Shown: positions 1 through 64,000 of the stretch, one piece after another | Numbering within the stretch: the stretch's first letter is position 1 | How the letters are laid out: each line of letters begins with the position of its first letter | Position numbers and translations under genes: made by a program | The notes under the pieces: model-generated | The model's input: the letters and a program-made list of their open reading frames with translations, nothing else | Told to the model about the DNA's origin: nothing | The model's database searches: none | NCBI RefSeq assembly: GCF_007164725.1 | Contig: NZ_AP019697.1 | Span: forward strand, 2,132,501-2,196,500 | Direction of reading: 5' to 3' | Origin: Dialister hominis | GTDB lineage: Bacteria > Bacillota > Negativicutes > Veillonellales > Dialisteraceae | Length of the DNA stretch: 64,000 nucleotides

Positions 1-206
1 AAAGCCCACCTTGGTGCAGATGCTTTTTACTGCCACCGCAGAGAAGTGCGACAGCCAACCCCTTGTTGTATGCGCCCGAGTAAGCAGGTTGTCCCTTTCA
101 TAGAGAGGCATACGTGTAACAAACTAGGTTGGGATAGGTAATAAGTGTGGCTGGCTACAAAGATTCAACTGACTGCTAAATATTTTTTAAAGGAGGTTGA
201 ATTAGT
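1..206 (+). other. Non-coding left end of IS110 element; candidate bridge-RNA region
   Basis: No ORF with a plausible start is seen here. In IS110-group elements the non-coding stretch before the transposase gene is known to encode the bridge RNA that selects donor and target DNA. I infer the same role from position only and have not folded the sequence. The segment ends with a good ribosome-binding site, AAAGGAGG, about 10 nt before the transposase ATG. Confidence 0.35.
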
Positions 207-1496
207 ATGACTCGTATCAGTGTCGGTGTTGATGTGTCAAAGAACAGGAGTACCGTATGTATTATGGACCAGGACGGGAAAGTCATTATGCGGCCGTTTC
301 TTGTCTGGCATTCGACTGAGGAGCTCGATTTTCTTGCAGATACGCTCAAGAGGCTTAATGGAGAGGTTAGAGTCATTATGGAATCGACCAGTATTTACCA
401 ATATCCGATTGCTCTTCACCTTAAAGAAAAAGGAATTTTTATCTCTATCGTCAATGCGTATAAAGTAAAGAAATTCGCTAATACAGATTTTAGAGGCGGC
501 AAAACGGATAAGAAGGACTCCCGCACCATTGCCAGTTACGGAATTAGTTATTGGGATAAGCTGGTGGAATGGCAGATTCCCAAAGACACCTATTTTAACC
601 TGGATCTGCTAAACAGAACCTATATGAACGCGAAAAAACATCGTCAGATAATCCTTCAGGAACTGCAGCATTATATTGACTGTGCTATGCCGGGAATGGA
701 TAAAGAGCTTCATTCTCTCAATCTGTCCACTAAGAAAGACTTTATGCTGGATTTTGTGGAGAAATTTTGGCATCGTGATGAGATCGTAAATATGACAGAG
801 GCTGAATTTACCGAAGTTTTCACTGCTTGGGCAAAGAAAAAGGGATACCGCCCAGTCGAAGGTAAAGCCGCTAAGATTTACGCGATCGCCAAAAGCTGTA
901 TCCCTTATTACCCAGCAAATCCAACGGTTAAAACCATTCTCCAATGTATCGTCGACAAGCTGAGCGGAGTCAACAGGACTCTTGTCACCATAGTAACACA
1001 AATGATTGAAGAGGCCAAGAAACTTCCTGAATACCAGATTGTTAGAGAAATGCCAGGCGTTGGAGATCCATTAGCAGCAAGATTCTTCGGCTCCGCAGGA
1101 GATATCCGGCGATTCAAAAACTCAAAGGCACTGGTCGCATATGCCGGGATAGATTCACCTCCCGATGAATCCGGAGATTTCAGTAGTACGCATAGGCATA
1201 TAACAAAGAAAGGCTCGAAAGTATTTCGTGACACTGGTTACGAAATAATGATGGCTTTAAGGGCTCAGAAGAGAACATGGGAAAAGGTCAGGAAAAATCC
1301 TGATGTTTATGATTATATGCTCAGGAAAGAAGCAGAGGGAAAGCCACCAAAAGTAGCAAAGATTGCAGCTTTAAACAAATTCTTACGGATAATATATGCA
1401 CGAATAAAAGAGTTATACGATAATATGGCACTTGCAGAAAGAGCCAAAACTAAAACCAGATCCAAAACCAGAGCTAAAACTAAAGTCACCGCCTAA
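207..1496 (+). CDS. IS110-family DEDD transposase
   Basis: A 429-residue recombinase. The N-terminal RuvC-like DEDD half shows VGVDVSK near residue 7, MESTSIY near residue 60 and KTDKKDSRTIA near residue 100, which supply the acidic residues. The C-terminal Transposase_20 half has MPGVGDPLAARFFGSAGDI and AYAGIDSPPDESG; the serine of the ESG motif is the likely second catalytic residue. The last 20 residues are a low-complexity basic tail of Lys/Thr/Arg repeats. The length is normal and the frame intact, so the element may be active. The start is set by AAAGGAGG. Confidence 0.93.
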   Translation: MTRISVGVDVSKNRSTVCIMDQDGKVIMRPFLVWHSTEELDFLADTLKRLNGEVRVIMESTSIYQYPIALHLKEKGIFISIVNAYKVKKFANTDFRGGKTDKKDSRTIASYGISYWDKLVEWQIPKDTYFNLDLLNRTYMNAKKHRQIILQELQHYIDCAMPGMDKELHSLNLSTKKDFMLDFVEKFWHRDEIVNMTEAEFTEVFTAWAKKKGYRPVEGKAAKIYAIAKSCIPYYPANPTVKTILQCIVDKLSGVNRTLVTIVTQMIEEAKKLPEYQIVREMPGVGDPLAARFFGSAGDIRRFKNSKALVAYAGIDSPPDESGDFSSTHRHITKKGSKVFRDTGYEIMMALRAQKRTWEKVRKNPDVYDYMLRKEAEGKPPKVAKIAALNKFLRIIYARIKELYDNMALAERAKTKTRSKTRAKTKVTA

Positions 1497-1532
1497 GCTC
1501 AATGAATTAGCAAGATTTAACTAAAGAAAAGC

Positions 1533-1566
1533 GCGAAAAAACCGAGGGAAAGATCGGCCTTTTTGT
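1533..1566 (+). terminator. Weak intrinsic terminator after IS110 transposase
   Basis: ACCGA and TCGG(C) form a short stem, with A-rich sequence before it and a run of five T after it. The stem is short, so it is likely leaky. Confidence 0.4.
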
Positions 1567-1654
1567 GCTGCCCAAAATTAAGTGGACAAAGAGAAAACGC
1601 CGGATTTAGAAAAAAGTTGCAAAAAAAATGAAATTGGCACTTGCTTTTTGGTAG

Positions 1655-1900
1655 CAGGACTTCTCCTTCCGGAGCAAGGTCAACACCCTTAAACCAGCCT
1701 TCGGCTGAAAAAACATGCCAACCAAGGCTAACGCCTTGAGGAAATGCAACTCATCCGTCAGCTCCGCTGACACCTTCCCTTCCAGGGCAAGGTCAAAGGC
1801 GCACCATGGCTTTTAGCAGCTTCGCTCGCGGAGCTGCATCTTTGCCCCCACGCAAAAGCTCCCGGCCGTAGCCGGGAGCGATCCGAAAGGGTCTTTGGGT
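1655..1900. repeat. Hairpin-mosaic intergenic repeat, block 1
   Basis: A series of small palindromes joined by constant phrases. CTTCTCC..GGAGCAAGGTC, CAACACCCTTAAACC, CAGCCTTCGGCTG, AAGGCTAACGCCTT, GAAATGCAACTCATCCG, CAGCTCCGCTG and ACCTTCCC..GGGCAAGGT follow one another. It ends with CTCCCGGC..GCCGGGAG. No coding potential is visible. Confidence 0.75.
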
Positions 1901-2340
1901 TCCGCGTGTATTATGAAAAACAATGCAAGAACAAATCAACGCAACTCATCGTTTCATTATTTTATCCAAAGGAGGTATTACGGTAATTGACTACCTTCGC
2001 GGGACTTCTTTCGGACTCTTTCGTTACATATATTATACCATTTTCCGATATTAAATATAATAGGCAATTTATCCTTTATTTTCCAAGTTTAGCTTCTATG
2101 TTTATTTTCTTTCTTTAGCAATGAAAAAGGCTCCTGGTCATGAGGAGGCGCATGGTTCAAATATTATAATGTGCCGAAGCACTGCTCGAACGCCTGCGCC
2201 TCCGCATAGCCGGGAGCTTTGCGGATTTCTTGTATATACTATATACCATTTGGTGAAAAATGCAATATTTCTTTTCTTATTTTCCCTCTGAGCCTCTCTT
2301 TTTCTGTTCCTTTCTTATTGTATAATAGAGGAAATATGCT
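1901..2340. other. Intergenic, AT-rich, no gene seen
   Basis: Mostly AT-rich DNA. AAAGGAGGTATTA near 1969 looks like a ribosome-binding site, but no convincing ORF follows. A second CCGGGAGC copy lies near 2209. TATAAT near 2320 is a likely -10 box for the next gene, with no clear -35. Confidence 0.5.
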
Positions 2341-2358
2341 AAGTAAGGAGGGGGCTCT

Positions 2359-3639
2359 ATGCAGGATGATAAGGTCGTGGAAGGCAAGGTGCGTCTGGCG
2401 CGTATTCTTGGGGAACGGATGGAGAAGGCTTTTTATCCGGCTGCGCGGCGTTCTTTCACGTCGGAGACGGATGTGGGGACGGCTTTTTATGCCTGGGCGA
2501 AGGCGCATGAGCTCTCTTTTGCTGAGAATCGTCATGTGCTGAATGATGTGATCCGGAAGTATGTGTGCTTCCGTCTGCAGCTGGCTTCGAAGATGGCGCG
2601 TGATTTGTCTGCGGAGAGCCATTTCCTGTCTTCTGCTTTTGAGGGGCATCTGGATTTCGATACGACGCGTTCTCTGATGTCGGAGTTCGATGCGGCGGAG
2701 AAGGCGGCTTCTCTTTTCAAGGGTCCGGATTTCTTTACGAAGTCTGCTGTCCTTGAAATGCTGTCGCTGATGACGGCGGAGGTGAAGGAGTCGCTGCTTC
2801 CGGCTGCGGATTTCTTTGCGCCGGAGACGGAGGGTTTCGTGCATGAGGCGCGCCGGATCCTGGATCTTTATATCGAGTCGTTGTCTTTCTGTGATCCGGA
2901 CTTCAGGGGTCGTGAGGGAAAGCTTCCTCTGCTGCTTTTAAAGGCCATAGGAACGGATCTTGGTCTGTCCCAGGGAAATCGTATCATGGAGAGCGCGAAA
3001 ACGATGGTGCCGCTTGATGAGATGTTTTCGAAGATGCAAAAAACGGAGGAAGGCCTGCCGGATACGAGGTTCATTTACCGGTACATGCTTTTCCGTGCGT
3101 ATGTCCCTGCTTTCTTTGCTTCGTATCTGTGGCAGAGGCGCGACATGAGGGATTCGATTGCCGAGGGCATCCTCCAGTCCCCTTCTGTGGCGCGCTGGGT
3201 CAGGAGAAGGGTCGCAGCAGGCGATCTTCTGCCTGAGGATATTCCGGTCCGCCAGAAGATGTACCTGAAGATCCACATGTTCATGCGCCAGTGGGCTTTC
3301 TTCAATCCGAAGAACACGCGCGCCTACTACCGCTACTTCCCGGATTTTGCGATGCGTATCGCCGACAAAGCCTCCGGCGACGCCTTCCCCGCAGCTGCCA
3401 TGAAACTGATGAGGGAGCTTGGCAAGACAAGGGAAGGAAACAAGCGTCCTTTCTCCAAGGAAATGGAGAACTTTCTCATCGAGGAAACGAGGGACTACGT
3501 CATCCAGACGGCCCACACCATCTACTTCACCTACGGCCTCTCCTTCAGGAAACCCGACGACTTCGTCGTGTCCACATTGAAAGAACTGCCGATCAAGCAT
3601 CCCTTCCTCGCAGGGATCAAGAAGATATTCGGACTGTGA
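2359..3639 (+). CDS. Conserved-looking hypothetical protein, 426 aa
   Basis: I do not recognise this protein. It is a soluble, mostly helical sequence without signal peptide or evident membrane segments, rich in charged residues and aromatic YYRYF-like patches near residue 320. The start is supported by TAAGGAGGGGG 9 nt upstream and a TATAAT about 35 nt before the ATG; a strong terminator follows the stop. It stands alone as a single-gene unit on the plus strand, opposite to pyrG and argS. High codon regularity and a clean frame argue that it is a real gene. Confidence 0.8.
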   Translation: MQDDKVVEGKVRLARILGERMEKAFYPAARRSFTSETDVGTAFYAWAKAHELSFAENRHVLNDVIRKYVCFRLQLASKMARDLSAESHFLSSAFEGHLDFDTTRSLMSEFDAAEKAASLFKGPDFFTKSAVLEMLSLMTAEVKESLLPAADFFAPETEGFVHEARRILDLYIESLSFCDPDFRGREGKLPLLLLKAIGTDLGLSQGNRIMESAKTMVPLDEMFSKMQKTEEGLPDTRFIYRYMLFRAYVPAFFASYLWQRRDMRDSIAEGILQSPSVARWVRRRVAAGDLLPEDIPVRQKMYLKIHMFMRQWAFFNPKNTRAYYRYFPDFAMRIADKASGDAFPAAAMKLMRELGKTREGNKRPFSKEMENFLIEETRDYVIQTAHTIYFTYGLSFRKPDDFVVSTLKELPIKHPFLAGIKKIFGL

Positions 3640-3663
3640 GATTTAAAAACAAAAAACAGAGGG

Positions 3664-3692
3664 AAGCCCCGCTCGATGGCGGGGCTTTTTTT
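3664..3692 (+). terminator. Intrinsic terminator
   Basis: Perfect 8-bp stem AGCCCCGC / GCGGGGCT with a six-base loop, followed by a T run, 25 bp after the stop of the preceding gene. Confidence 0.92.
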
Positions 3693-3714
3693 GGTGCGGC
3701 GGACTGAGAGAGGA

Positions 3715-4325
3715 TAAAACCTTACAACCGAGCTGACACTCGAGGGAAATGAACCTTTTTGAAAACCATAAAACCAAGGCTAACGCCTTGAAGAAATGCA
3801 ACTCATCCGCCCCGTACACTAACTTATGAGACATTTGTGTTGCTACCGCTACCGTCAACTGGTATACGGCGCACCTTCTCTTCCAGAGCAAAATCAAGAC
3901 CGGCCTACGGCCCTGAAAATCAAGACTCAGTACATCGCAGTTGATAGTTGTCATTCACGCCAATGCGGAAGGTTTTAACCTGCCCCAGCGGGGAAGGCGC
4001 GGTCAGCCAATCATTTAACTGTTGCTGACGAAAGGGGTGCAGTATTCATTGCTCTTAGAAATATAAAAAGGTTCCGCGAGCGGAGCGAGGTTGGATGGTG
4101 TTTTAAATCGCGCTCCGCCGCGGTTGTACGGTTTCTATATAAGAGCTTATTGATATGAAAGCGTACCTTAGCACTTTTAGCGATGCTGCGGAAGCGAAGG
4201 GAAAACCTTTACAACCGCAGCAATGCTGCGAGAACTACATCTCATTCCCGGTCTCCGACCGGACCTTCTCCTTCGGAGCAAGGTCAACACCCTTAAACCT
4301 CGCTTCGCTCGAGGAACAGCCCCCT
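3715..4325. repeat. Hairpin-mosaic intergenic repeat, block 2 (with long module)
   Basis: Contains the short hairpin cassettes (AAGGCTAACGCCTT, CTTCTC..GAGCAAAATC, CGGCCTACGGCCC, CTCGCTTCGCTCGAG). It also holds a longer module at about 3920-4080 running from CAGTACATCGCAGTT through AAGGTTTTAACCTGCC to GAAAGGGGTGCAGTATTCATT. The same long module recurs near 20.1 and 49.8 kb. No ORF is supported. Confidence 0.75.
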
Positions 4326-4332
4326 CACACGC

Positions 4333-4370
4333 AAAAAGGACATCCCGCGCGGGATGTCCTTTCCTTTTTC
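4333..4370 (-). terminator. Intrinsic terminator of pyrG operon
   Basis: Near-perfect 14-bp inverted repeat AAAGGACATCCCGC / GCGGGATGTCCTTT, flanked by T runs on both sides, 24 bp after the pyrG stop on the minus strand. It may work in both directions. Confidence 0.9.
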
Positions 4371-4393
4371 CTTATTTATCGTTCTATCATTGA

Positions 4394-6061
<1,668 letters not shown>

Positions 6062-6109
6062 TTATTATACTCCCGGCCCGTATGGGAAGAAATACGGCGG
6101 GATATATTT

Positions 6110-7777
6110 TTACATATGTTCAGGAGCAGAAACGCCCAAGATGGCGAGTGCATGCGCGAGGACGTACTGTACGGCTGTGATGAGGCCGAGGCGTGCTTCG
6201 GTGGTCTTTGCATCGACGCCGAGGATTCTGCATTCTCTGTAGAAATGATGGAAGAGGGCTGCCAGTTCGTAAGCATACTTGGCTACGCGCTGCGGTGCTC
6301 TTTCAACGGCTGCGCCCGCCAGAAGCTGATGGTAGTTTTCCATTTTCTTGATGAGGTCGAATTCGCATTCTTCCTTGAGGTAGGAGAAATCGGTGCCTGC
6401 GAAGGACGGATCCCATTTCACGCCTGCTTCTTTCGCCTGATCGAAGAGGCTGTGGATGCGGGCATGGGCGTACTGGATGTAGTAGACCGGGTTGTCGCTG
6501 GACTGTTTCTTGGCAAGATCGATGTCAAAGTCCATCTGGGAGTCGAGTGTTCTTGCGCAGAAGAAATAGCGTGCTGCGTCGGTGCCGACTTCGTCCATCA
6601 GTTCACGCAGGGTGACTGCCTGGCCGGTACGCTTGCTCATCTTGACTGGCTGTCCGTCGCGGAGGAGGGTAACCATCTGGAGGAGCATGATTTCAAAATC
6701 ATCGGGGTTGTATCCGAGGAATTTCATAGCCGTCTTCAAGCGGATGATATATCCGTGGTGGTCAGCGCCCCAGATGTCGATGAGTTTGTTGTATCCTCTT
6801 TCGATCTTGTTTCCAACGTATGCGATGTCGGAGCAGAAGTAGGTCGGCACGCCGTTGGTACGGATGACGACTCTGTCCTTGTCATCGCCGTTCTTTGTGG
6901 TACGGAGCCAGAGGGCGCCGTCTTTTTCGTAAAGGTTGTCTTCATCCTTCAGTACCTTTAAGGCCTTGTCGACCTGTTCCGGATAGAGGGATTTTTCGGA
7001 GAACCAGTTGTCGAAGTCTACGTTGAAATCGTGGAGGTCCTTGCGGAGGGCGTCGAGTTTTTCGTTGAGGCTGATGTCCTTGAATGCCAGGAGGCGTTCT
7101 TCATCGCTCATGCCCAGGTATTTCTTGCCGTCTCTTTCAAGGATTCTCTTGGCTGTTTCGACGATGTCCTGTCCATGGTAGCCGTCTTCCGGGATTTCTG
7201 CGTCGTAGCCGCAGAGCTGGAGGTATCTGGCATTGATGGATTCAGCGAGATGGTCGATCTGGTTGCCTGCGTCGTTGACGTAGTATTCGGAATAGACGTC
7301 ATAGCCGGCAGCGCGGAGCAGGTTCACCATAGCGGAACCGTATGCTGCGCCTCTGGCATGGCCGATGTGAAGCGGGCCTGTCGGGTTGGCGGAAACGTAT
7401 TCCACGAGGATTCTGTCCTTCTGGTCTTTCGGAAGGTCCCCGTAGGACGGGCCTGTCTTCAGGATTTTTTCCAGTTCGGCATAGACGGTGTCTGCTGCCA
7501 GGAAGAAATTGATGAACCCTGCGCCTGCGATATCCATCTTGGCAACAAGGGGCGTGTCGATATGTTTCACGATCACTTCCGCGATCTGGCGCGGCGCTCT
7601 GTGCGCTGCTTTTGCCCAGCGCATGGAAGCATTGGTGGAATAATCGCCGAATTCCTTGGACTTCGGGACTTCCAGACGCTGCATGGGGGCGTATTCCCCT
7701 TCCGGCAGCTCGCCTGCCGCAATGGCGGCGTCCTTTGCTTTTTCAATGATTTCCTTCAGTTGTTCTCTGACTTCCAT
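6110..7777 (-). CDS. argS: Arginyl-tRNA synthetase
   Basis: A 555-residue class-I aminoacyl-tRNA synthetase charging tRNA-Arg. The class signature is seen as SANPTGPLHIGHARGA near residue 128 and KMSKRTG near residue 380. The N-terminal additional domain is present, and the C-terminal helical anticodon-binding domain ends in ALAILGVSAPE, typical of ArgRS. The start codon lies within the 3' end of the DUF1934 gene (22-nt overlap), with GGAG 6 nt upstream, so the two are translationally linked. Confidence 0.98.
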   Translation of the reverse strand: MEVREQLKEIIEKAKDAAIAAGELPEGEYAPMQRLEVPKSKEFGDYSTNASMRWAKAAHRAPRQIAEVIVKHIDTPLVAKMDIAGAGFINFFLAADTVYAELEKILKTGPSYGDLPKDQKDRILVEYVSANPTGPLHIGHARGAAYGSAMVNLLRAAGYDVYSEYYVNDAGNQIDHLAESINARYLQLCGYDAEIPEDGYHGQDIVETAKRILERDGKKYLGMSDEERLLAFKDISLNEKLDALRKDLHDFNVDFDNWFSEKSLYPEQVDKALKVLKDEDNLYEKDGALWLRTTKNGDDKDRVVIRTNGVPTYFCSDIAYVGNKIERGYNKLIDIWGADHHGYIIRLKTAMKFLGYNPDDFEIMLLQMVTLLRDGQPVKMSKRTGQAVTLRELMDEVGTDAARYFFCARTLDSQMDFDIDLAKKQSSDNPVYYIQYAHARIHSLFDQAKEAGVKWDPSFAGTDFSYLKEECEFDLIKKMENYHQLLAGAAVERAPQRVAKYAYELAALFHHFYRECRILGVDAKTTEARLGLITAVQYVLAHALAILGVSAPEHM

Positions 7778-8208
7778 GAATACTCCGGATCCTCCCGCAC
7801 TTCTATTACAACTTCATTTAAATGGTTAAACAGTCCTTTGAGCTCGACGTCGTAGGTCAGAACGACCTTGCCTTCGCCGCCTGTAAGACTGTCTTCGATG
7901 CTCCTTGTGACGACGGTCACTTCGAGGGGTCCCATCAGTGTCTGATAGGTCGACTTCGATGACTTGCCGATGCGGTACTCCTGCTCCTGCAGGAATGTGC
8001 CTTCCCGCAAAAGGCTGACGTGGTCCTCGTAAACGCGGAGCGTCGTCGTCGTGCCTTCCATGCCGGCTAGTTTCGTTTCCCGGTAAGAGACGTACCTCAT
8101 ATTCCCCTCTTCCCCGTAAATGCCCGGGGTTTCCAGGGTGATTTTCTCATCCTTTCCGGTCTCGTCACGCTGGACGGAAGTGACATTGATAATGACGTGT
8201 TTCTCCAA
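7756..8208 (-). CDS. DUF1934 family protein (YwiB-like)
   Basis: A 150-residue small soluble protein predicted to be a calycin-like beta-barrel. Family features seen: the start INVTSVQRDETG, the middle MRYVSYRETKLAGMEGTTTTLRVYED and the end LTYDVELKGLFNHLNEVVIEV. DUF1934 genes sit directly before argS in many Firmicutes, including ywiB-argS in Bacillus subtilis. The molecular function is unknown. It is the first gene of the DUF1934-argS-pyrG unit. Confidence 0.9.
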   Translation of the reverse strand: MEKHVIINVTSVQRDETGKDEKITLETPGIYGEEGNMRYVSYRETKLAGMEGTTTTLRVYEDHVSLLREGTFLQEQEYRIGKSSKSTYQTLMGPLEVTVVTRSIEDSLTGGEGKVVLTYDVELKGLFNHLNEVVIEVREDPEYSWKSENN

Positions 8209-8356
8209 TCTATGCCGCCTCCTTCATCAATGAATCAATCATTTTTATTATATCATAAGAAGGCCTTTTTCCACTCCTTCTTATAACAATACAATACTAA
8301 TTATTATAGCACGCGCGTCTACCTCTCTCAAATGGAAAATGGAAATAAATAAAAAG

Positions 8357-8400
8357 AAAAAAGGGCGGAGAAATGAATCATTTCCGAGGGCCCTTTTCTT
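8357..8400 (-). terminator. Intrinsic terminator
   Basis: AAAAGGGC ... GGCCCTTTT with an inner GAAATGA/TCATTTC stem. It ends right at the stop codon of the minus-strand oxidoreductase and carries a T run on the minus strand. Confidence 0.75.
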
Positions 8401-9151
8401 TTACTCTTTATGGTGTGCTCCGCGGTTGACCTGGATGATTTCTTCATGGGTGGGCGCTTTGGCAAGGTGCATGAGGTGGTCATTGATGGCATCGCGTACG
8501 CCGGGCGCTTTTCCAGGGACGGCTTCCTGCAGGGCTTTTTCCATTTCTTCTTTATTGTAGTCGCAGCAGTAGCAGGGTGTCCCGGGCTGCTGGCGCCAGG
8601 ATTCTTCGAGGGTGCCTCCGTCGACGGGATCGAAGCCCGCTTCATCGATCAGGCGCATGACGACGGCTTTGTCTTCCGCACTGTCTCCTGCCGCAGCGGC
8701 GGCAAGTCTTCCCTCGTCCCCTTTCTTTCTGCCCTTCTCTGCCAGGGTATCCCCCCAGAACGTTGTTGAACGCTTTGATGATGGGATGCCCGATTTTCTC
8801 AGAAACCCAGAGGCTTTCTGTTTTTCCTTCGTCCAGTTCCTTGATATGGGAATCACGGAGGTCCGGATAATAATTGGACGTATCCACCACGATCGTCTTT
8901 CCTGCATCCTTGAAAAGATCCCTGGGAAGCTTCTCAATGGCAGGAAGAGGAACCGCCAGAATGACGACATCCTTTCCTTTGACGATTTCAGAAATATCCG
9001 AAGGCGCTGCGCCGATCTTCTCTGCAAACGCCCTGACGGCTTCCTTCCCTCTCGAATTGGCCACGCTGACCTGATGACCGGCCTTCACGAACTTCTCCGC
9101 CAAAGTCCCGCCGATATGCCCGACACCAATGACACCTATATTCATATCCAC
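8401..9151 (-). pseudogene. F420/NADP-dependent oxidoreductase, frameshifted at a G6 run
   Basis: Related to the NADPH-dependent F420 reductase (NADP_oxidored, Rossmann) family. The N-terminal part, read from 9151, has the nucleotide-binding GVIGVGHIGGTLAE and the family motifs VVDTSNYYPD and IKAFNNVLGG. At 8751-8756 six G on the minus strand shift the frame. With five G the sequence would continue as VLGDTLAEKGRKKG into the second frame. That frame runs to 8401 with an intact C-terminus including SRVIDEAGFDPVDGG-like residues (LIDEAGFDPVDGGTLEE). Both halves fit one gene of about 250 residues. It may be a recent mutation, slippage-prone phase variation or a sequencing error; the homopolymer makes the last plausible. 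Confidence 0.8.
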
Positions 9152-9224
9152 GCCTCCTATATATTGAAAGTTTTATATATATTATACACGAGGGGGAAAA
9201 GGGAGGGAACTGGGGAAACGAACT

Positions 9225-9350
9225 ACAGCTCGGAGTAATCAACCCTATCCGCCGGCATCAGAATTTGGGGCCGGCACCTTCCCCGTCTGGGAAGGCGAGT
9301 GTTGGCGGCGCTCGGGAAAGTCAGCGCCCAGTACATCCGAGCTTGCGAGT
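9225..9350. repeat. Hairpin-mosaic intergenic repeat, block 3
   Basis: Short version: GTAATCAACCCTATCCGCC, CCGGCATCAGAATTTGGGGCCGG, ACCTTCCCCGTCTGGGAAGGCGAGTGTTGGCGGCGCTCGG (positions 9278-9317). The same phrases recur at 21.5, 33.25, 39.9 and 62.0 kb. Confidence 0.7.
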
Positions 9351-9353
9351 TTC

Positions 9354-9404
9354 CACAAAAAAAGATGCGGAACTGTTTGGGTTCCACATCTCTATTGATT
9401 CTGT
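9354..9404 (-). terminator. Intrinsic terminator of AGCS symporter 1
   Basis: AGATG(C)GGAAC ... GTTCC(A)CATCT stem, with seven T following on the minus strand, just after the symporter stop. Confidence 0.85.
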
Positions 9405-9412
9405 TTCTTTTC

Positions 9413-10798
9413 TTATCTCTTTCCGATTCTTCTTGCTTTGTAGGCTTTGAGTTTGGCGTCGCGGATTTCGAGGTGTTCGAAGTATTTCTTGGTTTCTGCG
9501 ACGATGACGCCTGTGAGGCCCAGGAGGGCAATAAGGTTCGGGATGGCCATGAGGCCGTTGACGATATCTGCGAGTGCCCAGATGGATTCGAGTTTCAGGA
9601 AGGCAGCGGATGCGAGGATGACGAGGAAGAGGACTCTGTAGAAGAGGATGCTCTTGGTGCCGAAGAGGTATTCCCAGCAGCGTTCGCCGTAGTAGTTCCA
9701 TCCGAGTATGGTGGTGAAGGCGAAGAGTGCGAGAGATACGGTGAGAAGGATCGGCGCGAAGCCGCCATAGGTGACGGCAAATGCGTTCTGTGTAAGTTCA
9801 GCGCCGTTGGTGTCACCGAGCCACTGGCCGGATACGATGATGGTAAGACCGGTCAGGGTACAAATGATGATGGTGTCGATGAAGGTACCGGTCATGGAAA
9901 TGAGGCCCTGTTCTGCCGGCCATTTTGTTTTAGCGGCAGCAGCGACGATCGGTGCGGAGCCTAAGCCGGATTCGTTGGAGAAGAGGCCTCTGGCGATACC
10001 GCTTCGCATAGCAAGCATGACGCCTGCGCCTGCAAAGCCGCCGGCAGCTGCGGTGCCGGAGAATGCGCCGGTGAATACCTGGCTGATGGCGCCCGGGAGG
10101 CCGCCTGCATTGAGTGCCAGGAAGATGACGGTAATGACGAAGTAGATGACGGCCATAGCCGGAACGATTTTTTCAGCAGCTTTTGCGATGGACTGGAGTC
10201 CGCCGAAGGTGATGATAGCTACGAGTACTGTAATAACGGCGCAGGTGATGTAAGTGGAAATGCCAAAGCCTGCTTCCACGGAGGAAATGATGGCGTTCAT
10301 CTGTGTCGTGGTGCCGGAGCCAAGGAGGGCTACCATGCATCCGAAGAAGGCAAAGAGAACGGCGAGTGGTTTCCATTTCTTGCCAAGGCCCATTTCGATG
10401 TAGTACATCGGGCCGCCGGCGATGTTGCCGTTGTCGTCGACCTGACGGTATTTGACGGCAAGGCAGCCTTCTGCGTACTTTGTCGCCATGCCGAAGAAGG
10501 CGGCGAGCCACATCCAGAAGAGTGCGCCAGGGCCGCCGAGTTTGATAGCGGTAGCGACGCCGACGATGTTGCCGGTGCCGACGGTGGCAGCGAGCGCGGT
10601 ACAAAGCGCTTTGAATGAATCAATGTCTCCTTCGCCCTTGTTTCTTGCGAAGAATATGAGCTTCAGAGCTCTCGGCAGTTTAACGACCTGCAGCAGTGTG
10701 AGCCGGAATGTGAGCCAGATGCCCGTACCGACAAGTAAGACTAAGAGCCACGGTCCCCAGACGATGCTGTCAATCTGGTTTAAGATGTCTAACAACAT
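9413..10798 (-). CDS. AGCS-family sodium:alanine/glycine symporter 1
   Basis: A 461-residue inner-membrane carrier with about ten hydrophobic segments, expected to import alanine or glycine with sodium. Family signatures: ALAATVGTGNIVGVATAI near residue 68, GGPGALFWMWLAAFFGMATK and GGPMYYIEMGLG. GGAGGAAAAAT precedes the ATG. Its closest relative in the window is symporter 4 (17.7-19.1 kb); both share SFKALCTAL, MRSGIARG and KTKWPAEQGLISMTGTFID. A tandem glycine riboswitch and terminator lie upstream, so glycine is the likely signal and perhaps a substrate. The last residues are basic (KAYKARRIGKR). Confidence 0.95.
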   Translation of the reverse strand: MLLDILNQIDSIVWGPWLLVLLVGTGIWLTFRLTLLQVVKLPRALKLIFFARNKGEGDIDSFKALCTALAATVGTGNIVGVATAIKLGGPGALFWMWLAAFFGMATKYAEGCLAVKYRQVDDNGNIAGGPMYYIEMGLGKKWKPLAVLFAFFGCMVALLGSGTTTQMNAIISSVEAGFGISTYITCAVITVLVAIITFGGLQSIAKAAEKIVPAMAVIYFVITVIFLALNAGGLPGAISQVFTGAFSGTAAAGGFAGAGVMLAMRSGIARGLFSNESGLGSAPIVAAAAKTKWPAEQGLISMTGTFIDTIIICTLTGLTIIVSGQWLGDTNGAELTQNAFAVTYGGFAPILLTVSLALFAFTTILGWNYYGERCWEYLFGTKSILFYRVLFLVILASAAFLKLESIWALADIVNGLMAIPNLIALLGLTGVIVAETKKYFEHLEIRDAKLKAYKARRIGKR

Positions 10799-10884
10799 AG
10801 ATTTTTCCTCCCATTTTCCCCAGATCCCCCACCCCTTTGGAGGGATCCACTACCTGAGAAAGACTTTCCTTTCCCAAAACCCAT

Positions 10885-10926
10885 TAAAAAACCGCCGGCT
10901 CTAAAAATGAAAACAGAGCCGGCGGC
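10885..10926 (-). terminator. Riboswitch-controlled terminator before AGCS 1
   Basis: GCCGGCTCT / AGAGCCGGC stem with a T run on the minus strand, between the glycine aptamers and the symporter start. It is the probable expression platform. Confidence 0.88.
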
Positions 10927-10954
10927 CCATTGATTTCTCAAAGTCCTTGTCCGG

Positions 10955-11168
10955 CCCTGTCCTTTTGCCTGAGAGATTGAGGCTTGCGCCTTTTGCACCT
11001 TCGGCTTCCGCATCGTTTCAGCGGAGATCTCCAGAGTTATGTCCGCATACAGTTTCGTGTCCTTTGAACGCCTGATAGTGTTACTCCTTCGGCAGTCTCC
11101 GAAAGGTGTATATTGAATAAGTATACACTTTTCATCCTCGAGCTCTTTCTGTATGCATCATCCATTAC
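10955..11168 (-). promoter_or_regulatory. Tandem glycine riboswitch 1
   Basis: Read on the minus strand, a leader GGATGATGC is followed by aptamer 1 (GCCGAAGGAGTAACACTATC, AGGCG, GGAC). A linker CTCTGGAGA then leads into aptamer 2 (GCCGAAGGTGCAA, CTCTCAGGCAAAAGGACAG). These are the conserved glycine-riboswitch cores. The leader GGATGA may pair with the linker to form the known P0 kink-turn (inference). A terminator follows before the symporter gene. Confidence 0.93.
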
Positions 11169-11181
11169 GAATTGTATTGTT

Positions 11182-11211
11182 ATTATAAGGCAAAGCAGGT
11201 GTATTGTACAA
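11182..11211 (-). promoter_or_regulatory. Promoter of riboswitch 1 - AGCS 1
   Basis: TTGTAC, 18 nt, TATAAT on the minus strand. Transcription would start a few bases before the leader GGATGATGC. Confidence 0.75.
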
Positions 11212-11371
11212 TAGAATTTTTGTAAATTTTTTTATATTTCTATAAAAATTTCTTACAAGTTTTGCATATATAGTGGATACTTGTTGCATTATAAGCATAC
11301 ACAAGTCTATTTTATTACTATTATATATAGGAGAGCGTCATGAAGCTCATCACTCCCCATTTCCTTCCTTC

Positions 11372-12592
11372 TTATTCTGTGATCTGAATGTCAGAGGGCA
11401 CTTCCTGTTCAGATGCGTTGACGACGACGGCAACGGCTGCATCGCCTGTGATGTTGAGGCAGGTGCGGAACATGTCGAGGACTCTGTCGATGCCGGCAAC
11501 GAGTGCAAGGCCTTCGAGCGGAAGTCCGACGGACTGGAGTACCATGGCAAGCATGATGAGGCCTGCGCCCGGGACGCCGGCGGTGCCGATGGAGGCAAGG
11601 GTGCCGGTGAGGACGATCATCATCATCTGGTCAAAGGTGAGCGGTACGCCGAATACGTTGGCGATGAAAATGGAGCAGACGCCCATATAGAGAGCGGTGC
11701 CGTCCATATTGATGGTCGCGCCAAGGGGCAGTACGAAGGATGCGATGTCGCGGTGAACGCCGAGTTTTTCCTGGACGTTCTTCATGTTGACCGGAAGCGT
11801 GCCTGCGGAAGAGCAGGTGGTGAAGGCGATGGCCATCGCTTCGGACATGCCGCGGAAGAAGGTGACCGGGCTCATGTGAGCGGCGACGGTCGTCATGGCA
11901 GAGTAGACGCAGACGGCGTGGATGGTGCAGCCGATCAGCATGCAGATGATGACGGAGAGAAGCGGCAGGAGCACTTTCGGTCCGTTCATGACGACGACAG
12001 GAAGCAGCAGGCAGAAGACGCCGATCGGGGCGGTCTTCATGATCATGGCGATGATCTTGTAGCAGACTTCAGCGAATGCATCAAAGAAGCTGATCAGTGT
12101 CTCGGCTCTCTTGCCGCCGACGGAAATGATGCCGGCTCCGACGAAGAGGGCGAAGATGATGACTGGCAGGATGTCTGCCTTGGCCATGGATGCGATCGGG
12201 TTCGACGGGATCATGTCGACGAAGACCTGCATGATGCTCGGGGCTTCCTTGACCTTCGGCGCGGTCGCTCCGGCCATGCTCATGCCGGTGCCCGGATCAA
12301 TGGCCAGGGCTACGGCAAAGCCGATCACGATGGCGATAGCGGTGGTCACCATGTAAATGGACAGCGTCTTGATACCGATACGGCCCAGTTTCTTCATATC
12401 CCCCATGGACGTCATGCCGACGACCAGGGAACAGAAGACGACAGGAACGATCATCATCTTGATCAGATTGATGAACATGGTGCCGATCGGGGCAATCCAT
12501 GTCTTCACAGGCGCCGCCGCGCCTTCTCCCAATACCAGTCCGACGATGACGGACAGGACAAGGGAGGCAAAAATCTGTAACGAAAGATTCAT
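11372..12592 (-). CDS. Dicarboxylate/amino-acid:cation symporter (DAACS family)
   Basis: A 406-residue GltP/DctA-type secondary transporter of the inner membrane. Visible signatures are the serine-rich hairpin TTCSSAGTLPVNMKN, the NMDGT motif in GATINMDGTALYMGV and the second hairpin GTAGVPGAG. The gene starts with hydrophobic helices typical of the family. Substrate candidates are glutamate, aspartate, C4-dicarboxylates, or serine/threonine as in SstT; the sequence alone does not decide. It sits between two glycine-riboswitch units but has no riboswitch of its own; about 200 bp of AT-rich DNA lie upstream. The start has AGGGGAAATT before it. Confidence 0.93.
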   Translation of the reverse strand: MNLSLQIFASLVLSVIVGLVLGEGAAAPVKTWIAPIGTMFINLIKMMIVPVVFCSLVVGMTSMGDMKKLGRIGIKTLSIYMVTTAIAIVIGFAVALAIDPGTGMSMAGATAPKVKEAPSIMQVFVDMIPSNPIASMAKADILPVIIFALFVGAGIISVGGKRAETLISFFDAFAEVCYKIIAMIMKTAPIGVFCLLLPVVVMNGPKVLLPLLSVIICMLIGCTIHAVCVYSAMTTVAAHMSPVTFFRGMSEAMAIAFTTCSSAGTLPVNMKNVQEKLGVHRDIASFVLPLGATINMDGTALYMGVCSIFIANVFGVPLTFDQMMMIVLTGTLASIGTAGVPGAGLIMLAMVLQSVGLPLEGLALVAGIDRVLDMFRTCLNITGDAAVAVVVNASEQEVPSDIQITE

Positions 12593-12796
12593 AATTTCCC
12601 CTCCAGGTGCCTTTTAAGGCATTAAAAATGATAGACATATTATAGGAGCATACATAATAAAAAACTAATAGATTTCATAAATTATCCATACATTTATATA
12701 TGTACCCATCTGAGATATTTAATAAATTATGTAAAGCATAACCTTTGTATTATAATTTATGAGATTTACTATTTCGCTTTATGAATCAACATGCAT
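12593..12796. other. Promoter region of DAACS gene, AT-rich
   Basis: Very AT-rich spacer between the DAACS start and the terminator of symporter 2. No gene, hairpin mosaic or riboswitch is seen. Confidence 0.5.
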
Positions 12797-12832
12797 GAAA
12801 AAAAGAGCGCGATTGAGAATAACCGCGCTCCC
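12797..12832 (-). terminator. Intrinsic terminator of AGCS symporter 2
   Basis: GAGCGCG / CGCGCTC stem with a T run on the minus strand, 78 bp after the symporter 2 stop. Confidence 0.85.
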
Positions 12833-12909
12833 TATGTAAATTCGCTATAGGAAGGAGATGGGATTTCCTTCCTGAAAAATAAACGGGAAACTTTATTTTC
12901 TAATGATAT

Positions 12910-14358
12910 TCAAATCTTCTGGACCACTTCTTCTGCGGCCGTCTCCCCTGCCCTTGCTGCCTTTTCAGCGGCAATGACTTTCTGGTAGGAGAAGACTTCT
13001 TCCTTGATGACCGGTGCGAGGACGAGGATGGAGATCAGGTTCGGGATCGCCATGAGAGCGTTCGCGATGTCGGAGAGGCTCCAGACGAGGTCTAGGGTCT
13101 GGGTAGCGCCTACGTAGACGACCATGGAGAAAGCGACGCGGTAGATGAGGTTGTACTTATGGGTGCCGAAGAGGTATTCCCATGCTTTTTCGCCGTTGTA
13201 TTCCCAGCCGAGGATGGTGGAATATGCGAAGAGGATGATGCCGATGGAAACGATGTAGCTGCCGATCGGTCCGATATTGTGAGAGAAGGCTGCCATGGTG
13301 AGGGCCACGCCGGTCAGGGGCTTGCCGTCAGCGCCAAGGGTGCCGAGGACGCCGGAGGAAGCAATGGTGAGACCGGTGATGGAGCAAACGACGATGGTGT
13401 CGATGAAGGTGCCGGTCATGGAAATGTAGCCCTGTCTTGCCGGACGGTCAGTCGTGGAAGCAGCGGCCGAGATGGCAGCTGAGCCGAGGCCTGCTTCATT
13501 GGAGAAGCATCCTCTTGCCACGCCGTAGCGCATAGCGTTCATGACAGAAACAGTGATCGTACCGAGCACGCCGCCTTCGACAGCGGAAGGATCGAATGCC
13601 ATCATGATGATCATGTAGAGGCCGTGCGGTACGTTTTCAATATTGAGGATGACGCAGAGGAGGCCGGCAGCGATGTAGAAGGCAGCCATGCCTGGAACGA
13701 CGATGGAGGAAACTCTGGAAATGGAGGTGATGCCCCCTACGATGACGGCAAGGGTCATGACGGTCATGATGATGCCGCTGATTTCATTGGAAACACCGAA
13801 TGTCACATTGACGGCGGTGCTGATGGAATTCGCCTGGGTCATGTTGCCGATGCCGAAGGAGGCAATGACGGCAAAGAGAGCAAAGAGGAAACCCATCAAG
13901 ATGCCGGCTTTCTTGTTTTTGAAGCCGTTCTTCATCGTGAACATCGGGCCGCCCTTCATTTCACCCTTCGCGTTCACTTCGCGGAACTTGAAGCCGAGCA
14001 TGCATTCAGAGAATTTCGTGGACAGGCCGAAGCAGGCGGAAATCCACATCCAGACGAGAGCGCCCGGGCCGCCGGCAAACATAGCCGTCGCAACGCCCAC
14101 GATATTTCCTGTGCCGATCGTAGCCGCCAGAGCGGTCATCAGCGCGGAGAAGGGAGAAACGTCGCCGCTGCCCCTTGAAGTCGTCCTAGACTCCTTCGAG
14201 AAAATGCTCTTCAGAGCATAAGGAAGATTTCTCCATGTGAGGAAGTGAAGAGTGAGGGTCATGTAAATCCCCGTGCCCACGAGGAGACAGAGCATAACCG
14301 GCCCCCATACGAAACTATCAGCCGCATTGGCCCATTGATTGAGTTCAGCCATATCCAT
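12910..14358 (-). CDS. AGCS-family sodium:alanine/glycine symporter 2
   Basis: A 482-residue membrane carrier of the AGCS family: SFVWGPVMLCLLVGTGIYMT at the start, ALAATIGTGNIVGVATAMF, GGPGALVWMWISACFGLSTK and GGPMFTMKNGFKNK. It resembles symporter 3 much more than 1 or 4 (shared MAFDPSAVEGG-like and RYGVARGCFSNEAGLGSAAI stretches), so the four genes form two pairs. The C-terminus has a short acidic tail (EEVVQKI). AAGGGAG lies before the ATG. Controlled by glycine riboswitch 2. Confidence 0.95.
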   Translation of the reverse strand: MDMAELNQWANAADSFVWGPVMLCLLVGTGIYMTLTLHFLTWRNLPYALKSIFSKESRTTSRGSGDVSPFSALMTALAATIGTGNIVGVATAMFAGGPGALVWMWISACFGLSTKFSECMLGFKFREVNAKGEMKGGPMFTMKNGFKNKKAGILMGFLFALFAVIASFGIGNMTQANSISTAVNVTFGVSNEISGIIMTVMTLAVIVGGITSISRVSSIVVPGMAAFYIAAGLLCVILNIENVPHGLYMIIMMAFDPSAVEGGVLGTITVSVMNAMRYGVARGCFSNEAGLGSAAISAAASTTDRPARQGYISMTGTFIDTIVVCSITGLTIASSGVLGTLGADGKPLTGVALTMAAFSHNIGPIGSYIVSIGIILFAYSTILGWEYNGEKAWEYLFGTHKYNLIYRVAFSMVVYVGATQTLDLVWSLSDIANALMAIPNLISILVLAPVIKEEVFSYQKVIAAEKAARAGETAAEEVVQKI

Positions 14359-14414
14359 TTTCGGCAGCTCCCTTCTTGATTACTTGCTATACGGGGTTCA
14401 ATAATTTTTGGAAA

Positions 14415-14469
14415 CAAAAAAGCGCCGCACTCAGCCTTCAGAAAGATCTGAAGTGCAAAGCTGGCGCTA
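14415..14469 (-). terminator. Riboswitch-controlled terminator before AGCS 2
   Basis: AGCGCC ... GGCGCT outer stem with inner CTTCAGA/TCTGAAG stem, T run on the minus strand, placed between aptamer 2 and the gene. Confidence 0.85.
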
Positions 14470-14514
14470 TGTATGTATGCATCCACGCATAGCCGGGAGT
14501 TACCCTGCTGCCAG

Positions 14515-14697
14515 CCCTGTCCTTTTGCCTGAGAGATTCGGGATCAAAGATCCCTTTGCACCTTCGGCGTCCGCATCTTTTCAGCGGAACTCTCCAGAGA
14601 TGTGTCCGTACACAGTTTCGTGTTCTCAGAACGCCTGATAGTGTTACTCCTTCGGCAGACATTTTCATGTCATTTTTCCGTGTACTTCATCCACCCT
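14515..14697 (-). promoter_or_regulatory. Tandem glycine riboswitch 2
   Basis: Minus strand: GGATGAAG leader, GCCGAAGGAGTAACACTATC, AGGCGTTC, GGACAC, CTCTGGAGAG, GCCGAAGGTGCAA and CTCTCAGGCAAAAGGACAGG in order. The order is the same as riboswitch 1, with different peripheral stems. A 75-nt extra leader carries a GTACGGGAACCCGTAC palindrome. Confidence 0.93.
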
Positions 14698-14775
14698 TAT
14701 GGTACGGGAACCCGTACATTTCCACCACAAACCGGGACTCGTCATAGATTCCGCCCTCGGATGTGATTTGATTGA

Positions 14776-14803
14776 ATTATACACGCATTTTTTCAAAAAG
14801 CAA
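14776..14803 (-). promoter_or_regulatory. Promoter of riboswitch 2 - AGCS 2
   Basis: TTGCTT, 16 nt, TATAAT on the minus strand. Confidence 0.65.
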
Positions 14804-14809
14804 GTACTT

Positions 14810-15115
14810 CCTCATATATTTTTTTTATATATTGATACTATGTATTTTTCTAAATTCCGCATACATGAAAAACGCCGCCTGTATACTGTATATAGCATAT
14901 ACAGAGAGTATAAGGAACTAGTTTTCGGGACAGATGGAAATGGATGTACTATGTTTTTTGATAGAAAATATCTATGTAATTTTGAAACAGGAGGAAAACG
15001 GGAAAAGAATAAAAGATTAAAGGCGCAGGGAATGGGAAGAGACAGATGGATGAAAAAACAAAAGAGGAGATTTTAAGAGCGCAGGATACCTTCCTTATAT
15101 ATATAGTATTTATAT
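14810..15115. other. AT-rich intergenic stretch, no gene seen
   Basis: TATATA-rich DNA with no ORF that has a ribosome-binding site. It separates the symporter 2 promoter from the next repeat block. Confidence 0.5.
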
Positions 15116-15119
15116 ATAG

Positions 15120-15535
15120 AGAGGAGAATTAAAACCGGACAACCGAACTTCGTTCGTAGTAATCAACCCTAACCGCCACTTCGTGGCCCTCCTTCCCCGT
15201 CTGGGAAGGTCAACACCACTTACTTGCTTCGCAAAAGGAAAACAAGCAAACCGAACTTCGTTCGAGGAAAACCCTACAACCAGCCTAGCGGCTGAGGAAC
15301 TACATCTCATTCGTCAGCTACGCTGACACCTTCTCTTTTCGGAGCAAGGTTAACACCCTTAAACCAAGGCTACGCCTTGATGAAAAACTCAAAACCTCGC
15401 TACGCTCGATGAAATGCAACTCATCCGTCGGCTCCGCCGCCACCTTCTCCTTTCGGAGCAAGGTTAAAACCGGCCTACGGCCCTGAAAATCCAGACTCAG
15501 TACATCGCAGTTAGCAGCAGCGGCAAGCGGCGCAC
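15120..15535. repeat. Hairpin-mosaic intergenic repeat, block 4
   Basis: A long run of cassettes: CCGAACTTCGTTCGTAG, GTAATCAACCCTAACCGCC, CCTTCCCCGTCTGGGAAGG, CCAGCCTAGCGGCTG, GAACTACATCTCATTCG, CAGCTACGCTG, ACCTTCTC..GAGCAAGGT, AAGGCTACGCCTT, CTCGCTACGCTCGA, CGGCTCCGCCG and CGGCCTACGGCC. The spacers are constant and the palindromes vary. No gene is supported. Confidence 0.78.
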
Positions 15536-15560
15536 CTTGGCCTTTTCCCCTACCCCCCCG

Positions 15561-15592
15561 CCAAAAAACCCCGTCCTATGCATCGGGCGGAG
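15561..15592 (-). terminator. Intrinsic terminator of AGCS symporter 3
   Basis: CTCCGCCC / GGACGGGG stem (one mismatch) with a T run on the minus strand, about 75 bp after the stop. Confidence 0.75.
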
Positions 15593-15665
15593 TTTTGCTG
15601 TGTTTCCTGTATTTCCTTTATTTCCTGTAAGGGAGATTTCTTTAATCTTGCCTTTTTGAGCCTGA

Positions 15666-17117
15666 TCAGATACCGGCTCTTTCTTCGATTGCTGCTTCTT
15701 TGGCAGCTGCTTTTTCTGCTTTTTCGCGTTCGAGGACGGCCTGGAAGCGGACGACTTCTTCTTTGATGACAGGAGAGAGAACCAGCAGGGAAATGAGGTT
15801 TGGAATTGCCATGAGTGCGTTGGCAATATCGGAAAGGTTCCATACCAGATCCAGGGTCTGGGTAGCACCTACGTAAACAACCAGGGAGAAGATGATTCTG
15901 TAAACCATGTTGAATTTATGGGTTCCGAAGAGGTATTCCCATGCTTTTTCACCGTGGTATTCCCAGCCAATGATGGTGGAGTAGGCGAAGAGGATGATGC
16001 CGATGGCTACGATATAGGTACCGATGATGCCTATTTGGGTAGAGAAGGCTGCCATGGTGAGGGCGATGCCTTTCAGCGGTGCGCCGCTGGCATCGGTAGT
16101 GCCAAGAACGCCGGAGGAAGCAATGGTAAGACCGGTGATGGAGCAGACAACGATGGTATCCCAGAAGGTGCCGGTCATGTTGATGTAGCCCTGGCGAACG
16201 GGGTCGTCGGTGGTAGCAGCAGCAGCGGTGATGGCTGCGGAGCCCAGGCCGGCTTCATTGGAGAAGCAGCCTCTGGCAACGCCGTAACGCATGGAGTTCA
16301 TGACGGTAACTGTGATGGTGCCGAGGACGCCGCCGCCAATGGCCTGCGGGTTGAAGGCCATCATGAAAATCATATAGAGGCCGTGAGGTACGTTCTGGAT
16401 GTTAATAAGAATGCAGATGAAGCCTGCGATGATGTAGAACACAGCCATACCGGGAACAACGACAGAGGAAACTTTGGAAATTGTCTTGATACCGCCAAGG
16501 ATGATAATCAGGGAAAGGACGGTGAGGATGACGCCGCAGACTTCCACCGGTACGCCGAAGACTGTCTGTACGGCTCCGGAAATGGAGTTTGCCTGGGTCA
16601 TGTTGCCGATACCGAAGGAAGCAATGACGGAGAACAGTGCGAAGAGGAAGCCAAAGGTACGGCCAGCGGTTTTATTTTTGAAACCGTTTTTCATGGTGAA
16701 CATGGGGCCGCCCTTCATTTCACCTTTAGCATTGACTTCACGGTATTTAATAGCCAGCATGCATTCGGAGAATTTGGTGGTGAGGCCGAAGCATGCGGAA
16801 ATCCACATCCATACCAGGGCGCCGGGGCCGCCGGAGAACATGGCGGTGGCAACGCCTACGATGTTGCCGGTGCCGATGGTGGCAGCGAGAGCTGTCATTA
16901 ATGCGGAGAATGGAGAAACGTCGCCTTTGCCGCGCTTAGTGGTGCGGGCTTCTTTAGAAAGAACGCTGTGGATTGCATAGGGCAGATTCCGCCAGGTCTG
17001 GAATTTTAATAAGCAGGTGAGGTACACGCCGGTACCGACAAGGAGCACCAGCATTACCGGGCCCCAGACTATGCCGTCAATGGTATTGACGAGCGAGTTG
17101 ATTGCAGCCATGTCCAT
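15666..17117 (-). CDS. AGCS-family sodium:alanine/glycine symporter 3
   Basis: A 483-residue AGCS carrier with IVWGPVMLVLLVGTGVYLT, ALAATIGTGNIVGVATAMF and GGPMFTMKNGFKNKTAG. It is the close paralogue of symporter 2. The frame is open 45 codons further upstream, but that stretch runs through the riboswitch terminator. The start at MDMAAINS is supported by AAGGGGG 8 nt before the ATG. The C-terminal tail is rich in Lys/Ala/Glu (EREKAEKAAAKEAA). Controlled by glycine riboswitch 3. Confidence 0.95.
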   Translation of the reverse strand: MDMAAINSLVNTIDGIVWGPVMLVLLVGTGVYLTCLLKFQTWRNLPYAIHSVLSKEARTTKRGKGDVSPFSALMTALAATIGTGNIVGVATAMFSGGPGALVWMWISACFGLTTKFSECMLAIKYREVNAKGEMKGGPMFTMKNGFKNKTAGRTFGFLFALFSVIASFGIGNMTQANSISGAVQTVFGVPVEVCGVILTVLSLIIILGGIKTISKVSSVVVPGMAVFYIIAGFICILINIQNVPHGLYMIFMMAFNPQAIGGGVLGTITVTVMNSMRYGVARGCFSNEAGLGSAAITAAAATTDDPVRQGYINMTGTFWDTIVVCSITGLTIASSGVLGTTDASGAPLKGIALTMAAFSTQIGIIGTYIVAIGIILFAYSTIIGWEYHGEKAWEYLFGTHKFNMVYRIIFSLVVYVGATQTLDLVWNLSDIANALMAIPNLISLLVLSPVIKEEVVRFQAVLEREKAEKAAAKEAAIEERAGI

Positions 17118-17154
17118 AATAATATCCCCCTTACATTTGACCCGTATTTCTGAG

Positions 17155-17215
17155 AAAAAAACAACCGCCGCACTCAGGCTGATGGTGTGTGTAAAGTCTG
17201 AGGCTGGCGGTTGTA
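17155..17215 (-). terminator. Riboswitch-controlled terminator before AGCS 3
   Basis: ACAACCGCC ... GGCGGTTGT outer stem, with an inner CTCAGGCTGA/TCTGAGGCT-type stem and T run on the minus strand. Confidence 0.87.
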
Positions 17216-17261
17216 TGTATGTATGCATCCATGCATAGCGGGAGTTACCCACGTGCCAGCC

Positions 17262-17452
17262 CTGTCCTTTTGCCTGAGAGATTCGGGATTTACGGGTGAA
17301 ATCCCTTTACACCTTCGGCGCCCAATCGAATGGGACTCTCCAGAGTTGTGTCCGTACACAGTTTCGTGTTCTTCTGAACGCCTGATAGTATTACTCCTTC
17401 GGCAGAGTGCCCTTTCAGCTCTCATTTTTCAGTGTACATCATCCACAGATAT
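17262..17452 (-). promoter_or_regulatory. Tandem glycine riboswitch 3
   Basis: Minus strand: GGATGATGTA leader, GCCGAAGGAGTAATACTATC, AGGCGTTC, GGACACAACTCTGGAGAG, GCGCCGAAGGTGTAAAG and CTCTCAGGCAAAAGGACAGG. All core motifs of both aptamers are present. Confidence 0.93.
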
Positions 17453-17718
17453 GTATGCGCTTTGACTCTATGAGCCTGCCGGGCATTTGCGGCATATACA
17501 AAGGCACTTGGCCTGAAGTATACAAGAGGATTGATGGATTTCCCTTTTTGAAAGGCAGGGCCCCCACCCGGGAGAGAGTTCTGGGTGTCTCTCCCGGCGG
17601 CCCGGGACTGCGATTCCGAAGATGGATGGATGCGCAGGCCCTGTCCCAGGCCTTGTATCATACTGCCCGGCGGAAGGGAAAATGGGGAAACCTTCTCGCC
17701 TGGCAGATATGAACCTTC
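17453..17718. other. Intergenic between riboswitch 3 and symporter 4, no firm gene
   Basis: GC-rich, with a CCCGGGAGAGAG / CTCTCCCGG inverted repeat near 17568-17596. It may include the riboswitch 3 promoter and the end of the symporter 4 transcript. No clear intrinsic terminator is seen for symporter 4. Confidence 0.4.
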
Positions 17719-19140
17719 TTACTCTTCCACTTCTGGCTGAGCTTTTGCACTTGCCAGGGATGGATCGAGGTCTTCGTATTCTTCGTAGTCCTTGCCGGTC
17801 TTCAGATGATCGAAGTATTTCTCGGTTTCTCTGACGACGACTCCGGAAAGGGCCAGAAGAGCGATGAGGTTCGGGATAGCCATGAGTCCGTTGACAATAT
17901 CCGCCAGAACCCAGATGGCTTCTAATTTAAGGAACGCGCCGCTTGCGACAAGCGCGATGAATATAATACGGTAAGGAAGGATGCCCTTGGTGCCGCAGAG
18001 GTAGATCATGCAGCGTTCGCCGTAGTAGTTCCATCCGAGGATGGTGGTGAAGGCGAAGAGGACAAGTCCGACCATCAGCATGTAGCCGCCAACTGCCGGG
18101 AAGGCATCCTGGAAAGCTGCATTGGTGAGTGCTGCGCCGTTGAGGCCTTTGAGCCATTCGCCGGATACGACGATGGTAAGTCCGGTCAGGGTGCAGATGA
18201 TGATGGTATCGATGAAGGTACCTGTCATGGAAATGAGACCCTGTTCTGCCGGCCATTTTGTCTTAGCGGCTGCGGCTACGATCGGAGCGGAACCAAGGCC
18301 GGATTCGTTGGAGAATACGCCTCTGGCAATACCGCTTCTCATGGCAAGCATCACGCCTGCTCCTGCGAAGCCGCCGGCTGCTGCTGTGCCGGTGAATGCG
18401 TTGGAAATGATGGTCTCAATAGCCATCGGAATCTGATTAGCGAAGTAAGCAAGGACGCCGACGGTGGAAACGAAGTAAATCACTGCCATTGCCGGAACGA
18501 TCTTGGATGCGGCATTCGCGATGGACTGGAGTCCGCCGAGAGTGATAGCTGCGACCAGGATGGTCAGGATGATGGCGGTCCATGTCGGTGAAACGCCGAC
18601 CGTCATCTGGGTGATTTCAACGATGGAATTGACCTGAGCGAATGTACCGATACCGAAGTATGCGACGAGTACGCCGAAGAGAGCAAAGAGAGTTCCAAGC
18701 CATTTATACTTCTCACCCATGCCGTTCTTGATGTAGAACATCGGGCCGCCGGCGATTTCGCCTTTGGAATCGACTTCGCGGTATTTAACAGCCAGAAGAC
18801 CTTCCGCATACTTGGTTGCCATTCCGAAGAAAGCAGCCATCCACATCCAGAAAATAGCGCCAGGGCCGCCAGCTGCGATTGCAGTAGCTACGCCGACGAT
18901 ATTGCCGGTGCCTACCGTTGCGGAAAGAGCTGTGCAGAGAGCCTTGAAAGAATCAATATCTCCGCTGCCTGCGTTCTGTGCCTTGAAAATTAATTTCAAA
19001 GCCTTGGGAAGCTTGAAAACCTGCAACATCTTCAAACGAAGTGTCAGCAGAATCCCGGTTCCCACCAAAAGAACCAAAAGCGGTGGTCCCCAGATAAAAC
19101 TGTCGGCTGCATTCAGCCAATTCATGTAATTCAAATCCAT
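17719..19140 (-). CDS. AGCS-family sodium:alanine/glycine symporter 4
   Basis: A 473-residue AGCS carrier with SFIWGPPLLVLLVGTGILLT, ALSATVGTGNIVGVATAIA, GGPGAIFWMWMAAFFGMATK and GGPMFYIKNGMGEK. It is the paralogue of symporter 1. The frame opens 15 codons earlier, but MDLNYMNWL is chosen because GAGGAGGAC lies 5 nt before it. The C-terminal end is an acidic hydrophilic tail. Controlled by glycine riboswitch 4. Confidence 0.95.
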   Translation of the reverse strand: MDLNYMNWLNAADSFIWGPPLLVLLVGTGILLTLRLKMLQVFKLPKALKLIFKAQNAGSGDIDSFKALCTALSATVGTGNIVGVATAIAAGGPGAIFWMWMAAFFGMATKYAEGLLAVKYREVDSKGEIAGGPMFYIKNGMGEKYKWLGTLFALFGVLVAYFGIGTFAQVNSIVEITQMTVGVSPTWTAIILTILVAAITLGGLQSIANAASKIVPAMAVIYFVSTVGVLAYFANQIPMAIETIISNAFTGTAAAGGFAGAGVMLAMRSGIARGVFSNESGLGSAPIVAAAAKTKWPAEQGLISMTGTFIDTIIICTLTGLTIVVSGEWLKGLNGAALTNAAFQDAFPAVGGYMLMVGLVLFAFTTILGWNYYGERCMIYLCGTKGILPYRIIFIALVASGAFLKLEAIWVLADIVNGLMAIPNLIALLALSGVVVRETEKYFDHLKTGKDYEEYEDLDPSLASAKAQPEVEE

Positions 19141-19167
19141 GTTCGTCCTCCTCGAAATAGAAATATG

Positions 19168-19210
19168 CAAAAAGCCGGCATCCAAAATATAAAACTCTGG
19201 AAGCCGGCAT
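19168..19210 (-). terminator. Riboswitch-controlled terminator before AGCS 4
   Basis: Two GCCGGC arms with inner TCCA/TGGA pairs and TTTTT after the stem on the minus strand. Confidence 0.85.
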
Positions 19211-19257
19211 TGTCTATCCTAAAACGAGTACGAAAAAATCGTAAGAACGTTTCTTTA

Positions 19258-19432
19258 TGCTCTGTCCTTTTGCCTGAGAGATTGGGACCTTGCGATCCTT
19301 ACACCTTCGGCGCTCATTTGTGAGACTCTCCAGAGTGTGTCCGCAACCGGTACCGCCTCTTGCGAGGCACCTGAGAGTGTTACTCCTTCGGTAAGCCATA
19401 CGGCTTTCTCCCACTTGCATCATCCACCAATA
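19258..19432 (-). promoter_or_regulatory. Tandem glycine riboswitch 4
   Basis: Minus strand: GGATGATGCA leader, GGGAGA, ACCGAAGGAGTAACACTCTC, AGGTGCC, GCGGACA, CTCTGGAGAG, GCGCCGAAGGTGTAAGG and CTCTCAGGCAAAAGGACAGAG (split at 19258-19278). This copy shows both P1/P3-type halves most clearly. Confidence 0.94.
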
Positions 19433-19448
19433 TGAATTTGATGTTTGC

Positions 19449-19477
19449 ATTATAAGTCCCAGCGGACCCATATGCAA
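19449..19477 (-). promoter_or_regulatory. Promoter of riboswitch 4 - AGCS 4
   Basis: TTGCAT, 17 nt, TATAAT on the minus strand, just upstream of the aptamer leader. Confidence 0.8.
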
Positions 19478-19755
19478 GCGTTATTTTAAGGCTTAATCAT
19501 TTTCTAATGGATAACCCCTTGAAAATTTCAGCACATTTTATCCAAAATACCCCTAAAATTAACGTTCAAACCACCCCTGTGCATAAAGTGCGAAAACATC
19601 GATAAAACCAAGGATTTTGCATAGATTTCTAACTAATCATTTACTAATATAATAAGAAAATGCTAAGATTGGTTTAATATTTGGAGGGATAAAATAGAGG
19701 GAGCTGCCCTCCTGGAAAAGTATTTTAGAATTGGAAATACTGGGGAGAGAGATTA
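19478..19755. other. AT-rich intergenic stretch, no gene seen
   Basis: No ORF with a ribosome-binding site and no repeat cassette. AT-rich DNA upstream of the symporter 4 promoter. Confidence 0.45.
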
Positions 19756-19759
19756 AAAG

Positions 19760-20285
19760 CGGGAAAACTAGGGAGAGAGTTTAAAACCAGACAACCAGCC
19801 TGACGGCTGAGGGAGATGAATCTCCTCAGGCGCAGGCGCGCCAGCTTTCCCTACGGGGCGAGCTCTAAAACCCTTTCCTTACTTCGCAAAGGGAAAACAG
19901 GCAAACCTCGCTTCGCTCGAAAAACCTTTTTATATTGAAAGCATTAAGGAATACTACACTCTTTCCACCGGCCTTCTTAGAAACTGCACCTTTAAAAACC
20001 ATACAACCGGACTCTGTCCGAGTAACTGCAACTCATCCGCCCGACATCAGAATTTGAGGTCGGGCACCTTCCCTTCCAGGGCAAGGTCAAGACCGGCCTA
20101 CGGCCCTGAAAATCGGAACTCAGTACATCGCAGTTAATAATAGCGGTACACGACGATACAGAAGGTTTTGACCTCCACCATCGGGGGAGGATCCGGCCAA
20201 TCTTTTAACTGTTGCCGGAGAAAGGGGTGCAGTATTCATTGGTTTTTATAAAAGGTTCCACAAGCGCAGCTTGGTTGTATGGTTT
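19760..20285. repeat. Hairpin-mosaic intergenic repeat, block 5 (with long module)
   Basis: Cassettes CCAGCCTGACGGCTG, AGCTTTCCCTACGGGGCGAGCT, CTCGCTTCGCTCGA, CCGGACTCTGTCCG, CCGACATCAGAATTTGAGGTCGG and ACCTTCCC..GGGCAAGGT. The long module CAGTACATCGCAGTT ... AGAAAGGGGTGCAGTATTCATTGG follows at 20110-20250. No gene is supported. Confidence 0.75.
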
Positions 20286-20433
20286 TTCCATTCATACGTT
20301 TTTCCCATTTGTGTGGTTTTCTTATTCATACGGTTTCCCCTGTCCTATGCTCCCCAATTGTCTACCTATTTTCCCCTCTCTCGTTCTCTTTATGGTAATA
20401 TATTGACAGGAATCGAAACGTGGAGTAATGTAT

Positions 20434-20475
20434 AAGTGATAATTGTTTTCAATAAGAATTCCCCTTTTATTGAAA
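20434..20475. promoter_or_regulatory. Possible metal-regulator operator before ZIP gene
   Basis: TGATAATTGTTTTCAATAAG and TTATTGAAATGATTA make an AT-rich partly inverted repeat just upstream of the ZIP gene, in the size range of Fur/Zur/MntR boxes. It does not match any consensus closely. Confidence 0.3.
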
Positions 20476-20508
20476 TGATTACCGACTAACTGAATAAGGA
20501 GAAATTTT

Positions 20509-21288
20509 ATGTCTGATGTATTCTGGGGATTGTTTATCCCCTTCCTCGGAACGTCTCTGGGGGCTGCGTGTGTGTTCTTTATGCGCGGCGAGATGAACCG
20601 CTCTGTACAGCGCGGGCTGACGGGTTTTGCGGCCGGCGTGATGGTGGCGGCATCGGTCTGGAGTCTTCTGATCCCTGCGATCGAAGAGTCTGAGCCTCTC
20701 GGAAAGATGGCGTTCCTTCCGGCGACGATTGGTTTCGGCGTCGGCATCCTTTTCCTTCTGCTGCTGGATCGTGTGATCCCGCATCTTCATATGAATGCGA
20801 AGAAAGCAGAAGGCCCGAAGAGCCACCTGGAAAGGACGACGATGCTTGTCCTGGCCGTGACGCTTCATAATATCCCTGAAGGCATGGCCGTCGGTGTCGT
20901 TTATGCAGGCTTCCTTTCCGGACACGCAGGAATCACTGCTGCGGCTGCCATGGCACTGTCGCTTGGGATTGCCATCCAGAACTTCCCTGAAGGCGCTATC
21001 ATTTCCATGCCGCTGAAATCCGCCGGCATGGGCAGCTGGAAATCCTTCATAGGAGGCGTCCTCTCCGGCATCGTAGAACCGATCGGAGGCACGCTGACGA
21101 TCCTGGTCACCGCCATGGTCGTCCCGATGATGCCTTACTTCCTTTCCTTCGCCGCAGGTGCTATGCTCTACGTCGTTGTAGAAGAACTCATCCCGGAAAT
21201 GTCCGAAGGTGAACACTCCGATATCGGAGTCCTCTCCTTTGCCGTAGGCTTCATGATCATGATGGCTCTCGACGTTGCACTGGGATAA
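20509..21288 (+). CDS. ZIP-family metal transporter
   Basis: A 259-residue inner-membrane protein that imports divalent metals, probably zinc (also iron or manganese in this family). Eight membrane segments are visible. The metal-binding signatures are HNIPEGMAVG in helix IV and QNFPEGAIISMP in helix V, and a short histidine patch (HLHMN) lies in the cytoplasmic loop. The family subtype resembles GufA. AATAAGGAGAAATTTT sets the start. It is a single-gene unit with its own terminator, on the opposite strand from the symporter array. Confidence 0.95.
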   Translation: MSDVFWGLFIPFLGTSLGAACVFFMRGEMNRSVQRGLTGFAAGVMVAASVWSLLIPAIEESEPLGKMAFLPATIGFGVGILFLLLLDRVIPHLHMNAKKAEGPKSHLERTTMLVLAVTLHNIPEGMAVGVVYAGFLSGHAGITAAAAMALSLGIAIQNFPEGAIISMPLKSAGMGSWKSFIGGVLSGIVEPIGGTLTILVTAMVVPMMPYFLSFAAGAMLYVVVEELIPEMSEGEHSDIGVLSFAVGFMIMMALDVALG

Positions 21289-21303
21289 CAACTACATACA
21301 AAT

Positions 21304-21340
21304 AAAAAAACCGCTGTAAAAATTTCATGGCGGTTTTTTT
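21304..21340 (+). terminator. Intrinsic terminator of ZIP gene
   Basis: AAACCGCT ... GGCGGTTT stem followed by seven T, 16 bp after the stop. Confidence 0.85.
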
Positions 21341-21374
21341 GTGAGAATTTTGGAGGGGATGGGGATTTGAGAAT

Positions 21375-21640
21375 AGAGAGTGAAAACCATACAACCGCCT
21401 TACAGGCTGGGAAATGATGTTTCCGGTCCCTCCGGGACCACCTTCCTCTACGAGGCAAGGTCAAGTTCAAAACCATACAACCGCGCGCACTCGTGGTAAT
21501 CAACTCTATCCGCCCTTCGGGCACCTTCCCCGTCTGGGAAGGCAAGTGTTAGCGGCGCTTGGGAAAATGAACCCCTTTCCCCTGACGGTGACAGCTTTAC
21601 GATAATCGAGAAAAGTCAGGACTCAGTACATAGTAGTTCG
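21375..21640. repeat. Hairpin-mosaic intergenic repeat, block 6
   Basis: AAAACCATACAACCGCC, GGTCCCTCCGGGACC, ACCTTCCTCTACGAGGCAAGGT, GTAATCAACTCTATCCGCC, GCCCTTCGGGC and CCTTCCCCGTCTGGGAAGGC. The hairpin arms again differ from other blocks while the spacers are kept. Confidence 0.75.
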
Positions 21641-21739
21641 TAGCAGCTCGTTTTAAATGGTTCAAAGTATGCTCTTCAAAATCCTTACTGTTGCCATTTT
21701 GGTTTTCTGCTGTTTTTTCTGCTGCTGCGGTTTGGGAAA

Positions 21740-21755
21740 TGTTTCACGTGAAACA
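21740..21755. promoter_or_regulatory. parS site 1
   Basis: TGTTTCACGTGAAACA, the perfect 16-bp palindrome bound by ParB/Spo0J. It lies in an intergenic gap. Confidence 0.93.
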
Positions 21756-21937
21756 TTTTCTTGGTTTTTGTCAAAAAAAGACGCCTTGGGATGGTTTGTC
21801 CCTTGGCGTCTTTACTATATATAGTTGGTTTTATTCACAGGAAGGATATATATAGTGGTTTGTTTGAAGAGTCTTGTTTTCCCAGTGTTTTTGGGGCAGC
21901 ACAGGGATTTTTGCATGGGGTTTGTGATTTATCCCAA

Positions 21938-22075
21938 GAGTTTTTCACAATATTCACAGGCTGTGAAAAGGGGCTGTGTGAATCTTTTTATTTGCTGTTT
22001 TTCCGATATTATCGAGGTTTTCACATTTTCACAGGTATTTATTCACTTGTTTTTATTCACAAAGTTTTCCACAGT
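21938..22075. promoter_or_regulatory. Cluster of DnaA-box-like sites away from oriC
   Basis: TTTTTCACA (21941), ATATTCACA (21950), TTATTCACT (22039), TTATTCACA (22053) and TTTTCCACA (22065) lie in one orientation within 140 bp. TTATTCACA is also found near dnaA. The stretch is intergenic, after parS 1 and before the SGNH stop. It could titrate DnaA or just be chance in AT-rich DNA. Confidence 0.4.
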
Positions 22076-22125
22076 TTGTGTATAACTTATCCCGGTGAAT
22101 TTCTTCGCTTTTTTCTTTCGTGCTG

Positions 22126-23427
22126 TCAATCTGGCAGTAGCGAGGTTTTTGCAGCATTGGTGTTTTCTTTGGTTTCTTCCGTCTGATTTTCGGGCAGGGC
22201 CATGGGTTCTTTGACGAAGTCACGGATGTGCTCGTTGATGACAGCGGCCATTCTTTGTTTGGCGACGACGTCTCCGTGGAGGCCGTCCAGGGCAAGGGCT
22301 GGTGTCATTCCCGGGTCAAGGGGGAAGGCAGCGGCAATGTCGATGTGGGGCTGGGTGCGGATGAAGGCGTTGACTTTGGCAAAGGGTGTCTGCCAGTCGT
22401 CTACGGTGGGTTCGTCGAAGGTTTTCTTGATGCTGGCCGGGTTGATCGGCGGAAGGGTCATGAGGATGGATGTGATGCCGTTGTCGCTGCATTTCTGCTG
22501 GATGGCTTTCAGGTCCTCGATGACGTCTTCGGCAGGGACGCCGCCTCTTAAGCTGTTGCTTCCTCCCATGATGAGAAGGTATTTCACATGGAAGGGTAGG
22601 ACGTCTCTGTCAAATCTTTCGAGCATGGATTCGCTGGTGTCGCCGCTCTGGGACAGGTTGATGACAGGGAAATCGAGGTAGTGCTCGTAGGAGTATTCGA
22701 GGTCGTTGGGGCTGTAGGACATGCGTCCTCCGCCGTGGCTGATGCTGTCTCCAAAGACGCCGACGACCCATCCTGCATCGGGGTCGGTGGTGCGTTTCTG
22801 TGCTTCGCTCCATTCGCCGACAGGATTTCCTTTGGCATCGATGCCGCGGACGCGCCAGTAGTAGGTGCCTGTCCTCGGTCTTGCGTCATAGAGGTCGCTC
22901 AGCTCAGTCTTGGCGCTCCAGAGGCGGAAGAGGGAGGGATCGGTACCTGTCGGATTTTCCGGAGGCTGGGTGGTCACTTCGACTTCATAGGAAGCGGCGC
23001 CGGGCATCCAGACGAAGGAATAGACGGGATAGAGCATGGCTCCGCCCTGTTCCCCGCTTCTGTCCGGTTTCTGGTACGGCGCGTCGCGGTCGTCCTTGAA
23101 GGCGCCGTCTTCAAACGGCATGTATGGCGTGAAGGCGCTGATCGGGTTTCCGTCGAAGTCGATTGGGCGGACGCGGTAGGAAACGTTTTCAGGATGTTCC
23201 AGGCGTCCTTTCTTGTCCAGGAGGACGGAATTGGCGTAGACGAACTGGTTGTCGTAGAACATGCCGTCATCGTCTTTCATCTGCACTTCGTAGCGCACGG
23301 CATCGTAATCGGGTTTCCAGGAAAGTCCGATCAGATCTCCCCCTTCTGCCGGCGCGAGCGTCCCGGCGGCGCACCAGAGCATCAGCAGTGCTGCTGTGCA
23401 TTTATATTTCCAGTAATGTTTTCTCAT
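22126..23427 (-). CDS. Secreted SGNH-family hydrolase with N-terminal Fn3-like repeats, copy 1
   Basis: A 433-residue exported esterase/lipase-like protein. Residues 1-28 form a signal peptide. Residues about 30-215 hold two fibronectin-III-like segments, seen in LSWKPDYDAVRYEVQM, YRVRPIDFDG, AASYEVEV and YYWRVRGIDAKG. The SGNH domain follows: block I GDSISHGGG at 226, block III GGSNSLRGG (Gly and Asn of the oxyanion hole) and block V DGLHGDVVAK (catalytic Asp-His). The substrate is unknown, perhaps acylated glycans. It follows its paralogue by 36 bp in one operon. A Lys/Asn-rich tail ends the protein. Confidence 0.88.
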   Translation of the reverse strand: MRKHYWKYKCTAALLMLWCAAGTLAPAEGGDLIGLSWKPDYDAVRYEVQMKDDDGMFYDNQFVYANSVLLDKKGRLEHPENVSYRVRPIDFDGNPISAFTPYMPFEDGAFKDDRDAPYQKPDRSGEQGGAMLYPVYSFVWMPGAASYEVEVTTQPPENPTGTDPSLFRLWSAKTELSDLYDARPRTGTYYWRVRGIDAKGNPVGEWSEAQKRTTDPDAGWVVGVFGDSISHGGGRMSYSPNDLEYSYEHYLDFPVINLSQSGDTSESMLERFDRDVLPFHVKYLLIMGGSNSLRGGVPAEDVIEDLKAIQQKCSDNGITSILMTLPPINPASIKKTFDEPTVDDWQTPFAKVNAFIRTQPHIDIAAAFPLDPGMTPALALDGLHGDVVAKQRMAAVINEHIRDFVKEPMALPENQTEETKENTNAAKTSLLPD

Positions 23428-23463
23428 CGAAATCTCCCCCCTGCTTTTCTTATAAGATTTCTA

Positions 23464-24789
23464 TTAATAGGTCGGTATGAAATGGCCGATTTCGCGGTTG
23501 ATTTCCCCTGCGATCATCTGCTTGGCGTTCCAGTCGCCGTGGATGCCGTCCATGGCAAATTCCGACGGCATGACGTCGAAGGATGCGAAGGGTGCGGCGG
23601 TGTCGATATATGGTTTCGTCCGGATGTAGGCGTTCACTTTGGCGACGGATTCCTTCCAGCCTGCATAGGTGGTCTCGCCGTAGTATTTCTGGATGTTTTC
23701 CGGATTGAGCGGCACGATGGTCATGAGAATCGGCGTGATGCCGTGGTCGATGCACTTCTGACGGATTTTTTCCAGGTACTCGATGGCCTTGTCCGGGCTC
23801 GTGCCCATGCGAAGGTCATTGATGCCTCCCATGATGAGAAGGTACTTCACGTGGAAGGGAAGGACGTCCCTGTCGAAGCGGTCGTACATCATTTCCACGG
23901 TGTCGCCGCTTCTTCCCATATTGACGGCCGGGAAATCGAGGTAAGAAACGTAGCTGTACGCCATATCGGCGGGGCTGTGGTAGAGATGGCCGCCGCCCTG
24001 AGTAATGCTGTCGCCGAAGATGCCGACATTGTAGCGGCTCTCGACGTCATTTCTCACGCGTTCGGGAAGGCTCCATTCGCCGACGGGCGCGCCTGTCTCG
24101 TCCATCCCCCTGACGCGCCAGTAGTAGGTCCCGATTCTGGGATCGCTGTCATAGACGTTCGAAAGGGAGGTCACGCGGGAAAAGACGCGGTGGGCAGAAG
24201 GCGCTGTGCCGGAAAGGGTTTCCGGATAGGAGTCTGTCACTTCCACTTCGTACTTCGCCGCGCCCGGGATCCCTGCGTAGGAATAGACGGGATAGAGGAG
24301 CGAGGAACCGTTTTCCGGACGATAGACGTTCGGAAGCGGCGCATCGCGGCCAAGGCGCTTCATCGTGCTCCTGACTTCCATCGGAGCTGAGAACGGCGCA
24401 AGGCCTGTCCAGTCGGCATCGATCGGGCGCACGCGCCAGTAGAGCACGCCGTCCCCTGCTGGAATCTTCGACAGGTCGATGATGACTTTATTCGTATAGA
24501 TTCTCTGGTTGTCATAGACGTGATCCGCCAGAGGTTCGTTGCGGTCCAGGTTGTAAGGAATACCGCGGAAAATTTCCACTTCATAGCGGACGGATTCCGG
24601 ATTTTCTGCCCATGTGAGGAGCACGAGATCCTTTTCCGAAGAAGGCGCATTCAGCCCCTCCTTCGCATTTTCCGCCCGGATAATGCGGTCAGGCATCTGC
24701 GGAATGACCGGTGCCGCCGCGAAAGCTGGCAGCGAAGAAATGCCCAGAAGGCATGCCGCCAGAATTGAAATACATTCTTTTCTAATCAT
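23464..24789 (-). CDS. Secreted SGNH-family hydrolase with N-terminal Fn3-like repeats, copy 2
   Basis: About 441 residues, the paralogue of the preceding copy. Signal peptide MIRKECISILAACLLG..AFA, then Fn3-like segments (VRYEVEIFRG, YWRVRPIDADW, AAKYEVEVTDSYP, YYWRVRGMDETG). The SGNH blocks are GDSITQGGG, GGINDLRMG and DGIHGDWNAK. The frame opens five codons earlier inside the Sel1 gene, but ATG at 24789 is preferred because TTAAGGATT lies just before it and the signal peptide then starts cleanly. It is translated right after the Sel1-repeat gene. Confidence 0.88.
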   Translation of the reverse strand: MIRKECISILAACLLGISSLPAFAAAPVIPQMPDRIIRAENAKEGLNAPSSEKDLVLLTWAENPESVRYEVEIFRGIPYNLDRNEPLADHVYDNQRIYTNKVIIDLSKIPAGDGVLYWRVRPIDADWTGLAPFSAPMEVRSTMKRLGRDAPLPNVYRPENGSSLLYPVYSYAGIPGAAKYEVEVTDSYPETLSGTAPSAHRVFSRVTSLSNVYDSDPRIGTYYWRVRGMDETGAPVGEWSLPERVRNDVESRYNVGIFGDSITQGGGHLYHSPADMAYSYVSYLDFPAVNMGRSGDTVEMMYDRFDRDVLPFHVKYLLIMGGINDLRMGTSPDKAIEYLEKIRQKCIDHGITPILMTIVPLNPENIQKYYGETTYAGWKESVAKVNAYIRTKPYIDTAAPFASFDVMPSEFAMDGIHGDWNAKQMIAGEINREIGHFIPTY

Positions 24790-24796
24790 TGAATCC

Positions 24797-25894
24797 TTAA
24801 CCATTCCCGGAAATGATGGAAAGCGCTTTCTTCGCGTCCTCGTCGCCCAGATCGGCAGCGCGGGTCAGCCAGAATTTCGCCATTTCCCTGTTTCTTTCTG
24901 TTCCATACCCATTTTCATAACAAGCGGCCAGCCATCCCATTGATGCCGGATAGCCGTTTTCCGCGGATTTCCTGAATATTTCAAAGGCTTTGTCGTCCTT
25001 GCCGTCTTCGTGGTACATGACGCCAAGCTGCATGGCAGACGACTCCATCCCCTTCTCTGCGGCTTTTTTGTAGTAGAGGCGGGCCAGACGTCTGTCCTTC
25101 CTCGTGCCTGTGCCGTAGTAGTAGCAGTTTGCCAGATTTCCTTCTGCCGTCGGATCTCCCGATTCGGCTGCCATCTTCGTGTACTTGAAGCCATCCTTCT
25201 TTTCCTTCTCGTTCTTGGAGAAGGAAAGGACGAAGCCGAGCGTCAGCGCCGCGGTCATGTAGCCCGAGGCCGCCGCTTTCTTCCAGAGCTGGATGGCTGC
25301 CTTCTGGTCCCGCTTCGTTCCAAGGCCCCTGTAGACGAGGAAGCCCATGAAATACTCCGCTTCCGGTGCGCCTTTCACAGCGGCAAAGGAGAAATGGATG
25401 ATGGCTTCGCCCGGATTGAACCGGTCTGCATCCCCCAGCGGATTTTCGCGCAGCTCATTGAACGCGCTTCCGAGGTGAATCGATGCTTTCCAGTATTCTT
25501 TCTGCTCTGCCATGGAGAGGAGGGCCATCCCCTTCTCTGTCCATCCTTCGCGCTTCTTTCCATAAACGAGGTAAAACGTTCCCAGCGCATCGGCAAGAAC
25601 GGGATCTTCTTCTGCCCCTTTCTCTATTTCCGGGATGATCGACTTCTCAGCTTCGGCGATCGTTTCCTCCGAAGCATCTGCCATGAGCGCAAGGCGCATC
25701 AGCTTGGCGCCCGCATTTCCTTTCGCAGCGCTCTTTGCCAGAAGCTCGATAGCGATATCCACGTCATACGTCATCATGGCCAGCATGTACAGCGCATCGC
25801 TGTCACCGGCCCCGGCCAGTTCCTCCAAGAGAGGCTTTGCCTCCTTCAAGCGGCAGGAAACGAAAAGCTCCCGCGCTTTCTCTATCTCTGTCAT
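24797..25894 (-). CDS. Sel1-repeat (TPR-like) protein 1
   Basis: A 365-residue solenoid of Sel1-like repeats with motifs such as AEYFMGFLVYRGLGTKRDQK, AALTLGFVLSF, AEGNLANCYYYGTGTRKDRR and AMGWLAACYENGYGTERNR-like stretches. Such proteins act as protein-protein interaction scaffolds; no enzymatic domain is present and no signal peptide is seen. GGAAGGAG 5 nt before the ATG at 25894 fixes the start. It overlaps or abuts the SGNH gene 2, which suggests co-expression and perhaps a role in handling the secreted enzymes (inference). Confidence 0.88.
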   Translation of the reverse strand: MTEIEKARELFVSCRLKEAKPLLEELAGAGDSDALYMLAMMTYDVDIAIELLAKSAAKGNAGAKLMRLALMADASEETIAEAEKSIIPEIEKGAEEDPVLADALGTFYLVYGKKREGWTEKGMALLSMAEQKEYWKASIHLGSAFNELRENPLGDADRFNPGEAIIHFSFAAVKGAPEAEYFMGFLVYRGLGTKRDQKAAIQLWKKAAASGYMTAALTLGFVLSFSKNEKEKKDGFKYTKMAAESGDPTAEGNLANCYYYGTGTRKDRRLARLYYKKAAEKGMESSAMQLGVMYHEDGKDDKAFEIFRKSAENGYPASMGWLAACYENGYGTERNREMAKFWLTRAADLGDEDAKKALSIISGNG

Positions 25895-26149
25895 ACAGAC
25901 TCCTTCCATGCGTACCATGTATAAAACATCCAATCATTATACGCCAGATCAATCATTCTTTCTACAATTATTATAACAGAGAAAACGGCCGGATATATAG
26001 AAATTATCGAATCTTTCTATTCCTTTTTTGAATCTGGTTTCATACCTTTTCCGTATGGGAAAGCGGCAGGAATGCAGGGAGTGGAGGGTAGGAGGTGGTA
26101 CGGGTCTTGGCATTTTAGCGGTGCTCGTCCACTTCCCCATTTTCCCAAT
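25895..26149. other. Intergenic region upstream of Sel1-SGNH operon
   Basis: AT-rich near 25930-26030, likely the operon promoter region. Nothing else is recognised. Confidence 0.4.
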
Positions 26150-26180
26150 CAAAAAGACCAGCTTTACGGCTGGCCTTTCT
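26150..26180 (-). terminator. Intrinsic terminator after small gene SP6
   Basis: GGCCAGC CGTAAA GCTGGTC followed by TTTTT on the minus strand, about 45 bp after the stop. Confidence 0.85.
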
Positions 26181-26223
26181 GATTTATATGCATAGATTGG
26201 TGGATTCAATCCATGGAAACAAA

Positions 26224-26508
26224 TTATTTGTCTTCTTTCAGAGCATCGACGATTTCTTCGGCTCTTTCCATTGTCTTTTCTGCGACATAGCCGGAGAATT
26301 CATGTTTCTTCTTCAGATCTTCGACTGCTTTCTCATCGACTTTTTCTACTTCTGTTTCACCGCTGACGTCTTTGTCAGCCTGGCCCATTGCGTCTTCGAG
26401 CTGCTCAGCACGTTCCATCGTTTTCTCTGTACGGAAACCGGAGAATTCGTGCTCCTTTTTCTTTTTCTCAATGGCCTCTTCTGTCATTTCTTCTACTTTC
26501 TTTTCCAT
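26224..26508 (-). CDS. Small two-repeat protein of the KxxERA family (SP6), 94 aa
   Basis: I know no named family for this protein. It is hydrophilic, rich in Lys and Glu, and consists of two related halves: residues 1-45 with KEHEFSGFRTEKTMERAEQL and 55-94 with KHEFSGYVAEKTMERAEEI. The same core (aromatic-x-Gly-aromatic, then K/R-x-[LM]-ER-A) occurs in the five small genes upstream. It is predicted helical, with no membrane segment. It has its own promoter (26684-26712), a leader of about 170 nt and a terminator. AAAGGATGACGA supports the start. Confidence 0.8.
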   Translation of the reverse strand: MEKKVEEMTEEAIEKKKKEHEFSGFRTEKTMERAEQLEDAMGQADKDVSGETEVEKVDEKAVEDLKKKHEFSGYVAEKTMERAEEIVDALKEDK

Positions 26509-26683
26509 GATTCGTCATCCTTTCTTGAAGAAAAAACTCCCCAAATACGACTAGCGCCGTACCATCAAGCCCCCGGGTTATTACAAGTGACGGGCAGCGT
26601 CGAAAAATGACTGCCTCATGACGATAGAACCCCCGATTGAATTATGAGTACTATCTCTATGAAGTATCTGACTATCTGTTTAT

Positions 26684-26712
26684 AGTATAGATGTTTTTCG
26701 AAATACAGACAA
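26684..26712 (-). promoter_or_regulatory. Promoter of SP6
   Basis: TTGTCT, 17 nt, TATACT on the minus strand. The -10 sequence TATACTAT is shared with the promoters at 27300 and 28248. Confidence 0.65.
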
Positions 26713-26793
26713 ACAAATTCAATTTGTGGAAGTCACAAGTTTTATTTGTAGGAATGATTACCAATAGCGCTATTGCGACATGTATGCAGACAA

Positions 26794-26876
26794 TAAAAAA
26801 GAACCCATCGCGGGCCCAAAGGGGTCTACTTCCCCGAGGGAAAGTCCCGAAACCGGTTCTTCTTTGTACTCCATAA
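26794..26876 (-). terminator. Large structured terminator or small RNA 3' end
   Basis: Minus strand: outer stem GAACC/GGGTTC, then CGGG/CCCG enclosing two hairpins (TTTCCC..GGGGAA and ACCCC..GGG), ending in TTTTTT. This is more elaborate than the usual terminator. It may end readthrough from the gene at 26994 or be a separate RNA. Confidence 0.5.
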
Positions 26877-26915
26877 TTATAGGCGAAAAAATAAATTGTC
26901 AACAGAGACCCCGCT

Positions 26916-26957
26916 AAAAAGGAGCCTTGCAGCAATGCTTCAGGGCTCCTTTTTAAC
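26916..26957. terminator. Bidirectional terminator after SP5
   Basis: AAAAAGGAGCC ... GGCTCCTTTTT with a 17-base loop, 37 bp after the stop of the 57-residue gene. Confidence 0.8.
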
Positions 26958-26993
26958 AGTGCTTTGATTGATCATTTTTTTATCCTCGGGGAA

Positions 26994-27167
26994 TTACGCC
27001 GGGTGTTTTGCCATGTGTCTGGCCGATTTTCTCGGATGGCCAAGGACACAATCGTTGATGTATGCTGCGCGGTCGAGTTTTCTCTCAGCCAGGTAGCCGA
27101 AGTAACCGTATTCCTTCTTGAAATGCTTGACGCCTTTTCTGATTTCATACTCTAAGATTTTCATCAT
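26994..27167 (-). CDS. Small protein of the KLxRA family (SP5), 57 aa
   Basis: A basic 57-residue protein with the family core YGYFGYLAERKLDRAAYI, close to the core of the tandem copies (FYFGYMAARKLERADYV). The C-terminus is Arg/His/Lys-rich (HPRKSARHMAKHPA). GGAAGGATTTATC precedes ATGATG; either ATG could be used. It has its own promoter and a leader of about 125 nt that contains CCGGAAACCCGG-type hairpins. The function is unknown; aromatic plus basic residues would allow nucleic-acid or membrane-surface binding (speculation). Confidence 0.78.
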   Translation of the reverse strand: MMKILEYEIRKGVKHFKKEYGYFGYLAERKLDRAAYINDCVLGHPRKSARHMAKHPA

Positions 27168-27299
27168 GATAAATCCTTCCCTTCCGCTCTTGAACGACCG
27201 GGAGATCCCGCGCTGTATGCCTCCTTTCTGCTGGTACCGGGTTTCCGGTGATATGAAGGAAATCTCGGGAATTCCGGGCCTTTCCTTCCTTTCACCTAT

Positions 27300-27329
27300 A
27301 GTATAGATTTCCTACTATACTAAATCCAA
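27300..27329 (-). promoter_or_regulatory. Promoter of SP5
   Basis: TTGGAT, 18 nt, TATACT on the minus strand, preceded by AAACAG. The hexamers, the spacing and CAGTTGGAT are the same as in the promoter at 28248. Confidence 0.75.
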
Positions 27330-27364
27330 CTGTTTTAGATAGTACTTTTTACTGATTGTTTTTG

Positions 27365-27592
27365 TTACTTTTCATTCTCGATGATGCGGCTGGCACGCTC
27401 GAGGTTTTTCTTTTCCTTGTAGGAAACGTAGTCTTCAGAAGACTCTTCCTTTTCACCTTTGGAAGCAGCTGCCTTCTCTTCCATGGCTTCCGCTCTTTCC
27501 AGGTTCTTCTCACTCTTGAAGGCTGTGTACGGACTCTCTTCTTTCATGTCCTCAACGGCTTTCTTATTGACTGTATCAATGATTTTTTCCAT
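27365..27592 (-). CDS. Small two-repeat protein of the KxLERA family (SP4), 75 aa
   Basis: Starts MEKIIDTVNKKAVEDMK, nearly the same as the tandem copies, then carries two degenerate cores (YTAFKSEKNLERAEAM and YVSYKEKKNLERASRI). It is acidic in the middle, with no signal peptide. It lies 30 bp after the third tandem copy and is probably in the same transcript. Confidence 0.78.
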   Translation of the reverse strand: MEKIIDTVNKKAVEDMKEESPYTAFKSEKNLERAEAMEEKAAASKGEKEESSEDYVSYKEKKNLERASRIIENEK

Positions 27593-27622
27593 GATTCCTG
27601 CTTCCTTTCTGCCGGTATTTTC

Positions 27623-27790
27623 TTAGACAGCGGCTTTGATTTTCTTAGCTTCCGGTTTTCTGAGGCCGCTGATGGTTTCTACGTAATCGGCTTTTTCCAG
27701 TTTCCTGGCTGCCATGTAGCCGAAGTAGAAGTTATCCTTCTTCAATGCTTTGACTGCTTCCTTGTTTTCACGATCAATGATTTTTTCCAT
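27623..27790 (-). CDS. Small protein of the KLERA family (SP3), 55 aa
   Basis: Third tandem copy. The core FYFGYMAARKLEKADYVETI is followed by SGLRKPEAKK, and the last five residues (IKAAV) differ from copies 1 and 2 (VRIAI). AAAGGGAGTCTATAAA precedes the ATG. Helical, basic, with no export signal. Confidence 0.78.
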   Translation of the reverse strand: MEKIIDRENKEAVKALKKDNFYFGYMAARKLEKADYVETISGLRKPEAKKIKAAV

Positions 27791-27820
27791 TTTATAGACT
27801 CCCTTTCTGACTTGATTTCC

Positions 27821-27988
27821 TTAAATAGCGATTCTGACTTTCTTGGCTTCCGGTTTTCTGAGGCCGCTGATGGTTTCTACGTAATCGGCTCTTTCCAGTT
27901 TCCTGGCTGCCATGTAGCCGAAGTAGAAGTTATCCTTCTTCAATGCTTTGACTGCTTCCTTGTTTTCACGATCAATGATTTTTTCCAT
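27821..27988 (-). CDS. Small protein of the KLERA family (SP2), 55 aa
   Basis: Second tandem copy, with the core FYFGYMAARKLERADYVETI and end KKVRIAI; the protein is identical to copy 1. AAAGGGAGTCTATAAA lies before the ATG. Confidence 0.8.
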   Translation of the reverse strand: MEKIIDRENKEAVKALKKDNFYFGYMAARKLERADYVETISGLRKPEAKKVRIAI

Positions 27989-28018
27989 TTTATAGACTCC
28001 CTTTCTGACTTGATTTCC

Positions 28019-28186
28019 TTAAATAGCGATTCTGACTTTCTTGGCTTCCGGTTTTCTGAGGCCGCTGATGGTTTCTACGTAATCGGCTCTTTCCAGTTTC
28101 CTGGCTGCCATGTAGCCGAAGTAGAAGTTATCCTTCTTCAATGCTTTGACTGCTTCCTTGTTTTCACGATCAATGATTTTTTCCAT
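28019..28186 (-). CDS. Small protein of the KLERA family (SP1), 55 aa
   Basis: First tandem copy and first gene of the SP1-SP4 transcript. The frame is open 35 codons upstream, but that part covers the promoter and leader. The ATG at 28186 follows GGAAGCATACAAA and matches the start of the other copies. The protein is a 55-residue helix-rich chain: a MEKIIDRENKEAVKALKK head, the aromatic core and a basic end. No database family comes to mind. Confidence 0.8.
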   Translation of the reverse strand: MEKIIDRENKEAVKALKKDNFYFGYMAARKLERADYVETISGLRKPEAKKVRIAI

Positions 28187-28247
28187 TTTGTATGCTTCCT
28201 TTCTGTGTTCATTTCTTTGATTTTCTTGATCTCTTCGATCTGTCCAT

Positions 28248-28277
28248 AGTATAGGTTTTTCAAGTAACAATATCCAA
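28248..28277 (-). promoter_or_regulatory. Promoter of SP1-SP4 operon
   Basis: TTGGAT, 18 nt, TATACT on the minus strand. It is divergent from the LysR gene 70 bp away, so LysR could act here (inference). Confidence 0.75.
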
Positions 28278-28349
28278 CTGTTTAAATTCATATATTTTAC
28301 ATGGTATTTTTGTTATAATGAAGAAAATGAACCATGGAAAGGAGTTACT

Positions 28350-29291
28350 ATGAACTTTCAATCGCTGCATTATTTCATCATGCTCGCGAGGGAGAAGAAT
28401 TTCACACGCGCAGCTGAGAAACTCCATATTTCCCAGCAGACGCTCTCTGCCAGCATCGCCGCGCTGGAGCGCGAGCTGAACTGCAAGCTTATCATCCGCC
28501 ATGTCCCCCTCGAGCTTACGTATGGAGGAAGGACCTTCTTCCATTACGCCCTCTCTCTCACAGGCGAAGAGGAATCCATGCGCCGCTCCCTCCTCGACAT
28601 CGCAGAAGAAAAAACAGGAGAACTGCGTATCGGCGTCGGCTATGTCCGCGGCAGGACCCTTCTTCCGCCCATCCTGAAGAAATTCGGGGACAAGCACCCG
28701 GGCGTCACATTCCGCATTCTGGAATCCACGAATAAACAGCTCAGGACCCGCCTCGTCGAAGGCGATATCGACCTCTCCATCGGGCACTACAGGGAAGTCC
28801 CGCCAGGCATTGAAATAGAACCGATCTACGAAGAACAAATCTGCCTCCTCATCACAAAGAAACTCTTCGACGAAACCGTAGAAGGCACCATCGAGGAAGT
28901 CTCCGCCGCTCTCCAGAGGGACGTCAAAGAAGGCATGCGTCCCTTCGCCAAATGCCCCTTCCTGAATACCCGGGGCGAAAACGTCTCCGGCTACTTCGAG
29001 ACACTCTACCTCGCCGAAGCGCCCTTCACACCCTTCATCCGCTGCATGTCCAACAACATGGAAACCCTCCTCTGCCTCTCCGGAAAAGGCATGGGCGCCC
29101 TCTTCTGCCCCCAGAACCTCGTCCGCTCCTCCCTTTCCAAAGAAGACCTCAGGGAAATGTACGTCATCCCCCTGCCGGAGACCAAGTATGCCATGTCCGT
29201 AGGCGTAAGGACAAAAGCCGCCCCCTGGTCCATCCGCGATGAATTCATACAGCTCCTGAAGGAAGAACTCGCGAGGGAGAATGGAATTTAA
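28350..29291 (+). CDS. LysR-family transcriptional regulator
   Basis: A 313-residue regulator. The N-terminal winged helix-turn-helix reads FIMLAREKNFTRAAEKLHIS and QQTLSASIAALERELNCKL. The C-terminal periplasmic-binding-like effector domain begins near residue 90 (GELRIGVGYVRG). Four cysteines are spread in the effector domain. GGAAAGGAGTTACT sets the start. It is transcribed divergently from the SP1-SP4 operon, the arrangement in which LysR proteins often control the neighbouring operon. The effector is unknown. Confidence 0.93.
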   Translation: MNFQSLHYFIMLAREKNFTRAAEKLHISQQTLSASIAALERELNCKLIIRHVPLELTYGGRTFFHYALSLTGEEESMRRSLLDIAEEKTGELRIGVGYVRGRTLLPPILKKFGDKHPGVTFRILESTNKQLRTRLVEGDIDLSIGHYREVPPGIEIEPIYEEQICLLITKKLFDETVEGTIEEVSAALQRDVKEGMRPFAKCPFLNTRGENVSGYFETLYLAEAPFTPFIRCMSNNMETLLCLSGKGMGALFCPQNLVRSSLSKEDLREMYVIPLPETKYAMSVGVRTKAAPWSIRDEFIQLLKEELARENGI

Positions 29292-29407
29292 AAAGGGGAA
29301 ATATTGAGGAAAACCATAAAAAGGGGAAAAAGAAAGAAAACCATACAACAGGAAAACCCTTAAAACAAAAGGGAAAATGGGAAAAGAAAAAAAACAGAAA
29401 ACAAAAA

Positions 29408-29423
29408 TGTTTCACGTGAAACA
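29408..29423. promoter_or_regulatory. parS site 2
   Basis: TGTTTCACGTGAAACA, a perfect ParB-binding palindrome, in the gap after the LysR gene. Confidence 0.93.
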
Positions 29424-29434
29424 TTTTTAGTAAA

Positions 29435-29790
29435 AGAAGGAAAACCTTACGACCGCAGCTTTGCTGCGTGGTAATCAAACCTATCCGCCGGCCTTTTTAG
29501 AAAATGAACCCCTTTCGGCGCATCCGCGCCACTTTCCCCTAACGGGGACAGCTTTTACCGCTGGTGCTGTTCGCCTTTTTATCACTTTCGATTTTGAAGA
29601 TGTGAGAGGAAACAATTTCAGCGCTTTTGGGAGTCCCCGTTAGGGGAAGCTGTCGAACTTTTAACACTGATGTTCGACTGAAGGTGTGCATGATTCATCG
29701 CACCTAAAACTATAAAAATGTTCCACGAGCATCGTGAGGTCGTCCGGTTTTTCGCCCGATTCCATCGAGCTTCTACAGTTTCCCCTCCAT
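29435..29790. repeat. Hairpin-mosaic intergenic repeat, block 7
   Basis: CCGCAGCTTTGCTGCGTGG, GTAATCAAACCTATCCGCCGG, GCATCCGCGCC, CTTTCCCCTAACGGGGACAGC and again CCCCGTTAGGGGAAGCTGTC in reverse at 29633-29652. It also holds a diverged part of the long module (AAGGTGTGCATGATTCATCG) at about 29680. Confidence 0.65.
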
Positions 29791-29800
29791 TTCCCCATCA

Positions 29801-29850
29801 AAAAAAGGGCTGTAACAAAATGGTTAATCATTTTGCTACAGTCCCCTTTT
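29801..29850. terminator. GGGCTGTnACAAAATG hairpin, solo copy
   Basis: AAAAAAGGGCTGTAACAAAATG / CATTTTGCTACAGTCCCCTTTT is a 20-bp imperfect palindrome. It works as a bidirectional terminator and is nearly the same as the right terminus of the IS1182 elements. Confidence 0.75.
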
Positions 29851-29909
29851 CTATTGGAATATTCCATTAAAGGATACTAACAAATGTATTTATTGGTTCT
29901 ATCTGAAAA

Positions 29910-30055
29910 CCTCAAAACCTCGCTTTGCTCGAGAACTACATCTCATTCCCCGGCTTCGCCGGGACCTTCTCCTTTGGAACAAGGTTAACACCCTTAAACC
30001 TCGCTTCGCTCGATGGAAATGCACCCCTCTCACGCAGCGAGCTTCTCCGGTTTTC
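29910..30055. repeat. Hairpin-mosaic intergenic repeat, block 8
   Basis: CTCGCTTTGCTCGAG, GAACTACATCTCATTCC, CCGGCTTCGCCGG, ACCTTCTCCTTTGGAACAAGGT and CTCGCTTCGCTCGA. The block at 47.57 kb is almost the same. Confidence 0.75.
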
Positions 30056-30070
30056 CTCCATTTCCGCATC

Positions 30071-30112
30071 AAAAAAAGCATTGAAAGCTCGTTTCGAGTT
30101 TTCAATGCTTTT
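30071..30112 (-). terminator. Intrinsic terminator of Sel1 genes 2-3
   Basis: AAGCATTGAAA(A)CTCG / CGAG(T)TTTCAATGCTT with T runs on both sides, about 13 bp after the stop of Sel1 gene 2. Confidence 0.88.
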
Positions 30113-30124
30113 TCTTTGGATTTC

Positions 30125-31210
30125 TTAAATCATATACCCGTTATGTTCGAGGACGGCTTCTGCTTCGTCTACGCCGTTTTCTGCGGCTGCTTCGATCCAG
30201 CGGAAGGCTTCGTCTCGGTTTTCTTCGGTGCCGTGGCCTTCAAGGTACATCATGCCTGCTGCGTACTGGGCGCGGGGGATGCCGGCTTCGGCGGCTTCTT
30301 TCATGTAGAGGAAGCCGTTTTTCTCGTCTTTTTCTTCGAGGCACAGGAGCGCGAGGGACATGAGGCTTTCTTCGTGGCCCATGGCAATGGCTTTCTTATA
30401 TAGAGAGACAGCTTTCTTTCTGTCTTTTTCTACGACAAAGCCCTGATCGTAATCGTAGGCAAGTTCAGCGAGTGCTTCGGGGATGCCGGCTTCGGCCGCT
30501 CTTTCGTACCAGCGGAAGGCTTTCTCCTGGTCTTCCTTGTCGTCGCTGTTTTCATAGACGGACGCGAGGAGCATGGCTGCTTCACCGTTGCCGTGTTTCC
30601 ACGACTTTTTCAGCCATTCAGCTGCTTTCTTCGTGTCTTTTTCCTTTTTCCAGGAGTTCAGGAGCATCTCGCCCACTTTGTATTCACTGTACTGGTCATG
30701 GAATTCTGCCGCTTTCTTGAAGCAGAGCATGGCGCGTTCTTCGTTTCTTGGAACGGCGTACCCTTCTTCGTAGGCGGAGCCCAGATCGTAGAGCGCACGC
30801 CAGTATTCAGCGAGCGCTGCTTTCGTCAGCCACTTTATGCCTTCTTCGAAATTGACGATGAGAGCGCCCAGATAGAAACGCCCTGCTTCATCCATCGCAA
30901 GGACGTCGCCGGAAACGGCAGCCTTGAGGACACGCGGGAAGCATTCATTCACGATATCCCACATTTCCTGATCATCGGTCCCGTTCACGAGGGAAATGCC
31001 GCAGAGTGCGCTGCCTTCCTCGTAACCTTTCTGGAACCATTTGACCGCTTTCCTTTCGTCGGCTTCGACGTGGCCGTAGCCTTCGCGAAGACAGCAGCCG
31101 ATGAGGTACATGGCTCTTGGCGCCCCCATCTTCGCTTCTTTCTGAAGTTCTACGACCGCTTCGTCGATTTTTCCCTGCATAAATAAAGACTCACCCTGTG
31201 ACTGATTCAT
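30125..31210 (-). CDS. Sel1-repeat (TPR-like) protein 2
   Basis: A 361-residue Sel1 solenoid: AMYLIGCCLREGYGHVEADE, ALYDLGSAYEEGYAVPRNEE, ALAELAYDYDQGFVVEKDRK and AQYAAGMMYLEGHGTEENRD are successive repeats with the AxxLGxxYxxG pattern. No export signal or catalytic domain. GGAGGG 3 nt before MNQSQGES sets the start. It follows Sel1 gene 3 by 15 nt, in one operon. Scaffold role inferred from the family. Confidence 0.87.
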   Translation of the reverse strand: MNQSQGESLFMQGKIDEAVVELQKEAKMGAPRAMYLIGCCLREGYGHVEADERKAVKWFQKGYEEGSALCGISLVNGTDDQEMWDIVNECFPRVLKAAVSGDVLAMDEAGRFYLGALIVNFEEGIKWLTKAALAEYWRALYDLGSAYEEGYAVPRNEERAMLCFKKAAEFHDQYSEYKVGEMLLNSWKKEKDTKKAAEWLKKSWKHGNGEAAMLLASVYENSDDKEDQEKAFRWYERAAEAGIPEALAELAYDYDQGFVVEKDRKKAVSLYKKAIAMGHEESLMSLALLCLEEKDEKNGFLYMKEAAEAGIPRAQYAAGMMYLEGHGTEENRDEAFRWIEAAAENGVDEAEAVLEHNGYMI

Positions 31211-31225
31211 TGTCCCTCCATACAA

Positions 31226-32548
31226 TCAGGCATTCAAATATTGCTGCATCAACAACTTCGCGTCAGGATCACCCTGCGCGTCACTTCTTCTGAAACATTC
31301 TTCAGCGGCGCGGAGATTTCTCGTCCCGCCGATGCCGGTCGCATAGCAGAGGCCAAGGAAATTTTCAGCCCTTGGATAGCCCTGCGCCGCTGCTTCCTTG
31401 AAACGCCTGACGGCGCCGTCCCCGTCCTGGTCACGGAGTGCCAGCTCGCCGAGCTCGCAGATGGCTTCCGCCTGTCCCTGCTCAGCGGCTTCTTCAAGGA
31501 GCGTCCTTCCTTTTTCTTCGTCGACTTCTGTGCCTGCCCCGTTCACATAGCAGTCGCCCAGAGAGGCGATGGCATCGATATCGCCGGTATCAGCAGCTTT
31601 CTCGATCCAACGGAAGCCTTCGCTGGCATCACTGTTCTTCGCAAGCCCCAGAAGGTGCATGCGTCCGATGGATCGCCCGGCAGGGACATTTCCCTTATCC
31701 CAGGCGGCCAGGTAGAGATCCATCGCTTTTTCGTAATTGATTTCTGTCCCGCGGCCGTAGAGGTAGCAGTCGCCGAGCTTGTACATGCAGCTCGGAGAGC
31801 CCTGCTCTGCGCCCTTCGTGAAGAATTCATACGCTTTGTCCATGTCCTGGGAAATGCCGTCGCCAAGGACGTACATCGTGCCCAGCGCATCCGACGCTTC
31901 CCCGTTTCCATGGTTCGAAGCGCGTTCAAAACAGGTCGCTGCCTTCTCCTTGTCCTCCTCGACGCCGATAGCGCCGTAGAAGCAGTCCCCGAGGCGCAGC
32001 TCCGCTTCGTGATACCCAAGCGCAGCCCCCTTCAGGAACCAGGTGAAAGCAAGCTTCGGATCATACCGCGAGAAACTTTCGTCCATCGCGATACGCCCTG
32101 CGTCCGCCATAGAAAGGCACAGCCCCTTCTCGGCTGAACGAACATACCAGTCATAGGCCTGATCCATATTGATCTTGCGTCCCAGGCCGCGTTCATAAAG
32201 AATCGCAATCTGGCGCATCGCAAAAGGATCGCCGGCCTTTGCCATCGGAAGAAGTTTCTTCATATGTTCTACATACTTCTCCGTCATTTCCTTCTTGTTT
32301 CCTTCTCCGTCCCGGTAGAGGATGAAGAATCCGGAGAGCACATCACCTGCTCTCCATCCGCTGTCCACCAGCTCTAGGAAACGGTCTCCATTCCAGCGTA
32401 CTTCCACCGCATAGAAATAGAAGAGCCCGAGCAAGTACTGATCCCTGCCATTTGCCGGGTCCTTCGCCAGCTCTTTCAAAAGCGAAAGACTCTCTGCAAA
32501 CTCTCCTGCGAGGAACAACGATTCCGCGCGTTTCGTTTCATTATCCAT
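31226..32548 (-). CDS. Sel1-repeat (TPR-like) protein 3
   Basis: A 440-residue Sel1 solenoid with at least eight repeats, including AMRQIAILYERGLGRKINMD, AELRLGDCFYGAIGVEEDKE, ASDALGTMYVLGDGISQDMD, CMYKLGDCYLYGRGTEINYE and AIASLGDCYVNGAGTEVDEE. The frame is open upstream, but GAGGGGCCTT before MDNETKRAES favours the start at 32548. No signal peptide. It is the first gene of the Sel1 pair. Function unknown beyond protein binding. Confidence 0.87.
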   Translation of the reverse strand: MDNETKRAESLFLAGEFAESLSLLKELAKDPANGRDQYLLGLFYFYAVEVRWNGDRFLELVDSGWRAGDVLSGFFILYRDGEGNKKEMTEKYVEHMKKLLPMAKAGDPFAMRQIAILYERGLGRKINMDQAYDWYVRSAEKGLCLSMADAGRIAMDESFSRYDPKLAFTWFLKGAALGYHEAELRLGDCFYGAIGVEEDKEKAATCFERASNHGNGEASDALGTMYVLGDGISQDMDKAYEFFTKGAEQGSPSCMYKLGDCYLYGRGTEINYEKAMDLYLAAWDKGNVPAGRSIGRMHLLGLAKNSDASEGFRWIEKAADTGDIDAIASLGDCYVNGAGTEVDEEKGRTLLEEAAEQGQAEAICELGELALRDQDGDGAVRRFKEAAAQGYPRAENFLGLCYATGIGGTRNLRAAEECFRRSDAQGDPDAKLLMQQYLNA

Positions 32549-32785
32549 AAGGCCCCTCATTTCAAGCCCGCTCCGCTCTTCCACGGATCGAAACTTCTTC
32601 ACCTTTATCATACATTGAATTTTGTCGAAAAATAATAATAAATATTATAATTTTTCTATATTATAGAAAATAGTCTGAAAAAATGGGACTATTTTTACTG
32701 TTTTAGTTATAGAGATATATGTAAAACTTTAGAGAAAAGAGACATACCATAGAAAAAAGTAACAATATGGTGGACGTAAGATTGA
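32549..32785. other. AT-rich promoter region of Sel1 pair
   Basis: Very AT-rich stretch (TATAATTTTTCTATATTATAG near 32646) that likely holds the minus-strand promoter. No gene seen. Confidence 0.45.
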
Positions 32786-32789
32786 CGCG

Positions 32790-33370
32790 AGCGAGGATTG
32801 AAAACCGGACAGCCTCGCGATGCGAGGGGAAAAGGATTTTAAAACCGAACAACCCGCCTGCGGCTGAGGGAGATGAAAACCTTTACAACCAAGCTGCGCG
32901 AGAGTAAAAAGGAAAACCTTCACAACCAGTCTGAAGGCTGTTGGAAATGAACCTCCTCAGTCGACTCCGTCGCCAGCTCCCCCTACGGGGCGAGCTCTGA
33001 AACCATTTCCCTGCTTCGCAAAGGAAAACATGCAAACCTCGCTGCGCTCGTAGTAATCAACCCTATCCGCCAGCCTTTTTAGAAACTGCACCTTTGAAAA
33101 CCACAAAACCAGCCTAACGGCTGAGGAAATGCAACTCATCCGTCGGCTCCGCCGCCACCTTCCCTTCCAGGGCAAGGTCAAAGGCAATTCTTCCCTCCGT
33201 TGTGGGCAGCTCGCGATGTGAAATGAAAAAATCAATGGTTTTGTTTTGAACTTATATAGGCACCTTCCCCGTCTGGGAAGGCGAGTGTTAGCGGCGCTCG
33301 GAAAAATCAGGACTCAGGAATGCCGAGCAGCGCGAGGTTGTCTGGTTTTCCTTCAGCCCGGAGCTGGTTG
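32790..33370. repeat. Hairpin-mosaic intergenic repeat, block 9
   Basis: One of the longest blocks: CCTCGCGATGCGAGG, CCCGCCTGCGGCTG, CAGTCTGAAGGCTG, CAGCTCCCCCTACGGGGCGAGCT, CTCGCTGCGCTCG, GTAATCAACCCTATCCGCC, CCAGCCTAACGGCTG, CGGCTCCGCCG, ACCTTCCC..GGGCAAGGT and CCTTCCCCGTCTGGGAAGG. No gene is supported. Confidence 0.78.
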
Positions 33371-33434
33371 TCTGGTTTTCTTTTCTTTTTCCATTTTTTC
33401 CCTCTCTTTTCATACTCCCCATTGCCAAAAAAGA

Positions 33435-35245
33435 GGGGATGTGACAAAATTCATCCCAACAAAAAAGGCTCTGCCCCGGATCATTTGGTCCGGGGCAGAG
33501 CCTTTCGTGTTATAATTTTTTACAATGAAAAATAACAACACTAGCAATCATTTTACCGCAGAACAAGGCATTTTGCCAATGTTTCCCTCTGAGATTCTCA
33601 ATGTCGATGATCCTGTTTTAATGTATGACAGATTTATGGAGGAAATCGATCTTAAAAAGTACCTTCGTTACATACCGACGCGTGGCGCTGGCAGACCCAG
33701 GTATAATCCCGTCAACATGCTGAAAACGATCATCTATGGTTTCGCAGAAGAAGGATATTGCTCTTTTAGAAAACTTGAAGATAATTGCAGGGTTAATATC
33801 AGATATATGTACCTGATGAATTATGAAGCCCCATCCTATCGGACATTCTGTCATTTCGTGAAGGGCTTTCTTAAGTATTCTCTCAAGGATATCTTTTATT
33901 CAATTACGAAAGAACTCTGCGGCAAACTCAACGTGGATTTGCAGCATATATATATTGACGGTTCCAAGTTTGAAGCGAACGCAAATAAATACAGCTGGGT
34001 ATGGAAGAAATCCGCTGAAAAATCCCGCTACAAGCATTTTGCCAAGATTACCAGCCTTTTTGAGTTACTCAATGATGATCTTAAGTATGACCATATGAGT
34101 GTAAACATCAATACAGAATACGCTCCGGACTATCTGCGTCTGGTATTGGATAAATTAAAAGAAATCTGGCAGATTGATGAGACGGCCTTTGTTCATGGAA
34201 GCGGGCATCGCAAGTCCGATCATCAACGCAAGTATGAGCAGCTTAAGGCATATACATCAAAACTTGAAGAATATGTTGAGAAGATACAGATATGCGGTAC
34301 TTCCAGAAACAGTTATTCGAAGACCGATACGGATGCAACATTCATGCGAATCAAGTCGGACTACATGGGAAATGATCAGCTTCTGCCTGCATACAATGTC
34401 CAAATAGGTGTTGCCGATGAATTTATTGCCGTAATTGATGTTAACCAGTATCGTTCAGATATGGATTGCTTCGTACCGCTGATGGAGGAATTCCACGAAG
34501 TCTATGGGGCTTATCCTAAGTATCCTGTGGCAGATGCAGGATATGGATCTTTCAACAATTACATCTATTGCGAGCAGCACGGTATGGAAAAGTATATGAA
34601 ATTCCCCATGTACAAGAAAGAAACGAAAGACAAGAAATACCATACCAATCCGTTTCGGCCAATAAACTTTAGAGTTGATGAGAATGGAACCATCCGTTGT
34701 CCAAATGACAGGGCTTTCAAATTTATCTATAGACATCTGGTCAGAGGGAACTTATACGGCAGGCAGGAGGAAGTATTTGAATGCGAAGACTGCCAAGGAT
34801 GCCCGCTGGCAGAGCAATGTAAAAAGACCCCGAAGAACAAAAGAATCTCATTGAGCAGAGAACGGAATAACATGTACCAGGAGGTTCAGGATAATCTGGA
34901 AAGCATCCATGGAGCCCTGCTAAGAATGAACCGGTCAATCCAGGCTGAAGGAACTTTTGGAATCATGAAACATGACAGATGGTACAAAAGAATCGTCAGA
35001 AAAGGGATAGATTCTGTAAAAGCCGAGTTATACCTGGTAGCACTTGGCTATAATTTAAGGAAATACATCACAAAAATAATGCGTATAAGGATTGCCGCCT
35101 AAGACAATATAATTAAAAGTCTTATGGGGGTAAGGGGGCTTACGCGCATTTTTACGTAAAAGGCTTACAGCAGAGCTAAAAATGATGAAATAAAGACGCA
35201 AAAAAGAGGCTGCAACAAAATGATTAACCATTTTGTCACAGCCCC
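33435..35245 (+). mobile_element. IS1182-family element, copy 1 (1811 bp)
   Basis: Bounded by inverted ends GGGGATGTGACAAAATTCAT and GGGGCTGTGACAAAATGGTT (right end read on the minus strand). All three copies in the window have exactly this length. Each end also carries a hairpin: GGCTCTGCCCCGGA..TCCGGGGCAGAGCC on the left and GCTGCAACAAAATG..CATTTTGTCACAGC on the right. No obvious target duplication; the flanks are A runs on the left and T runs on the right. Confidence 0.93.
33525..35102 (+). CDS. IS1182-family DDE transposase, copy 1
   Basis: A 525-residue transposase with an N-terminal DUF772 domain (RYNPVNMLKTIIYGFAEEGY) and a DDE domain: IYIDGSKFEANANKYSW (first Asp), PVADAGYGSFNNY (second Asp) and QAEGTFGIMKHDR (Glu). 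A four-Cys zinc cluster CEDCQGCPLAEQCKK lies before the Glu. It differs from copies 2 and 3 by one residue (His for Leu in KSRYKHFAK). TATAAT ends only 8 nt before the ATG and no ribosome-binding site is visible, so the message is probably leaderless. Confidence 0.95.
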   Translation: MKNNNTSNHFTAEQGILPMFPSEILNVDDPVLMYDRFMEEIDLKKYLRYIPTRGAGRPRYNPVNMLKTIIYGFAEEGYCSFRKLEDNCRVNIRYMYLMNYEAPSYRTFCHFVKGFLKYSLKDIFYSITKELCGKLNVDLQHIYIDGSKFEANANKYSWVWKKSAEKSRYKHFAKITSLFELLNDDLKYDHMSVNINTEYAPDYLRLVLDKLKEIWQIDETAFVHGSGHRKSDHQRKYEQLKAYTSKLEEYVEKIQICGTSRNSYSKTDTDATFMRIKSDYMGNDQLLPAYNVQIGVADEFIAVIDVNQYRSDMDCFVPLMEEFHEVYGAYPKYPVADAGYGSFNNYIYCEQHGMEKYMKFPMYKKETKDKKYHTNPFRPINFRVDENGTIRCPNDRAFKFIYRHLVRGNLYGRQEEVFECEDCQGCPLAEQCKKTPKNKRISLSRERNNMYQEVQDNLESIHGALLRMNRSIQAEGTFGIMKHDRWYKRIVRKGIDSVKAELYLVALGYNLRKYITKIMRIRIAA

Positions 35246-35252
35246 TTTTTGG

Positions 35253-36239
35253 TTACTGTTTATTTCCCGCGTAGTTGCCTGGGAGGAAGTAGAGGGGATC
35301 GACGGCTGTGCCGTTGACTCTGACTTCGTAGTGGCAGTGCGGGCCGGTGCTGTTTCCGGTGCTGCCCATGATGGCGATGACGCTGCCCTGGTCGACGTGC
35401 TGGCCTACGGTGACGAGAATGCCGGAGTTATGGCCATATCTTGTGACGAGGCCGCCGGGGTGCTTGATTTCGACGAGGTTGCCGTAGCCGCCTACCCAGC
35501 CTGCCTGGGTGACGGTGCCGGATGCTGTAGCTTCGATTGGGAGGCCGTAGTCGCCTGCGATGTCGATGCCTTCATGGTAGGTAGAGCCTATGCCGCCTCC
35601 GGGGCTGGAACGGTAGCCAAAGTAGCTGGAGATCTCGCCTTTGACGGGCCAGATATCCGGTGTGGTGGCATTAGTATTGAGGAGCTGGACCTGCATGCCG
35701 TAGGTCTGGTTCATGAGTTCTTCTCTTAGGGTGATCATGGTCCTAATCTGGGAATCGAGACGGGAGTCAAGTTTCCTCATTTCACGGAGAAGGTCGCCCG
35801 GTGTGGCAACGGATGCGCTGCCATCGTCAGTTTCCTGTGCGGTCCCGGATGATTGATGGTCGGAGGCGGATACGTCTCTTGCCTTATCCGGTACGGTGGA
35901 TGCACCGCCCTGGCCTCCCTGGCCGCCATTCTGCACGTTGGCGCCGGCGCCGTTATTATTGGCTTTGATCATGTCCTGAAGCTGGCTGGAGATTTTTTCG
36001 ATGGCTTTTGTCTTGTCATTCAGGGCTTCCATCTTTTCTTCTGCCATTTTCAACTGGTTTCTATAGAGTGTATTCTCCTGGCGGAGGGACGTCATAGAAT
36101 ACGCGGAATAACCGCCAATGCAGATGCTTGCCGCGAATACGACAGCCGCCGCAATGGCGCCGATTTTCAGTTTTTTGATTTCCTGCCCGGTGAAGCTGAA
36201 TGAAACTTCGCCGGTTTCTTTATTTTCGGTTTTTTTCAT
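35253..36239 (-). CDS. M23-family (LytM) peptidase, membrane-anchored
   Basis: A 328-residue putative murein endopeptidase. One N-terminal membrane segment (residues 26-49) is followed by a coiled-coil-like region to about 85, a Gly/Asn/Ser-rich linker and a second coiled coil. The LytM domain starts near 200. Its zinc ligands are visible as HEGIDIAG (H-x3-D) and HCHYEV (H-x-H). Either it cuts peptidoglycan cross-links or, like EnvC/NlpD, it activates amidases; the ligands suggest it is active. It ends 7 nt from IS copy 1, whose right-end hairpin now serves as terminator. It lies 150 bp after the DUF4446 gene. Confidence 0.92.
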   Translation of the reverse strand: MKKTENKETGEVSFSFTGQEIKKLKIGAIAAAVVFAASICIGGYSAYSMTSLRQENTLYRNQLKMAEEKMEALNDKTKAIEKISSQLQDMIKANNNGAGANVQNGGQGGQGGASTVPDKARDVSASDHQSSGTAQETDDGSASVATPGDLLREMRKLDSRLDSQIRTMITLREELMNQTYGMQVQLLNTNATTPDIWPVKGEISSYFGYRSSPGGGIGSTYHEGIDIAGDYGLPIEATASGTVTQAGWVGGYGNLVEIKHPGGLVTRYGHNSGILVTVGQHVDQGSVIAIMGSTGNSTGPHCHYEVRVNGTAVDPLYFLPGNYAGNKQ

Positions 36240-36389
36240 GTTTGCCTGCTGTCTATTGAATGCGTCCTAAGTTTCCTGCCCCCACAGAAAACCGAACGTC
36301 CGGTCACTTCCTGATTTCCCGGCGCTTCCCCGCGCCGTCTCTTCCATTCCCCGGATAGCGGACATATGCCCGCGGTCTTTCTGTCTTTC

Positions 36390-37070
36390 TTAGTTCTTTT
36401 TTGCCATATCGATTTTGTGATCATGCGGTGCCGGCTGGCCTGGATTCTGTGCCGGCTGGTTGTAGTCGTCAGCTGGTTCTCTGAAGTCCTGCATGGTCTG
36501 CGAAGGAGCTGCTGTGTATTCGGTGTATCCGGACTCGGCGGCTGCTTCGGCTGCCTGCTGGGCCTGCTGTGCCATATCAGGCATCAGCGTATTCAGAGCG
36601 AGGTTGATGCTTTCTGCTTCTTCGGCGGAAAGTGCTTCGCGGCACTGGCCGTTCGTGACTTTCTTAGCGTAGATACGGGATGCATCGTGGCCTGCCAGAG
36701 AGGAAAGGATGAAGCCGTTGTTCTTCCCGTCAAGGATTGTCAGGGAGAAGGAAAGCTTGTCTCCTGTGTCATCGAAAGCGTCGTAGCGCACAAGGCCTGT
36801 CTTCTGGAAAGACTGGAGCTGCATATTCGCAAGGAGTTCTTGCTGGTGCAGCATGTTCTCGGAGGACGCGATCATTTCACGAAGCTCTCTCACTTCTGTG
36901 GAAAGCTTCACTTCGATCGAGCCGCCTTCAGCGCTCTTCATGAAATACATGTACTTGCGGTACAGGCGGTTCAGCTTGTTCCTCAGAAGGAAGAACTCGA
37001 GGACGAGCACAATCAGGAGGACTGCCAGCACGCCGGCGACCACATACATTACTATTGTCTGGTTTATCAT
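36390..37070 (-). CDS. DUF4446 family membrane protein
   Basis: A 226-residue protein with one N-terminal membrane helix (residues 5-28) and the DUF4446 core: FQKTGLVRYDAFDDTGDKLS, FSLTILDGKNNGFILSSL, SRIYAKKVTNGQ and LSAEEAESI. The family is typically found next to spo0J/parB in Clostridia and Negativicutes; its role is not known. A Gln/Ala/Pro-rich tail of about 60 residues is added here. It starts 3 nt after the parB stop, so it is part of the parAB operon. Confidence 0.88.
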   Translation of the reverse strand: MINQTIVMYVVAGVLAVLLIVLVLEFFLLRNKLNRLYRKYMYFMKSAEGGSIEVKLSTEVRELREMIASSENMLHQQELLANMQLQSFQKTGLVRYDAFDDTGDKLSFSLTILDGKNNGFILSSLAGHDASRIYAKKVTNGQCREALSAEEAESINLALNTLMPDMAQQAQQAAEAAAESGYTEYTAAPSQTMQDFREPADDYNQPAQNPGQPAPHDHKIDMAKKN

Positions 37071-37073
37071 TTA

Positions 37074-37964
37074 CTACTCTTCTCCACTCGTATTTTCGGA
37101 TTTTTGTTTGAGAATATTCGTTATCATAGCGAATTCATCATCATTTTTGAAGGAAATCATGATGGTTCCGCTGTGGGCTTTTCTGCCTTTCCCTGTCTTG
37201 ATGGAAACATGGGTGCCCACAGAGAGCGTCAGCGATTCTTCGAGGCTCTTGAGGTAAGCAGAGACCTGCTCATCCTTCTTCGGCTTCACTTTTCCCGGTT
37301 TCGTTTCACTGGTGAGCTTTTCGACCTCGCGGGCGGACAGTCCGTCCTTCACGATGCGCCTTGCCAGGCTGATCTGCTCGGCAGGGGTTTTCAGCGAAAG
37401 GAGCGGCCTTGCCTGACCGGCTGTCAGTTTCCTTTCGGAAAGCATATCTTTCACTTCGTCTGGAAGGTCCATGAGACGCAGCGTATTGGCTACATGCGAA
37501 CGGCTCTTGCCCACGCTTTCGGCGAGCTCTTCCTGCGTCAGCTCGTACGATTTCATGATTGTCTCATAGGCCGAGGCTTCTTCCACAGGATTCAGGTCCT
37601 CACGCTGGAGGTTTTCGATCAGTGCGGCTTCCGCCATCATCTTGTCGTCATACTGCGTAATGATTGCCGGGATGACAGAGAGCCCTGCCATCTTTGCCGC
37701 GCGGAAACGTCTTTCGCCGGCGACCAGCTCATACTCGAATTCGCCGTCCGTATCTTTGTAGCGGACCGTGACCGGCTGGATCAGACCCTTTTCCTTGATG
37801 GAATCAGCAAGACCCTTCAGAGCTTCATCGTCGAAATCACGGCGCGGCTGCCAGGGATTCGGATGGATTTTAGCAAGTTCGAGATCGATGACCTTGCCCT
37901 TCTCGTCCAGAGTTTCCCCCAGAAGAGAACCCAATCCACGTCCCAGTTTCTGTCTCTTAGTCAC
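37074..37964 (-). CDS. parB: Chromosome-partitioning protein ParB (Spo0J)
   Basis: A 296-residue CTP-dependent DNA clamp that loads at parS. The N-terminal ParB/Srx domain has PWQPRRDFD and the CTP-binding box GERRFRAAK, followed by ENLQREDLNPVEEA. The helix-turn-helix region has TQEELAESVGKSRSHVANTL. The C-terminal dimerisation part ends in NEF-type sequence. The start is GTG, overlapping the parA stop by 8 nt. Five perfect parS sites in the window are its expected targets. Confidence 0.97.
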   Translation of the reverse strand: MTKRQKLGRGLGSLLGETLDEKGKVIDLELAKIHPNPWQPRRDFDDEALKGLADSIKEKGLIQPVTVRYKDTDGEFEYELVAGERRFRAAKMAGLSVIPAIITQYDDKMMAEAALIENLQREDLNPVEEASAYETIMKSYELTQEELAESVGKSRSHVANTLRLMDLPDEVKDMLSERKLTAGQARPLLSLKTPAEQISLARRIVKDGLSAREVEKLTSETKPGKVKPKKDEQVSAYLKSLEESLTLSVGTHVSIKTGKGRKAHSGTIMISFKNDDEFAMITNILKQKSENTSGEE

Positions 37965-38715
37965 GTCTTACTACCTCCCGGCTCAGTTTCTTATATGCCT
38001 CAGCCCCCTTGGACTTGGGCGCGTACGTCAGGATCGGTTCGCCGAAGCTCGGCGCCTCGGAAAGCTTTACGGTCCTCGGGATCACCGTCCTGAATACTTT
38101 GGATCCGAAATACTTCTTCACTTCCTCAGCCACCTGCAGCGACAGGTTCGTTCTTCCGTCGAACATCGTCAGAAGAATACCGAGGATATGAAGCGATGGA
38201 TTCAGCTTCCTGGACACCACCTGCACCGTCTTTACCAGCTGGGAAAGACCTTCCAGCGCGTAGAACTCCGCCTGGATCGGGATGATGATGGAATCGGAAG
38301 CCACAAGGGCATTCAATGTCAGAAGACCCAGGGAAGGCGGGCAGTCGATCAGGATGTAATCGTAGGAATCCTTGATTGCGGCAAGCTTCTTTCTCAGAAG
38401 AAATTCCCTCTCAGGGAGCCCTGCGATCTCGATTTCCGCCCCGGCAAGATCGATAGAAGAAGGAAGCAGCCACAGCTTCTTCACCGCTGTCTTCACAGCG
38501 GCCTCCTTCGCATCCGCATCATCCAGCAGCACATCATAGAGATCCTTGCCGAACTTCACGTCCTTGCTGAGCCCGCTGGTGGAATTGCCCTGCGCGTCCT
38601 CGTCGATGAGAAGAGTCTTATGTCCTTTGTCGGCCAGTTCCGCCGCCAGATTCACAGCCGTCGTTGTTTTTCCGACCCCGCCCTTCTGGTTGATGATGCT
38701 GATGATCTTGCCCAT
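37957..38715 (-). CDS. parA: Chromosome-partitioning ATPase ParA (Soj)
   Basis: A 252-residue deviant Walker ATPase. KGGVGKTTTAVNLA holds the signature lysine near residue 10, with DEDAQGNSTSGL and DYILIDCPPSLGLLT further on. The frame is open for 49 more codons, but that part contains the promoter and parS 3. The ATG at 38715 follows GAAAGGAAGGAAAAT. It acts with ParB in origin segregation. Confidence 0.97.
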   Translation of the reverse strand: MGKIISIINQKGGVGKTTTAVNLAAELADKGHKTLLIDEDAQGNSTSGLSKDVKFGKDLYDVLLDDADAKEAAVKTAVKKLWLLPSSIDLAGAEIEIAGLPEREFLLRKKLAAIKDSYDYILIDCPPSLGLLTLNALVASDSIIIPIQAEFYALEGLSQLVKTVQVVSRKLNPSLHILGILLTMFDGRTNLSLQVAEEVKKYFGSKVFRTVIPRTVKLSEAPSFGEPILTYAPKSKGAEAYKKLSREVVRRD

Positions 38716-38744
38716 ATTTTCCTTCCTTTCACAGATAGTCGCTA

Positions 38745-38753
38745 TTATTATAC
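38745..38753 (-). promoter_or_regulatory. Extended -10 promoter of parAB
   Basis: TGGTATAAT on the minus strand, 30 bp before the parA ATG, with a poor -35. parS 3 lies 26 bp upstream of this element, so bound ParB could affect transcription. Confidence 0.65.
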
Positions 38754-38778
38754 CATATTTCACTGTCAATATAAGAAA

Positions 38779-38794
38779 TGTTTCACGTGAAACA
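38779..38794. promoter_or_regulatory. parS site 3, in parA upstream region
   Basis: TGTTTCACGTGAAACA, a perfect ParB palindrome, 64 bp before parA. Confidence 0.95.
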
Positions 38795-38916
38795 TTTTTG
38801 AAAAAATCTGTGAAACTTGCGATGGAATCACATCTTTCCCTATTTCCTGCAAAACATTCCAAAAAACTTTATCCGAATTTATACATAATTTTTGCTTTTC
38901 TAATGCATGTTAAATA

Positions 38917-38945
38917 TTGACATTTTCATTCATCTTTGCTACGCT
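38917..38945 (+). promoter_or_regulatory. Promoter of ArsR-family gene
   Basis: TTGACA, 17 nt, TACGCT (with a TG one base before the -10). Confidence 0.55.
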
Positions 38946-38984
38946 TTATAGAAATAATTCTATTCTTTAATTCATGGAGTCAAA

Positions 38985-39356
38985 ATGGAACAAATTTATT
39001 TAGATACCGCAAGAATTCTGAAAGCTATTTCCGATCCGAAACGTCTCAAAATCGTAGACATGTTATCCTGCAAGGAACAGTGCGCCAACAAACTGCAGCA
39101 GGCATTCGCCATCACGCAGCCGACACTCTCCCACGATATGAAAGTCCTCGTCGAATCCGGACTCATCATCGACAGAAGAGACGGCAAGAACATTTTCTAT
39201 TCCCTGAACCCCGCAGCCATGGAAGAACTCTGCGCCATCATGGGAGAAATCTGCCAGAAGAGAATGCACTGCATCTGTGAACACGGAAGACACGAAGAAC
39301 AGGGCATGATGGAAAACCCGGAAGCAAAGAACGACGTGCGCGAAATCGCTGAATAA
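38985..39356 (+). CDS. ArsR/SmtB-family transcriptional regulator
   Basis: A 123-residue winged-helix repressor: ILKAISDPKRLKIVDML, then LQQAFAITQPTLSHDMKVLV (recognition helix) and LIIDRRDGKNIFYSLN (wing). Cysteines in MLSCKEQC lie where ArsR binds thiophilic metals, and a Cys/His-rich C-terminus (HCICEHGRH) offers more ligands. A metal or metalloid sensor is likely, but no efflux gene is adjacent, so the target is unclear. GGAG 7 nt before the ATG. Confidence 0.92.
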   Translation: MEQIYLDTARILKAISDPKRLKIVDMLSCKEQCANKLQQAFAITQPTLSHDMKVLVESGLIIDRRDGKNIFYSLNPAAMEELCAIMGEICQKRMHCICEHGRHEEQGMMENPEAKNDVREIAE

Positions 39357-39501
39357 AACCACGGTGTTCCGTAATAATTTTTTTATAATACGTATAAACG
39401 GATTATTTTAACTAGTAATCTTCTGATTATCCTTCAAAAGTGGTACTATATATAAGTAATGGCAAGCATTTTGCTGTATATTGGTCGTAGAGGTGATAAA
39501 C

Positions 39502-39816
39502 ATGGCAGAAGTAACTGAAAAAAGCATCATTGTAAATGGCGTAGACAAATGTCTCGTATCCGAACTGAAACGTGTATACGGTTCCGTTGAATACCAGGGC
39601 GCAGAATACGTATTCCTCCAGTTCCCGATCGTAGGCGACACCGTAAGAGAATACCGCCCGGACAGCTACACCACCGCTGTAGAACTCGGCGATGAAATTT
39701 GCGAAGGACAGACCTTCCACTATCACGTTACACTGACGTACGATGGACACGTCAGAGAAGTCGCTTATCTCGGACTCGACGATTTCGGCAACCCCGACAC
39801 CGTTGATATCGAATAA
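39502..39816 (+). CDS. Hypothetical protein, 104 aa
   Basis: Not recognised. A small acidic protein, mostly beta-strand by eye (VFLQFPIVGDTVREYRPD, TFHYHVTLTYDGHVREVAYL) with no signal or membrane segment. The frame opens seven codons earlier, but AGAGGTGATAAAC before MAEVTEKS supports the start at 39502. It is followed by a strong terminator, so it is a monocistronic gene. A real, possibly well-expressed gene judging from its terminator and clean codons. Confidence 0.75.
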   Translation: MAEVTEKSIIVNGVDKCLVSELKRVYGSVEYQGAEYVFLQFPIVGDTVREYRPDSYTTAVELGDEICEGQTFHYHVTLTYDGHVREVAYLGLDDFGNPDTVDIE

Positions 39817-39828
39817 TCCTCAACAAAA

Positions 39829-39862
39829 AGAAGGATGTGTGCGAAAGTGCACATCCTTTTTG
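39829..39862 (+). terminator. Intrinsic terminator
   Basis: AAGGATGTG(T) GCGAAAG TG CACATCCTT followed by TTT, 13 bp after the stop. Confidence 0.9.
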
Positions 39863-39879
39863 CGTGGGATGAATGAATT

Positions 39880-40320
39880 CCATTTCCGAAGAATACTCGC
39901 CTTCCCAGACGGGGAAGGTGCCCGAAGGGCGGATAGGGTTGATTACCACGAGCAAAGCGAGGTCGTATGGTTTTCCATAAGGCAAAGCCTTGGTTTAAGG
40001 GTGTTTGACCTTACCTCGTAGAGGAAGGTACGGCCGGAGGCCGGTAATGAAGTTAATTACCCACGGACGAAGTCCGGCTTTATGGTGTTTCTTCGAACGA
40101 AGTGAGGTTTAAGGGTGTTAACCTTGCTCCGAAAGGAGAAGGTGTCGCCGAAGGCGACGGATGAGATGTAGTTCCTCTCGCGCAGCGAGGTTTTACGGTT
40201 TTCCTCAAGGCCTCAGCCTTGGTTTAAGGGTGTCAGAGCTCGCCCCGTAGGGGGAGCTGGCGCGGATGCGCCTGAGGAGGTTCATTTCTGCGAGCGAAGC
40301 GAGGTTTTATGGTTTTCAGT
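39880..40320. repeat. Hairpin-mosaic intergenic repeat, block 10 (reverse orientation)
   Basis: The same phrases as other blocks but reverse-complemented: CCTTCCCAGACGGGGAAGG, GCCCGAAGGGC, GGATAGGGTTGATTAC, AAGGCAAAGCCTT, GGTTTAAGGGTGTT, ACCTTACCTCGTAGAGGAAGGT-type stem, CCGGAGGCCGG, CCGGACGAAGTCCGG-type stem, ACCTTGCTCC..GGAGAAGGT and AGCTCGCCCCGTAGGGGGAGCT (40247-40268). Confidence 0.78.
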
Positions 40321-40371
40321 TAATGCAAATATATAAACATGTTAGTTAATCCTCTAATCGAATACCCACGC

Positions 40372-40420
40372 AAAAAAGGCTGTGAAGAAATGATTGCACA
40401 TTTCGTCACAGCCTTTTATT
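40372..40420. terminator. GGCTGTGAnnAAATG hairpin, terminator of symporter gene
   Basis: AAAAAAGGCTGTGAAGAAATG / CATTTCGTCACAGCCTTTTA; near-perfect 17-bp stem with a short loop, 26 bp after the minus-strand symporter stop. Related to the IS1182 right end. Confidence 0.85.
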
Positions 40421-40445
40421 TATCATTTATTTTCTCAGACCATTT

Positions 40446-41813
40446 CTATTCCCCATCCACTCTCTTCAGCCTGAGTCCGGGAAGGATCAGGAGAACGCTC
40501 ACGATGAGACCCGCGAAGAGGGAATCAATCGGAAGATGAAGAACGACGGCGAGGATGGCCGCCACAGTGCTCCCTGCCATGGAGAGCACCGCCCATCCCC
40601 TCTTCAAATGCCCAGGGAAGAAGACCGAAAGCGTCAGCGGAAGGAAAATGCCGCCGCCTCTAAGGCCCATGGAGAGGTAATTCCAGAAAAGGACCTGCGT
40701 TCCCCTGTTCATCGCCGCAATCACACAAGCCGCTGCCATGACAGAGAGGACAGAAATTTTTGTCAGACGGAGAAGCGCCTTGTCATCCTGGAGATGCAGG
40801 ATCGGCATCAGGATATCCGTCACAAGCATCGTCCCGATTCCCAAAGACAGCCCGCCGATCGAGCTGATGAGAGACAGCACGATGCCGCCCATCGCAAGAC
40901 CGCCGACCAAGAAGGACGCATGATTCGTAAAGTACGTAGGAAGCGTCAAAACAGGCACCACATTCGGATCAAAAGCGCTCATGTACATACCGACAGCCAC
41001 AGACGGAAGCCCGACAGGAATGACAATCAGCGCCGCCGTGATGCAGCCGGCCGCGGCCGTAATCGGCGTATCTGCCGAGAAAATACACTGGATATACGTC
41101 TGCGTGCAAAGGACGCCGACAATCATCGAGAACAGATTCGACATCGACACCTCGAACCCGCGTCCGAAAAGATCCAGATGAGACGGAGGAATTGCCACGG
41201 ACGAAGAAGCCAGCACCTCATATGCTTCGAAACCGCAGACGAAAAGGGAAAGCCAGATGACAGCCATCTTGAGGATGCCCCCGATGGCCGCACTCTTCAT
41301 CCCGCCAAAAAACGTATACGCCGCGACAAGCGTCATCAGGATGATTGCCGCTGGAAGCTCGCCCACGCCGAAGATCGAGGAAATGATTTCCATCCCGGGC
41401 AGGCAGCTCGCCACCGCCGAAAGAAGAATCCCTATCGAAGAAATCACCGAAGACAGACGCTCCGCCCGCCTCCCGTAATGCATCCCCAGAAACTGCGGAA
41501 TCGTGGAAAGCCCCGTCGAGCGCATTTTCTGTGCATAGAAAATCCCCATCAGGATGAAAGCAATCCCGCTTCCCAGAGTGAACCACCATGCCGAAAGCCC
41601 CACACTGTACGCCAGCTGCGCCGTACCCACCGTCGCACCGCCGCCGACCACCGTCCCGGCAATCCCGCCGGCCACCATGGGCACCCCGGCACTCCTTCCG
41701 CCGACACTGTATCCCTCAGCCGACCTGACCTTGCGCGACTGAAAAATTCCCACACCGATGACAAAAGCCACCGTCAAAAGCATCACGGCCATCAAAGGCC
41801 ACGTCATATGCAT
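40446..41813 (-). CDS. Sodium:solute symporter (SSS family)
   Basis: A 455-residue inner-membrane transporter with about 13 hydrophobic segments, LeuT-like fold. Family features include the N-terminal YSVGGRSAGVPMVAGG, the glycine-rich IAGTVVGGGATVGTAQLAYS and SSIGGLSLGIGTMLVTDIL with residues of the sodium site. Substrate is unknown (proline, pantothenate, glucose and others occur). Three in-frame ATGs lie close together; the second (41813) has AAGGGGG at the right distance. Single gene with its own terminator. Confidence 0.9.
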   Translation of the reverse strand: MHMTWPLMAVMLLTVAFVIGVGIFQSRKVRSAEGYSVGGRSAGVPMVAGGIAGTVVGGGATVGTAQLAYSVGLSAWWFTLGSGIAFILMGIFYAQKMRSTGLSTIPQFLGMHYGRRAERLSSVISSIGILLSAVASCLPGMEIISSIFGVGELPAAIILMTLVAAYTFFGGMKSAAIGGILKMAVIWLSLFVCGFEAYEVLASSSVAIPPSHLDLFGRGFEVSMSNLFSMIVGVLCTQTYIQCIFSADTPITAAAGCITAALIVIPVGLPSVAVGMYMSAFDPNVVPVLTLPTYFTNHASFLVGGLAMGGIVLSLISSIGGLSLGIGTMLVTDILMPILHLQDDKALLRLTKISVLSVMAAACVIAAMNRGTQVLFWNYLSMGLRGGGIFLPLTLSVFFPGHLKRGWAVLSMAGSTVAAILAVVLHLPIDSLFAGLIVSVLLILPGLRLKRVDGE

Positions 41814-41965
41814 GGTCATTCCCCCTTAAGAAAATAATTATTCCCATTATAGCAAAAAAAGAGACAGCATTTCTTGAGAAATCTGCAACGCCTAAGGAAA
41901 ATGGAAATGAAGGAATGAGACAGGTATAATAAAACAAAAGAAAATGCAAAAAGAAAGGAACAACT

Positions 41966-42679
41966 ATGATCAAAGCCGTCATTTTTGATATGGATGGAAC
42001 CATCCTCGATACCATCACCGACATCACCACCGCCTCCAACAACGCCCTCGAAGCCATGGGCCTTCCCCACCACTTCACCAGAGACGAAGTCAAACTCTGC
42101 TTTGGAAGCGGCATCCACGACGACATCGCAAAAATCATCGCTCTTGCCAGAGGCTGCCAGGGTCAGGACCTCATCGACCTCTGCGAAACCATCCCCGCTT
42201 CCCGCTATGCCGTCACCGAAGAAGAAATCCAGAAATGCCGCGCCATCTTCTCCGACCTCTATCCAAGAAACCACAGAAAAACCAGCCCCTACGAAGGCAT
42301 CCCCGAGCTCCTCAAAAAACTGAGAGAAAAAGGAATCAAAACAGCCGTAGCCTCCAACAAAGACGAAGCTCCTGTCAAAAAACTCACGGAAATGTACCTT
42401 AAAGGCCTTTTTGACGTCGTCAAAGGAAACAAACCGGATATCCACCGAAAACCCGCTCCAGACATGATCAATGCAATCCTGAGCGATCTTTCCCTCACAC
42501 CCGAGGATGCCATCTACGTCGGAGACACAGAAGTGGACATAGAAACAGCCAGAAACTCCCACCTCCCCTGCCTCTCCGTCACCTGGGGCTTCCGCCCCGA
42601 AACCTTCCTCAGAGCCAGAGGAGGAAAACACTTCGTGAACCATCCCTTGGAAATACTGGATTTCGTGGAAAAAGAATAA
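41966..42679 (+). CDS. HAD-superfamily phosphatase (phosphoglycolate-phosphatase-like)
   Basis: A 237-residue HAD subclass IA hydrolase. Motif I FDMDGTILDT (nucleophile Asp and acid/base Asp), motif II VASNKDE, motif III Lys in HRKPAPD and motif IV YVGDTEVDIETA. The helical cap lies between residues 15 and 100. It probably removes phosphate from a small phosphorylated metabolite; Gph/PgmB cannot be told apart by sequence alone. AAAGGAACAACT before the ATG. A single gene with its own terminator. Confidence 0.93.
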   Translation: MIKAVIFDMDGTILDTITDITTASNNALEAMGLPHHFTRDEVKLCFGSGIHDDIAKIIALARGCQGQDLIDLCETIPASRYAVTEEEIQKCRAIFSDLYPRNHRKTSPYEGIPELLKKLREKGIKTAVASNKDEAPVKKLTEMYLKGLFDVVKGNKPDIHRKPAPDMINAILSDLSLTPEDAIYVGDTEVDIETARNSHLPCLSVTWGFRPETFLRARGGKHFVNHPLEILDFVEKE

Positions 42680-42684
42680 AAAAA

Positions 42685-42720
42685 GGAACCCCGCAGCATA
42701 AGCGATGCTGCGGGGTATTT
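42685..42720 (+). terminator. Intrinsic terminator of HAD gene
   Basis: Perfect 12-bp stem ACCCCGCAGCAT / ATGCTGCGGGGT with a five-base loop, then ATTTTG. Confidence 0.92.
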
Positions 42721-42734
42721 TGATTTGGGAGGAT

Positions 42735-42905
42735 TTGGGAAGAAGGGCCGTAGGCCGATCTTAACCTTGCCCTGGAAGGGAAGGTGTCTCATATACCAGT
42801 TGTCGGTAATGGTAATGCTATAAATGGCGCATAAATTAGTGTATGAGACGGATGAGTTGCATTTCCACGGACGAAGTCCGGTTGTGCGGTTTTGTGAGTA
42901 ACGCT
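42735..42905. repeat. Hairpin-mosaic intergenic repeat, block 11 (reverse orientation)
   Basis: GGGCCGTAGGCC, ACCTTGCCCTGGAAGGGAAGGT (42764-42785), TAGTGTATGAGACGGATGAG, GCATTTCCACGGACGAAGTCCG. The phrase ATACCAGTTG..GGTAATG and TTAGTGTATGAGAC match block 2 in reverse (ACTAACTTATGAGACA, GTCAACTGGTAT). Confidence 0.72.
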
Positions 42906-42910
42906 CACAA

Positions 42911-42943
42911 CGAAAAAAGGACTCTCGATGAGCCCTTTTTTCG
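42911..42943 (-). terminator. Intrinsic terminator of OmpA gene
   Basis: CGAAAAAAGGG(A)CTC / GAG..CCTTTTTTCG palindrome; almost identical to the terminator after recF at 50056. Confidence 0.88.
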
Positions 42944-42981
42944 TATCTTCGTATCTTTTCTCTTTTATCAATTTCCAAATC

Positions 42982-44106
42982 TTACTTATGTTCAAAGATA
43001 TCGACTCTTCTGTCGCCTTCGTTCTTGCCTGTGGAGCCTTCGGAGCCTTTGACCATTTCTACGAGTTTGGAAGCGTCAACGCCTTTGGAGACGGCATAGT
43101 CTCTGACAGCTTTGATGCGTCTGGATGCGAGGTTTTCGTTGTAGTCAGCGGAGCCTGTGGCATCGGTGCGGCCTACGAGTTTGAAGACGTGGCCTGTTTC
43201 CTTGGCTTCTTTGACGAATGCATCGAGGTTGATTTTCTGTGCCGGGATGATGTCGGAGGAGTCTTCGTTGAAGAGGACGCTATTGAAATAGTAGTCGTTT
43301 TCCGGTGCTGCGACTGGTGTATCAGCCGGGACCTGGACGGTCGTTTCTGCGCCGGCATTGTTTGTAGTGGTGACTACGGCTGCCGGGGTTTCGGATTTCT
43401 GGACAGTGGATACTGTGGATACTCTTTCTTCCTGGTTGGCTCTTGCATAAGCGGAGTCGTCGATCATGCCATTTGTTCCGGTGCCATATTCATTGGAGCC
43501 GCCGAAGCGGTAGGATACGCCTGCCATGAAGCCTTTATAGGAGACGTTGTTGTCGTCATTTCCTTTGGTATTCAGGTAATGGTAGCCTGCGTTCAGGTCA
43601 AGGTCTTCATCGATAGCGAGGTCGACGCCTGCTTCCCACATGGTGGTCTGCTCGGTGCCGAGGGCGCCTTTGGCATAGACGTCAAGGCCGTCGGTCAGCG
43701 GATGACGGGCAATGAGGCCTAACTGGGCTACGTTGTTTGTACGGTCGGAAGAGCCGAATACGCGGTCCGGGAAGTCGGACATATGGATGCGGTTCCAGCC
43801 GCCGAAGGCTGCCACTTCCGGATTGATGGAGTAGAGAGCATTCAGTTCGTTCATATTTCCGCCGGTGTGGTCGGTGGAAAGGCCGGTGTACTGGTACTGA
43901 GCAGCCCATTTGTCATTGATGCCGTATGTCAGGCCGCCGGTGAAGTTCCATTCGCCGTCGGATTTATAGCCATTGGATTTCGCGGATGCGTCCCACATGC
44001 CTACGTTGATTTCAGTCTGTCCCTTCTGGTACGTCGTCAGAGGAGATGCGTATGCTGCGCTGGAAACTGCTGCCAGTGCGATCATAGCCGCAATAATTTT
44101 CTTCAT
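42982..44106 (-). CDS. OmpA-family outer-membrane protein
   Basis: A 374-residue outer-membrane protein. MKKIIAAMIALAAVSSAAYA is a clear signal peptide. Residues about 25-215 are strand-rich with aromatic girdles (INVGMWDASAKS, WAAQYQYTGLS, LNAGYHYLN, GVSYRFGG) and fit a transmembrane beta-barrel. A Thr/Val/Pro linker follows, then an OmpA peptidoglycan-binding domain with VGRTDATGSADYNENLASRR. Its presence shows a diderm envelope. GAGAGGTGAAACTT before the ATG at 44106 sets the start, six codons after an upstream ATG. It tethers the outer membrane to murein. Confidence 0.92.
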   Translation of the reverse strand: MKKIIAAMIALAAVSSAAYASPLTTYQKGQTEINVGMWDASAKSNGYKSDGEWNFTGGLTYGINDKWAAQYQYTGLSTDHTGGNMNELNALYSINPEVAAFGGWNRIHMSDFPDRVFGSSDRTNNVAQLGLIARHPLTDGLDVYAKGALGTEQTTMWEAGVDLAIDEDLDLNAGYHYLNTKGNDDNNVSYKGFMAGVSYRFGGSNEYGTGTNGMIDDSAYARANQEERVSTVSTVQKSETPAAVVTTTNNAGAETTVQVPADTPVAAPENDYYFNSVLFNEDSSDIIPAQKINLDAFVKEAKETGHVFKLVGRTDATGSADYNENLASRRIKAVRDYAVSKGVDASKLVEMVKGSEGSTGKNEGDRRVDIFEHK

Positions 44107-44185
44107 AAGTTTCACCTCTCGCAATCAATCATTTCAATAATTTCAAAGTTTCTATTCCTAGTATCTATTCCATTATACCATAATG

Positions 44186-44238
44186 AAAAGAAGCGGTTAA
44201 GGACGTGATTCTTCCTATCCTCCTTCCGCTTCTTTTTT
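44186..44238. terminator. Bidirectional terminator after PPK2 pair
   Basis: AAGAAGCGG ... CCGCTTCTT with A and T runs on both sides and a loop of about 30 nt, 100 bp after the minus-strand PPK2 stop. Confidence 0.7.
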
Positions 44239-44337
44239 ATGGCCTGCCTTAATTTGTACCTGCAGTAAAATGGGCGTTTCTGCTTCCTTCTTATCAAGGA
44301 AATTAGAAATACGCTGCTATTTTATGCGTTTCTTTTA

Positions 44338-45336
44338 TTACTTGTCAGAGGGGAGCATCATGTCCTGCATTTCCTCGATCATGCCGACGGAGCCGCTTTC
44401 GATCAGCTTCCTGAATTCTTCGAGCTGATCCTTGATTTCCTTCGACATTTCAGGGAACTTCGGCGCGATGTCCTTCAGTGCCTTGATGACGATCTGGGCG
44501 ACGACGTAGCGAGTGTACCATTTCTGGTCAGCCGGGACGATGTACCATGGCGCCTCTTTCAGGGAGGTTTCGGAAATCATTTCGCTGTACAGTTCCTGGT
44601 AACGGTCCCAGTAGCGGCGTTCGTTGATATCTGCCATGGAAAATTTCCAGTTCTTCTGCTTGTTGAGGATTCGTTCGGCCAGGCGGTCGCGCTGTTCATC
44701 CTTCGATACGTGCAGGAAAATCTTGACGATTGGGAAGCCGTTTTCATTCAGGTACGTTTCCCAGTCGCGGATCTGACGGTAGCGTATATCCCAGATATCC
44801 TTGCTGATGAGGTTCTTCGGCATCTTGCCCTGCTCGATCAGATTATGGACGCGGGAAACGATGACGTCTTCATAGTGGGAACGGTTGAATACGCCGATAT
44901 CCCCGCGGCGTGGAAGGGCTTTGTTAATGCGCCACATGTAATCGTGGTCCTTTTCCTCTTCGGTCGGCTGCTTGAAGGAAACGACGTGGACCCCGTTCGG
45001 ATCGAGATGAGAGAATACGTGCTTGATTGTGCTGTCCTTGCCGGCAGCGTCCATCGCCTGCAGGACGATGATGAGCCCGTAAGTGCTCTGCGCGAAAAGC
45101 TTCGCCTGCAACAGGCTGATTTCATCAAGTGCCTGCGGGAATGCATAGTTCTTCACGGCACTCTTGTCCACATCCTGATCGCAGTACGTGGCGAACTTCT
45201 TAAGGTTGATCGTATCGCCTTCCTTGACGCGGTATCTATCGATGTCAATTTTTATTTTCGCATCCTTGTAGTCTTTTACGCCTTTGATTTCTTTGACATC
45301 ATTTACTTCGGTCTTTCCTTTTGTCTCGTTCTCCAT
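44338..45336 (-). CDS. Polyphosphate kinase 2 family protein, copy A
   Basis: A 332-residue PPK2 enzyme that moves phosphate between polyphosphate and nucleotides. Walker A VLQAMDAAGKDSTIKH, the PPK2 segment SFKQPTEEEKDHDYMWRI, Walker B GVFNRSHYEDV and the lid-region NKQKNWKFSMADINERRYWD are all present. The N-terminal 30 residues are a Lys/Asp-rich extension (GKTEVNDVKEIKGVKDYKD). It lies 34 bp after copy B in one operon. The class (AMP or ADP as acceptor) cannot be set from sequence alone. Confidence 0.93.
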   Translation of the reverse strand: MENETKGKTEVNDVKEIKGVKDYKDAKIKIDIDRYRVKEGDTINLKKFATYCDQDVDKSAVKNYAFPQALDEISLLQAKLFAQSTYGLIIVLQAMDAAGKDSTIKHVFSHLDPNGVHVVSFKQPTEEEKDHDYMWRINKALPRRGDIGVFNRSHYEDVIVSRVHNLIEQGKMPKNLISKDIWDIRYRQIRDWETYLNENGFPIVKIFLHVSKDEQRDRLAERILNKQKNWKFSMADINERRYWDRYQELYSEMISETSLKEAPWYIVPADQKWYTRYVVAQIVIKALKDIAPKFPEMSKEIKDQLEEFRKLIESGSVGMIEEMQDMMLPSDK

Positions 45337-45370
45337 GACAGGTTTCCCCTTTATATTTTATTTTGTTGTT

Positions 45371-46327
45371 TTAGTTTTCCTTGTTTTCCTTCGATGCCTT
45401 CTCGGAAAGCGTCGTCTGGATTTCTGCCAGTTCCTTCACGTCCACCTGGGCGATGAGCTTCTTGAACGTTTCCAGCTGCTTCTGTACTTCCGGATCCAGC
45501 TTCGGGAACTGCGGATCGATTTTCTTCAGCGCCTGCAGCGTGATGAGGGCGACGATGTAGCGGGTGTACCACTTCTGGTCTGCCGGTATGATGAACCATG
45601 GCGAAATGTCTTTCGACGTCTTCGAAATCATTTCCTCATACAGCTCCTGATAGCGGTCCCAGTACTGCCTTTCATTGATATCCGACATCGAGAATTTCCA
45701 GTTTTTCTGCTGGTTCACGATACGGTCGATCAGGCGCTTCTGCTGCTCTTCCTTCGATACATGGAGGAAAATCTTGATCATCATGAACCCGTTCTGACGA
45801 AGGTACTTCTCCCAGTTATTGATCTGCTCGTAGCGTTCTTCCCAGATATTCTTATTCACCAGATTCTGTGGCAGCTGGCCCTGATGGACCAGGTCATGGA
45901 TGCGCGTCACGATGACATCCTCATACTGCGAACGGTTGAAAATCCCGATATCCCCGCGTTCCGGCAGCGCCTTATTGATACGCCACATGTAATCGTGGTC
46001 TTTTTCCTCCGTAGTCGGCTGCTTGAAGGAAACCACCTTCACACCGCCAGGATTCAAACTTGCAAAGACATGATTGATCGTACCGTCCTTGCCGGCCGCA
46101 TCCATCGCCTGGAGCACGACCACGAGCCCGTACGTATTCTGCGCGTACAATTTCTCCTGCAGATCCTTGAGCTTTTCGATCACCTGCGGGAAATACAGAT
46201 TCTTCACCTGAGACTTGTCTATAGAAACATCGCACTTCGTGCTGTATTTCTTCAGATTGACCTTTTCGCCTTCCTTGACCATGTAACGGGTAACGTCTAC
46301 CTTGCCGTCCTTGATTTCATCAGCCAA
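45371..46327 (-). CDS. Polyphosphate kinase 2 family protein, copy B
   Basis: A 318-residue paralogue of copy A with the same motifs: VLQAMDAAGKDGTINH, SFKQPTTEEKDHDYMWRI, GIFNRSQYEDV, NQQKNWKFSMSDINERQYWD. At the Walker A the Ser of copy A is Gly, and at Walker B His is Gln. The start codon is TTG (TTG GCT GAT GAA), with GGGGGGA 6 nt before it. It is the first gene of the pair. A strong AT-rich promoter region with TATAAT lies upstream near 46370. Confidence 0.93.
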   Translation of the reverse strand: MADEIKDGKVDVTRYMVKEGEKVNLKKYSTKCDVSIDKSQVKNLYFPQVIEKLKDLQEKLYAQNTYGLVVVLQAMDAAGKDGTINHVFASLNPGGVKVVSFKQPTTEEKDHDYMWRINKALPERGDIGIFNRSQYEDVIVTRIHDLVHQGQLPQNLVNKNIWEERYEQINNWEKYLRQNGFMMIKIFLHVSKEEQQKRLIDRIVNQQKNWKFSMSDINERQYWDRYQELYEEMISKTSKDISPWFIIPADQKWYTRYIVALITLQALKKIDPQFPKLDPEVQKQLETFKKLIAQVDVKELAEIQTTLSEKASKENKEN

Positions 46328-46544
46328 AGGAAATCCCCCCTTTCGGAATTCATTCCAACAAATGCATATATATATTATAATTCATAACATAGAAAGAGTT
46401 AATAGAATCTAAACGAATTATAATAAATTAGAATAAGACAATTGTTTTCCATACCTTTCGGTAAACCTTGTGCCAAATGCGGAAAGTCATAATCCGGGAA
46501 ATTTATAGTATAATGGAAGAAAGAAATCATCGAAGGAGGGCATC

Positions 46545-47453
46545 ATGGAAGAAAACCATAAAGACAAAGGCAAACGATATAAAGTCATGGCCGGCATCGA
46601 CCAGGTCTTCTCCGACTCCTTCACCAGCAAGAAAATTTTCGGAAATGACGGCTTCCAGTTCTTCCTCTTCCAGAAACGGTGGAAGAACATCGTCGGCGAC
46701 ATGCTCGCCAAGGAATCCTACATCAAAAGCTGGAAAGACGACACCCTGGTCATCGCCGTCACGAACTCCGTCTTCCTCCAGCACCTCTTCATGATGAAAG
46801 GCGACCTTTTGAAACGCCTCTCCGAAGACGAATTCGGGAAACGATTCAAAGACATCCGCTTCATCGCAGGCCCCAGGCAGAAAAAGGAAAAAGCCTACTC
46901 GACTTTGGATCCCGTCAACCATAAAATCGAAGAAGAGCAGAAAATGTACAGCCAGGACCTCAACGAAGGCGAGGAAAAATGGATTAAAAACTGGGTCGAA
47001 GGCCACGTCGGAAACGACAAACTGAAGCAGCCCTTCCAGGACCTCATGACAGAAGTCCTCAAAATCAGGAAAGGCGAAGCCGCCGCCGGCTACAAACCCT
47101 GCGCCTGGTGCGGAGCTCTCTTCGACCAGAAGGACAAGAACCAGAAACTCTGCCCCAACTGTCAGAGAATCTTCGACAGGAATATCAAACACAGAGCCGT
47201 CCTCCTCCTCAAGAAATACCCCCACTACACCTTCCAGCAAGTCCGCTCCATCATCGGCTGCGGCTACAGCGAATACGAAGAAGCCAGAGATATCCTCATC
47301 CACAGATACAAAGAAAACATATTCCAGAAACACAGCGGAGCCGAAGAAAAAAGAAAACTCCTCGCCCTCCTCATCCACAAACCCATCAACGAAATCTCAG
47401 AACAGGAAGCAGAAAACATCCTCCAGCACATGCCTGAGAAAAAATGGGACTGA
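46545..47453 (+). CDS. DUF721 (DciA-like) protein with C-terminal zinc ribbon
   Basis: A 302-residue protein. Residues about 10-100 match DUF721: FQKRWKNIVGDMLAKESYIK and DDTLVIAVTNSVFLQHLFMM. DUF721 includes DciA, the loader of replicative helicase DnaB in most bacteria, and such genes often lie near recF. A zinc ribbon follows (CAWCGALF ... CPNCQRIF), then helices (TFQQVRSIIGCGYSEYEEAR). The zinc ribbon is not part of standard DciA. CGAAGGAGGGCATC sets the start. A role in replication is inferred from domain and location. Confidence 0.8.
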   Translation: MEENHKDKGKRYKVMAGIDQVFSDSFTSKKIFGNDGFQFFLFQKRWKNIVGDMLAKESYIKSWKDDTLVIAVTNSVFLQHLFMMKGDLLKRLSEDEFGKRFKDIRFIAGPRQKKEKAYSTLDPVNHKIEEEQKMYSQDLNEGEEKWIKNWVEGHVGNDKLKQPFQDLMTEVLKIRKGEAAAGYKPCAWCGALFDQKDKNQKLCPNCQRIFDRNIKHRAVLLLKKYPHYTFQQVRSIIGCGYSEYEEARDILIHRYKENIFQKHSGAEEKRKLLALLIHKPINEISEQEAENILQHMPEKKWD

Positions 47454-47465
47454 AAAAAGAAAATC

Positions 47466-47515
47466 AAGGAGCTATGACAAAATGTACAACCATCTCGTCA
47501 CAGCTCCTTTTTTTT
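47466..47515. terminator. GAGCTnTGACAAAATG hairpin after DciA-like gene
   Basis: AAGGAGCTATGACAAAATG ... CATCTCGTCACAGCTCCTTTTTTTT; 12 bp after the stop. Same hairpin family as at 29801 and 40372. Confidence 0.85.
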
Positions 47516-47569
47516 ATTGGGATATTTCATTAACGGATTATCTAACAAATGTATTTATTGGTTCTGTCT

Positions 47570-47700
47570 GAAAACCTCAAAACCTCGCTTTGCTCGAGAA
47601 CTACTGTATTCCCTGGCTTCGCCAGGACCTTCTCCTTCGGAGCAAGGTTAACACCCTTAAACCTCGCTTCGCTCGAGAAAAGGAAGAAGCAACGTTTTAA
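47570..47700. repeat. Hairpin-mosaic intergenic repeat, block 12
   Basis: CTCGCTTTGCTCGAG, CCTGGCTTCGCCAGG, ACCTTCTCCTTCGGAGCAAGGT (47626-47647), TAACACCCTTAAACC, CTCGCTTCGCTCGAG. Compared with block 8, the second hairpin changed from CCGG..CCGG to CTGG..CCAG, a paired change. Confidence 0.78.
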
Positions 47701-47726
47701 CGGATTTTGTCACAGCCCCTTTCAAT

Positions 47727-47742
47727 TGTTTCACGTGAAACA
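47727..47742. promoter_or_regulatory. parS site 4
   Basis: TGTTTCACGTGAAACA, perfect palindrome, extended to TTGTTTCACGTGAAACAA. Confidence 0.93.
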
Positions 47743-47766
47743 ATTTTTAGAAAAGAGGAAGCAAAA

Positions 47767-47782
47767 TGTTTCACGTGAAACA
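47767..47782. promoter_or_regulatory. parS site 5
   Basis: TGTTTCACGTGAAACA, perfect palindrome, 40 bp from site 4; the closest pair to oriC. Confidence 0.93.
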
Positions 47783-47836
47783 TTTTTGGGATGGATAAAG
47801 GGAGGAAGAAAAAGGGAAACAGCACCAGCGGCAAAA

Positions 47837-49647
47837 GGGGCTGTGACAAAATGGTTAATCATTTTGTTGCAGCCTCTTTTTTGCGTCTTTATTTCATCAT
47901 TTTTAGCTCTGCTGTAAGCCTTTTACGTAAAAATGCGCGTAAGCCCCCTTACCCCCATAAGACTTTTAATTATATTGTCTTAGGCGGCAATCCTTATACG
48001 CATTATTTTTGTGATGTATTTCCTTAAATTATAGCCAAGTGCTACCAGGTATAACTCGGCTTTTACAGAATCTATCCCTTTTCTGACGATTCTTTTGTAC
48101 CATCTGTCATGTTTCATGATTCCAAAAGTTCCTTCAGCCTGGATTGACCGGTTCATTCTTAGCAGGGCTCCATGGATGCTTTCCAGATTATCCTGAACCT
48201 CCTGGTACATGTTATTCCGTTCTCTGCTCAATGAGATTCTTTTGTTCTTCGGGGTCTTTTTACATTGCTCTGCCAGCGGGCATCCTTGGCAGTCTTCGCA
48301 TTCAAATACTTCCTCCTGCCTGCCGTATAAGTTCCCTCTGACCAGATGTCTATAGATAAATTTGAAAGCCCTGTCATTTGGACAACGGATGGTTCCATTC
48401 TCATCAACTCTAAAGTTTATTGGCCGAAACGGATTGGTATGGTATTTCTTGTCTTTCGTTTCTTTCTTGTACATGGGGAATTTCATATACTTTTCCATAC
48501 CGTGCTGCTCGCAATAGATGTAATTGTTGAAAGATCCATATCCTGCATCTGCCACAGGATACTTAGGATAAGCCCCATAGACTTCGTGGAATTCCTCCAT
48601 CAGCGGTACGAAGCAATCCATATCTGAACGATACTGGTTAACATCAATTACGGCAATAAATTCATCGGCAACACCTATTTGGACATTGTATGCAGGCAGA
48701 AGCTGATCATTTCCCATGTAGTCCGACTTGATTCGCATGAATGTTGCATCCGTATCGGTCTTCGAATAACTGTTTCTGGAAGTACCGCATATCTGTATCT
48801 TCTCAACATATTCTTCAAGTTTTGATGTATATGCCTTAAGCTGCTCATACTTGCGTTGATGATCGGACTTGCGATGCCCGCTTCCATGAACAAAGGCCGT
48901 CTCATCAATCTGCCAGATTTCTTTTAATTTATCCAATACCAGACGCAGATAGTCCGGAGCGTATTCTGTATTGATGTTTACACTCATATGGTCATACTTA
49001 AGATCATCATTGAGTAACTCAAAAAGGCTGGTAATCTTGGCAAAAAGCTTGTAGCGGGATTTTTCAGCGGATTTCTTCCATACCCAGCTGTATTTATTTG
49101 CGTTCGCTTCAAACTTGGAACCGTCAATATATATATGCTGCAAATCCACGTTGAGTTTGCCGCAGAGTTCTTTCGTAATTGAATAAAAGATATCCTTGAG
49201 AGAATACTTAAGAAAGCCCTTCACGAAATGACAGAATGTCCGATAGGATGGGGCTTCATAATTCATCAGGTACATATATCTGATATTAACCCTGCAATTA
49301 TCTTCAAGTTTTCTAAAAGAGCAATATCCTTCTTCTGCGAAACCATAGATGATCGTTTTCAGCATGTTGACGGGATTATACCTGGGTCTGCCAGCGCCAC
49401 GCGTCGGTATGTAACGAAGGTACTTTTTAAGATCGATTTCCTCCATAAATCTGTCATACATTAAAACAGGATCATCGACATTGAGAATCTCAGAGGGAAA
49501 CATTGGCAAAATGCCTTGTTCTGCGGTAAAATGATTGCTAGTGTTGTTATTTTTCATTGTAAAAAATTATAACACGAAAGGCTCTGCCCCGGACCAAATG
49601 ATCCGGGGCAGAGCCCTTTTTGTTGGGATGAATTTTGTCACATCCCC
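47837..49647 (-). mobile_element. IS1182-family element, copy 2 (1811 bp, inverted)
   Basis: Same ends and length as copy 1, opposite orientation. The flanks are CGGCAAAA on one side and TTTTGCCG on the other, so the element sits in the middle of a palindrome. It lies between parS 5 and the recF terminator. Confidence 0.93.
47980..49557 (-). CDS. IS1182-family DDE transposase, copy 2
   Basis: 525 residues, identical in protein to copy 3 and with one residue different from copy 1 (Leu in KSRYKLFAK). The frame is intact and the DDE residues are kept. The same leaderless arrangement is seen (TATAAT 8 nt from the ATG). Confidence 0.95.
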   Translation of the reverse strand: MKNNNTSNHFTAEQGILPMFPSEILNVDDPVLMYDRFMEEIDLKKYLRYIPTRGAGRPRYNPVNMLKTIIYGFAEEGYCSFRKLEDNCRVNIRYMYLMNYEAPSYRTFCHFVKGFLKYSLKDIFYSITKELCGKLNVDLQHIYIDGSKFEANANKYSWVWKKSAEKSRYKLFAKITSLFELLNDDLKYDHMSVNINTEYAPDYLRLVLDKLKEIWQIDETAFVHGSGHRKSDHQRKYEQLKAYTSKLEEYVEKIQICGTSRNSYSKTDTDATFMRIKSDYMGNDQLLPAYNVQIGVADEFIAVIDVNQYRSDMDCFVPLMEEFHEVYGAYPKYPVADAGYGSFNNYIYCEQHGMEKYMKFPMYKKETKDKKYHTNPFRPINFRVDENGTIRCPNDRAFKFIYRHLVRGNLYGRQEEVFECEDCQGCPLAEQCKKTPKNKRISLSRERNNMYQEVQDNLESIHGALLRMNRSIQAEGTFGIMKHDRWYKRIVRKGIDSVKAELYLVALGYNLRKYITKIMRIRIAA

Positions 49648-49649
49648 TT

Positions 49650-50045
49650 TTGCCGAGCCTGCGAGGCGAAAGGGGTTCATTTAATCCTTCTATCTCAGCA
49701 GCCTTGATTTGAAGGAAGAAAAGCAAAACCCGTACAACCTCGCTCTGCTCGAAGAACCTTTTTGTATTTTAAAACTCAATGAATACTGCACCCCTTTCCT
49801 GGCAACAGTTAAAAGATTGGCCGGTACTCCTTCCCCGCTGGGGCAGGTCAAAGTCCTCCGCTTCGTTACTGATGGATAATATCGAATGAGCGTTTTACAG
49901 TTTTCATTTATAATATCGGAACTCGTCGGTACGAAAGGTTTTAACCTGCCCGTCGGGGTGGATCCAGACTATCCTTGATACTGACGCTGGTGAAAGGGGT
50001 GAAGTTCCACGCGGTTTTATCGCGGTTTTCTGGTGTCGTCAGCGT
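49650..50045. repeat. Hairpin-mosaic intergenic repeat, block 13 (with long module, both orientations)
   Basis: Long module in reverse (AATGAATACTGCACCCCTTTC, CAACAGTTAAAAGATTGGCC, CCTTCCCCGCTGGGGCAGG) at about 49770-49850. A diverged forward copy follows (AAAGGTTTTAACCTGCCCG, GAAAGGGGTGAAGTTCC) at 49935-50010. Head-to-head copies of the module occur only here. No gene is supported. Confidence 0.68.
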
Positions 50046-50055
50046 AGTCTGACAA

Positions 50056-50088
50056 CGAAAAAAGGACTCTCGATGAGTCCTTTTTTCG
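50056..50088 (-). terminator. Intrinsic terminator of the dnaA-recF operon
   Basis: Perfect 14-bp stem CGAAAAAAGGACTC / GAGTCCTTTTTTCG with a five-base loop, 27 bp after the recF stop. Confidence 0.93.
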
Positions 50089-50114
50089 TACCCTTATACT
50101 CTTCTATCTTTCCC

Positions 50115-51185
50115 TCATTCCTTCCCCACTTCGATAATCTTCGCCTTATGGTCGAAGGGCACGTCGGTGCCTGTGACCATGGTCTGGATATTTCTTGTTT
50201 CGAGGAAGTTCATGAGGGCTTTTCTTCTTTTGCTGTCCAGCTCGCTTCCGATGTCGTCCAAAAGGAGGACGGGGTATTCGCTGGTTTCTTCTTTGATGTA
50301 TTCCATCTCGGAGAGTTTCATGGCGAGGATGGCTGTCCGCTGCTGGCCCTGGGAGCCGTAGATGGAGATGTCCATGCCGTTCATGAAGAAGGTAAGGTCG
50401 TCTCTGTGCGGGCCTACGGAGGTGTGGCAGAATTTGGCGTCTTCTTCGCGGTAGGCAGCGAGGCGTTCGAGAAACCATTCTTCGTCGAATCTCGGCTCGT
50501 CGGATCCGGCTTGTTTGTAGCGGATTTCGAGGTTTTCCCTGTTTCCTGTAAGGGCGGATTCCATATCGGGGACGGTACCGTTCATCTTTTTCACGGTTTC
50601 AAGGCGTTTCCTCACGATGTAGGCGGCGCATTTCCCGATCTGTTCGTCCCAGATGTTGGTATCCGGGATGATGCCTGTCATCCTGGCGTTCCTGAAGGCT
50701 GCGTTTCTTTGCTGGACGGCTCTGGTGTAGCGGAGGAGTTCGGCATAGTAGCGCGGGGAGACCTGGGAGATCTCCATATCAAGGAAGCGCCTCCTGAAAA
50801 CGGGGGCGCCTTTGATGAGCTGGAGTTCGTCAGGGGTGAAGATGACGGTGCGGAAGAGGCCCATGAGGTCTTTTTTACGGACAGGGTTGTCGTTGAAGAA
50901 GATTTTCTTGCCCTGGTTCCTCGTCAGTTTCACTTTGATGGTATGCGAGACGTCGCGGATGGTGAAGTCGAGGAGGATGGTGCCTTCCTCGTCCCCCAGC
51001 CGGATCATTTCGTTGTCGTTTCCCGTGCGGAAGGATTTCCCTATGGAGGCGTAATAGACCGCCTCGATCAGGTTCGTCTTCCCGCTGCCGTTTTCGCCCG
51101 TGAAGATAGTGAGTCCTTCATCCGGCAGGATGGTCGTATCCTCCATATTGCGGATCTGGATCAGACGGAATTTCACGCACTTCAT
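50115..51185 (-). CDS. recF: DNA replication/repair protein RecF
   Basis: A 356-residue ABC-type SMC-like ATPase that helps load RecA at gaps. Walker A FTGENGSGKTNLIEAVY near residue 30, the signature GSQGQQRTAILAMKL and Walker B PVLLLDDIGSELD are present. It starts 2 nt after the S4 gene stop and is the last gene of the dnaN-S4-recF unit; a perfect terminator follows. No gyrB lies next to it, unlike many genomes. Confidence 0.97.
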   Translation of the reverse strand: MKCVKFRLIQIRNMEDTTILPDEGLTIFTGENGSGKTNLIEAVYYASIGKSFRTGNDNEMIRLGDEEGTILLDFTIRDVSHTIKVKLTRNQGKKIFFNDNPVRKKDLMGLFRTVIFTPDELQLIKGAPVFRRRFLDMEISQVSPRYYAELLRYTRAVQQRNAAFRNARMTGIIPDTNIWDEQIGKCAAYIVRKRLETVKKMNGTVPDMESALTGNRENLEIRYKQAGSDEPRFDEEWFLERLAAYREEDAKFCHTSVGPHRDDLTFFMNGMDISIYGSQGQQRTAILAMKLSEMEYIKEETSEYPVLLLDDIGSELDSKRRKALMNFLETRNIQTMVTGTDVPFDHKAKIIEVGKE

Positions 51186-51187
51186 GG

Positions 51188-51400
51188 CTAGGCTCCGGTC
51201 AGCTTGTATTCGTCGCCGTCGATCTTGAGCATGTCTCCGGCGCGAAGCTTCTTTCTCTTTTCGGTGACCTTCTTTCCGTTCAGTGTGATCTTGTGCGCTT
51301 CAAGGTAGGCGCCGGTCTCCCCGCCCGAGCTGATCCGGTCCGTCTTTTTCAGGAACTGGTCAAGCTGGATGAAGTCTCCGTAAATCTGTATTTCTTCCAT
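51188..51400 (-). CDS. S4-domain RNA-binding protein (YaaA-like)
   Basis: A 70-residue S4 domain protein: IQLDQFLKKTDRISSGGETG, then ITLNGKKVTEKRKKLRAGD. Such genes lie between dnaN and recF in Firmicutes. It probably binds structured RNA. The ATG overlaps the dnaN stop by 1 nt, which suggests coupled translation. Confidence 0.93.
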   Translation of the reverse strand: MEEIQIYGDFIQLDQFLKKTDRISSGGETGAYLEAHKITLNGKKVTEKRKKLRAGDMLKIDGDEYKLTGA

Positions 51401-52512
51401 TAGTTTCTTCCTCTCATCGGGGTGACGACGTAGCGGTATGTCTTGTCGTCCTGCTGTTCCACGAGCATCGGGCCGCTCTTCAGGAGATGCAGCGTGATTG
51501 TTTCGCCCTTGGAATGCTTCAATATATCCTCTATATAACTGCAGTTGAATGTGATGTCGATATCATCGCCTTCAAGCTTGACGGGGATCGACGTATCGGA
51601 GCGTCCGATTTCCGGATCTTCTTCGAAGACTTCGAGCACGCCCTGCTTGAAATGGAAATTGATCGTATTGTAGTTCACGTCGCGGGAAATCGGGCTGACA
51701 AAGCGGACGGCTTCGGCAAAGTCGTGGAGATTCAGTTCCGCATGGGCATCAAAGGACTGCGGGATGACTCTCTGGTATTCCGGATATTCGCCGTTGATCA
51801 GGTTGCTGATAAAGTACGTGCTGCCGATGGTGAATGCGACATGGTTCTTGGACCAGGAAATTTCCATCTTTTCCTCTTCCCCGTCCGGCAAAAGGCGGAT
51901 GACGTCGGAAAGGATGCCGGCAGGAACGATGATTCTGCCAGCGGCTGTGGCCGGTTCATCCAGGGAGATTTCCTTGGTAGCCAGGCGGTGCGTGTTGGTA
52001 GCGGCCATGGCGAAGAGAGAATCATGGATTTCAAAAAGTACGCCTGTAAAGAAAGGCTTCTGTTTATCAGTGGCTGCTGCAAACTGGACGAGGCTGACCA
52101 TGTCAGCGAAATCCTTGCAGCGGATGACTGCATGATTCTGATGATCCATTTCCTCGACTTCCGGGAAATCCTGGGAATTTCTGACAGGGAACTTCGAGAA
52201 GTAGGATCCGCTCTTAAAGGAAACGGTATTTTCTCCTTTACCCATTTCCATGACGATATCCCCTGATGGCATCATGCGAAGTGTACTCTGCAGCTGGGGC
52301 GCAGCAATGACTGCAACGCCGTCTTCAAAAATGTCTGCGCTGCAGGTCGTTTTTATGCCGATTGTGTAATCGTTTGCCTGGAATTCGACAATGCCATTGG
52401 CAGCAGAAATGAAAAAACCATTGTTGGTGTTGGAATTGATTTTTGTCTGTGCTGCGCGCTGGACTCGGTCGAGGGCGCTCGTCAGCTCGTTTTTGTTGAA
52501 TGTGACCTTCAT
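51400..52512 (-). CDS. dnaN: DNA polymerase III beta subunit (sliding clamp)
   Basis: A 370-residue processivity clamp made of three similar domains. Family stretches: MKVTFNKNELTSALDRVQRA, the middle THRLATKEISLDEPA and the C-terminal LVEQQDDKTYRYVVTPMRGR (the usual end is YVLMPMR). It is placed between the oriC spacer and the S4 gene in the standard order. Confidence 0.97.
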   Translation of the reverse strand: MKVTFNKNELTSALDRVQRAAQTKINSNTNNGFFISAANGIVEFQANDYTIGIKTTCSADIFEDGVAVIAAPQLQSTLRMMPSGDIVMEMGKGENTVSFKSGSYFSKFPVRNSQDFPEVEEMDHQNHAVIRCKDFADMVSLVQFAAATDKQKPFFTGVLFEIHDSLFAMAATNTHRLATKEISLDEPATAAGRIIVPAGILSDVIRLLPDGEEEKMEISWSKNHVAFTIGSTYFISNLINGEYPEYQRVIPQSFDAHAELNLHDFAEAVRFVSPISRDVNYNTINFHFKQGVLEVFEEDPEIGRSDTSIPVKLEGDDIDITFNCSYIEDILKHSKGETITLHLLKSGPMLVEQQDDKTYRYVVTPMRGRN

Positions 52513-52770
52513 GGCAGCTCCTTAATAAATATGACTAATAATATAAGATAGTAGTAGCAGGCGTAGTAGTACGCTGTGAATAAGTGAATAACTTTGTGAC
52601 TATCTAGATTTTATCGATTTTGAGCCTTTGTGAAAACCCGGTGAATAACTTTTTTTCTTCTTCACACATTTCACAGATTTCCGGGGGTCTGGATTTATCC
52701 ACAGTTTATGCACTGTTTTTTACCCTCTGCGGCCCGTGTTTCTTCACAATACTTTATATAGAGGCAGCTC
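52513..52770. other. dnaA-dnaN intergenic part of oriC
   Basis: 258 bp of AT-rich DNA with DnaA boxes: a perfect TTATCCACA at 52695-52703 and several TTATTCAC-like sites (minus strand, near 52580-52660). The plus strand also has a TTCACACATTTCACAG pair. It fits one half of a bipartite origin. Confidence 0.75.
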
Positions 52771-54411
52771 TTACCTTTTCAGCTGCTTGGTAAGTTCATC
52801 GATGACGGCCTTCGTGCTCTGATCGCGTTTGATTTCCTTTTCCACGCGTTCGCAGGCATAGACGACTGTCGTGTGATCCTTTCTTTTGAACTTGTCACGG
52901 AGTGCCGGGAAAGAAATGCCCGGGATCAGGTTTCTGGCCAGGTACATGGAAATCTGTCTTGGAACGACATATTTTTTCGGACGCGCATTGCTGAGGACCT
53001 GTTCCTTCGTCACGCCGTAGCGGTCGCAGACTTTGTCGATGATGATATCGACCGTCAGCGTATTGCCGCCGTCGAGCGGGATCTTGTCTTTCAGTGCTTC
53101 CATGGCAAAAGGCAGTGTGATCGGCTTCTCTTTGATGCGGGCTATCATGACCAGGCTGTTGAAAGCGCCTTCCAGCTCACGGACATTCGTATTGATGTGG
53201 CTTGCAATGTAATCGACGACTTCATCCGGCAGATTGATACCCTGCTTTTCAGCGCGGTTCTTCAGGATGATGCTGCAGATTTCATAGTCAGGCGGGGAAA
53301 TCGGAGCGACAAGGCCGCTCGAGAAACGGCTCTGCAGGCGGTCTTCGAGCTTTTCAATATCCGATGGCGTACGGTCGCTCGTCATGATGATGTTCTTCTT
53401 CTTGTCGAAGAGCTCATTGAACGTGTTGAAGATTTCCATCTTCGTCGAGTCCCTCGAGCCGAAGAACTGGACATCGTCGATCAGAAGGAAGTCCGGATTT
53501 CTGTACTTCTGGCGGAAGTCATTCGTCGCATGGCGCTGGATGGCATCGATCAGCTCATTCGTGAACGTTTCACTGGACACGAAAAGAACGGAAAGCTCCG
53601 GCTTGTATTCATGGATGTAATTGCAGATCGCATGCAGAAGATGCGTCTTGCCAAGGCCGGATGGGCCGTAAATGAAGAGCGGATTCATATTTGTATCCGT
53701 CAGCTTTGGATTGACCGCAGCCTGTGCGACGGCCAGGGCCGCCGAATACGCTACGTCATTGCACCCGCCGTGGACGAATGTCTCGAACGTGTACTCCTCA
53801 TTGATGGGATTTGACTGGAAAACCTTCGCTTTTTTCGCTTCCGGCTTCTTCGGTTCTTCGAAAAGGGAGCCCTGAGCGACATCCTGGATGCTCGGAAGAG
53901 CGACCTCGTCGGCCGACTTCGGCTTCAGATTTGTGAAATCCGGAGGCGCTGCTTCTTCCGGGAACGGATCGGCTGCCTTGCTTTCCATCACGGGAGCAGG
54001 CTCATTCCCTTCCGGAAATGGCGAAGGGATGCCCCCTTCGGGGAACGGTGCCGGAGAAGGAGCAGGCGGGACAACATTGCGGGCCTTTTCCCTTTCCATA
54101 TCCTTGGCAGAAGCATGGGCGGAAACGGGACCCGGGCCGTCATTCGGCGTTATTTTTGGAGGACGGTAGTTATCTACTTGTATTGTGATCTGCTGATTCT
54201 TCGTTTTAAGAATGTAACTCTCCAGTTTTCTGGAATACACATTGGCCAGCCATGCGACCTGGTACTTCGGCAGTGTGTGGTCCGTGGAAATTGTCAGTAC
54301 CGAGCCTGAAAGTGAGACAGGGTACAAGTGGAGTTCAAACATTTCTGAATACTCGGAATCATTCGACTTAATATAAGTAACTAAATCCTCCCAGAGTGAA
54401 AATAGATCCAT
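52771..54411 (-). CDS. dnaA: Chromosomal replication initiator DnaA
   Basis: A 546-residue initiator, longer than the usual 450. Domain I is residues 1-85. Domain II (85-200) is unusually long, with three PFPEG/PFPEE repeats and many Pro and Ala. The AAA+ domain has Walker A GPSGLGKTHLLH at 249 and Walker B FLLIDDVQFF. Domain IV has the DNA-binding signature RKDHTTVVYACERVEKE. It forms the oriC-bound filament. Upstream spacer DNA also carries DnaA boxes, so autoregulation is likely. Confidence 0.98.
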   Translation of the reverse strand: MDLFSLWEDLVTYIKSNDSEYSEMFELHLYPVSLSGSVLTISTDHTLPKYQVAWLANVYSRKLESYILKTKNQQITIQVDNYRPPKITPNDGPGPVSAHASAKDMEREKARNVVPPAPSPAPFPEGGIPSPFPEGNEPAPVMESKAADPFPEEAAPPDFTNLKPKSADEVALPSIQDVAQGSLFEEPKKPEAKKAKVFQSNPINEEYTFETFVHGGCNDVAYSAALAVAQAAVNPKLTDTNMNPLFIYGPSGLGKTHLLHAICNYIHEYKPELSVLFVSSETFTNELIDAIQRHATNDFRQKYRNPDFLLIDDVQFFGSRDSTKMEIFNTFNELFDKKKNIIMTSDRTPSDIEKLEDRLQSRFSSGLVAPISPPDYEICSIILKNRAEKQGINLPDEVVDYIASHINTNVRELEGAFNSLVMIARIKEKPITLPFAMEALKDKIPLDGGNTLTVDIIIDKVCDRYGVTKEQVLSNARPKKYVVPRQISMYLARNLIPGISFPALRDKFKRKDHTTVVYACERVEKEIKRDQSTKAVIDELTKQLKR

Positions 54412-54725
54412 ATAAAAACCTCATATGTTGACAGCTGTGATTAACCTTGTGAAAAAAATGTGAATTCTGGTGAATAAATCAAGAAATAAAAGTCCGATCA
54501 ATTCGATATTATCAAAGGAAAATGCACTTGAACAACTCTGTGCAAAAGTGATTAACCTTGTGAATAACTTTATTCTATCATCTATCGTCTCCCTTGTACA
54601 TTCACAAGATATAGAGAAAAAAGAATATGACAGTACCATAAATTGTGCCTCCTAAGGCGAACATTTAGTCGCAAAAGTCCGAAAAATCCCGCTGCTGCAA
54701 GCGATTTCCCTACTTATTAAGGTAT
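54412..54725. other. Upstream part of oriC / dnaA leader
   Basis: DnaA-box-like TTATTCACA (minus strand, 54559-54567), TTATTCACC (54470) and others. A 17-bp direct repeat GTGATTAACCTTGTGAA occurs at 54437-54453 and 54548-54564. AT-rich stretches between could be the unwinding element. No rpmH or rnpA is seen upstream. Confidence 0.7.
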
Positions 54726-54729
54726 AAAT

Positions 54730-54758
54730 TTACAAAGCAGTAAGAAAGCTGTTATACT
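54730..54758 (+). promoter_or_regulatory. Promoter for 76-aa gene and exonuclease-RNase H
   Basis: TTACAA, 17 nt, TATACT on the plus strand, 69 bp before the first gene. Confidence 0.6.
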
Positions 54759-54826
54759 GGCAGTGAATGCCTCCCCTCCGAGTCACAAACTGCTGCGGGA
54801 GATAAGTCAGCGAAAGGAAAGAAGTC

Positions 54827-55057
54827 ATGAAACGTCCACAGAAAGTCACCCGGGAAGACAGGCTGAGCCAGTACGCCCGCAAGATGTACGAAAAAGAAAA
54901 AATCGGGAAACAATGGGAAGAAGAACTCCCGGAAGACAAGAAAAAGAACGGAAAGAAAATCAGGACCATCCTGAACCGCCGCCTCCGTCATGACAAAAAC
55001 CTTGAAGTACCCGCTAACGGCGGCGCTTACAGGAAGGAAGCGGAGTGGAGAGAATAA
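54827..55057 (+). CDS. Small basic hypothetical protein, 76 aa
   Basis: Not recognised. It is very rich in Lys, Arg and Glu (RLSQYARKMYEKEKIGKQWE, KKKNGKKIRTILNRRLRHD), predicted helical, with no signal. CGAAAGGAAAGAAGTC before the ATG is an acceptable ribosome-binding site. It lies 22 bp before the exonuclease-RNase H gene in the same unit. A small nucleic-acid-binding protein is possible; it is not ribosomal protein L34. Confidence 0.65.
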   Translation: MKRPQKVTREDRLSQYARKMYEKEKIGKQWEEELPEDKKKNGKKIRTILNRRLRHDKNLEVPANGGAYRKEAEWRE

Positions 55058-55079
55058 CTCCGCAAGCAAGGAGGAAAAA

Positions 55080-56441
55080 ATGGATAAAGACAGAATACTC
55101 GCACTGGACACGGAAACCACCGGAGTCGGCCCCAATGCCGAGATCCTGCAGCTCTCCGTCATTGACGGCGAAGGCGCTGTGCGGATGAATCAATATTTCC
55201 GTCCGAAGAAAAACTCGTCATGGCCCGAAGCCGAGAAAGTGAACCACATCTCCCCTGCCATGGTCAGCAAATGTCCCTTCATCCTCGACCATAAGGAAGA
55301 AATCCAGGAAATGCTCGGCAATGCAGAGACCATCGTCGGATACAACCTTCCCTTCGACGTGCAGATGCTCCTCCAGAGCGGCCTTACCCTGCCCGATCCA
55401 AAGAAAACCATCTACATCGACATCATGCCCCCCTTCTCCGAAAAATACGGCGAACGCGATCCCTTCACAGGAAACATCCGCTGGCAGAAACTCATCACGT
55501 GCGCCAAACACTACGGCTACGACGGAGAAGGCTGGCACGACAGCCTCGCCGACACGAAAGCGACCATCTACTGCTTCTGGAAAATGATCGAAGACGGGAC
55601 CCTGAAGCTCGATAAAAAAGCAGAAGAAAGAAGCGTGAAAATAGCCTTGGGCAATACAAGACAGAAAAAGAAATACTACGTCGTCAAACGCGGCAGGAAC
55701 CCCGGCGTCTACTACACCTGGGACGACTGCAAGAAAGAAGTCCAGGGCTTCAACGGCGCCGTTTACAAAAGCTTCGTCATCAAGGAAGATGCCGAAGCAT
55801 GGTACGGAAAACCCGTCAAAGAAGCACCGAAAATTGTAAAACCCGCCGGCACGGCTGCTTCTGCCGGAGCACCCGCTGCGGCGAAATCCTCGGCAAAAGG
55901 AGCCAAGGACATCGCAGAAGCAGAAAAGACATTCCCGGCCAAAGCCAAGAAACTCGGACCAGCCTTGAAAGCCGGCTTCAGAGTCCCTGATACCCTCACC
56001 ATCTACACCGACGGCTCCTGCCTCTCCAACCCGGACGGCCCCGGAGGCTTCGCTGCCGTATTCCTCACAGAAGAAGGAGAAGCCTTCCTCCACCTGACCG
56101 GCGGCGAACCAGGCACCACCAACAACAGAATGGAACTCCGCGCTGCCTACGAAGCCCTCAAATGGATCAGCCAGGACGGCAAGAGAAGACAAATCACCTT
56201 CTGCACCGACAGCAAGTACCTCCAGAGAGCCATCACCCAGAGATGGCTGAACAACTGGAAAAGAAACGGCTGGATCACAACCAAAGGCACCCCCGTCCTG
56301 AACCAGGACCTCTGGAAAGGAATAGACGCCTTCCTCACCTCCCACGCCCTTTCCTTCGAATGGACAAAAGGCCACGCCGGCGCACAGTACAACGAACTCT
56401 GCGACCAGCTCGCCAAAGCCGAAGCCTCCCGCTTCCAGTAG
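55080..56441 (+). CDS. DnaQ-like exonuclease fused to RNase H1
   Basis: A 453-residue three-part protein. (1) Residues 1-175: DEDDh 3'-5' exonuclease with LALDTETTG (Asp10, Glu12), VGYNLPFDVQML (Asp93) and HDSLADTKAT (His153, Asp158). (2) Residues 198-243: the RNase H1 hybrid-binding domain, YVVKRGRNPGVYYTWDDCKK. (3) Residues 305-450: RNase H1 with TDGSC (Asp311), NNRMELRA (Glu352), CTDSKY (Asp377), KGHAG and CDQLA (Asp442). All catalytic residues of both nucleases are kept. An Ala/Lys linker joins them. AAGGAGG precedes the ATG; the frame is open upstream but lacks a site. Likely roles are removal of RNA-DNA hybrids and trimming of 3' ends. Confidence 0.93.
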   Translation: MDKDRILALDTETTGVGPNAEILQLSVIDGEGAVRMNQYFRPKKNSSWPEAEKVNHISPAMVSKCPFILDHKEEIQEMLGNAETIVGYNLPFDVQMLLQSGLTLPDPKKTIYIDIMPPFSEKYGERDPFTGNIRWQKLITCAKHYGYDGEGWHDSLADTKATIYCFWKMIEDGTLKLDKKAEERSVKIALGNTRQKKKYYVVKRGRNPGVYYTWDDCKKEVQGFNGAVYKSFVIKEDAEAWYGKPVKEAPKIVKPAGTAASAGAPAAAKSSAKGAKDIAEAEKTFPAKAKKLGPALKAGFRVPDTLTIYTDGSCLSNPDGPGGFAAVFLTEEGEAFLHLTGGEPGTTNNRMELRAAYEALKWISQDGKRRQITFCTDSKYLQRAITQRWLNNWKRNGWITTKGTPVLNQDLWKGIDAFLTSHALSFEWTKGHAGAQYNELCDQLAKAEASRFQ

Positions 56442-56499
56442 TCCTATATAGATAATCGAAAAAAGGTATAGGAAAAATCCGGAGAAAATAAAAAAATTT

Positions 56500-58310
56500 G
56501 GGGATGTGACAAAATTCATCCCAACAAAAAGGGCTCTGCCCCGGATCATTTGGTCCGGGGCAGAGCCTTTCGTGTTATAATTTTTTACAATGAAAAATAA
56601 CAACACTAGCAATCATTTTACCGCAGAACAAGGCATTTTGCCAATGTTTCCCTCTGAGATTCTCAATGTCGATGATCCTGTTTTAATGTATGACAGATTT
56701 ATGGAGGAAATCGATCTTAAAAAGTACCTTCGTTACATACCGACGCGTGGCGCTGGCAGACCCAGGTATAATCCCGTCAACATGCTGAAAACGATCATCT
56801 ATGGTTTCGCAGAAGAAGGATATTGCTCTTTTAGAAAACTTGAAGATAATTGCAGGGTTAATATCAGATATATGTACCTGATGAATTATGAAGCCCCATC
56901 CTATCGGACATTCTGTCATTTCGTGAAGGGCTTTCTTAAGTATTCTCTCAAGGATATCTTTTATTCAATTACGAAAGAACTCTGCGGCAAACTCAACGTG
57001 GATTTGCAGCATATATATATTGACGGTTCCAAGTTTGAAGCGAACGCAAATAAATACAGCTGGGTATGGAAGAAATCCGCTGAAAAATCCCGCTACAAGC
57101 TTTTTGCCAAGATTACCAGCCTTTTTGAGTTACTCAATGATGATCTTAAGTATGACCATATGAGTGTAAACATCAATACAGAATACGCTCCGGACTATCT
57201 GCGTCTGGTATTGGATAAATTAAAAGAAATCTGGCAGATTGATGAGACGGCCTTTGTTCATGGAAGCGGGCATCGCAAGTCCGATCATCAACGCAAGTAT
57301 GAGCAGCTTAAGGCATATACATCAAAACTTGAAGAATATGTTGAGAAGATACAGATATGCGGTACTTCCAGAAACAGTTATTCGAAGACCGATACGGATG
57401 CAACATTCATGCGAATCAAGTCGGACTACATGGGAAATGATCAGCTTCTGCCTGCATACAATGTCCAAATAGGTGTTGCCGATGAATTTATTGCCGTAAT
57501 TGATGTTAACCAGTATCGTTCAGATATGGATTGCTTCGTACCGCTGATGGAGGAATTCCACGAAGTCTATGGGGCTTATCCTAAGTATCCTGTGGCAGAT
57601 GCAGGATATGGATCTTTCAACAATTACATCTATTGCGAGCAGCACGGTATGGAAAAGTATATGAAATTCCCCATGTACAAGAAAGAAACGAAAGACAAGA
57701 AATACCATACCAATCCGTTTCGGCCAATAAACTTTAGAGTTGATGAGAATGGAACCATCCGTTGTCCAAATGACAGGGCTTTCAAATTTATCTATAGACA
57801 TCTGGTCAGAGGGAACTTATACGGCAGGCAGGAGGAAGTATTTGAATGCGAAGACTGCCAAGGATGCCCGCTGGCAGAGCAATGTAAAAAGACCCCGAAG
57901 AACAAAAGAATCTCATTGAGCAGAGAACGGAATAACATGTACCAGGAGGTTCAGGATAATCTGGAAAGCATCCATGGAGCCCTGCTAAGAATGAACCGGT
58001 CAATCCAGGCTGAAGGAACTTTTGGAATCATGAAACATGACAGATGGTACAAAAGAATCGTCAGAAAAGGGATAGATTCTGTAAAAGCCGAGTTATACCT
58101 GGTAGCACTTGGCTATAATTTAAGGAAATACATCACAAAAATAATGCGTATAAGGATTGCCGCCTAAGACAATATAATTAAAAGTCTTATGGGGGTAAGG
58201 GGGCTTACGCGCATTTTTACGTAAAAGGCTTACAGCAGAGCTAAAAATGATGAAATAAAGACGCAAAAAAGAGGCTGCAACAAAATGATTAACCATTTTG
58301 TCACAGCCCC
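56500..58310 (+). mobile_element. IS1182-family element, copy 3 (1811 bp)
   Basis: Same ends and length as copies 1 and 2. The flanks are AAAAAAATTT on the left and TTTTTTGATG on the right. It lies 58 bp after the exonuclease-RNase H stop and marks the start of an AT-rich patch. In opposite orientation to copy 2, with oriC between. Confidence 0.93.
56590..58167 (+). CDS. IS1182-family DDE transposase, copy 3
   Basis: 525 residues, the same protein as copy 2; intact DDE residues and zinc cluster. TGTTATAAT (extended -10) ends 8 nt before the ATG, with the terminator-like hairpin just upstream in place of a -35. Confidence 0.95.
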   Translation: MKNNNTSNHFTAEQGILPMFPSEILNVDDPVLMYDRFMEEIDLKKYLRYIPTRGAGRPRYNPVNMLKTIIYGFAEEGYCSFRKLEDNCRVNIRYMYLMNYEAPSYRTFCHFVKGFLKYSLKDIFYSITKELCGKLNVDLQHIYIDGSKFEANANKYSWVWKKSAEKSRYKLFAKITSLFELLNDDLKYDHMSVNINTEYAPDYLRLVLDKLKEIWQIDETAFVHGSGHRKSDHQRKYEQLKAYTSKLEEYVEKIQICGTSRNSYSKTDTDATFMRIKSDYMGNDQLLPAYNVQIGVADEFIAVIDVNQYRSDMDCFVPLMEEFHEVYGAYPKYPVADAGYGSFNNYIYCEQHGMEKYMKFPMYKKETKDKKYHTNPFRPINFRVDENGTIRCPNDRAFKFIYRHLVRGNLYGRQEEVFECEDCQGCPLAEQCKKTPKNKRISLSRERNNMYQEVQDNLESIHGALLRMNRSIQAEGTFGIMKHDRWYKRIVRKGIDSVKAELYLVALGYNLRKYITKIMRIRIAA

Positions 58311-58381
58311 TTTTTTGATGGTGAGGGGAAGTGGAAAGAAAAAACACTTATATAATTAATATCATTGTATTATATAAAATG

Positions 58382-58420
58382 CCTCTTAAAATTCATATTG
58401 GCAAATTTTAAGAGGTATTT
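58382..58420. terminator. AT-rich hairpin, possible terminator
   Basis: Perfect 12-bp stem CCTCTTAAAATT / AATTTTAAGAGG with a ten-base loop, but only a short T run (TATTTATT). Confidence 0.6.
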
Positions 58421-58550
58421 ATTGAAGAAGTGTATAAACTGGCGGATTTAGAAAGTGTTTAATTTCGATTTGCAATTTTAAAAAAAGTTATCTTATATTT
58501 AAAAATGTATAGAAATGATATTTTGTTTATCTTTTAAGGGGTTGAAAATA

Positions 58551-59325
58551 ATGATTATTCTAGCTTTCTTACTCTTTCTCTTCTGTGTGATAATGCTTTT
58601 AATATCTATCATAAAACCTAAATGGGGAACATTGGAAAAAGACCAGAGTTGAAAAGAAAACAAATTTGTTTATTTTACCTGGTGATGTGTTTTGTGTCTC
58701 TGTTTCTAATGGTTAAAGCTACTGATGCGATGTTATCGCAACAAAGTGGAATATCTGAAATGAGTAGAGCAGATAAAGAATATGCTTCTAAAATGTTTTC
58801 TGTAAAAAGTTTGGGATTTCTGTTGACGATGCAAAAAATATTGAAGCAGCATTGAATTCTATTGGTGTTGAATCAGTAACAGATGCAACTAAAGATGAAA
58901 AAGGCATGTATTCTTTAAATGTTACTGCGAAAGGTGGTTATACACCGGAGAAAGGTTATACACATTTATTTTTAGACAAAGATAATAAAGTCGAAACTAT
59001 TAAATTAAAAGAAATCATTATGTATAAAGATGGACAAGCCGTACATCAACCTAGCGATTATGTATTAAGTGTTAGTGAAGAAAATCAAATGGAAAGACAA
59101 GCTAAAGAAATGGTCAAAAAGGTATTAAAGGCTCCAACAACAGCTGAATTTGATTATAAAACATTCAGATACTTTAAATTAAATGGTATTGGAACCATTA
59201 TTGGAACGGTAGACTCTCAAAATAGTTTTGGAGCAATGATTCGTTCAAATTTCAAGGTTCAATTTGATTGCAATGACAATATGAAACCAATTCATATGAG
59301 TTTTGAGGGCAATGAAATATTCTAA
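58551..59325 (+). pseudogene. Broken membrane/lipoprotein-like gene, one or two frameshifts
   Basis: Three pieces fit one former gene. 58551-58652 encodes a hydrophobic helix (MIILAFLLFLFCVIMLLISI). 58622-58855 starts within it and encodes a second membrane helix (LFYLVMCFVSLFLMVKATDA). 58852-59325 is a soluble 157-residue part. At 58803 a run of five A would restore the frame if it were six, giving SVKKFGISVDDAKNIEAALN. A similar A run near 58620 may hide another shift. The region is far richer in AT than the neighbours. I do not recognise the family. Confidence 0.6.
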
Positions 59326-59408
59326 TCCTAATTGACTGATTTTATCCCATTGCATATATTTTTCTAATCTTGTAAAATATCTGTACAAGGAAAAACGGCA
59401 ACGTTTTG

Positions 59409-59447
59409 CAGGACTCTCATTTTCGGATGGGGTCCTGATTTTTTTAT
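59409..59447 (+). terminator. Intrinsic terminator
   Basis: CAGGAC ... GTCCTG stem with an 17-base loop, then seven T. It follows the broken gene. Confidence 0.75.
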
Positions 59448-59548
59448 TTGGAAAATCATCCATTCCCAGCTCTTTCCCCTGAATATGGTAAGATGTAAGC
59501 AAATGGTTAATCGTTACGTGTAAAATCAGCGCTTTCCCTGGAGGGCTT

Positions 59549-59776
59549 ATGAGCAATTTTTCTTTTCTTGTTTATCGTTCGTCGGATGAGGATGTCTCTG
59601 TCAATGCTATCGTCAAGGATGAGTCTGTCTGGCTATCGCAGAAGGCTATGGCGGAGTTGTTTGGTGTCAGCAAATCGACGATCAGCAGGCATTTGAAAAA
59701 TATTTTTGATGAGGGTGAGCTATCGAAGGAAGCAACTGTTGCAAATTTTGCAACAGTTCAAATGGAAGAGATGTGA
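59549..59776 (+). pseudogene. RhuM-family protein, N-terminal fragment
   Basis: 75 residues that match the start of RhuM-family proteins: VWLSQKAMAELFGVSKSTIS and RHLKNIFDEGELSKEATVAN. Full-length relatives have about 330 residues, so only the N-terminal helix-turn-helix part is left. The good ribosome-binding site (GGAGGG) means the fragment could still be made. A second remnant, VVAKIATTTLQGK in frame at about 59850-59890, resembles the next part of RhuM. Remains of a horizontally acquired gene next to IS copy 3. Confidence 0.75.
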
Positions 59777-59907
59777 AAATCTTAAAACCACGCTTTACTC
59801 AATATAAGTAACCCTTTTCAGCAAAAAATTTAATGTAGTAAATTAGAAAAACCAGTTGTTGCAAAAATTGCAACAACCACTCTTCAAGGAAAATAAAAAA
59901 TCCAACA

Positions 59908-59945
59908 AAAAAGAAACCGCTCAACCCGAAGCGGTTTCTTTTTTA
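59908..59945. terminator. Bidirectional terminator after FAD oxidoreductase
   Basis: AAGAAACCGCT CAACCCGA AGCGGTTTCTT, with A and T runs on each side, 31 bp after the minus-strand stop. Confidence 0.9.
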
Positions 59946-59975
59946 TACCTTATATCTTTTTCCTTATTTCCTTAC

Positions 59976-61454
59976 TTATTCTTTCCCCATGATTTCTTTG
60001 GCGATGACGTAGCCTTCGGTGTAGTTATGGCCGAGGTTGAGGCCGAAGATGTCGAGCGGGTAGTCGATGCTGCCGTAGAAGTTGCCGGCGAGGTTGCCTG
60101 CGGCGTAGAGGCCCGGGATCGGGTTGTCGTCTTTATCCAGGCACTGCATCTTTTCGTTGATGACGACGCCGGAGCAGCCTACGGTGAAGCGGATGTGGCG
60201 GTGTACGCCGTAGAACGGTCCGACTTCGACGGGGCAGAGTTTTTCTGCCGGGACGCCCATTTCTGTATCTTTTCCTGCTTTGGCCATTTCGTTGTAGTGT
60301 TTGACAGTTTCAAGGAAAGCAGGGATGTCTTTGATGCGGAGCTTTTTGGCGAGTTCTTCGAGGGTGTCTGCTTTGTAGGTGTCGATGAGGTCTTTCATGA
60401 CGCCTTTGTGTTCGGAGTCTTCTTCCGGCATCCAGTTCTTGAGGGATTCGGGATCGTCGACGGTCATGCCGATTTTCTTGGCTTGGTCTACGTAGCGGGA
60501 GTCGAAGATCTGGCAGTAGTGGCCGCTGTCTTCGGCGAAGGTGAGGTAGCAGTTCATGAGTTCCATGCCGACGGTTTCATCGCAGAAGCGTTTGCCGTTC
60601 AGTTTCACGCGCAGGTACGGGGCGCTCATAAGGGAGGTCGGGCCGGAATCCATGTCGTGGGCCATCTTGGTGTGGCCGACGTTTTCCATGCGGCCGCCTG
60701 CCCAGACGATCATCTTGTGGCCGTCGCCGCTTCTGCCTGTTCTCTTCAGGGCGAAGTTCGTCATATCCGGGAGGTAGTAGTCCATCATGGACTTATCATT
60801 CGCATAGTCGCCTGTGGCAACGACGACGCCTTTCCTGGCTTTGAAGAGGATGTGTTTTCCTTCATGCTCGCCGATGACGCCTGTCACTCTGCCGTCTGCG
60901 CCCTGATCGAGCATGACAGCCGGGGTTTCGTAGAAAATGTCGACGCCCTTCTTCTCAGCCAGTTTGCACATGGCCTTCATGGCAGCGCCGGTGTCGTATG
61001 GTTTCGGCCCGAAGACGCAGGTCGTGAATTCGATATGCCAGCCGGTTCTCTTCAGGAGTCCTGCATGGGCATTCGTTCCCATATCGACGACCTGGGCGCC
61101 TGCTTCCTTGCCCTTTTCAATCGTCCAGAGAACGGCCTCGCCGGATTTCTTGGCCCACATATCGAGAAGCTCCCTCTTGGCCCTGTGGCCGGAAGCAGCT
61201 TCGAGCATGGAAACGCACTTTTCCACGTCGACAGGATCGCTCTTGTCCGTCAGGATGCCTGCGCCGAAGTTTCCGCACGCAGCCGCTTCCTTTTCCTTCT
61301 GGAGAATGGCGACCTTCGCGCCCAGCTCCGCTGCCTTCAAAGCACACGGAACGCCCGGAGAACCTGCGCCGATGACGACGATGTCATACTCCTTCGTATC
61401 CGCAATATCCGTAATCGGATCCGGCTTTTTGAAAAATGATGGAATCTCTTTCAT
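59976..61454 (-). CDS. FAD-dependent oxidoreductase (fumarate-reductase flavoprotein-like)
   Basis: A 492-residue flavoprotein of the FAD_binding_2 family. The dinucleotide fold is YDIVVIGAGSPGVPCALKAA near residue 23, and the C-terminal FAD motif is PGLYAAGNLAGNFYG. Relatives are soluble fumarate, urocanate or 3-ketosteroid reductases; the exact acceptor is unknown. No Tat or Sec signal and no covalent-flavin domain are seen, so it is cytoplasmic and needs a partner donor. GGGGAGGTCAGACTT before the ATG. An inverted repeat lies over its promoter. Single gene with a strong terminator. Confidence 0.9.
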   Translation of the reverse strand: MKEIPSFFKKPDPITDIADTKEYDIVVIGAGSPGVPCALKAAELGAKVAILQKEKEAAACGNFGAGILTDKSDPVDVEKCVSMLEAASGHRAKRELLDMWAKKSGEAVLWTIEKGKEAGAQVVDMGTNAHAGLLKRTGWHIEFTTCVFGPKPYDTGAAMKAMCKLAEKKGVDIFYETPAVMLDQGADGRVTGVIGEHEGKHILFKARKGVVVATGDYANDKSMMDYYLPDMTNFALKRTGRSGDGHKMIVWAGGRMENVGHTKMAHDMDSGPTSLMSAPYLRVKLNGKRFCDETVGMELMNCYLTFAEDSGHYCQIFDSRYVDQAKKIGMTVDDPESLKNWMPEEDSEHKGVMKDLIDTYKADTLEELAKKLRIKDIPAFLETVKHYNEMAKAGKDTEMGVPAEKLCPVEVGPFYGVHRHIRFTVGCSGVVINEKMQCLDKDDNPIPGLYAAGNLAGNFYGSIDYPLDIFGLNLGHNYTEGYVIAKEIMGKE

Positions 61455-61506
61455 AAGTCTGACCTCCCCTTTCTATAAAAAATGGAATAGTACTATATGG
61501 CATTAT

Positions 61507-61538
61507 CTTTCTATATCTATTATAGTCTTTATAGAAAG
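61507..61538. promoter_or_regulatory. Inverted repeat over FAD oxidoreductase promoter
   Basis: CTTTCTATA and TATAGAAAG arms separated by 14 bp. TTGACC lies just upstream and AT-rich -10 candidates lie inside the repeat, so a repressor or activator site is likely. The regulator is unknown. Confidence 0.5.
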
Positions 61539-61640
61539 GTCAATCCATGGACATAAGATAGAAATTGTCCTATTTCTTGCTTTTCAGCATACATGTTTTT
61601 TATGGAATGCAGGAAAAAGAAAAATCCTTTTTTGCGCACG

Positions 61641-61668
61641 AAAAAAGACAGCGGAATCCGCTGTCTTC
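61641..61668 (-). terminator. Intrinsic terminator of tRNA pair
   Basis: AAGACAGCGG AATC CGCTGTCTT with a T run on the minus strand, right after tRNA-Arg. Confidence 0.9.
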
Positions 61669-61673
61669 ATTGC

Positions 61674-61750
61674 TGGTGACCCAAGAGAGATTCGAACTCC
61701 CGACACCTTGATTCGTAGTCAAGTGCTCTATCCAGCTGAGCTATTGGGCC
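61674..61750 (-). tRNA. tRNA-Arg(ACG)
   Basis: 77 nt on the minus strand. Acceptor GGCCCAA / TTGGGTC, D-arm AGCTCAGCTGGATAGAGC, anticodon stem CTTGA / TCAAG with loop CTACGAA (anticodon ACG), T-arm GGGAGTTCGAATCTC and encoded CCA. A34 is expected to be edited to inosine. Confidence 0.97.
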
Positions 61751-61754
61751 AAAT

Positions 61755-61830
61755 TGGCAGGGGCAGAGGGACTCAAACCCCCAACCTACGGTTTTGGAGA
61801 CCGTTGCTCTATCAATTGCGCTATGCCCCT
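61755..61830 (-). tRNA. tRNA-Trp(CCA)
   Basis: 76 nt on the minus strand. Acceptor AGGGGCA / TGCCCCT, anticodon stem ACGGT / ACCGT with loop CTCCAAA (anticodon CCA), T-arm GGGGGTTTGAGTCCC and encoded CCA. It is 4 nt upstream of tRNA-Arg and shares its transcript. Confidence 0.97.
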
Positions 61831-61859
61831 GTGTCTCAGGTTTTCTCAACCATATGACT

Positions 61860-62005
61860 TAAATATAATAACAAACGGAAAGCAAAAATGCAAGGGGGTG
61901 TAAAATTATTTTTACAAAATTGCTCCAAGGCGCAGGAGAAGGGAGGAAATCCGCACATGACCGCCCCTCGGCGATTTTTTCCTTAATATTTGTTATAATA
62001 TAGGA
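61860..62005. other. Intergenic upstream of tRNA pair
   Basis: AT-rich DNA that should hold the tRNA promoter on the minus strand. TATTATATTTAAG near 61860 is a -10 candidate (TATAAT-like). No gene. Confidence 0.4.
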
Positions 62006-62009
62006 AATT

Positions 62010-62260
62010 TCTTTGACTCGCCTTCCCAGACGGGGAAGGTGCCTATATAAGTTCAAAACAAAACCATTGATTTTTCATTTCTCATCGCAAGCTGCCCCCA
62101 ACGGAGGGAAGTGCCCGAAGGGCGAAAGGGGTGCAGTTTCTAAAAAGGGGCGGATAGGGTTGATTTCTCCAAGGCTGTGCCCTGATTGTATGGTTTTCAA
62201 AAGGTGCAGTTTCTAAGAATAGGCTTGATTTCCCAGAGCTGTGCCTTGGTTATATATTTT
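62010..62260. repeat. Hairpin-mosaic intergenic repeat, block 14 (reverse orientation)
   Basis: CGCCTTCCCAGACGGGGAAGG, TGCCTATATAAGTTCAAAAC (also at 33.25 kb, reversed), GCCCGAAGGGC, GAAAGGGGTGCAGTTTCTA, GGATAGGGTTGATTTC. The stretch CTATATAAGTTCAAAACAAAACCATTGATTTTT.. of 62043-62085 matches 33200-33260 on the other strand. Confidence 0.72.
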
Positions 62261-62302
62261 CCTTCCTTTCGGTTTTCTGGTAATTCTTATTCGGAGGTTC
62301 TT

Positions 62303-63481
62303 ATGGAAGAAGTGCGTGCGCCGACGGCGGAGGCGGCTCTGCGGCGGATCCTTACCACGGCGGTCCGCGAGCGCGTAAGTGATGTGCATATCGAGCCGCA
62401 GGAGTCTTTCATCCGCGTGCGTTTCAGGCGGGATGGGATTCTGTACGACCGCTTCACGATGATGCTTGCGATGAAGAAGCCGATATCCGTGCGCGCCAAG
62501 GTCGTCGGGAGCATGGACATCGCCGAGAGCCGGCTGCCGCAGGACGGGTCGTATTCGGAAACCGTGGACGGCGTTTCCTATGATTTCCGCATTTCCACGC
62601 TGCCCTCCCTCTACGGCGAGACGATCGTCATCCGCATTCTCTCCGGGAAGGTAGATTTCATAGAGAATAACCATCTCGGGATGATGGATGTCCAGGAAAA
62701 GCTTTTCATGAAGTGCCTTAGAAGGAAATCAGGGATGATTCTCACGACCGGGCCGACCGGTTCGGGAAAGACGTCGACGCTCTATGCGGCGCTCCGGCTC
62801 CTGAATGACCCTTCGGTGAATATCATCTCGATCGAGGATCCCGTGGAGTACCGGATCGAGGGCGTGACGCAGATGCAGGTGAATAAAAAAGTAGGGCTCA
62901 CCTTCGAAAAAGGCCTCCGCTCGATCGTCCGCCAGGATCCGGATATTCTGATGGTCGGGGAAATCCGCGACAGGGAGACGGCGGAAATCGCCGTACATGC
63001 CGCGCTGACGGGACACCTCGTCCTGTCGACGCTTCACACGGTGAATGCAGCGTCCGCGCCGCTCCGTTTGATGGACATGGGTATCGCTCCCTACCTTCTG
63101 GCGGATTCGCTCTCCCTGATTATTTCCCAGCGCATCCCCGGGCGCCTCTGCCCGCATTGCAAAAGGAAAGTCACGCTGACGGAGGAAAATTTCGCCGACC
63201 TTTCCCTCCCGCAGGAATTTCTGGGAGAGACGGTCATGGATGCAGAAGGCTGCGAGGAATGCCATGGGAGCGGCATCGCAGGGCGAATCGGCGCCTTTGA
63301 AATGATTGAAATCGGACGGGAAGAGCGGCAGATCATCCGCGGGGGCTTCTCGGCCGACAAACTGCAGGAAAGAATGAGAGCGCAGGGCCAGCCCGATATG
63401 GGCGCGGCGGCGCTTCGCGAGCTCCGGAAAGGCTGGATTTCAGCAAGATCAGCCTCCCAGGTCATCGCGGGAGAGGACTGA
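62303..63481 (+). CDS. GspE/PilB-type secretion ATPase
   Basis: A 392-residue ATPase of type II secretion/type IV pilus assembly. Walker A TGPTGSGKTSTLYAAL, the Asp box IISIEDPVEY, Walker B RQDPDILMVGEIRD, the His box GHLVLSTLHT and a four-Cys zinc site (CPHC and CEECH). The start at 62303 follows CGGAGGTTCTT; the open frame upstream comes from repeat DNA. The N-terminal MshEN/N1 domain of full-length PilB is missing, as in short competence ComGA types. It drives pilus extension. The stop is 5 nt before the next gene. Confidence 0.93.
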   Translation: MEEVRAPTAEAALRRILTTAVRERVSDVHIEPQESFIRVRFRRDGILYDRFTMMLAMKKPISVRAKVVGSMDIAESRLPQDGSYSETVDGVSYDFRISTLPSLYGETIVIRILSGKVDFIENNHLGMMDVQEKLFMKCLRRKSGMILTTGPTGSGKTSTLYAALRLLNDPSVNIISIEDPVEYRIEGVTQMQVNKKVGLTFEKGLRSIVRQDPDILMVGEIRDRETAEIAVHAALTGHLVLSTLHTVNAASAPLRLMDMGIAPYLLADSLSLIISQRIPGRLCPHCKRKVTLTEENFADLSLPQEFLGETVMDAEGCEECHGSGIAGRIGAFEMIEIGREERQIIRGGFSADKLQERMRAQGQPDMGAAALRELRKGWISARSASQVIAGED

Positions 63482-63486
63482 GCAAA

Positions 63487-64000
63487 TTGGATATAGAAAA
63501 ACTCATGCAGACGTATCCGAATCTGACGGATGTGCACGCCACGCAGGATGAACCGCTGATGATCCGCGCAGGCGGCGCGCTGAAAAAGCTTCGCGAGACG
63601 GCTGGAGAAGATTTCTTCACGGCGCTTTTCACGTCCTACGTCAATGAAGACAGAATGACTGCATACAAAAAAGAAGGCGCGCTCGATACTGCCTTTTCCC
63701 TGGGAAATACCCGCTTCCGCCTCCATATTTACAAGAGCGGAGGGAAACCGGCCGCCGCGATCCGCGTCTTGCCCGAGCTCTCCGCACTCCCTGCCGACCC
63801 CGACAAGGCTTTCTTGGACAAACTCTCTGCCCTTGAGCACGGCCTTGTCCTCATCACAGGCCCCTCGGGAAGCGGCAAGAGCACGACGCTCGCGCACATT
63901 CTCCTGACAGCCGTGGCCAAGCGCCCCTGCCATATCGTCACCCTCGAAGACCCCGTCGAATACGTCATTTCCTCTGACAAAGCCCTCGTCCACCAGAGGG
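63487..64000 (+). CDS. PilT-like retraction ATPase, 3' part outside window
   Basis: 171 codons from a TTG start (LDIEKLMQTYPNLTDVHATQ), running off the right edge. The N-terminal PAS-like part is diverged, then Walker A TGPSGSGKSTTLAHIL and the Asp box IVTLEDPVEY appear. The order GspE then PilT is common in type IV pilus operons. Being TTG-initiated, it has no ATG start in this frame near the GspE stop; GAGAGG about 10 nt upstream is a modest ribosome-binding site. Motifs beyond the edge cannot be checked. Confidence 0.82.
   Translation, partial: MDIEKLMQTYPNLTDVHATQDEPLMIRAGGALKKLRETAGEDFFTALFTSYVNEDRMTAYKKEGALDTAFSLGNTRFRLHIYKSGGKPAAAIRVLPELSALPADPDKAFLDKLSALEHGLVLITGPSGSGKSTTLAHILLTAVAKRPCHIVTLEDPVEYVISSDKALVHQR

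Follow-up and report, generated by a model that had tools for sequence, protein, structure and literature searches.

The intergenic DNA of the window (the whole 64,000-nt stretch of Dialister hominis analyzed here) carries blocks in which constant phrases alternate with short palindromes. This raises the question of what these repeats are and how they have spread.

Modular hairpin units in the window

The repeated hairpin mosaic described in the sequence-only reading is confirmed. Its four constant phrases recur in the window with 22, 7, 7 and 9 matches. In 100 dinucleotide-preserving shuffles the means were 0.61, 0.03, 0.19 and 0.21, and no shuffle reached the observed number. The phrase list was not complete, since GAACTACATCTCATTC, GAAATGAACCTCCTCAG and self-complementary variants are also present. 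The modular unit has the order linker, hairpin (H1), linker and two abutting hairpins (H2 and H3), with a spacer (S) before H2. H2 is a small hairpin with stems of mostly 5 bp, the commonest of which begin with TC, and is followed by H3, a pyrimidine-first hairpin.

Two models were used to search for units. R1 was built from 16 hand-picked aligned units, all taken from the window, and R2 is a generic model built from ten halves, none of them from the D. hominis genome and two from the genus mate G006. In 864 kb of the D. hominis genome, R1 revealed 108 units (E up to 0.01), 26 in the window and 82 in 40 other stretches. Because all seeds stem from the window, the window count alone is circular, which is not the case for the 82 units elsewhere. 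R2 matched 42 units in the same sample, 12 of them in the window (E up to 0.001), and 41 of the 42 coincide with R1 positions. As had been claimed, units occur on either strand and the number of modules varies between blocks. The blocks of the window are the following:

1655-1796, + strand: truncated H3, linker, H1, linker, H1, S, H2, H3 (R1 1714-1796; R2 1750-1792); starts 158 nt past an IS110-type transposase gene
3716-4135, unstranded: nested inverted ends, outer linkers 3716-3729 and 4122-4135, inner linkers 3762-3775 and 4089-4102 (R1 3766-3897 on +, 3975-4098 on -)
4207-4317, + strand: S, H2, H3, then linker and H1 (R1 4207-4287)
9210-9299, + strand: unit with long H2 hairpin (R1; R2 9244-9295)
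15131-15480, + strand: three-unit block (R1 15135-15213, 15272-15353, 15387-15467; R2 15306-15349, 15420-15463)
19783-19925, + strand: unit of an AGCTCC-like subtype (R1 19787-19868; R2 19822-19863)
19995-20286, unstranded: full-length 292-nt element with inverted ends AAAACCATACAACC...GGTTGTATGGTTTT (R1 19999-20090 on +, 20168-20282 on -)
21383-21546, + strand: two-unit block (R1 21387-21464, 21473-21546; R2 21505-21542)
29441-29751, unstranded: degenerate full-length element with inverted ends, 311 nt (R1 29445-29555)
29906-30018, + strand: unit, linker and H1 (R1 29910-29988)
32801-33182, + strand: three R1 units with extra linker/H1 modules (R1 32918-33000, 33029-33098 (weak), 33101-33181; R2 32953-32995, 33135-33177)
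39896-40316, - strand: largest array, four tandem units with a period of about 114 nt (R1 39896-39970, 40005-40085, 40118-40198, 40233-40312; R2 at three)
42761-42893, - strand: unit with a longer stem-loop in place of H2 (R1 42761-42889 and sequence)
47571-47681, + strand: unit, linker and H1 (R1 47575-47651)
49726-50033, unstranded: weak degenerate inverted pair (R1 49730-49851 on +, E 3e-5; 49941-50033 on -, E 1e-3)
62021-62197, - strand: degenerate block with linker, S spacer and an H3 (motif matches, no R1 match)

The element at 19995-20286 is predicted to form a single closed multibranch fold (DNA fold -57.8 kcal/mol, z -6.3), and the array at 39896-40316 has a fold z of -5.0. Linkers face inward in 15 pairs and outward in 2, overlapping pairs being counted, with a shortest span per end of 227 to 341 nt. 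The full elements of D. hominis carry H3 inside and an extra linker/H1 arm at their ends, which is the reverse of the DUF559-bearing elements found elsewhere (see below).

Covariation of the hairpin arms

The palindrome arms had been described as differing between copies while staying complementary, and both a shuffle and a slide test agree with this. Across 16 aligned window units, 89.9% of the cells pair versus 71.9% after shuffling. Both sides are changed in 47 cells, compared with 13.3 in shuffles (0 of 500 as high) and at most 13 after sliding the partner column. For 103 distinct half-elements located beside DUF559 genes, in an alignment that was fitted to the model, 230 such cells were counted versus 62.7 shuffled and at most 15 slid. 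Under the wider reading discussed at the end, such compensatory drift would directly mark recognition as structure-specific.

Placement in the genome

Of the window's gaps, 12 of the 31 that measure 150 nt or more contain units, as do 11 of the 19 that measure 300 nt or more, so that their supposed presence in nearly every long gap was too strong a statement. The avoidance of coding DNA was borne out, as 4 of the 108 R1 units extend more than 20 nt into crudely called genes. In the origin half of the genome, 28 of 45 convergent gaps carry units versus 33 of 158 other gaps. Unit orientation differs between the replication arms (51 + and 34 - versus 19 + and 46 -). The terminus half is nearly without repeats, an absence which the explanation favored below does not predict. 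Within the genus, R1 copy number is uneven, with 0 in two of five genus mates and at least 66 in another, as counted with a model tuned to D. hominis.

Linkage of the repeat core to DUF559 genes

The core (S, H2 and H3) was also identified in Clostridia, Selenomonadaceae, Bifidobacterium and Alphaproteobacteria, where it is one half of an inverted pair. In 120 loci with the pattern, neighbors less than 100 nt apart are arranged head-to-head in 29 cases, tail-to-tail in 12 and in tandem in 6. Like REP/REPIN families, the repeats are high-copy, short palindromes between genes that form inverted pairs. Both the inverted pairs and the nuclease described here had been missed by the sequence-only reading.

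The repeat is linked to DUF559 physically and at the genome level. Of 27 DUF559 genes, 21 have a half-element no more than 150 nt away, versus 1 of 24 ribosomal S2 (RpsB) genes, and 55 distinct DUF559 loci (176 kb) contain 96 R2 matches, whereas the 60 control loci (189 kb) contain 12. Among 48 full-length DUF559 loci, 14 have outward halves on either side of the gene, and 15 show no R2 half in the fetched flanks. The link loosens when the class-drawn loci are taken by themselves, with an R2 half within 150 nt in 9 of 21 and outward halves on both sides in 3. Within the 120 pattern loci, all five DUF559 frames are located within 150 nt of the pattern, and four of seven head-to-head pairs 300-800 nt apart enclose such a frame. 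Head-to-head pairs spaced by 0.3-2.5 kb number nine in all, and five of them lack DUF559 (both of the longer ones and three of the seven spaced by 300-800 nt). One plasmid DUF559 gene is part of a transhydrogenase operon whose gaps are not long enough to hold halves.

DUF559 is present in 45 of 50 genomes chosen for the repeat. Repeat and DUF559 also co-occur among 250 genomes of the host's class, 37 of which have both (Fisher p 2e-13). In this sample, DUF559 was detected in 17 of the 19 genomes that have 20 or more R2 matches and is absent from 10 of the 34 that have 10 or more; 13 DUF559 genomes show no R2 match. Among 61 genomes of the host's order, seven have a strong DUF559 match (E below 1e-16), and the six with R1 repeats are all among these seven.

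Two 553-nt copies of hairpin, DUF559 and hairpin in one genome are 99.6% alike in unrelated flanks, and their identity stops at the hairpins. Further duplicated DUF559-bearing pairs are 95.9% and 87.8% alike. Several multi-copy elements (in the genomes G254, G286, G209 and G266) are clustered or lie directly against partial copies, so tandem growth also occurs. By eye, no clear target-site duplication was visible in the flanks of the copied elements or of the D. hominis full elements, and neither transposition nor cleavage nor an empty site was observed.

The D. hominis genome has domain-length DUF559 matches at 240730-241038 and 247696-248007 (G000:C1) and one weak partial match. Each of the two domain-length genes is followed by a unit but has none on its other side, and no DUF559 gene of this genome lies between two outward halves. 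The second gene has lost the D-G of the E-x-D-G-x-x-H motif, which leaves one apparently intact DUF559 gene.

The DUF559 protein

DUF559 is a common family, listed as "unknown function" in Pfam, and "EDxHD" is the name for Vsr-like homing endonucleases. An AlphaFold2 model of the DUF559 product (pLDDT 87.9) matched 3r3p in Foldseek (E 1.1e-4, TM 0.77 by target length), also 3hrl and, more weakly, 1vsr. According to this model, the catalytic domain of the product folds like Vsr and like I-Bth0305I (3r3p), a homing endonuclease. Unlike these homing endonucleases, DUF559 is a short stand-alone gene bounded by hairpin halves. According to PMC12907096 the same domain is found in VsrA of Caulobacter, which is described there as a putative mismatch-repair nuclease in an SOS and repair setting; the main text has no words beginning with palindrom or transpos. 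Caulobacter vibrioides was one of our control genomes and carries DUF559.

Comparison with known repeat families

No gathering-level Rfam match was obtained over the window blocks or over the repeats at 18 of the 120 pattern loci, and sub-threshold matches at 40.37-40.45 kb belong to unrelated families. Absence from Rfam is supported, and no name for the repeats was found there or in the literature searched. CRISPR was rejected, as covarying hairpins and constant linkers are present instead of near-identical direct repeats with unique spacers. The CGTC-tagged REPs of Alphaproteobacteria are common palindromes in inverted dimers with no known transposase; in PMC3733652 they have an unpaired CGTC, a single stem of 8-9 bp with AT at its start and a CCA tail. 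They were rejected in view of the mostly 5-bp H2 stems, the commonest with TC first, and the H3 that follows; here there are two hairpins, and where CGTC occurs its TC is paired in H2.

Origin of the repeats

We consider it somewhat more probable than not that the mosaic is the nested, tandem and non-autonomous residue of a REPIN-like mobile element which uses the Vsr-like DUF559 nuclease. The presumed autonomous form has two halves (S, H2, H3) facing outward around a single small gene, DUF559. Hairpins of the element would fold in its single-stranded or extruded state, and the nuclease would recognize their structure and not their letters, so the arms would be free to drift if both sides change together. 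The nuclease might then nick or break DNA, either at a target or at the element itself. Repair would place a new copy of the element at that position, frequently inside or next to an existing one, and nested and tandem arrays would result. Short copies that lack the gene would spread by nuclease made elsewhere; the one apparently intact DUF559 gene of D. hominis would serve those of the window. REPINs are thought to spread likewise on RAYT.

The interpretation given in the sequence-only reading is partly supported. Among the three candidates it named, that of a mobile hairpin cassette is favored by the tie of the core to DUF559 across phyla and by the duplicated DUF559-bearing copies ending at hairpins, while nothing found requires a structured RNA or a nucleoid or polarity element. 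Direct selection on structures kept as RNA or DNA, such as 3'-end terminators, mRNA-stabilizing ends or nucleoid/polarity sites, seems improbable. It would fit the covariation, the enrichment in convergent gaps and the orientation by replication arm, but convergent gaps are also the least harmful insertion sites, no Rfam family matches and copy number differs greatly within one genus (with the species-tuned model). A passenger role of DUF559 deserves more weight, though we regard it as unlikely: another enzyme, or recombination, would spread the halves, and DUF559 would be captured in the loops for another benefit, e.g., repair of methylation-linked mismatches. The SOS and repair setting of VsrA (PMC12907096), the DUF559 loci without an R2 half, the gene within an operon and the repeat-rich genomes without DUF559 are consistent with it, as are the five head-to-head pairs holding other DNA, four with ordinary genes and the fifth (L113) without DUF559. 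However, in loci of Clostridia, Bifidobacterium and Alphaproteobacteria it is the same gene that occupies the loop, whereas the other loop stretches have no single gene in common in an unsystematic look.

The remaining explanations invoke known transposases. REP/REPIN repeats moved by a RAYT (Y1 HUH, PF01797), since lost or acting in trans, are similar in their high-copy intergenic inverted palindromes and convergent-gene enrichment, and also have a small dedicated nuclease gene between two repeat copies (PMC3733652). Y1_Tnp occurs in 26 of the 50 genomes chosen for the repeat. But D. hominis has 0 PF01797 matches, and of 21 Y1 genes in repeat-bearing genomes one has a half within 150 nt and none has halves on both sides within 300 nt. 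The partner fold is that of Vsr and homing endonucleases, not HUH, and each half has two abutting hairpins. This origin appears very improbable. MITEs of an ordinary DDE insertion sequence, with the linker AAAACCATACAACC as terminal repeat, would account for the short non-autonomous copies, the inverted ends and the inward linker pairs, and DDE and IS110 transposases are present in the window. We give this a low probability, because no linker-bounded transposase was noticed in passing, no target duplication was evident by eye and the arms vary freely, unlike a sequence-specific terminal repeat.

Implications

The repeats belong to a widespread paired-hairpin set that occurs in several bacterial phyla, and may be an overlooked family of mobile DNA. 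A wider reading, held tentatively and at somewhat below even chances, is a new class of mobile DNA whose paired hairpins are recognized by shape and copied through break repair by a stand-alone DUF559, with no transposase, seeding short non-autonomous intergenic arrays. As part of that tentative reading, the class would span at least three phyla, Bacillota (broad sense), Actinomycetota and Pseudomonadota. The pairing gives the nuclease a likely substrate and the repeat a likely maker, for repeats which fill intergenic DNA in many gut and soil bacteria. It also bears on how palindromic repeats spread without a transposase, a question left open in PMC3733652. If confirmed, the REP/RAYT way of life would have a second, unrelated enzyme type, and the co-changing hairpin arms would be explained.

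Structure of the repeat unit

Taken each in its own orientation, the blocks of the window follow one grammar: a linker A (AAAACCnTAAAACC), a hairpin H1, a spacer S (GAAATGCAACTCATCCG, GAACTACATCTCATTC, GAAATGAACCTCCTCAG or GTAATCAACCCTATCCG), a hairpin H2 and, directly adjoining it, a hairpin H3 (ACCTTC...AAGGT or AGCTCC...GAGCT, frequently with a single bulged base). Many units carry a further linker and H1 after H3, tandem units are often spaced by 113-116 nt, and some units (3.8 and 42.8 kb) show a longer stem-loop in place of H2 with unchanged neighbours. The four constant phrases described in the sequence-only reading match the window far above shuffled sequence. Its proposal that the hairpin arms covary was borne out as well: across 16 aligned units both partners have changed in 13 of the 17 pairs, with a covariation score of 0.495 that drops to at most 0.137 once the partners are slid. 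Seven aligned copies of 227 to 341 nt each have inverted A linkers as ends. The clearest of them (19,995-20,286) is predicted to form a single closed multibranch fold (z -6.3).

Distribution in the genome and other features of the window

The studied genome consists of a single contig of 2.41 Mb, and the window (2,132,501-2,196,500) includes dnaA. The model R1, built from 16 window units, detected at least 150 units genome-wide, which is a lower bound as 150 of 1267 candidates were scored and all 150 matched. In an 864-kb sample 108 units were found, 26 of them in the window, where 11 of the 19 gaps of at least 300 nt hold units. By approximate counts based on our own hexamer-based gene predictions, units of the origin half are present in 28 of 45 convergent-gene gaps vs 33 of 158 other gaps. 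A unit occupies 61 of 203 gaps of at least 150 nt in the origin half, compared to 0 of 86 in the 16 stretches sampled from the terminus half (0.42-1.34 Mb), and the availability of these 86 gaps rules out lack of room as the reason for terminus avoidance. Among the matches listed genome-wide, 4 of 150 units fall in 0.42-1.34 Mb. The strand of the units tends to follow the replication arm (left 51 plus and 34 minus, right 19 plus and 46 minus). In another genome of the comparison (G013), the listed matches appear by eye to be spread over the chromosome.

Units are dense in the chromosome half with dnaA and nearly missing from the part of the other half that was sampled. A gap adjoining dnaA probably contains the replication origin. 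The sequence TGTTTCACGTGAAACA, which we take to be the ParB-binding parS site, occurs in five exact copies (21740, 29408, 38779, 47727 and 47767), several of them near hairpin blocks; as parS it fits the proximity of the origin.

Features of the window
207-1496: IS110-type transposase gene, ending 158 nt before the truncated block 1655-1796
10947-11044, 14507-14607, 17252-17353 and 19252-19343: four glycine riboswitches
27489-28184: tandem repeat of 198 nt, three copies about 80% alike
29802-29850, 40372-40420 and 47464-47512: solitary copies of the palindrome found near the 525-aa frames, just upstream of three hairpin blocks
33525-35102, 47980-49557 and 56590-58167: three 525-aa frames with a palindrome near them
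52771-54411 and 54412-54989: dnaA, minus strand

Each glycine riboswitch lies upstream of one gene in a row sharing the repeats D1, D3 and D4. IS110-type elements are known to insert into palindromic repeats. The first 525-aa frame is a DDE transposase by Pfam, and the first and third frames lie in a common repeat of 99% identity.

Related repeats in other genomes

R1 was positive in 6 of 61 genomes of the Veillonellales sample, namely the studied genome, three of its five genus mates and two genomes from another family. By eye, the genus mates use the same grammar with different hairpin letters. At most 76 candidates per genome were scored here, and at most 25 per genome in the Negativicutes sample with R2, a model built from ten halves (S-H2-H3 cores as one arm of an inverted pair), so that larger copy numbers are lower bounds.

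A scan of named genomes with CMGTCAGCTNCGCTGACASCTYCCC, one frequent core form, returned at least 120 stretches, 80 with names. Among the matches listed, the core is present in Clostridia (Oscillospiraceae, Lachnospiraceae, Butyrivibrio), one Selenomonadaceae genome, Bifidobacterium and many Alphaproteobacteria. In the 120 loci listed it is often half of a head-to-head pair, H3'-H2'-S'-loop-S-H2-H3, and neighbouring cores less than 100 nt apart are arranged head-to-head in 29, tail-to-tail in 12 and in tandem in 6 cases. The end of S and the start of H3 are coupled: among the matches listed, 73 of 95 distinct halves combine CAG with AGCT and 20 combine CCG with ACCT, 2 are of neither kind and none is mixed, although the search pattern permitted mixtures. 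No match to the repeats was found in Rfam, for either the window or the repeats in 18 of the 120 loci listed.

R2 contains no sequence of the studied genome. It found 42 units in the 864-kb sample, 12 of them in the window and 41 at R1 positions, and gave no match in the 16 terminus-half stretches. Because a model free of studied-genome sequence finds it, the S-H2-H3 core of the window is a member of a cross-phylum family. The window elements are set apart from the cross-phylum form by extra A and H1 modules, tandem growth and an H3 inside the full element.

Linkage of DUF559 genes to the repeats

At one locus, L154, the loop of one pair encloses a single gene, DUF559 (PF04480, E 9e-29). The model of its protein (pLDDT 87.9) is nearest to 3hrl and to the catalytic domain of the homing endonuclease I-Bth0305I, with a weaker similarity to Vsr. 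At the sequence level, the sole solved relative at E 0.01 is 3hrl. The motifs R..E..LW and DFYC are conserved in 9 of 9 aligned proteins. The two DUF559 genes of the studied genome both belong to the origin half, and each is followed downstream by a unit; E-x-D-G-x-x-H is present in the first and absent from the second.

In the order sample, strong DUF559 matches occur in 7 of 61 genomes (12 with any PF04480 match at E 0.001), covering all 6 with R1 repeats. In the class sample of 250 genomes, 37 hold both, 37 the repeat only, 13 DUF559 only and 163 neither (p 2e-13), the DUF559 and R2 draws being taken as the same set since the printed handles agree, and G008 and G278 being left out of the DUF559 set for a sole match inside a protein of more than 1500 aa. 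Of the 19 genomes that reach 20 or more R2 matches, 17 contain DUF559.

With a relaxed detector, 21 of 27 DUF559 domains have a half no more than 150 nt away, and 16 of 27 have one on both sides within 300 nt. Run on the ribosomal protein S2 genes of these genomes, this detector gave 1 of 24 and 0 of 24; the strict form had missed H3 arms with one mismatch and was relaxed after its result was seen, and the controls were scored relaxed only. A second DUF559 set, drawn from the class and sharing one locus with the first, gave 11 of 22 and 4 of 22. Scored were 27 of 30 DUF559, 22 of 26 class DUF559 and 24 of 30 S2 loci, excluding contig-end cuts and other domain lengths.

In the flanking DNA, R2 found 96 matches at 55 distinct DUF559 loci vs 12 at 60 control loci, the latter confined to 7 loci, all of ribosomal protein S2. 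The 55 loci leave out L341, which is the same locus as L284 and still counts among the 22 class loci, and the order loci L231, L233, L234 and L235, three of which had been inspected before this scoring; an earlier total of 118 matches included all five. An R2 half lies within 150 nt in 30 of 48 full-length DUF559 loci (21 of 27 cross-phylum, 9 of 21 class), and outward halves flank both sides in 14 of 48. Of the nearest halves to the left, 18 of 26 are on the minus strand; of those to the right, 20 of 26 are on the plus strand. Halves beside DUF559 show strong covariation, where the paired percentage leans towards the model as the alignment was fitted. This set includes the order loci and L341, with identical rows used once; two alternative alignments (A3, A4) with H3 arms out of register were left out. 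By eye, some genomes with DUF559 but no R2 match, as at L329 and L339, show an equivalent layout in other letters.

Among the 120 loci listed, a DUF559 frame lies inside 4 of 7 head-to-head pairs 300-800 nt apart. The pairs of L113, L158 and L201 enclose none, nor do the longer pairs of L142 and L146, between whose halves lie ordinary genes. On a Sphingomonas parapaucimobilis plasmid (NZ_CP155755.1, locus L391, 498-893), DUF559 is flanked by transhydrogenase subunit genes with gaps below hairpin-half length, as if inserted into the operon.

Y1_Tnp (PF01797), the domain of RAYT transposases, is found in 26 of 50 repeat-picked genomes vs 45 of 50 for DUF559, and in 5 of 14 vs 2 of 14 control genomes. 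The 50 genomes were our choice from the named rows of the core scan; the L154 genome was known beforehand to hold DUF559 (44 of 49 without it), and one of the 45, G106, is included for a weak match alone, inside a frame of 1691 aa. An origin through RAYT transposases is rejected, since the studied genome has no PF01797 match and only 1 of 21 Y1 loci has a half at 150 nt or less, while 0 of 21 have one on both sides within 300 nt (21 of 30 Y1 and 28 of 30 DUF559 loci scored, with the same exclusions). Membership in the CGTC-REPs is rejected on comparison with their definition (PMC3733652). In the open-licence literature searched, preprints excluded, no link of DUF559 or Vsr to such repeats appeared among the matches listed, although 14 papers mention DUF559 by name, and none of six motif strings from the repeats was found. 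We know of no report of a DUF559-hairpin repeat link.

Duplicated elements and possible mobility

The 1.3-Mb genome G163 has eight DUF559 matches and two 553-nt copies (L346) that are 99.6% alike, 2.4 kb apart and differ in their flanks on both sides. Each spans from an H3 hairpin through DUF559 to the opposite H3 hairpin. Shared flanks would be the expected outcome of simple tandem duplication. The flanks also differ for two further pairs (L344/L345, 95.9%; L348/L349, 87.8%), with less sharp ends. This genome is a good model for locating element boundaries. At L343-L349, outer GTTCC...GGAAC arms adjoin some halves. In G254 the copies (89.5%) abut additional partial copies, those of G286 (91.6%) lie next to each other, and in G209 and G266 they are clustered; therefore local amplification occurs too. 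By eye, no target duplication is evident at the flanks of the copied elements. Two phage records from human faeces (MT835756.1, MT835749.1) carry DUF559 genes 49-53% alike to that of L154, and phages are a possible route of DUF559 spread.

We are highly confident that these are genuine, structured repeats with a link to DUF559. The link is slightly looser when the class-drawn loci are considered by themselves and in view of loops that hold no DUF559, and our estimate for mobilisation was slightly reduced because of this. That DUF559 moves the repeats has, in our judgement, a somewhat better than even chance, and that it moved the window's own copies is somewhat less probable.

Follow-up and report, generated by a model that had tools for sequence, protein, structure and literature searches.

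A cluster of six small genes and the LysR-type regulator gene that it faces were analyzed in a 64,000-nucleotide stretch (the window) of the Dialister hominis genome (G000, 2.41 Mb in a single contig). The six genes encode a genuine small-protein family that has a narrow known distribution and is matched by no library searched. The reading that is somewhat favored is a regulator-plus-effector module, in which the LysR protein controls a set of amplified, soluble, helical small proteins. A more specific proposal, judged to fall a little short of an even chance, is that of a genus-restricted cassette that relocates as a unit and in which the whole regulon of the LysR protein is this one soluble helical family, amplified and doubled for dose or valency. 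Annotation of small proteins is generally poor, and it is seldom known what regulates them. For this module, a probable regulator and a probable operator (Table 1) are available together with targets that can be counted, and ligand, induction, and phenotype are therefore directly testable. A LysR protein with small proteins as its only visible targets would be unusual.

Table 1 Features of the small-gene cluster and its probable regulator, with positions given in the window.
Feature	Positions	Strand	Evidence
g1, 55-aa small protein, first gene of the array	28019..28186	-	ORF and RBS-like AGAAAGGAAG 5′ of the ATG
g2, 55 aa, protein identical to g1	27821..27988	-	198-bp tandem unit
g3, 55 aa, 91% identity to g1	27623..27790	-	ORF, sequence comparison
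g4, 75-aa acidic paralogue, second core weaker	27365..27592	-	Core alignment, pI
g5, 57-aa basic paralogue	26994..27167	-	Core alignment, pI
g6, 94-aa acidic paralogue, two clear cores	26224..26508	-	Core alignment, pI
Promoter/operator of the g1-g4 unit, CAGTTGGAT-N18-TATACTA	28247..28280	-	Exact motif
Promoter/operator of g5, identical exact motif	27299..27332	-	Exact motif
Probable g6 promoter, TTGTCT-17-TATACT, related but weaker	26684..26712	-	
Terminator-like hairpin 3′ of g5	26915..26955	-	-21.6 kcal/mol, z -2.9
Terminator-like hairpin 3′ of g6	26147..26184	-	-23.4 kcal/mol, z -5.6
LysR-type regulator, head-to-head with g1, probable controller	28350..29291	+	PF00126 4.5e-18, PF03466 1.6e-22

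The lengths and coordinates of all six minus-strand open reading frames (ORFs), as given in a preliminary description of this DNA, were confirmed, and an RBS-like sequence is located 5′ of each. It had been suggested that routine gene calling would miss three of the genes because of their small size; this is doubtful, since an ORF of 168 nt exceeds the usual 90-nt lower limit of gene callers. The assignment of the six proteins to a single family holds: all pairs of cores align better than 2000 of 2000 shuffled sequences (z 7.8-34.6), except where one partner is the second g4 core. This second core scores above all shuffles only against the first core of g4 (z 5.2) and gives z values of 1.3-3.4 against the others. 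The presence of two cores, described for two members, is therefore firm for the 94-aa g6 and weaker for the 75-aa g4. Within the core as first described, [KR]-x-[LM]-x-[RK]-A is the steadier part, whereas the aromatic-Gly-aromatic part is not universal; it is replaced by TAF and VSY in g4 and by VLWF in a homologue from other species. The first three genes are arrayed in tandem, with a repeat unit of 198 bp. The g1 and g2 units differ only in a stretch 5′ of the start codon, and g3 differs from g2 at eight bases, seven of which are near the C-terminal end. Genes g1-g3 were amplified by tandem duplication, and g6, perhaps also g4, by internal doubling. Together, the amplification and the core doubling suggest a role for dose or valency.

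No Pfam, NCBIfam, PHROGs, PADLOC, or PDB sequence match above noise was found for the small proteins. The family was rightly called unrecognized, as its members reach no curated Pfam or NCBIfam cut-off, and the 55- and 57-aa proteins have no Pfam match even at an E value of 10. A match of g6 to KLRAQ, at 17.8 bits where the cut-off is 27.3, fits the coiled-coil composition of this protein. Spo0E-like proteins carry an SQELD motif; this motif is absent from the sequences, and no Spo0E-like Pfam match is observed up to an E value of 10. The proposed relation to phages is not supported: no phage gene lies nearby and none was recognized among the ORFs of the window. Searches of PHROGs gave nothing for g1/g2, g4, g5, or the homologue and weak coiled-coil-type matches only for g6, g1 has no match among 50,697 phage records, and no IMG/VR relative was found.

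Two further species of the genus (G003 and G005) each encode one 50-aa homologue of g1, contrary to the lack of homologues elsewhere that the preliminary description had named as a refuting result. This gene, which the core profile had missed, came to light by reading the neighborhoods of the closest LysR homologues, where it is located directly upstream of the LysR gene and in the same direction. The alignment of the homologue with g1 spans 43 columns and is gap-free, and 0 of 5000 shuffled sequences align as well. The G003 and G005 copies differ at nine bases, and all nine differences are silent. In simulations of nine random substitutions, sets with silent changes only made up 0-2 of 300,000, a number that varied with the ts/tv ratio (P ~7e-6 or less). 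The family is therefore coding and under selection, which bears out the claim that these are real genes, and these silent changes provide the best evidence for its translation and selection. Differences at third positions are also in excess between the distant paralogues.

Outside the genus, no homologue was found by profile and homologue searches of 380 genomes of the class (one genome per species, including twelve genomes of the family). The core profile, a check that had been suggested in the preliminary description, returned the genome of the window and chance matches only, and the 50-aa homologue gave convincing matches only in G003 and G005. Weak matches in three genomes that belong to a single genus (g14) were discarded, as they apparently fall in frames of another gene that are non-coding. 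A match at 1215885 in the genome of the window, which lies among binding-protein genes and runs through a stop, was likewise rejected. Scans of GTDB contigs for g1 and for the LysR protein returned nothing; these are weak negatives, because exact 8-residue matches were required and near records were possibly absent.

The head-to-head arrangement of the cluster and the LysR gene was confirmed, and both the HTH_1 and LysR_substrate domains are present in the encoded protein. The link is stronger than adjacency, as the promoter/operator is conserved in three species and the regulator and small genes share a change of place. The window LysR protein is 44-45% identical to those of G003 and G005 versus 37% to the other LysR proteins compared, and the genes for these closest homologues likewise adjoin the small gene. 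A recognition-helix stretch, QQ[TA]LSAS, is common to the proteins from the window, G003, and G005, with LSAH found in the others compared. The sequence AACAGTTGGAT-N18-TATACT stands before g1, g5, and the homologue. G000 has two exact copies of CAGTTGGAT-N18-TATACTA, one before g1 and the other before g5, and G003 and G005 have one copy each; no further site is present at zero or one mismatch in the twelve genomes of the family. A search with the left half of the motif alone recovers these four exact sites, together with a single site that has one mismatch (G007 C130). A two-mismatch promoter match in G002 falls inside a secY-like gene and was discarded. As far as the motif shows, the regulon would thus consist of the small genes alone. 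The claim of dedicated promoters has good support for g1 and g5 and weaker support for g6. The operator, which contains an imperfect dyad, is assigned to the LysR protein only by linkage; this protein probably reads the motif directly, and a different factor could do so instead.

Terminator-like hairpins follow g5 and g6, and the cluster is therefore probably organized as three transcription units (g1-g4, g5, and g6), with a candidate hairpin RNA in the g5-g6 interval. This candidate small RNA forms a stable hairpin (26797-26870, minus strand, -33.3 kcal/mol, z -2.9) with a TTGACA-type promoter-like site on its 5′ side (26873-26902) and a T-run on its 3′ side. The DNA of this region (26780-26960) has only short chance matches in relatives and no clear relative in 60 genomes, and no Rfam family scores above the gathering score in the cluster, the candidate included. 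The leaders of g6 (26509-26675, minus strand, ~165 nt) and g5 (27168-27290, minus strand, ~120 nt) considerably exceed the g1 leader in length, and the portions of them that were folded are no more stable than shuffled sequences. The stable hairpin and its promoter-like and terminator-like signals could be taken to mean that the region makes regulatory RNAs and that the ORFs are untranslated. This explanation is scarcely credible given the silent-only changes between G003 and G005, the RBS-like sequences at six of six ORFs, and the third-position excess between distant paralogues.

The chromosomal position of the module differs between lineages. In G003 and G005, the gene order is a probable histidine kinase, a response regulator, the small gene, the LysR gene, and two AEC-type genes, the first of which matches PF03547. 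The matching response regulator and AEC genes of G000 are ~280 bp apart, and the LysR and small genes are absent between them. In G004, an unrelated gene is found between the response regulator and AEC genes, with no module. The LysR and small genes of the window instead lie between two Sel1 genes. The matching Sel1 genes of G003 and G005 are neighbors, separated by ~470-800 bp of repeat-rich DNA in which no trace of LysR or small-gene remnants is detectable. Each site is empty in the other lineage, and the regulator and small genes stay together in both arrangements while their position differs. Two mutually empty chromosomal places, the dispersed repeats beside the window copy, and the side-by-side occurrence of acidic and basic paralogues would also fit a selfish or addiction-type mobile cassette, in which the LysR and small genes serve mainly their own maintenance, as in toxin/antitoxin pairs. 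This explanation is improbable, however, as the module interior contains no integrase or recombinase, no PADLOC match rises above noise, the GC content of the LysR gene equals that of its neighbors, and LysR regulators are unusual in toxin-antitoxin systems. A recent gain from a distant donor, for which the lower GC content of the small genes (0.43 versus 0.50) had been considered, was likewise rejected; this low value could be due to a lysine-rich composition, and the LysR gene does not share it.

To describe the small proteins structurally, fold models are available for g1 and g6. The g1 model, which is of moderate confidence (pLDDT 75) and has five sequences of one genome as its basis, predicts a helical hairpin (helices 2-19 and 21-40) followed by a disordered tail. 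The model of the 94-aa g6, with two long helices, is poor (pLDDT 63). A Foldseek search of the PDB with the g1 model gave nothing usable. The window proteins contain no hydrophobic segment, in disagreement with the earlier idea of a surface-protein system. The highest 19-residue mean hydropathy ranges from -0.84 to -0.10 for these proteins and is 0.66 for the homologue. The pI values are 9.6-9.8 for g1-g3 and g5, 5.0 for g4, and 4.7 for g6. Based on the lack of a hydrophobic segment and this pI range (4.7-9.8), the small proteins of the window are probably cytosolic.

The predicted fold bears on another explanation, in which the LysR-linked module is kept and the small proteins act on the regulator, on transcription, or on RNA, as Rop-like or anti-regulator feedback modulators. 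Rop and Spo0E are small helical-hairpin modulators of about 50-90 aa that contain two helices and act by partner binding. The window proteins resemble them in size class and in their two predicted helices but have neither a sequence match nor a fold match to them. Feedback of this type would agree with the two-helix hairpin model, with a motif that marks the small genes only, with the basic character of g1-g3 and g5, and with a LysR linkage retained through the change of place. The acidic g4 and g6 are ill-suited to nucleic-acid binding, though, and no known modulator is matched by sequence or fold, which makes this explanation unlikely.

In the favored regulator-plus-effector reading, the LysR protein would recognize the conserved AACAGTTGGAT site, which overlaps the -35 region, and, in the presence of its ligand, would turn on a set of small soluble proteins. 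These proteins are predicted to form a hairpin of two helices followed by a variable tail. Helix 2, where the aromatic residues and the [KR]-x-[LM]-x-[RK]-A core are located, is the probable face for self-association or partner docking. The likeliest signal would be a carboxylic acid or a related metabolite, because the related LysR gene precedes two AEC-type carrier genes in the sister species. Pairs of LysR and AEC-carrier genes serve organic acids. The G003 and G005 loci resemble such pairs, with two AEC-type genes after the LysR gene, whereas the window LysR has no AEC partner and the small genes are its only apparent targets. Since the window LysR gene has no AEC neighbor, this proposed ligand is drawn from two closely related genomes (G003 and G005). 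The likeliest job of the small proteins, by analogy with WatR/WatS, may be to modulate a transporter or enzyme under carboxylic-acid or metabolite stress. A stress role is possible; an organic-acid or stress function, taken on its own, is doubtful.

In Methylomonas sp. DH-1, the LysR-type regulator WatR controls WatS1-5, mutually homologous and unannotated proteins of ~50 aa whose promoters carry a shared site; each of WatS1-4 is predicted to have a single transmembrane segment, and an RND pump is also under the control of WatR (PMC10355033). The window is similar in its combination of a LysR-type regulator, several homologous ORFs of ~50 codons, and a shared promoter site, and a link to organic acids is a possible further likeness. 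In contrast to WatS1-4, the window proteins have no transmembrane segment, and they differ further in that some have doubled cores and all are encoded in one cluster beside the regulator. The parallel is proposed as one of logic, set side by side by description, with no claim of common descent.

Additional features are observed elsewhere in the window. Repeats of 25-210 bp, dispersed and in part palindromic, are found in many intergenic stretches, including 29300-30120 beside the module. A 525-aa transposase-like gene is present in three near-identical copies (33525-35102, 47980-49557, and 56590-58167), and further copies interrupt the region near rpoA in L146. Four glycine riboswitches are located on the minus strand within ~9 kb (10947-11044, 14507-14607, 17252-17353, and 19252-19343), each upstream of an amino-acid/cation symporter-like gene, one of which appears by eye to be of the dicarboxylate or AGCS type. 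Finally, two adjacent paralogous genes on the minus strand (44338-45336 and 45371-46327) are, by eye, polyphosphate kinase 2-like.

Follow-up and report, generated by a model that had tools for sequence, protein, structure and literature searches.

Does P0001, an open reading frame (ORF) that starts about 0.7 kb from dnaA in Dialister hominis, encode one protein with two nucleases, and if so, what would the joining of the two accomplish? The ORF occupies positions 55080-56441 (+ strand) of the window, by which we mean the whole 64,000-nucleotide stretch of DNA that was analysed, and it is a single uninterrupted reading frame of 453 codons with no internal stop. The initial annotation had described its product as a DEDDh exonuclease, a hybrid-binding domain (HBD), and an RNase H1 in one chain, and it had suggested that such a protein could clear primers or R-loops at the replication origin.

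Predicted domains and active sites

The N-terminal part of P0001 (residues 1-177; 55080..55610, + strand) was assigned to the DEDDh 3'-5' exonucleases on the basis of a Pfam match, conserved residues, and profile matches. Specifically, RNase_T (PF00929) matched residues 8-166 with 48.1 bits (E 2.5e-12; cut-off 24), the catalytic residues of motifs ExoI-III (D10, E12, D93, H153, and D158) were all present, and these five DEDDh residues did not vary among 14 aligned exonuclease homologues. The closest profile matches among solved structures included the PolC exonuclease, ISG20, ExoX, and DnaQ epsilon; ISG20 acts on RNA, and the other three are DNA enzymes. Identity as DNA polymerase III epsilon (DnaQ) proper was rejected because the protein scored below both curated epsilon cut-offs (22.3 bits versus 222.7 for TIGR01406, and 26.5 versus 71.5 for TIGR00573). 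Two more DEDDh proteins were encoded in the same genome (L205:1462-2355 and L211:1405-2388), and inspection by eye suggested a C-terminal BRCT-like domain in them.

The HBD (Pfam Cauli_VI) was placed at residues 198-241 (55671..55802, + strand) by a match of 67 bits (E 1.7e-18; cut-off 21), and this segment also matched the human RNase H1 HBD structures 3bsu and 1qhk. An Ala/Lys-rich linker (residues 242-304; 55803..55991, + strand), which was variable in an alignment with the sister proteins, leads from the HBD to a predicted type 1 RNase H domain (residues 305-449; 55992..56426, + strand). The latter domain was identified via Pfam, structure matches, and a structure model. RNase_H (PF00075) matched residues 305-449 with 128.9 bits (E 2e-37; cut-off 25.8), E. 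coli RNase HI structures were matched with E values of about 1e-37 to 1e-31, and the catalytic residues D311, E352, D377, and D442 were present, as was the loop histidine H432 in a KGHAG loop. An HBD ahead of the RNase H domain is a feature of the RNase H1 subtype, and P0001 has this arrangement. The score against the NCBI equivalog for ribonuclease HI (NF001236) was 157.2 bits, narrowly under a cut-off of 160 that is a naming threshold and not a mechanistic feature.

All three Pfam matches exceeded their curated cut-offs and were far beyond chance. In a structure model built with 27 sequences (mean pLDDT 68.8, pTM 0.47), only the RNase H domain was confident, with pLDDT values mostly >90, and confidence was low over the first part of the linker between the HBD and the RNase H domain. 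Thus, the open 453-codon frame and the three Pfam matches bore out the three-part chain proposed in the initial annotation. The catalytic residues of both nucleases were likewise found at the positions it had given, with H432 in addition.

Two tandem genes in sister species

In three sister species of the same genus (G003, G004, and G005), the exonuclease and the HBD-RNase HI were encoded by separate tandem ORFs in the same order, with 53-56% identity to the fusion for the exonuclease and 58-61% for the HBD-RNase HI. These loci resemble P0001 in the two proteins (53-61% identity overall), their order, and the small gene ahead of the pair, which was present in 3/3 sisters. They differ in having two ORFs with separate starts and stops; a stop and then a start with its own Shine-Dalgarno (SD) sequence lie between the two coding regions.

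The small gene in the window (54827..55057, + strand) lies between dnaA and the fusion, is the first gene of the conserved block, and encodes a basic protein of 76 amino acids that had no match in Pfam or NCBIfam. In G003, G004, and G005, clear homologues (MKRPxKVTxETRxxQYARKMYGK...) immediately precede the exonuclease gene, and adjacency of the small gene and the exonuclease gene was kept across four species of the genus. A consensus scan placed a candidate operon promoter, TTTACA-18-TATACT with an extended -10 element, upstream of the small gene at 54729..54758 (+ strand). This site matched 10/12 consensus positions; five such sites were seen in the region compared to 2.0 expected from shuffled sequences.

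Because the sister species keep two tandem genes behind the same small gene, sequence comparison indicates that the fusion ORF is a join, specific to this lineage, of two adjacent operon genes. Outside the genus, the two genes were unlinked wherever both were listed. In the same family, G008 carries the exonuclease gene on a different contig from its distant HBD-RNase H gene. The two genes lie at 0.18 and 1.54 Mb in G013, and G018 has both on one contig, at 80 and 982 kb; across the class, their positions were unrelated.

The junction

The fusion protein reads EDGTLKL, then DKKAEERS, and then continues from the old RNase H start position; the exonucleases of the sister species stop at the equivalent place (EDGTLRI* in G003 and EDGTVIL* in G005). 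Frame analysis indicated that the former intergenic region is now an 8-residue linker, DKKAEERS (55611..55634, + strand). It is followed by a GTG codon (55635..55637, + strand) that marks the old RNase H start and falls precisely opposite the ATG at which the separate RNase H genes of G003 and G005 begin. The alignment around this start, MKIALGNTRQKKKYY against MIRKNFKTSAKKKYY, ran residue for residue, and KLDKKAEERSVK is a stretch within residues 170-200, which span the junction. There are stops in both other frames at the junction (TAA at 55613 and TGA at 55636), and an A6 tract begins at 55614. Because of these stops, one indel, real or technical, separates the fused state from the two-gene state.

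The exonuclease start at 55080 is preceded by a very strong SD sequence, AAGGAGGA (-10.7 kcal/mol). At the old RNase H start, the corresponding value was -1.7 kcal/mol, compared to -3.5 to -5.7 kcal/mol in the sister species. An RNase H start without its own SD sequence, combined with the strong SD sequence of the exonuclease gene, fits RNase H translation that now relies on the upstream start.

A gene for an IS1182-family transposase (56590-58167) is part of an element at 56500-58310, about 60 bases past the fusion stop codon. The 16-nt inverted repeats of the element (56500-56515 and 58295-58310) are outside the fusion gene. As the repeats confine the element to about 56500-58310, which is past the stop codon, this IS1182 copy was ruled out as the cause of the fusion.

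Distribution of the fusion and related architectures

Searches of 380 genomes of the class and a 398-genome sample of the phylum found the full-length fusion only here. Under the E-value limits used, no second genome in either set yielded a match that covered both the exonuclease and the HBD; fusions that have diverged strongly would escape the phylum search, which was a sampled one. The fusion was thus seen in one genome, the single genome of the species that was examined. A whole-protein scan of the species genomes returned RNase HI matches only, besides one apparent match to residues 5-445 in L028, which proved to come from an RNase H gene adjacent to a dnaQ-type gene and not from a fusion. 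Two longer frames for the exonuclease were also discarded: the one in G346 (331 amino acids) looks like an over-extended start, and the one in G166 (316 amino acids) had no second Pfam domain.

In phage and plasmid collections, no place covered 80% of the query, and the one viral contig that the whole-protein query matched was matched in the RNase H domain only. IMG/VR contained 11 relatives of the exonuclease; nine of them (L230-L238) were checked, and none had a convincing HBD alongside. The relatives on viral contigs L230-L239 were 29-43% identical to the exonuclease, and several had segments that resembled membrane helices by eye. An RnhA-DnaQ or viroplasmin-exonuclease fusion was also sought in the literature, with no relevant result. 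All three parts of the predicted protein are known, but their order (exonuclease, HBD, and RNase H) was not seen in the literature searched and was found in one species among the 380 genomes of the class.

Several proteins share part of this architecture. The Acinetobacter RnhA-DnaQ protein (CAKLQH020000022.1, 459 amino acids) also has RNase_H and RNase_T in one chain, but the RNase H domain is first, there is no HBD, and the exonuclease scores 115 bits to RNase_T. Given the reversed domain order and the HBD of P0001, we rejected an RnhA-DnaQ identity for the fusion protein. The contig that carries the Acinetobacter gene (L091) is filed as an Acinetobacter phage; the RNase H-DnaQ gene is next to mltD, and this part of the record looks like host chromosome. 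An RnhA-DnaQ annotation is known from Acinetobacter chromosomes.

HBD-RNase HI proteins and eukaryotic RNase H1 have the same order of HBD, linker, and RNase H domain, and residues 197-450 of P0001 align with structure 6vrd, but these proteins have no exonuclease in front. A protein of G025 (289 amino acids, L224:7288-8157) shares the HBD and the exonuclease family with P0001. In this case, however, the HBD (Cauli_VI, 42.5 bits) is N-terminal, directly ahead of the exonuclease, and there is no RNase H domain; such an HBD-exonuclease fusion was found in G025 only (1/380 class genomes). In the draft genome G234, a 446-amino-acid ORF (L229:1526-2866) combines an RNase_H domain with a SpoU-type rRNA methylase behind it, apparently a further RNase HI fusion of the class. 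The RNase HI-CobC proteins of Actinobacteria (SCO2299, Rv2228c, and MSMEG_4305) have RNase HI in a bifunctional chain, as here, but the partner is a C-terminal acid phosphatase/CobC domain (PMC7466739). Bacillus subtilis DinG has a DEDD exonuclease that is reported to act on hybrid RNA (PMC12525004); it differs from P0001 in having a helicase partner and no RNase H domain.

The neighbourhood of the replication origin

The gene dnaA (52771-54411, - strand) was identified via a Pfam match, and it is followed on the same strand by dnaN, a small S4-like gene, and recF, in that order, which were named by sequence and gene order. The gap between dnaA and dnaN contains a perfect DnaA box (52695), and near-matches lie at 52575 and 54559. 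With dnaA and these boxes close by, the description of the fusion as lying beside oriC was reasonable. That placement stands with one correction, namely, that the small conserved gene at 54827-55057 precedes the fusion and belongs, by position, to the same operon.

Alternative explanations

An assembly error that joined two genes had been raised in the initial annotation, and it was a real possibility because the sister species have two genes. An indel from sequencing or assembly would mean that the genes are still separate in the cell, either overlapping as GTGA or with the exonuclease ending at TAA 55613. A single-base change would restore two genes, as the stops in the other frames and the A6 tract make plain, and with GTGA at the overlap, an RNase H gene that lacks an SD sequence could still be translated by coupling. 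The fusion was also unique in the sets searched and seen once, in the only genome of its species. However, when 400 kb of G000, the genome that carries P0001, was compared to 1.2 Mb of G005, none of the 36 orthologue pairs (about 37 kb) had a convincing frameshift. The only G005 query that was split was a 141-amino-acid ORF of doubtful coding status, and in the reverse direction, P0001 was the sole split ORF of G000. The genome is one contig with an estimated completeness of 99.97%, and the sister species retain the SD sequence that the RNase H start of P0001 lacks. The loss of the SD sequence, the clean orthologue pairs, and the single, nearly complete contig lean toward a real fusion, and we consider a technical indel unlikely.

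If the fusion is real, its domains could still work independently, with a tether that has no special function and an exonuclease that acts on DNA 3' ends or on oligonucleotides. In most of the class, the exonuclease and RNase H genes are not linked, and DNA proofreading and repair enzymes are among the best profile matches of the exonuclease. Independent action of the domains is also reported for the RNase HI-CobC protein of mycobacteria, and RNase HI-acid phosphatase proteins were reported to have functionally separable domains (PMC7466739). Against this, four species of the genus share the operon that includes HBD-RNase HI, and G025 separately has an HBD fused to an exonuclease of this family; we regard independent domains as doubtful, though they deserve somewhat more weight than an indel. 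Far less probable is a dedicated machine that clears primers or R-loops at oriC, which was the role first suggested for this locus. In G000, G003, and G005, the block and dnaA are arranged head-to-head, but in G004 the block is beyond recF, about 6.7 kb from dnaA, and in the rest of the class both genes are elsewhere. Moreover, a sole RNase HI would serve the entire chromosome. Position alone gave an origin-specific role no support.

Discussion

Our preferred reading, to which we assign a probability of roughly 0.5, is that P0001 is a real and recent fusion of tandem operon genes (small protein, DEDDh exonuclease, and HBD-RNase HI) that yields a hybrid-clearing nuclease. The architecture, the intact active sites, the two-gene state of the sister species, and the loss of the RNase H start signal are features of the sequences themselves. 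The stop codon of the exonuclease gene would have been lost, probably via a small indel, to give the fused ORF. In the RNase H1 arrangement, hybrid binding falls to the HBD and RNA cleavage to the catalytic domain. In P0001, the HBD would hold an RNA:DNA hybrid and RNase HI would cut its RNA strand internally. RNase H cuts leave 3'-OH ends, which are potential substrates for a DEDDh enzyme. The tethered DEDDh domain may remove nucleotides from the new RNA 3' ends, and possibly from nearby DNA 3' ends too.

The activity of the protein, the substrate of its exonuclease, and a benefit of the tether are what we infer from these features. The HBD-exonuclease protein of G025 provides independent support for a link between this exonuclease family and RNA:DNA hybrids. 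In addition, B. subtilis DinG, whose domains include a DEDD exonuclease, is reported to degrade the RNA strand of hybrids and to clear R-loops from the genome (PMC12525004). With these two examples, the joint action on hybrids suggested in the initial annotation is plausible, and its restriction to the origin is the part that did not hold. More tentative, at a little under even odds, is a single-polypeptide machine with endo- and exonuclease activities, in which one HBD serves two nucleases and the cuts made by RNase HI are extended by the tethered 3'-5' exonuclease.

Family searches of the genome returned P0001 as the only RNase HI match, besides one RNase HII match. As the only RNase HI detected, P0001 is probably a housekeeping enzyme, and the fusion probably does general housekeeping on R-loops and primer remnants.

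In functional terms, the fusion suggests that RNase HI and this little-studied DEDDh exonuclease family of the class are partners. The fused and two-gene states within one genus are a natural control for the value of the tether. The fusion raises the further possibility that RNase HI cutting is more widely accompanied by DEDDh enzymes that trim 3' ends.
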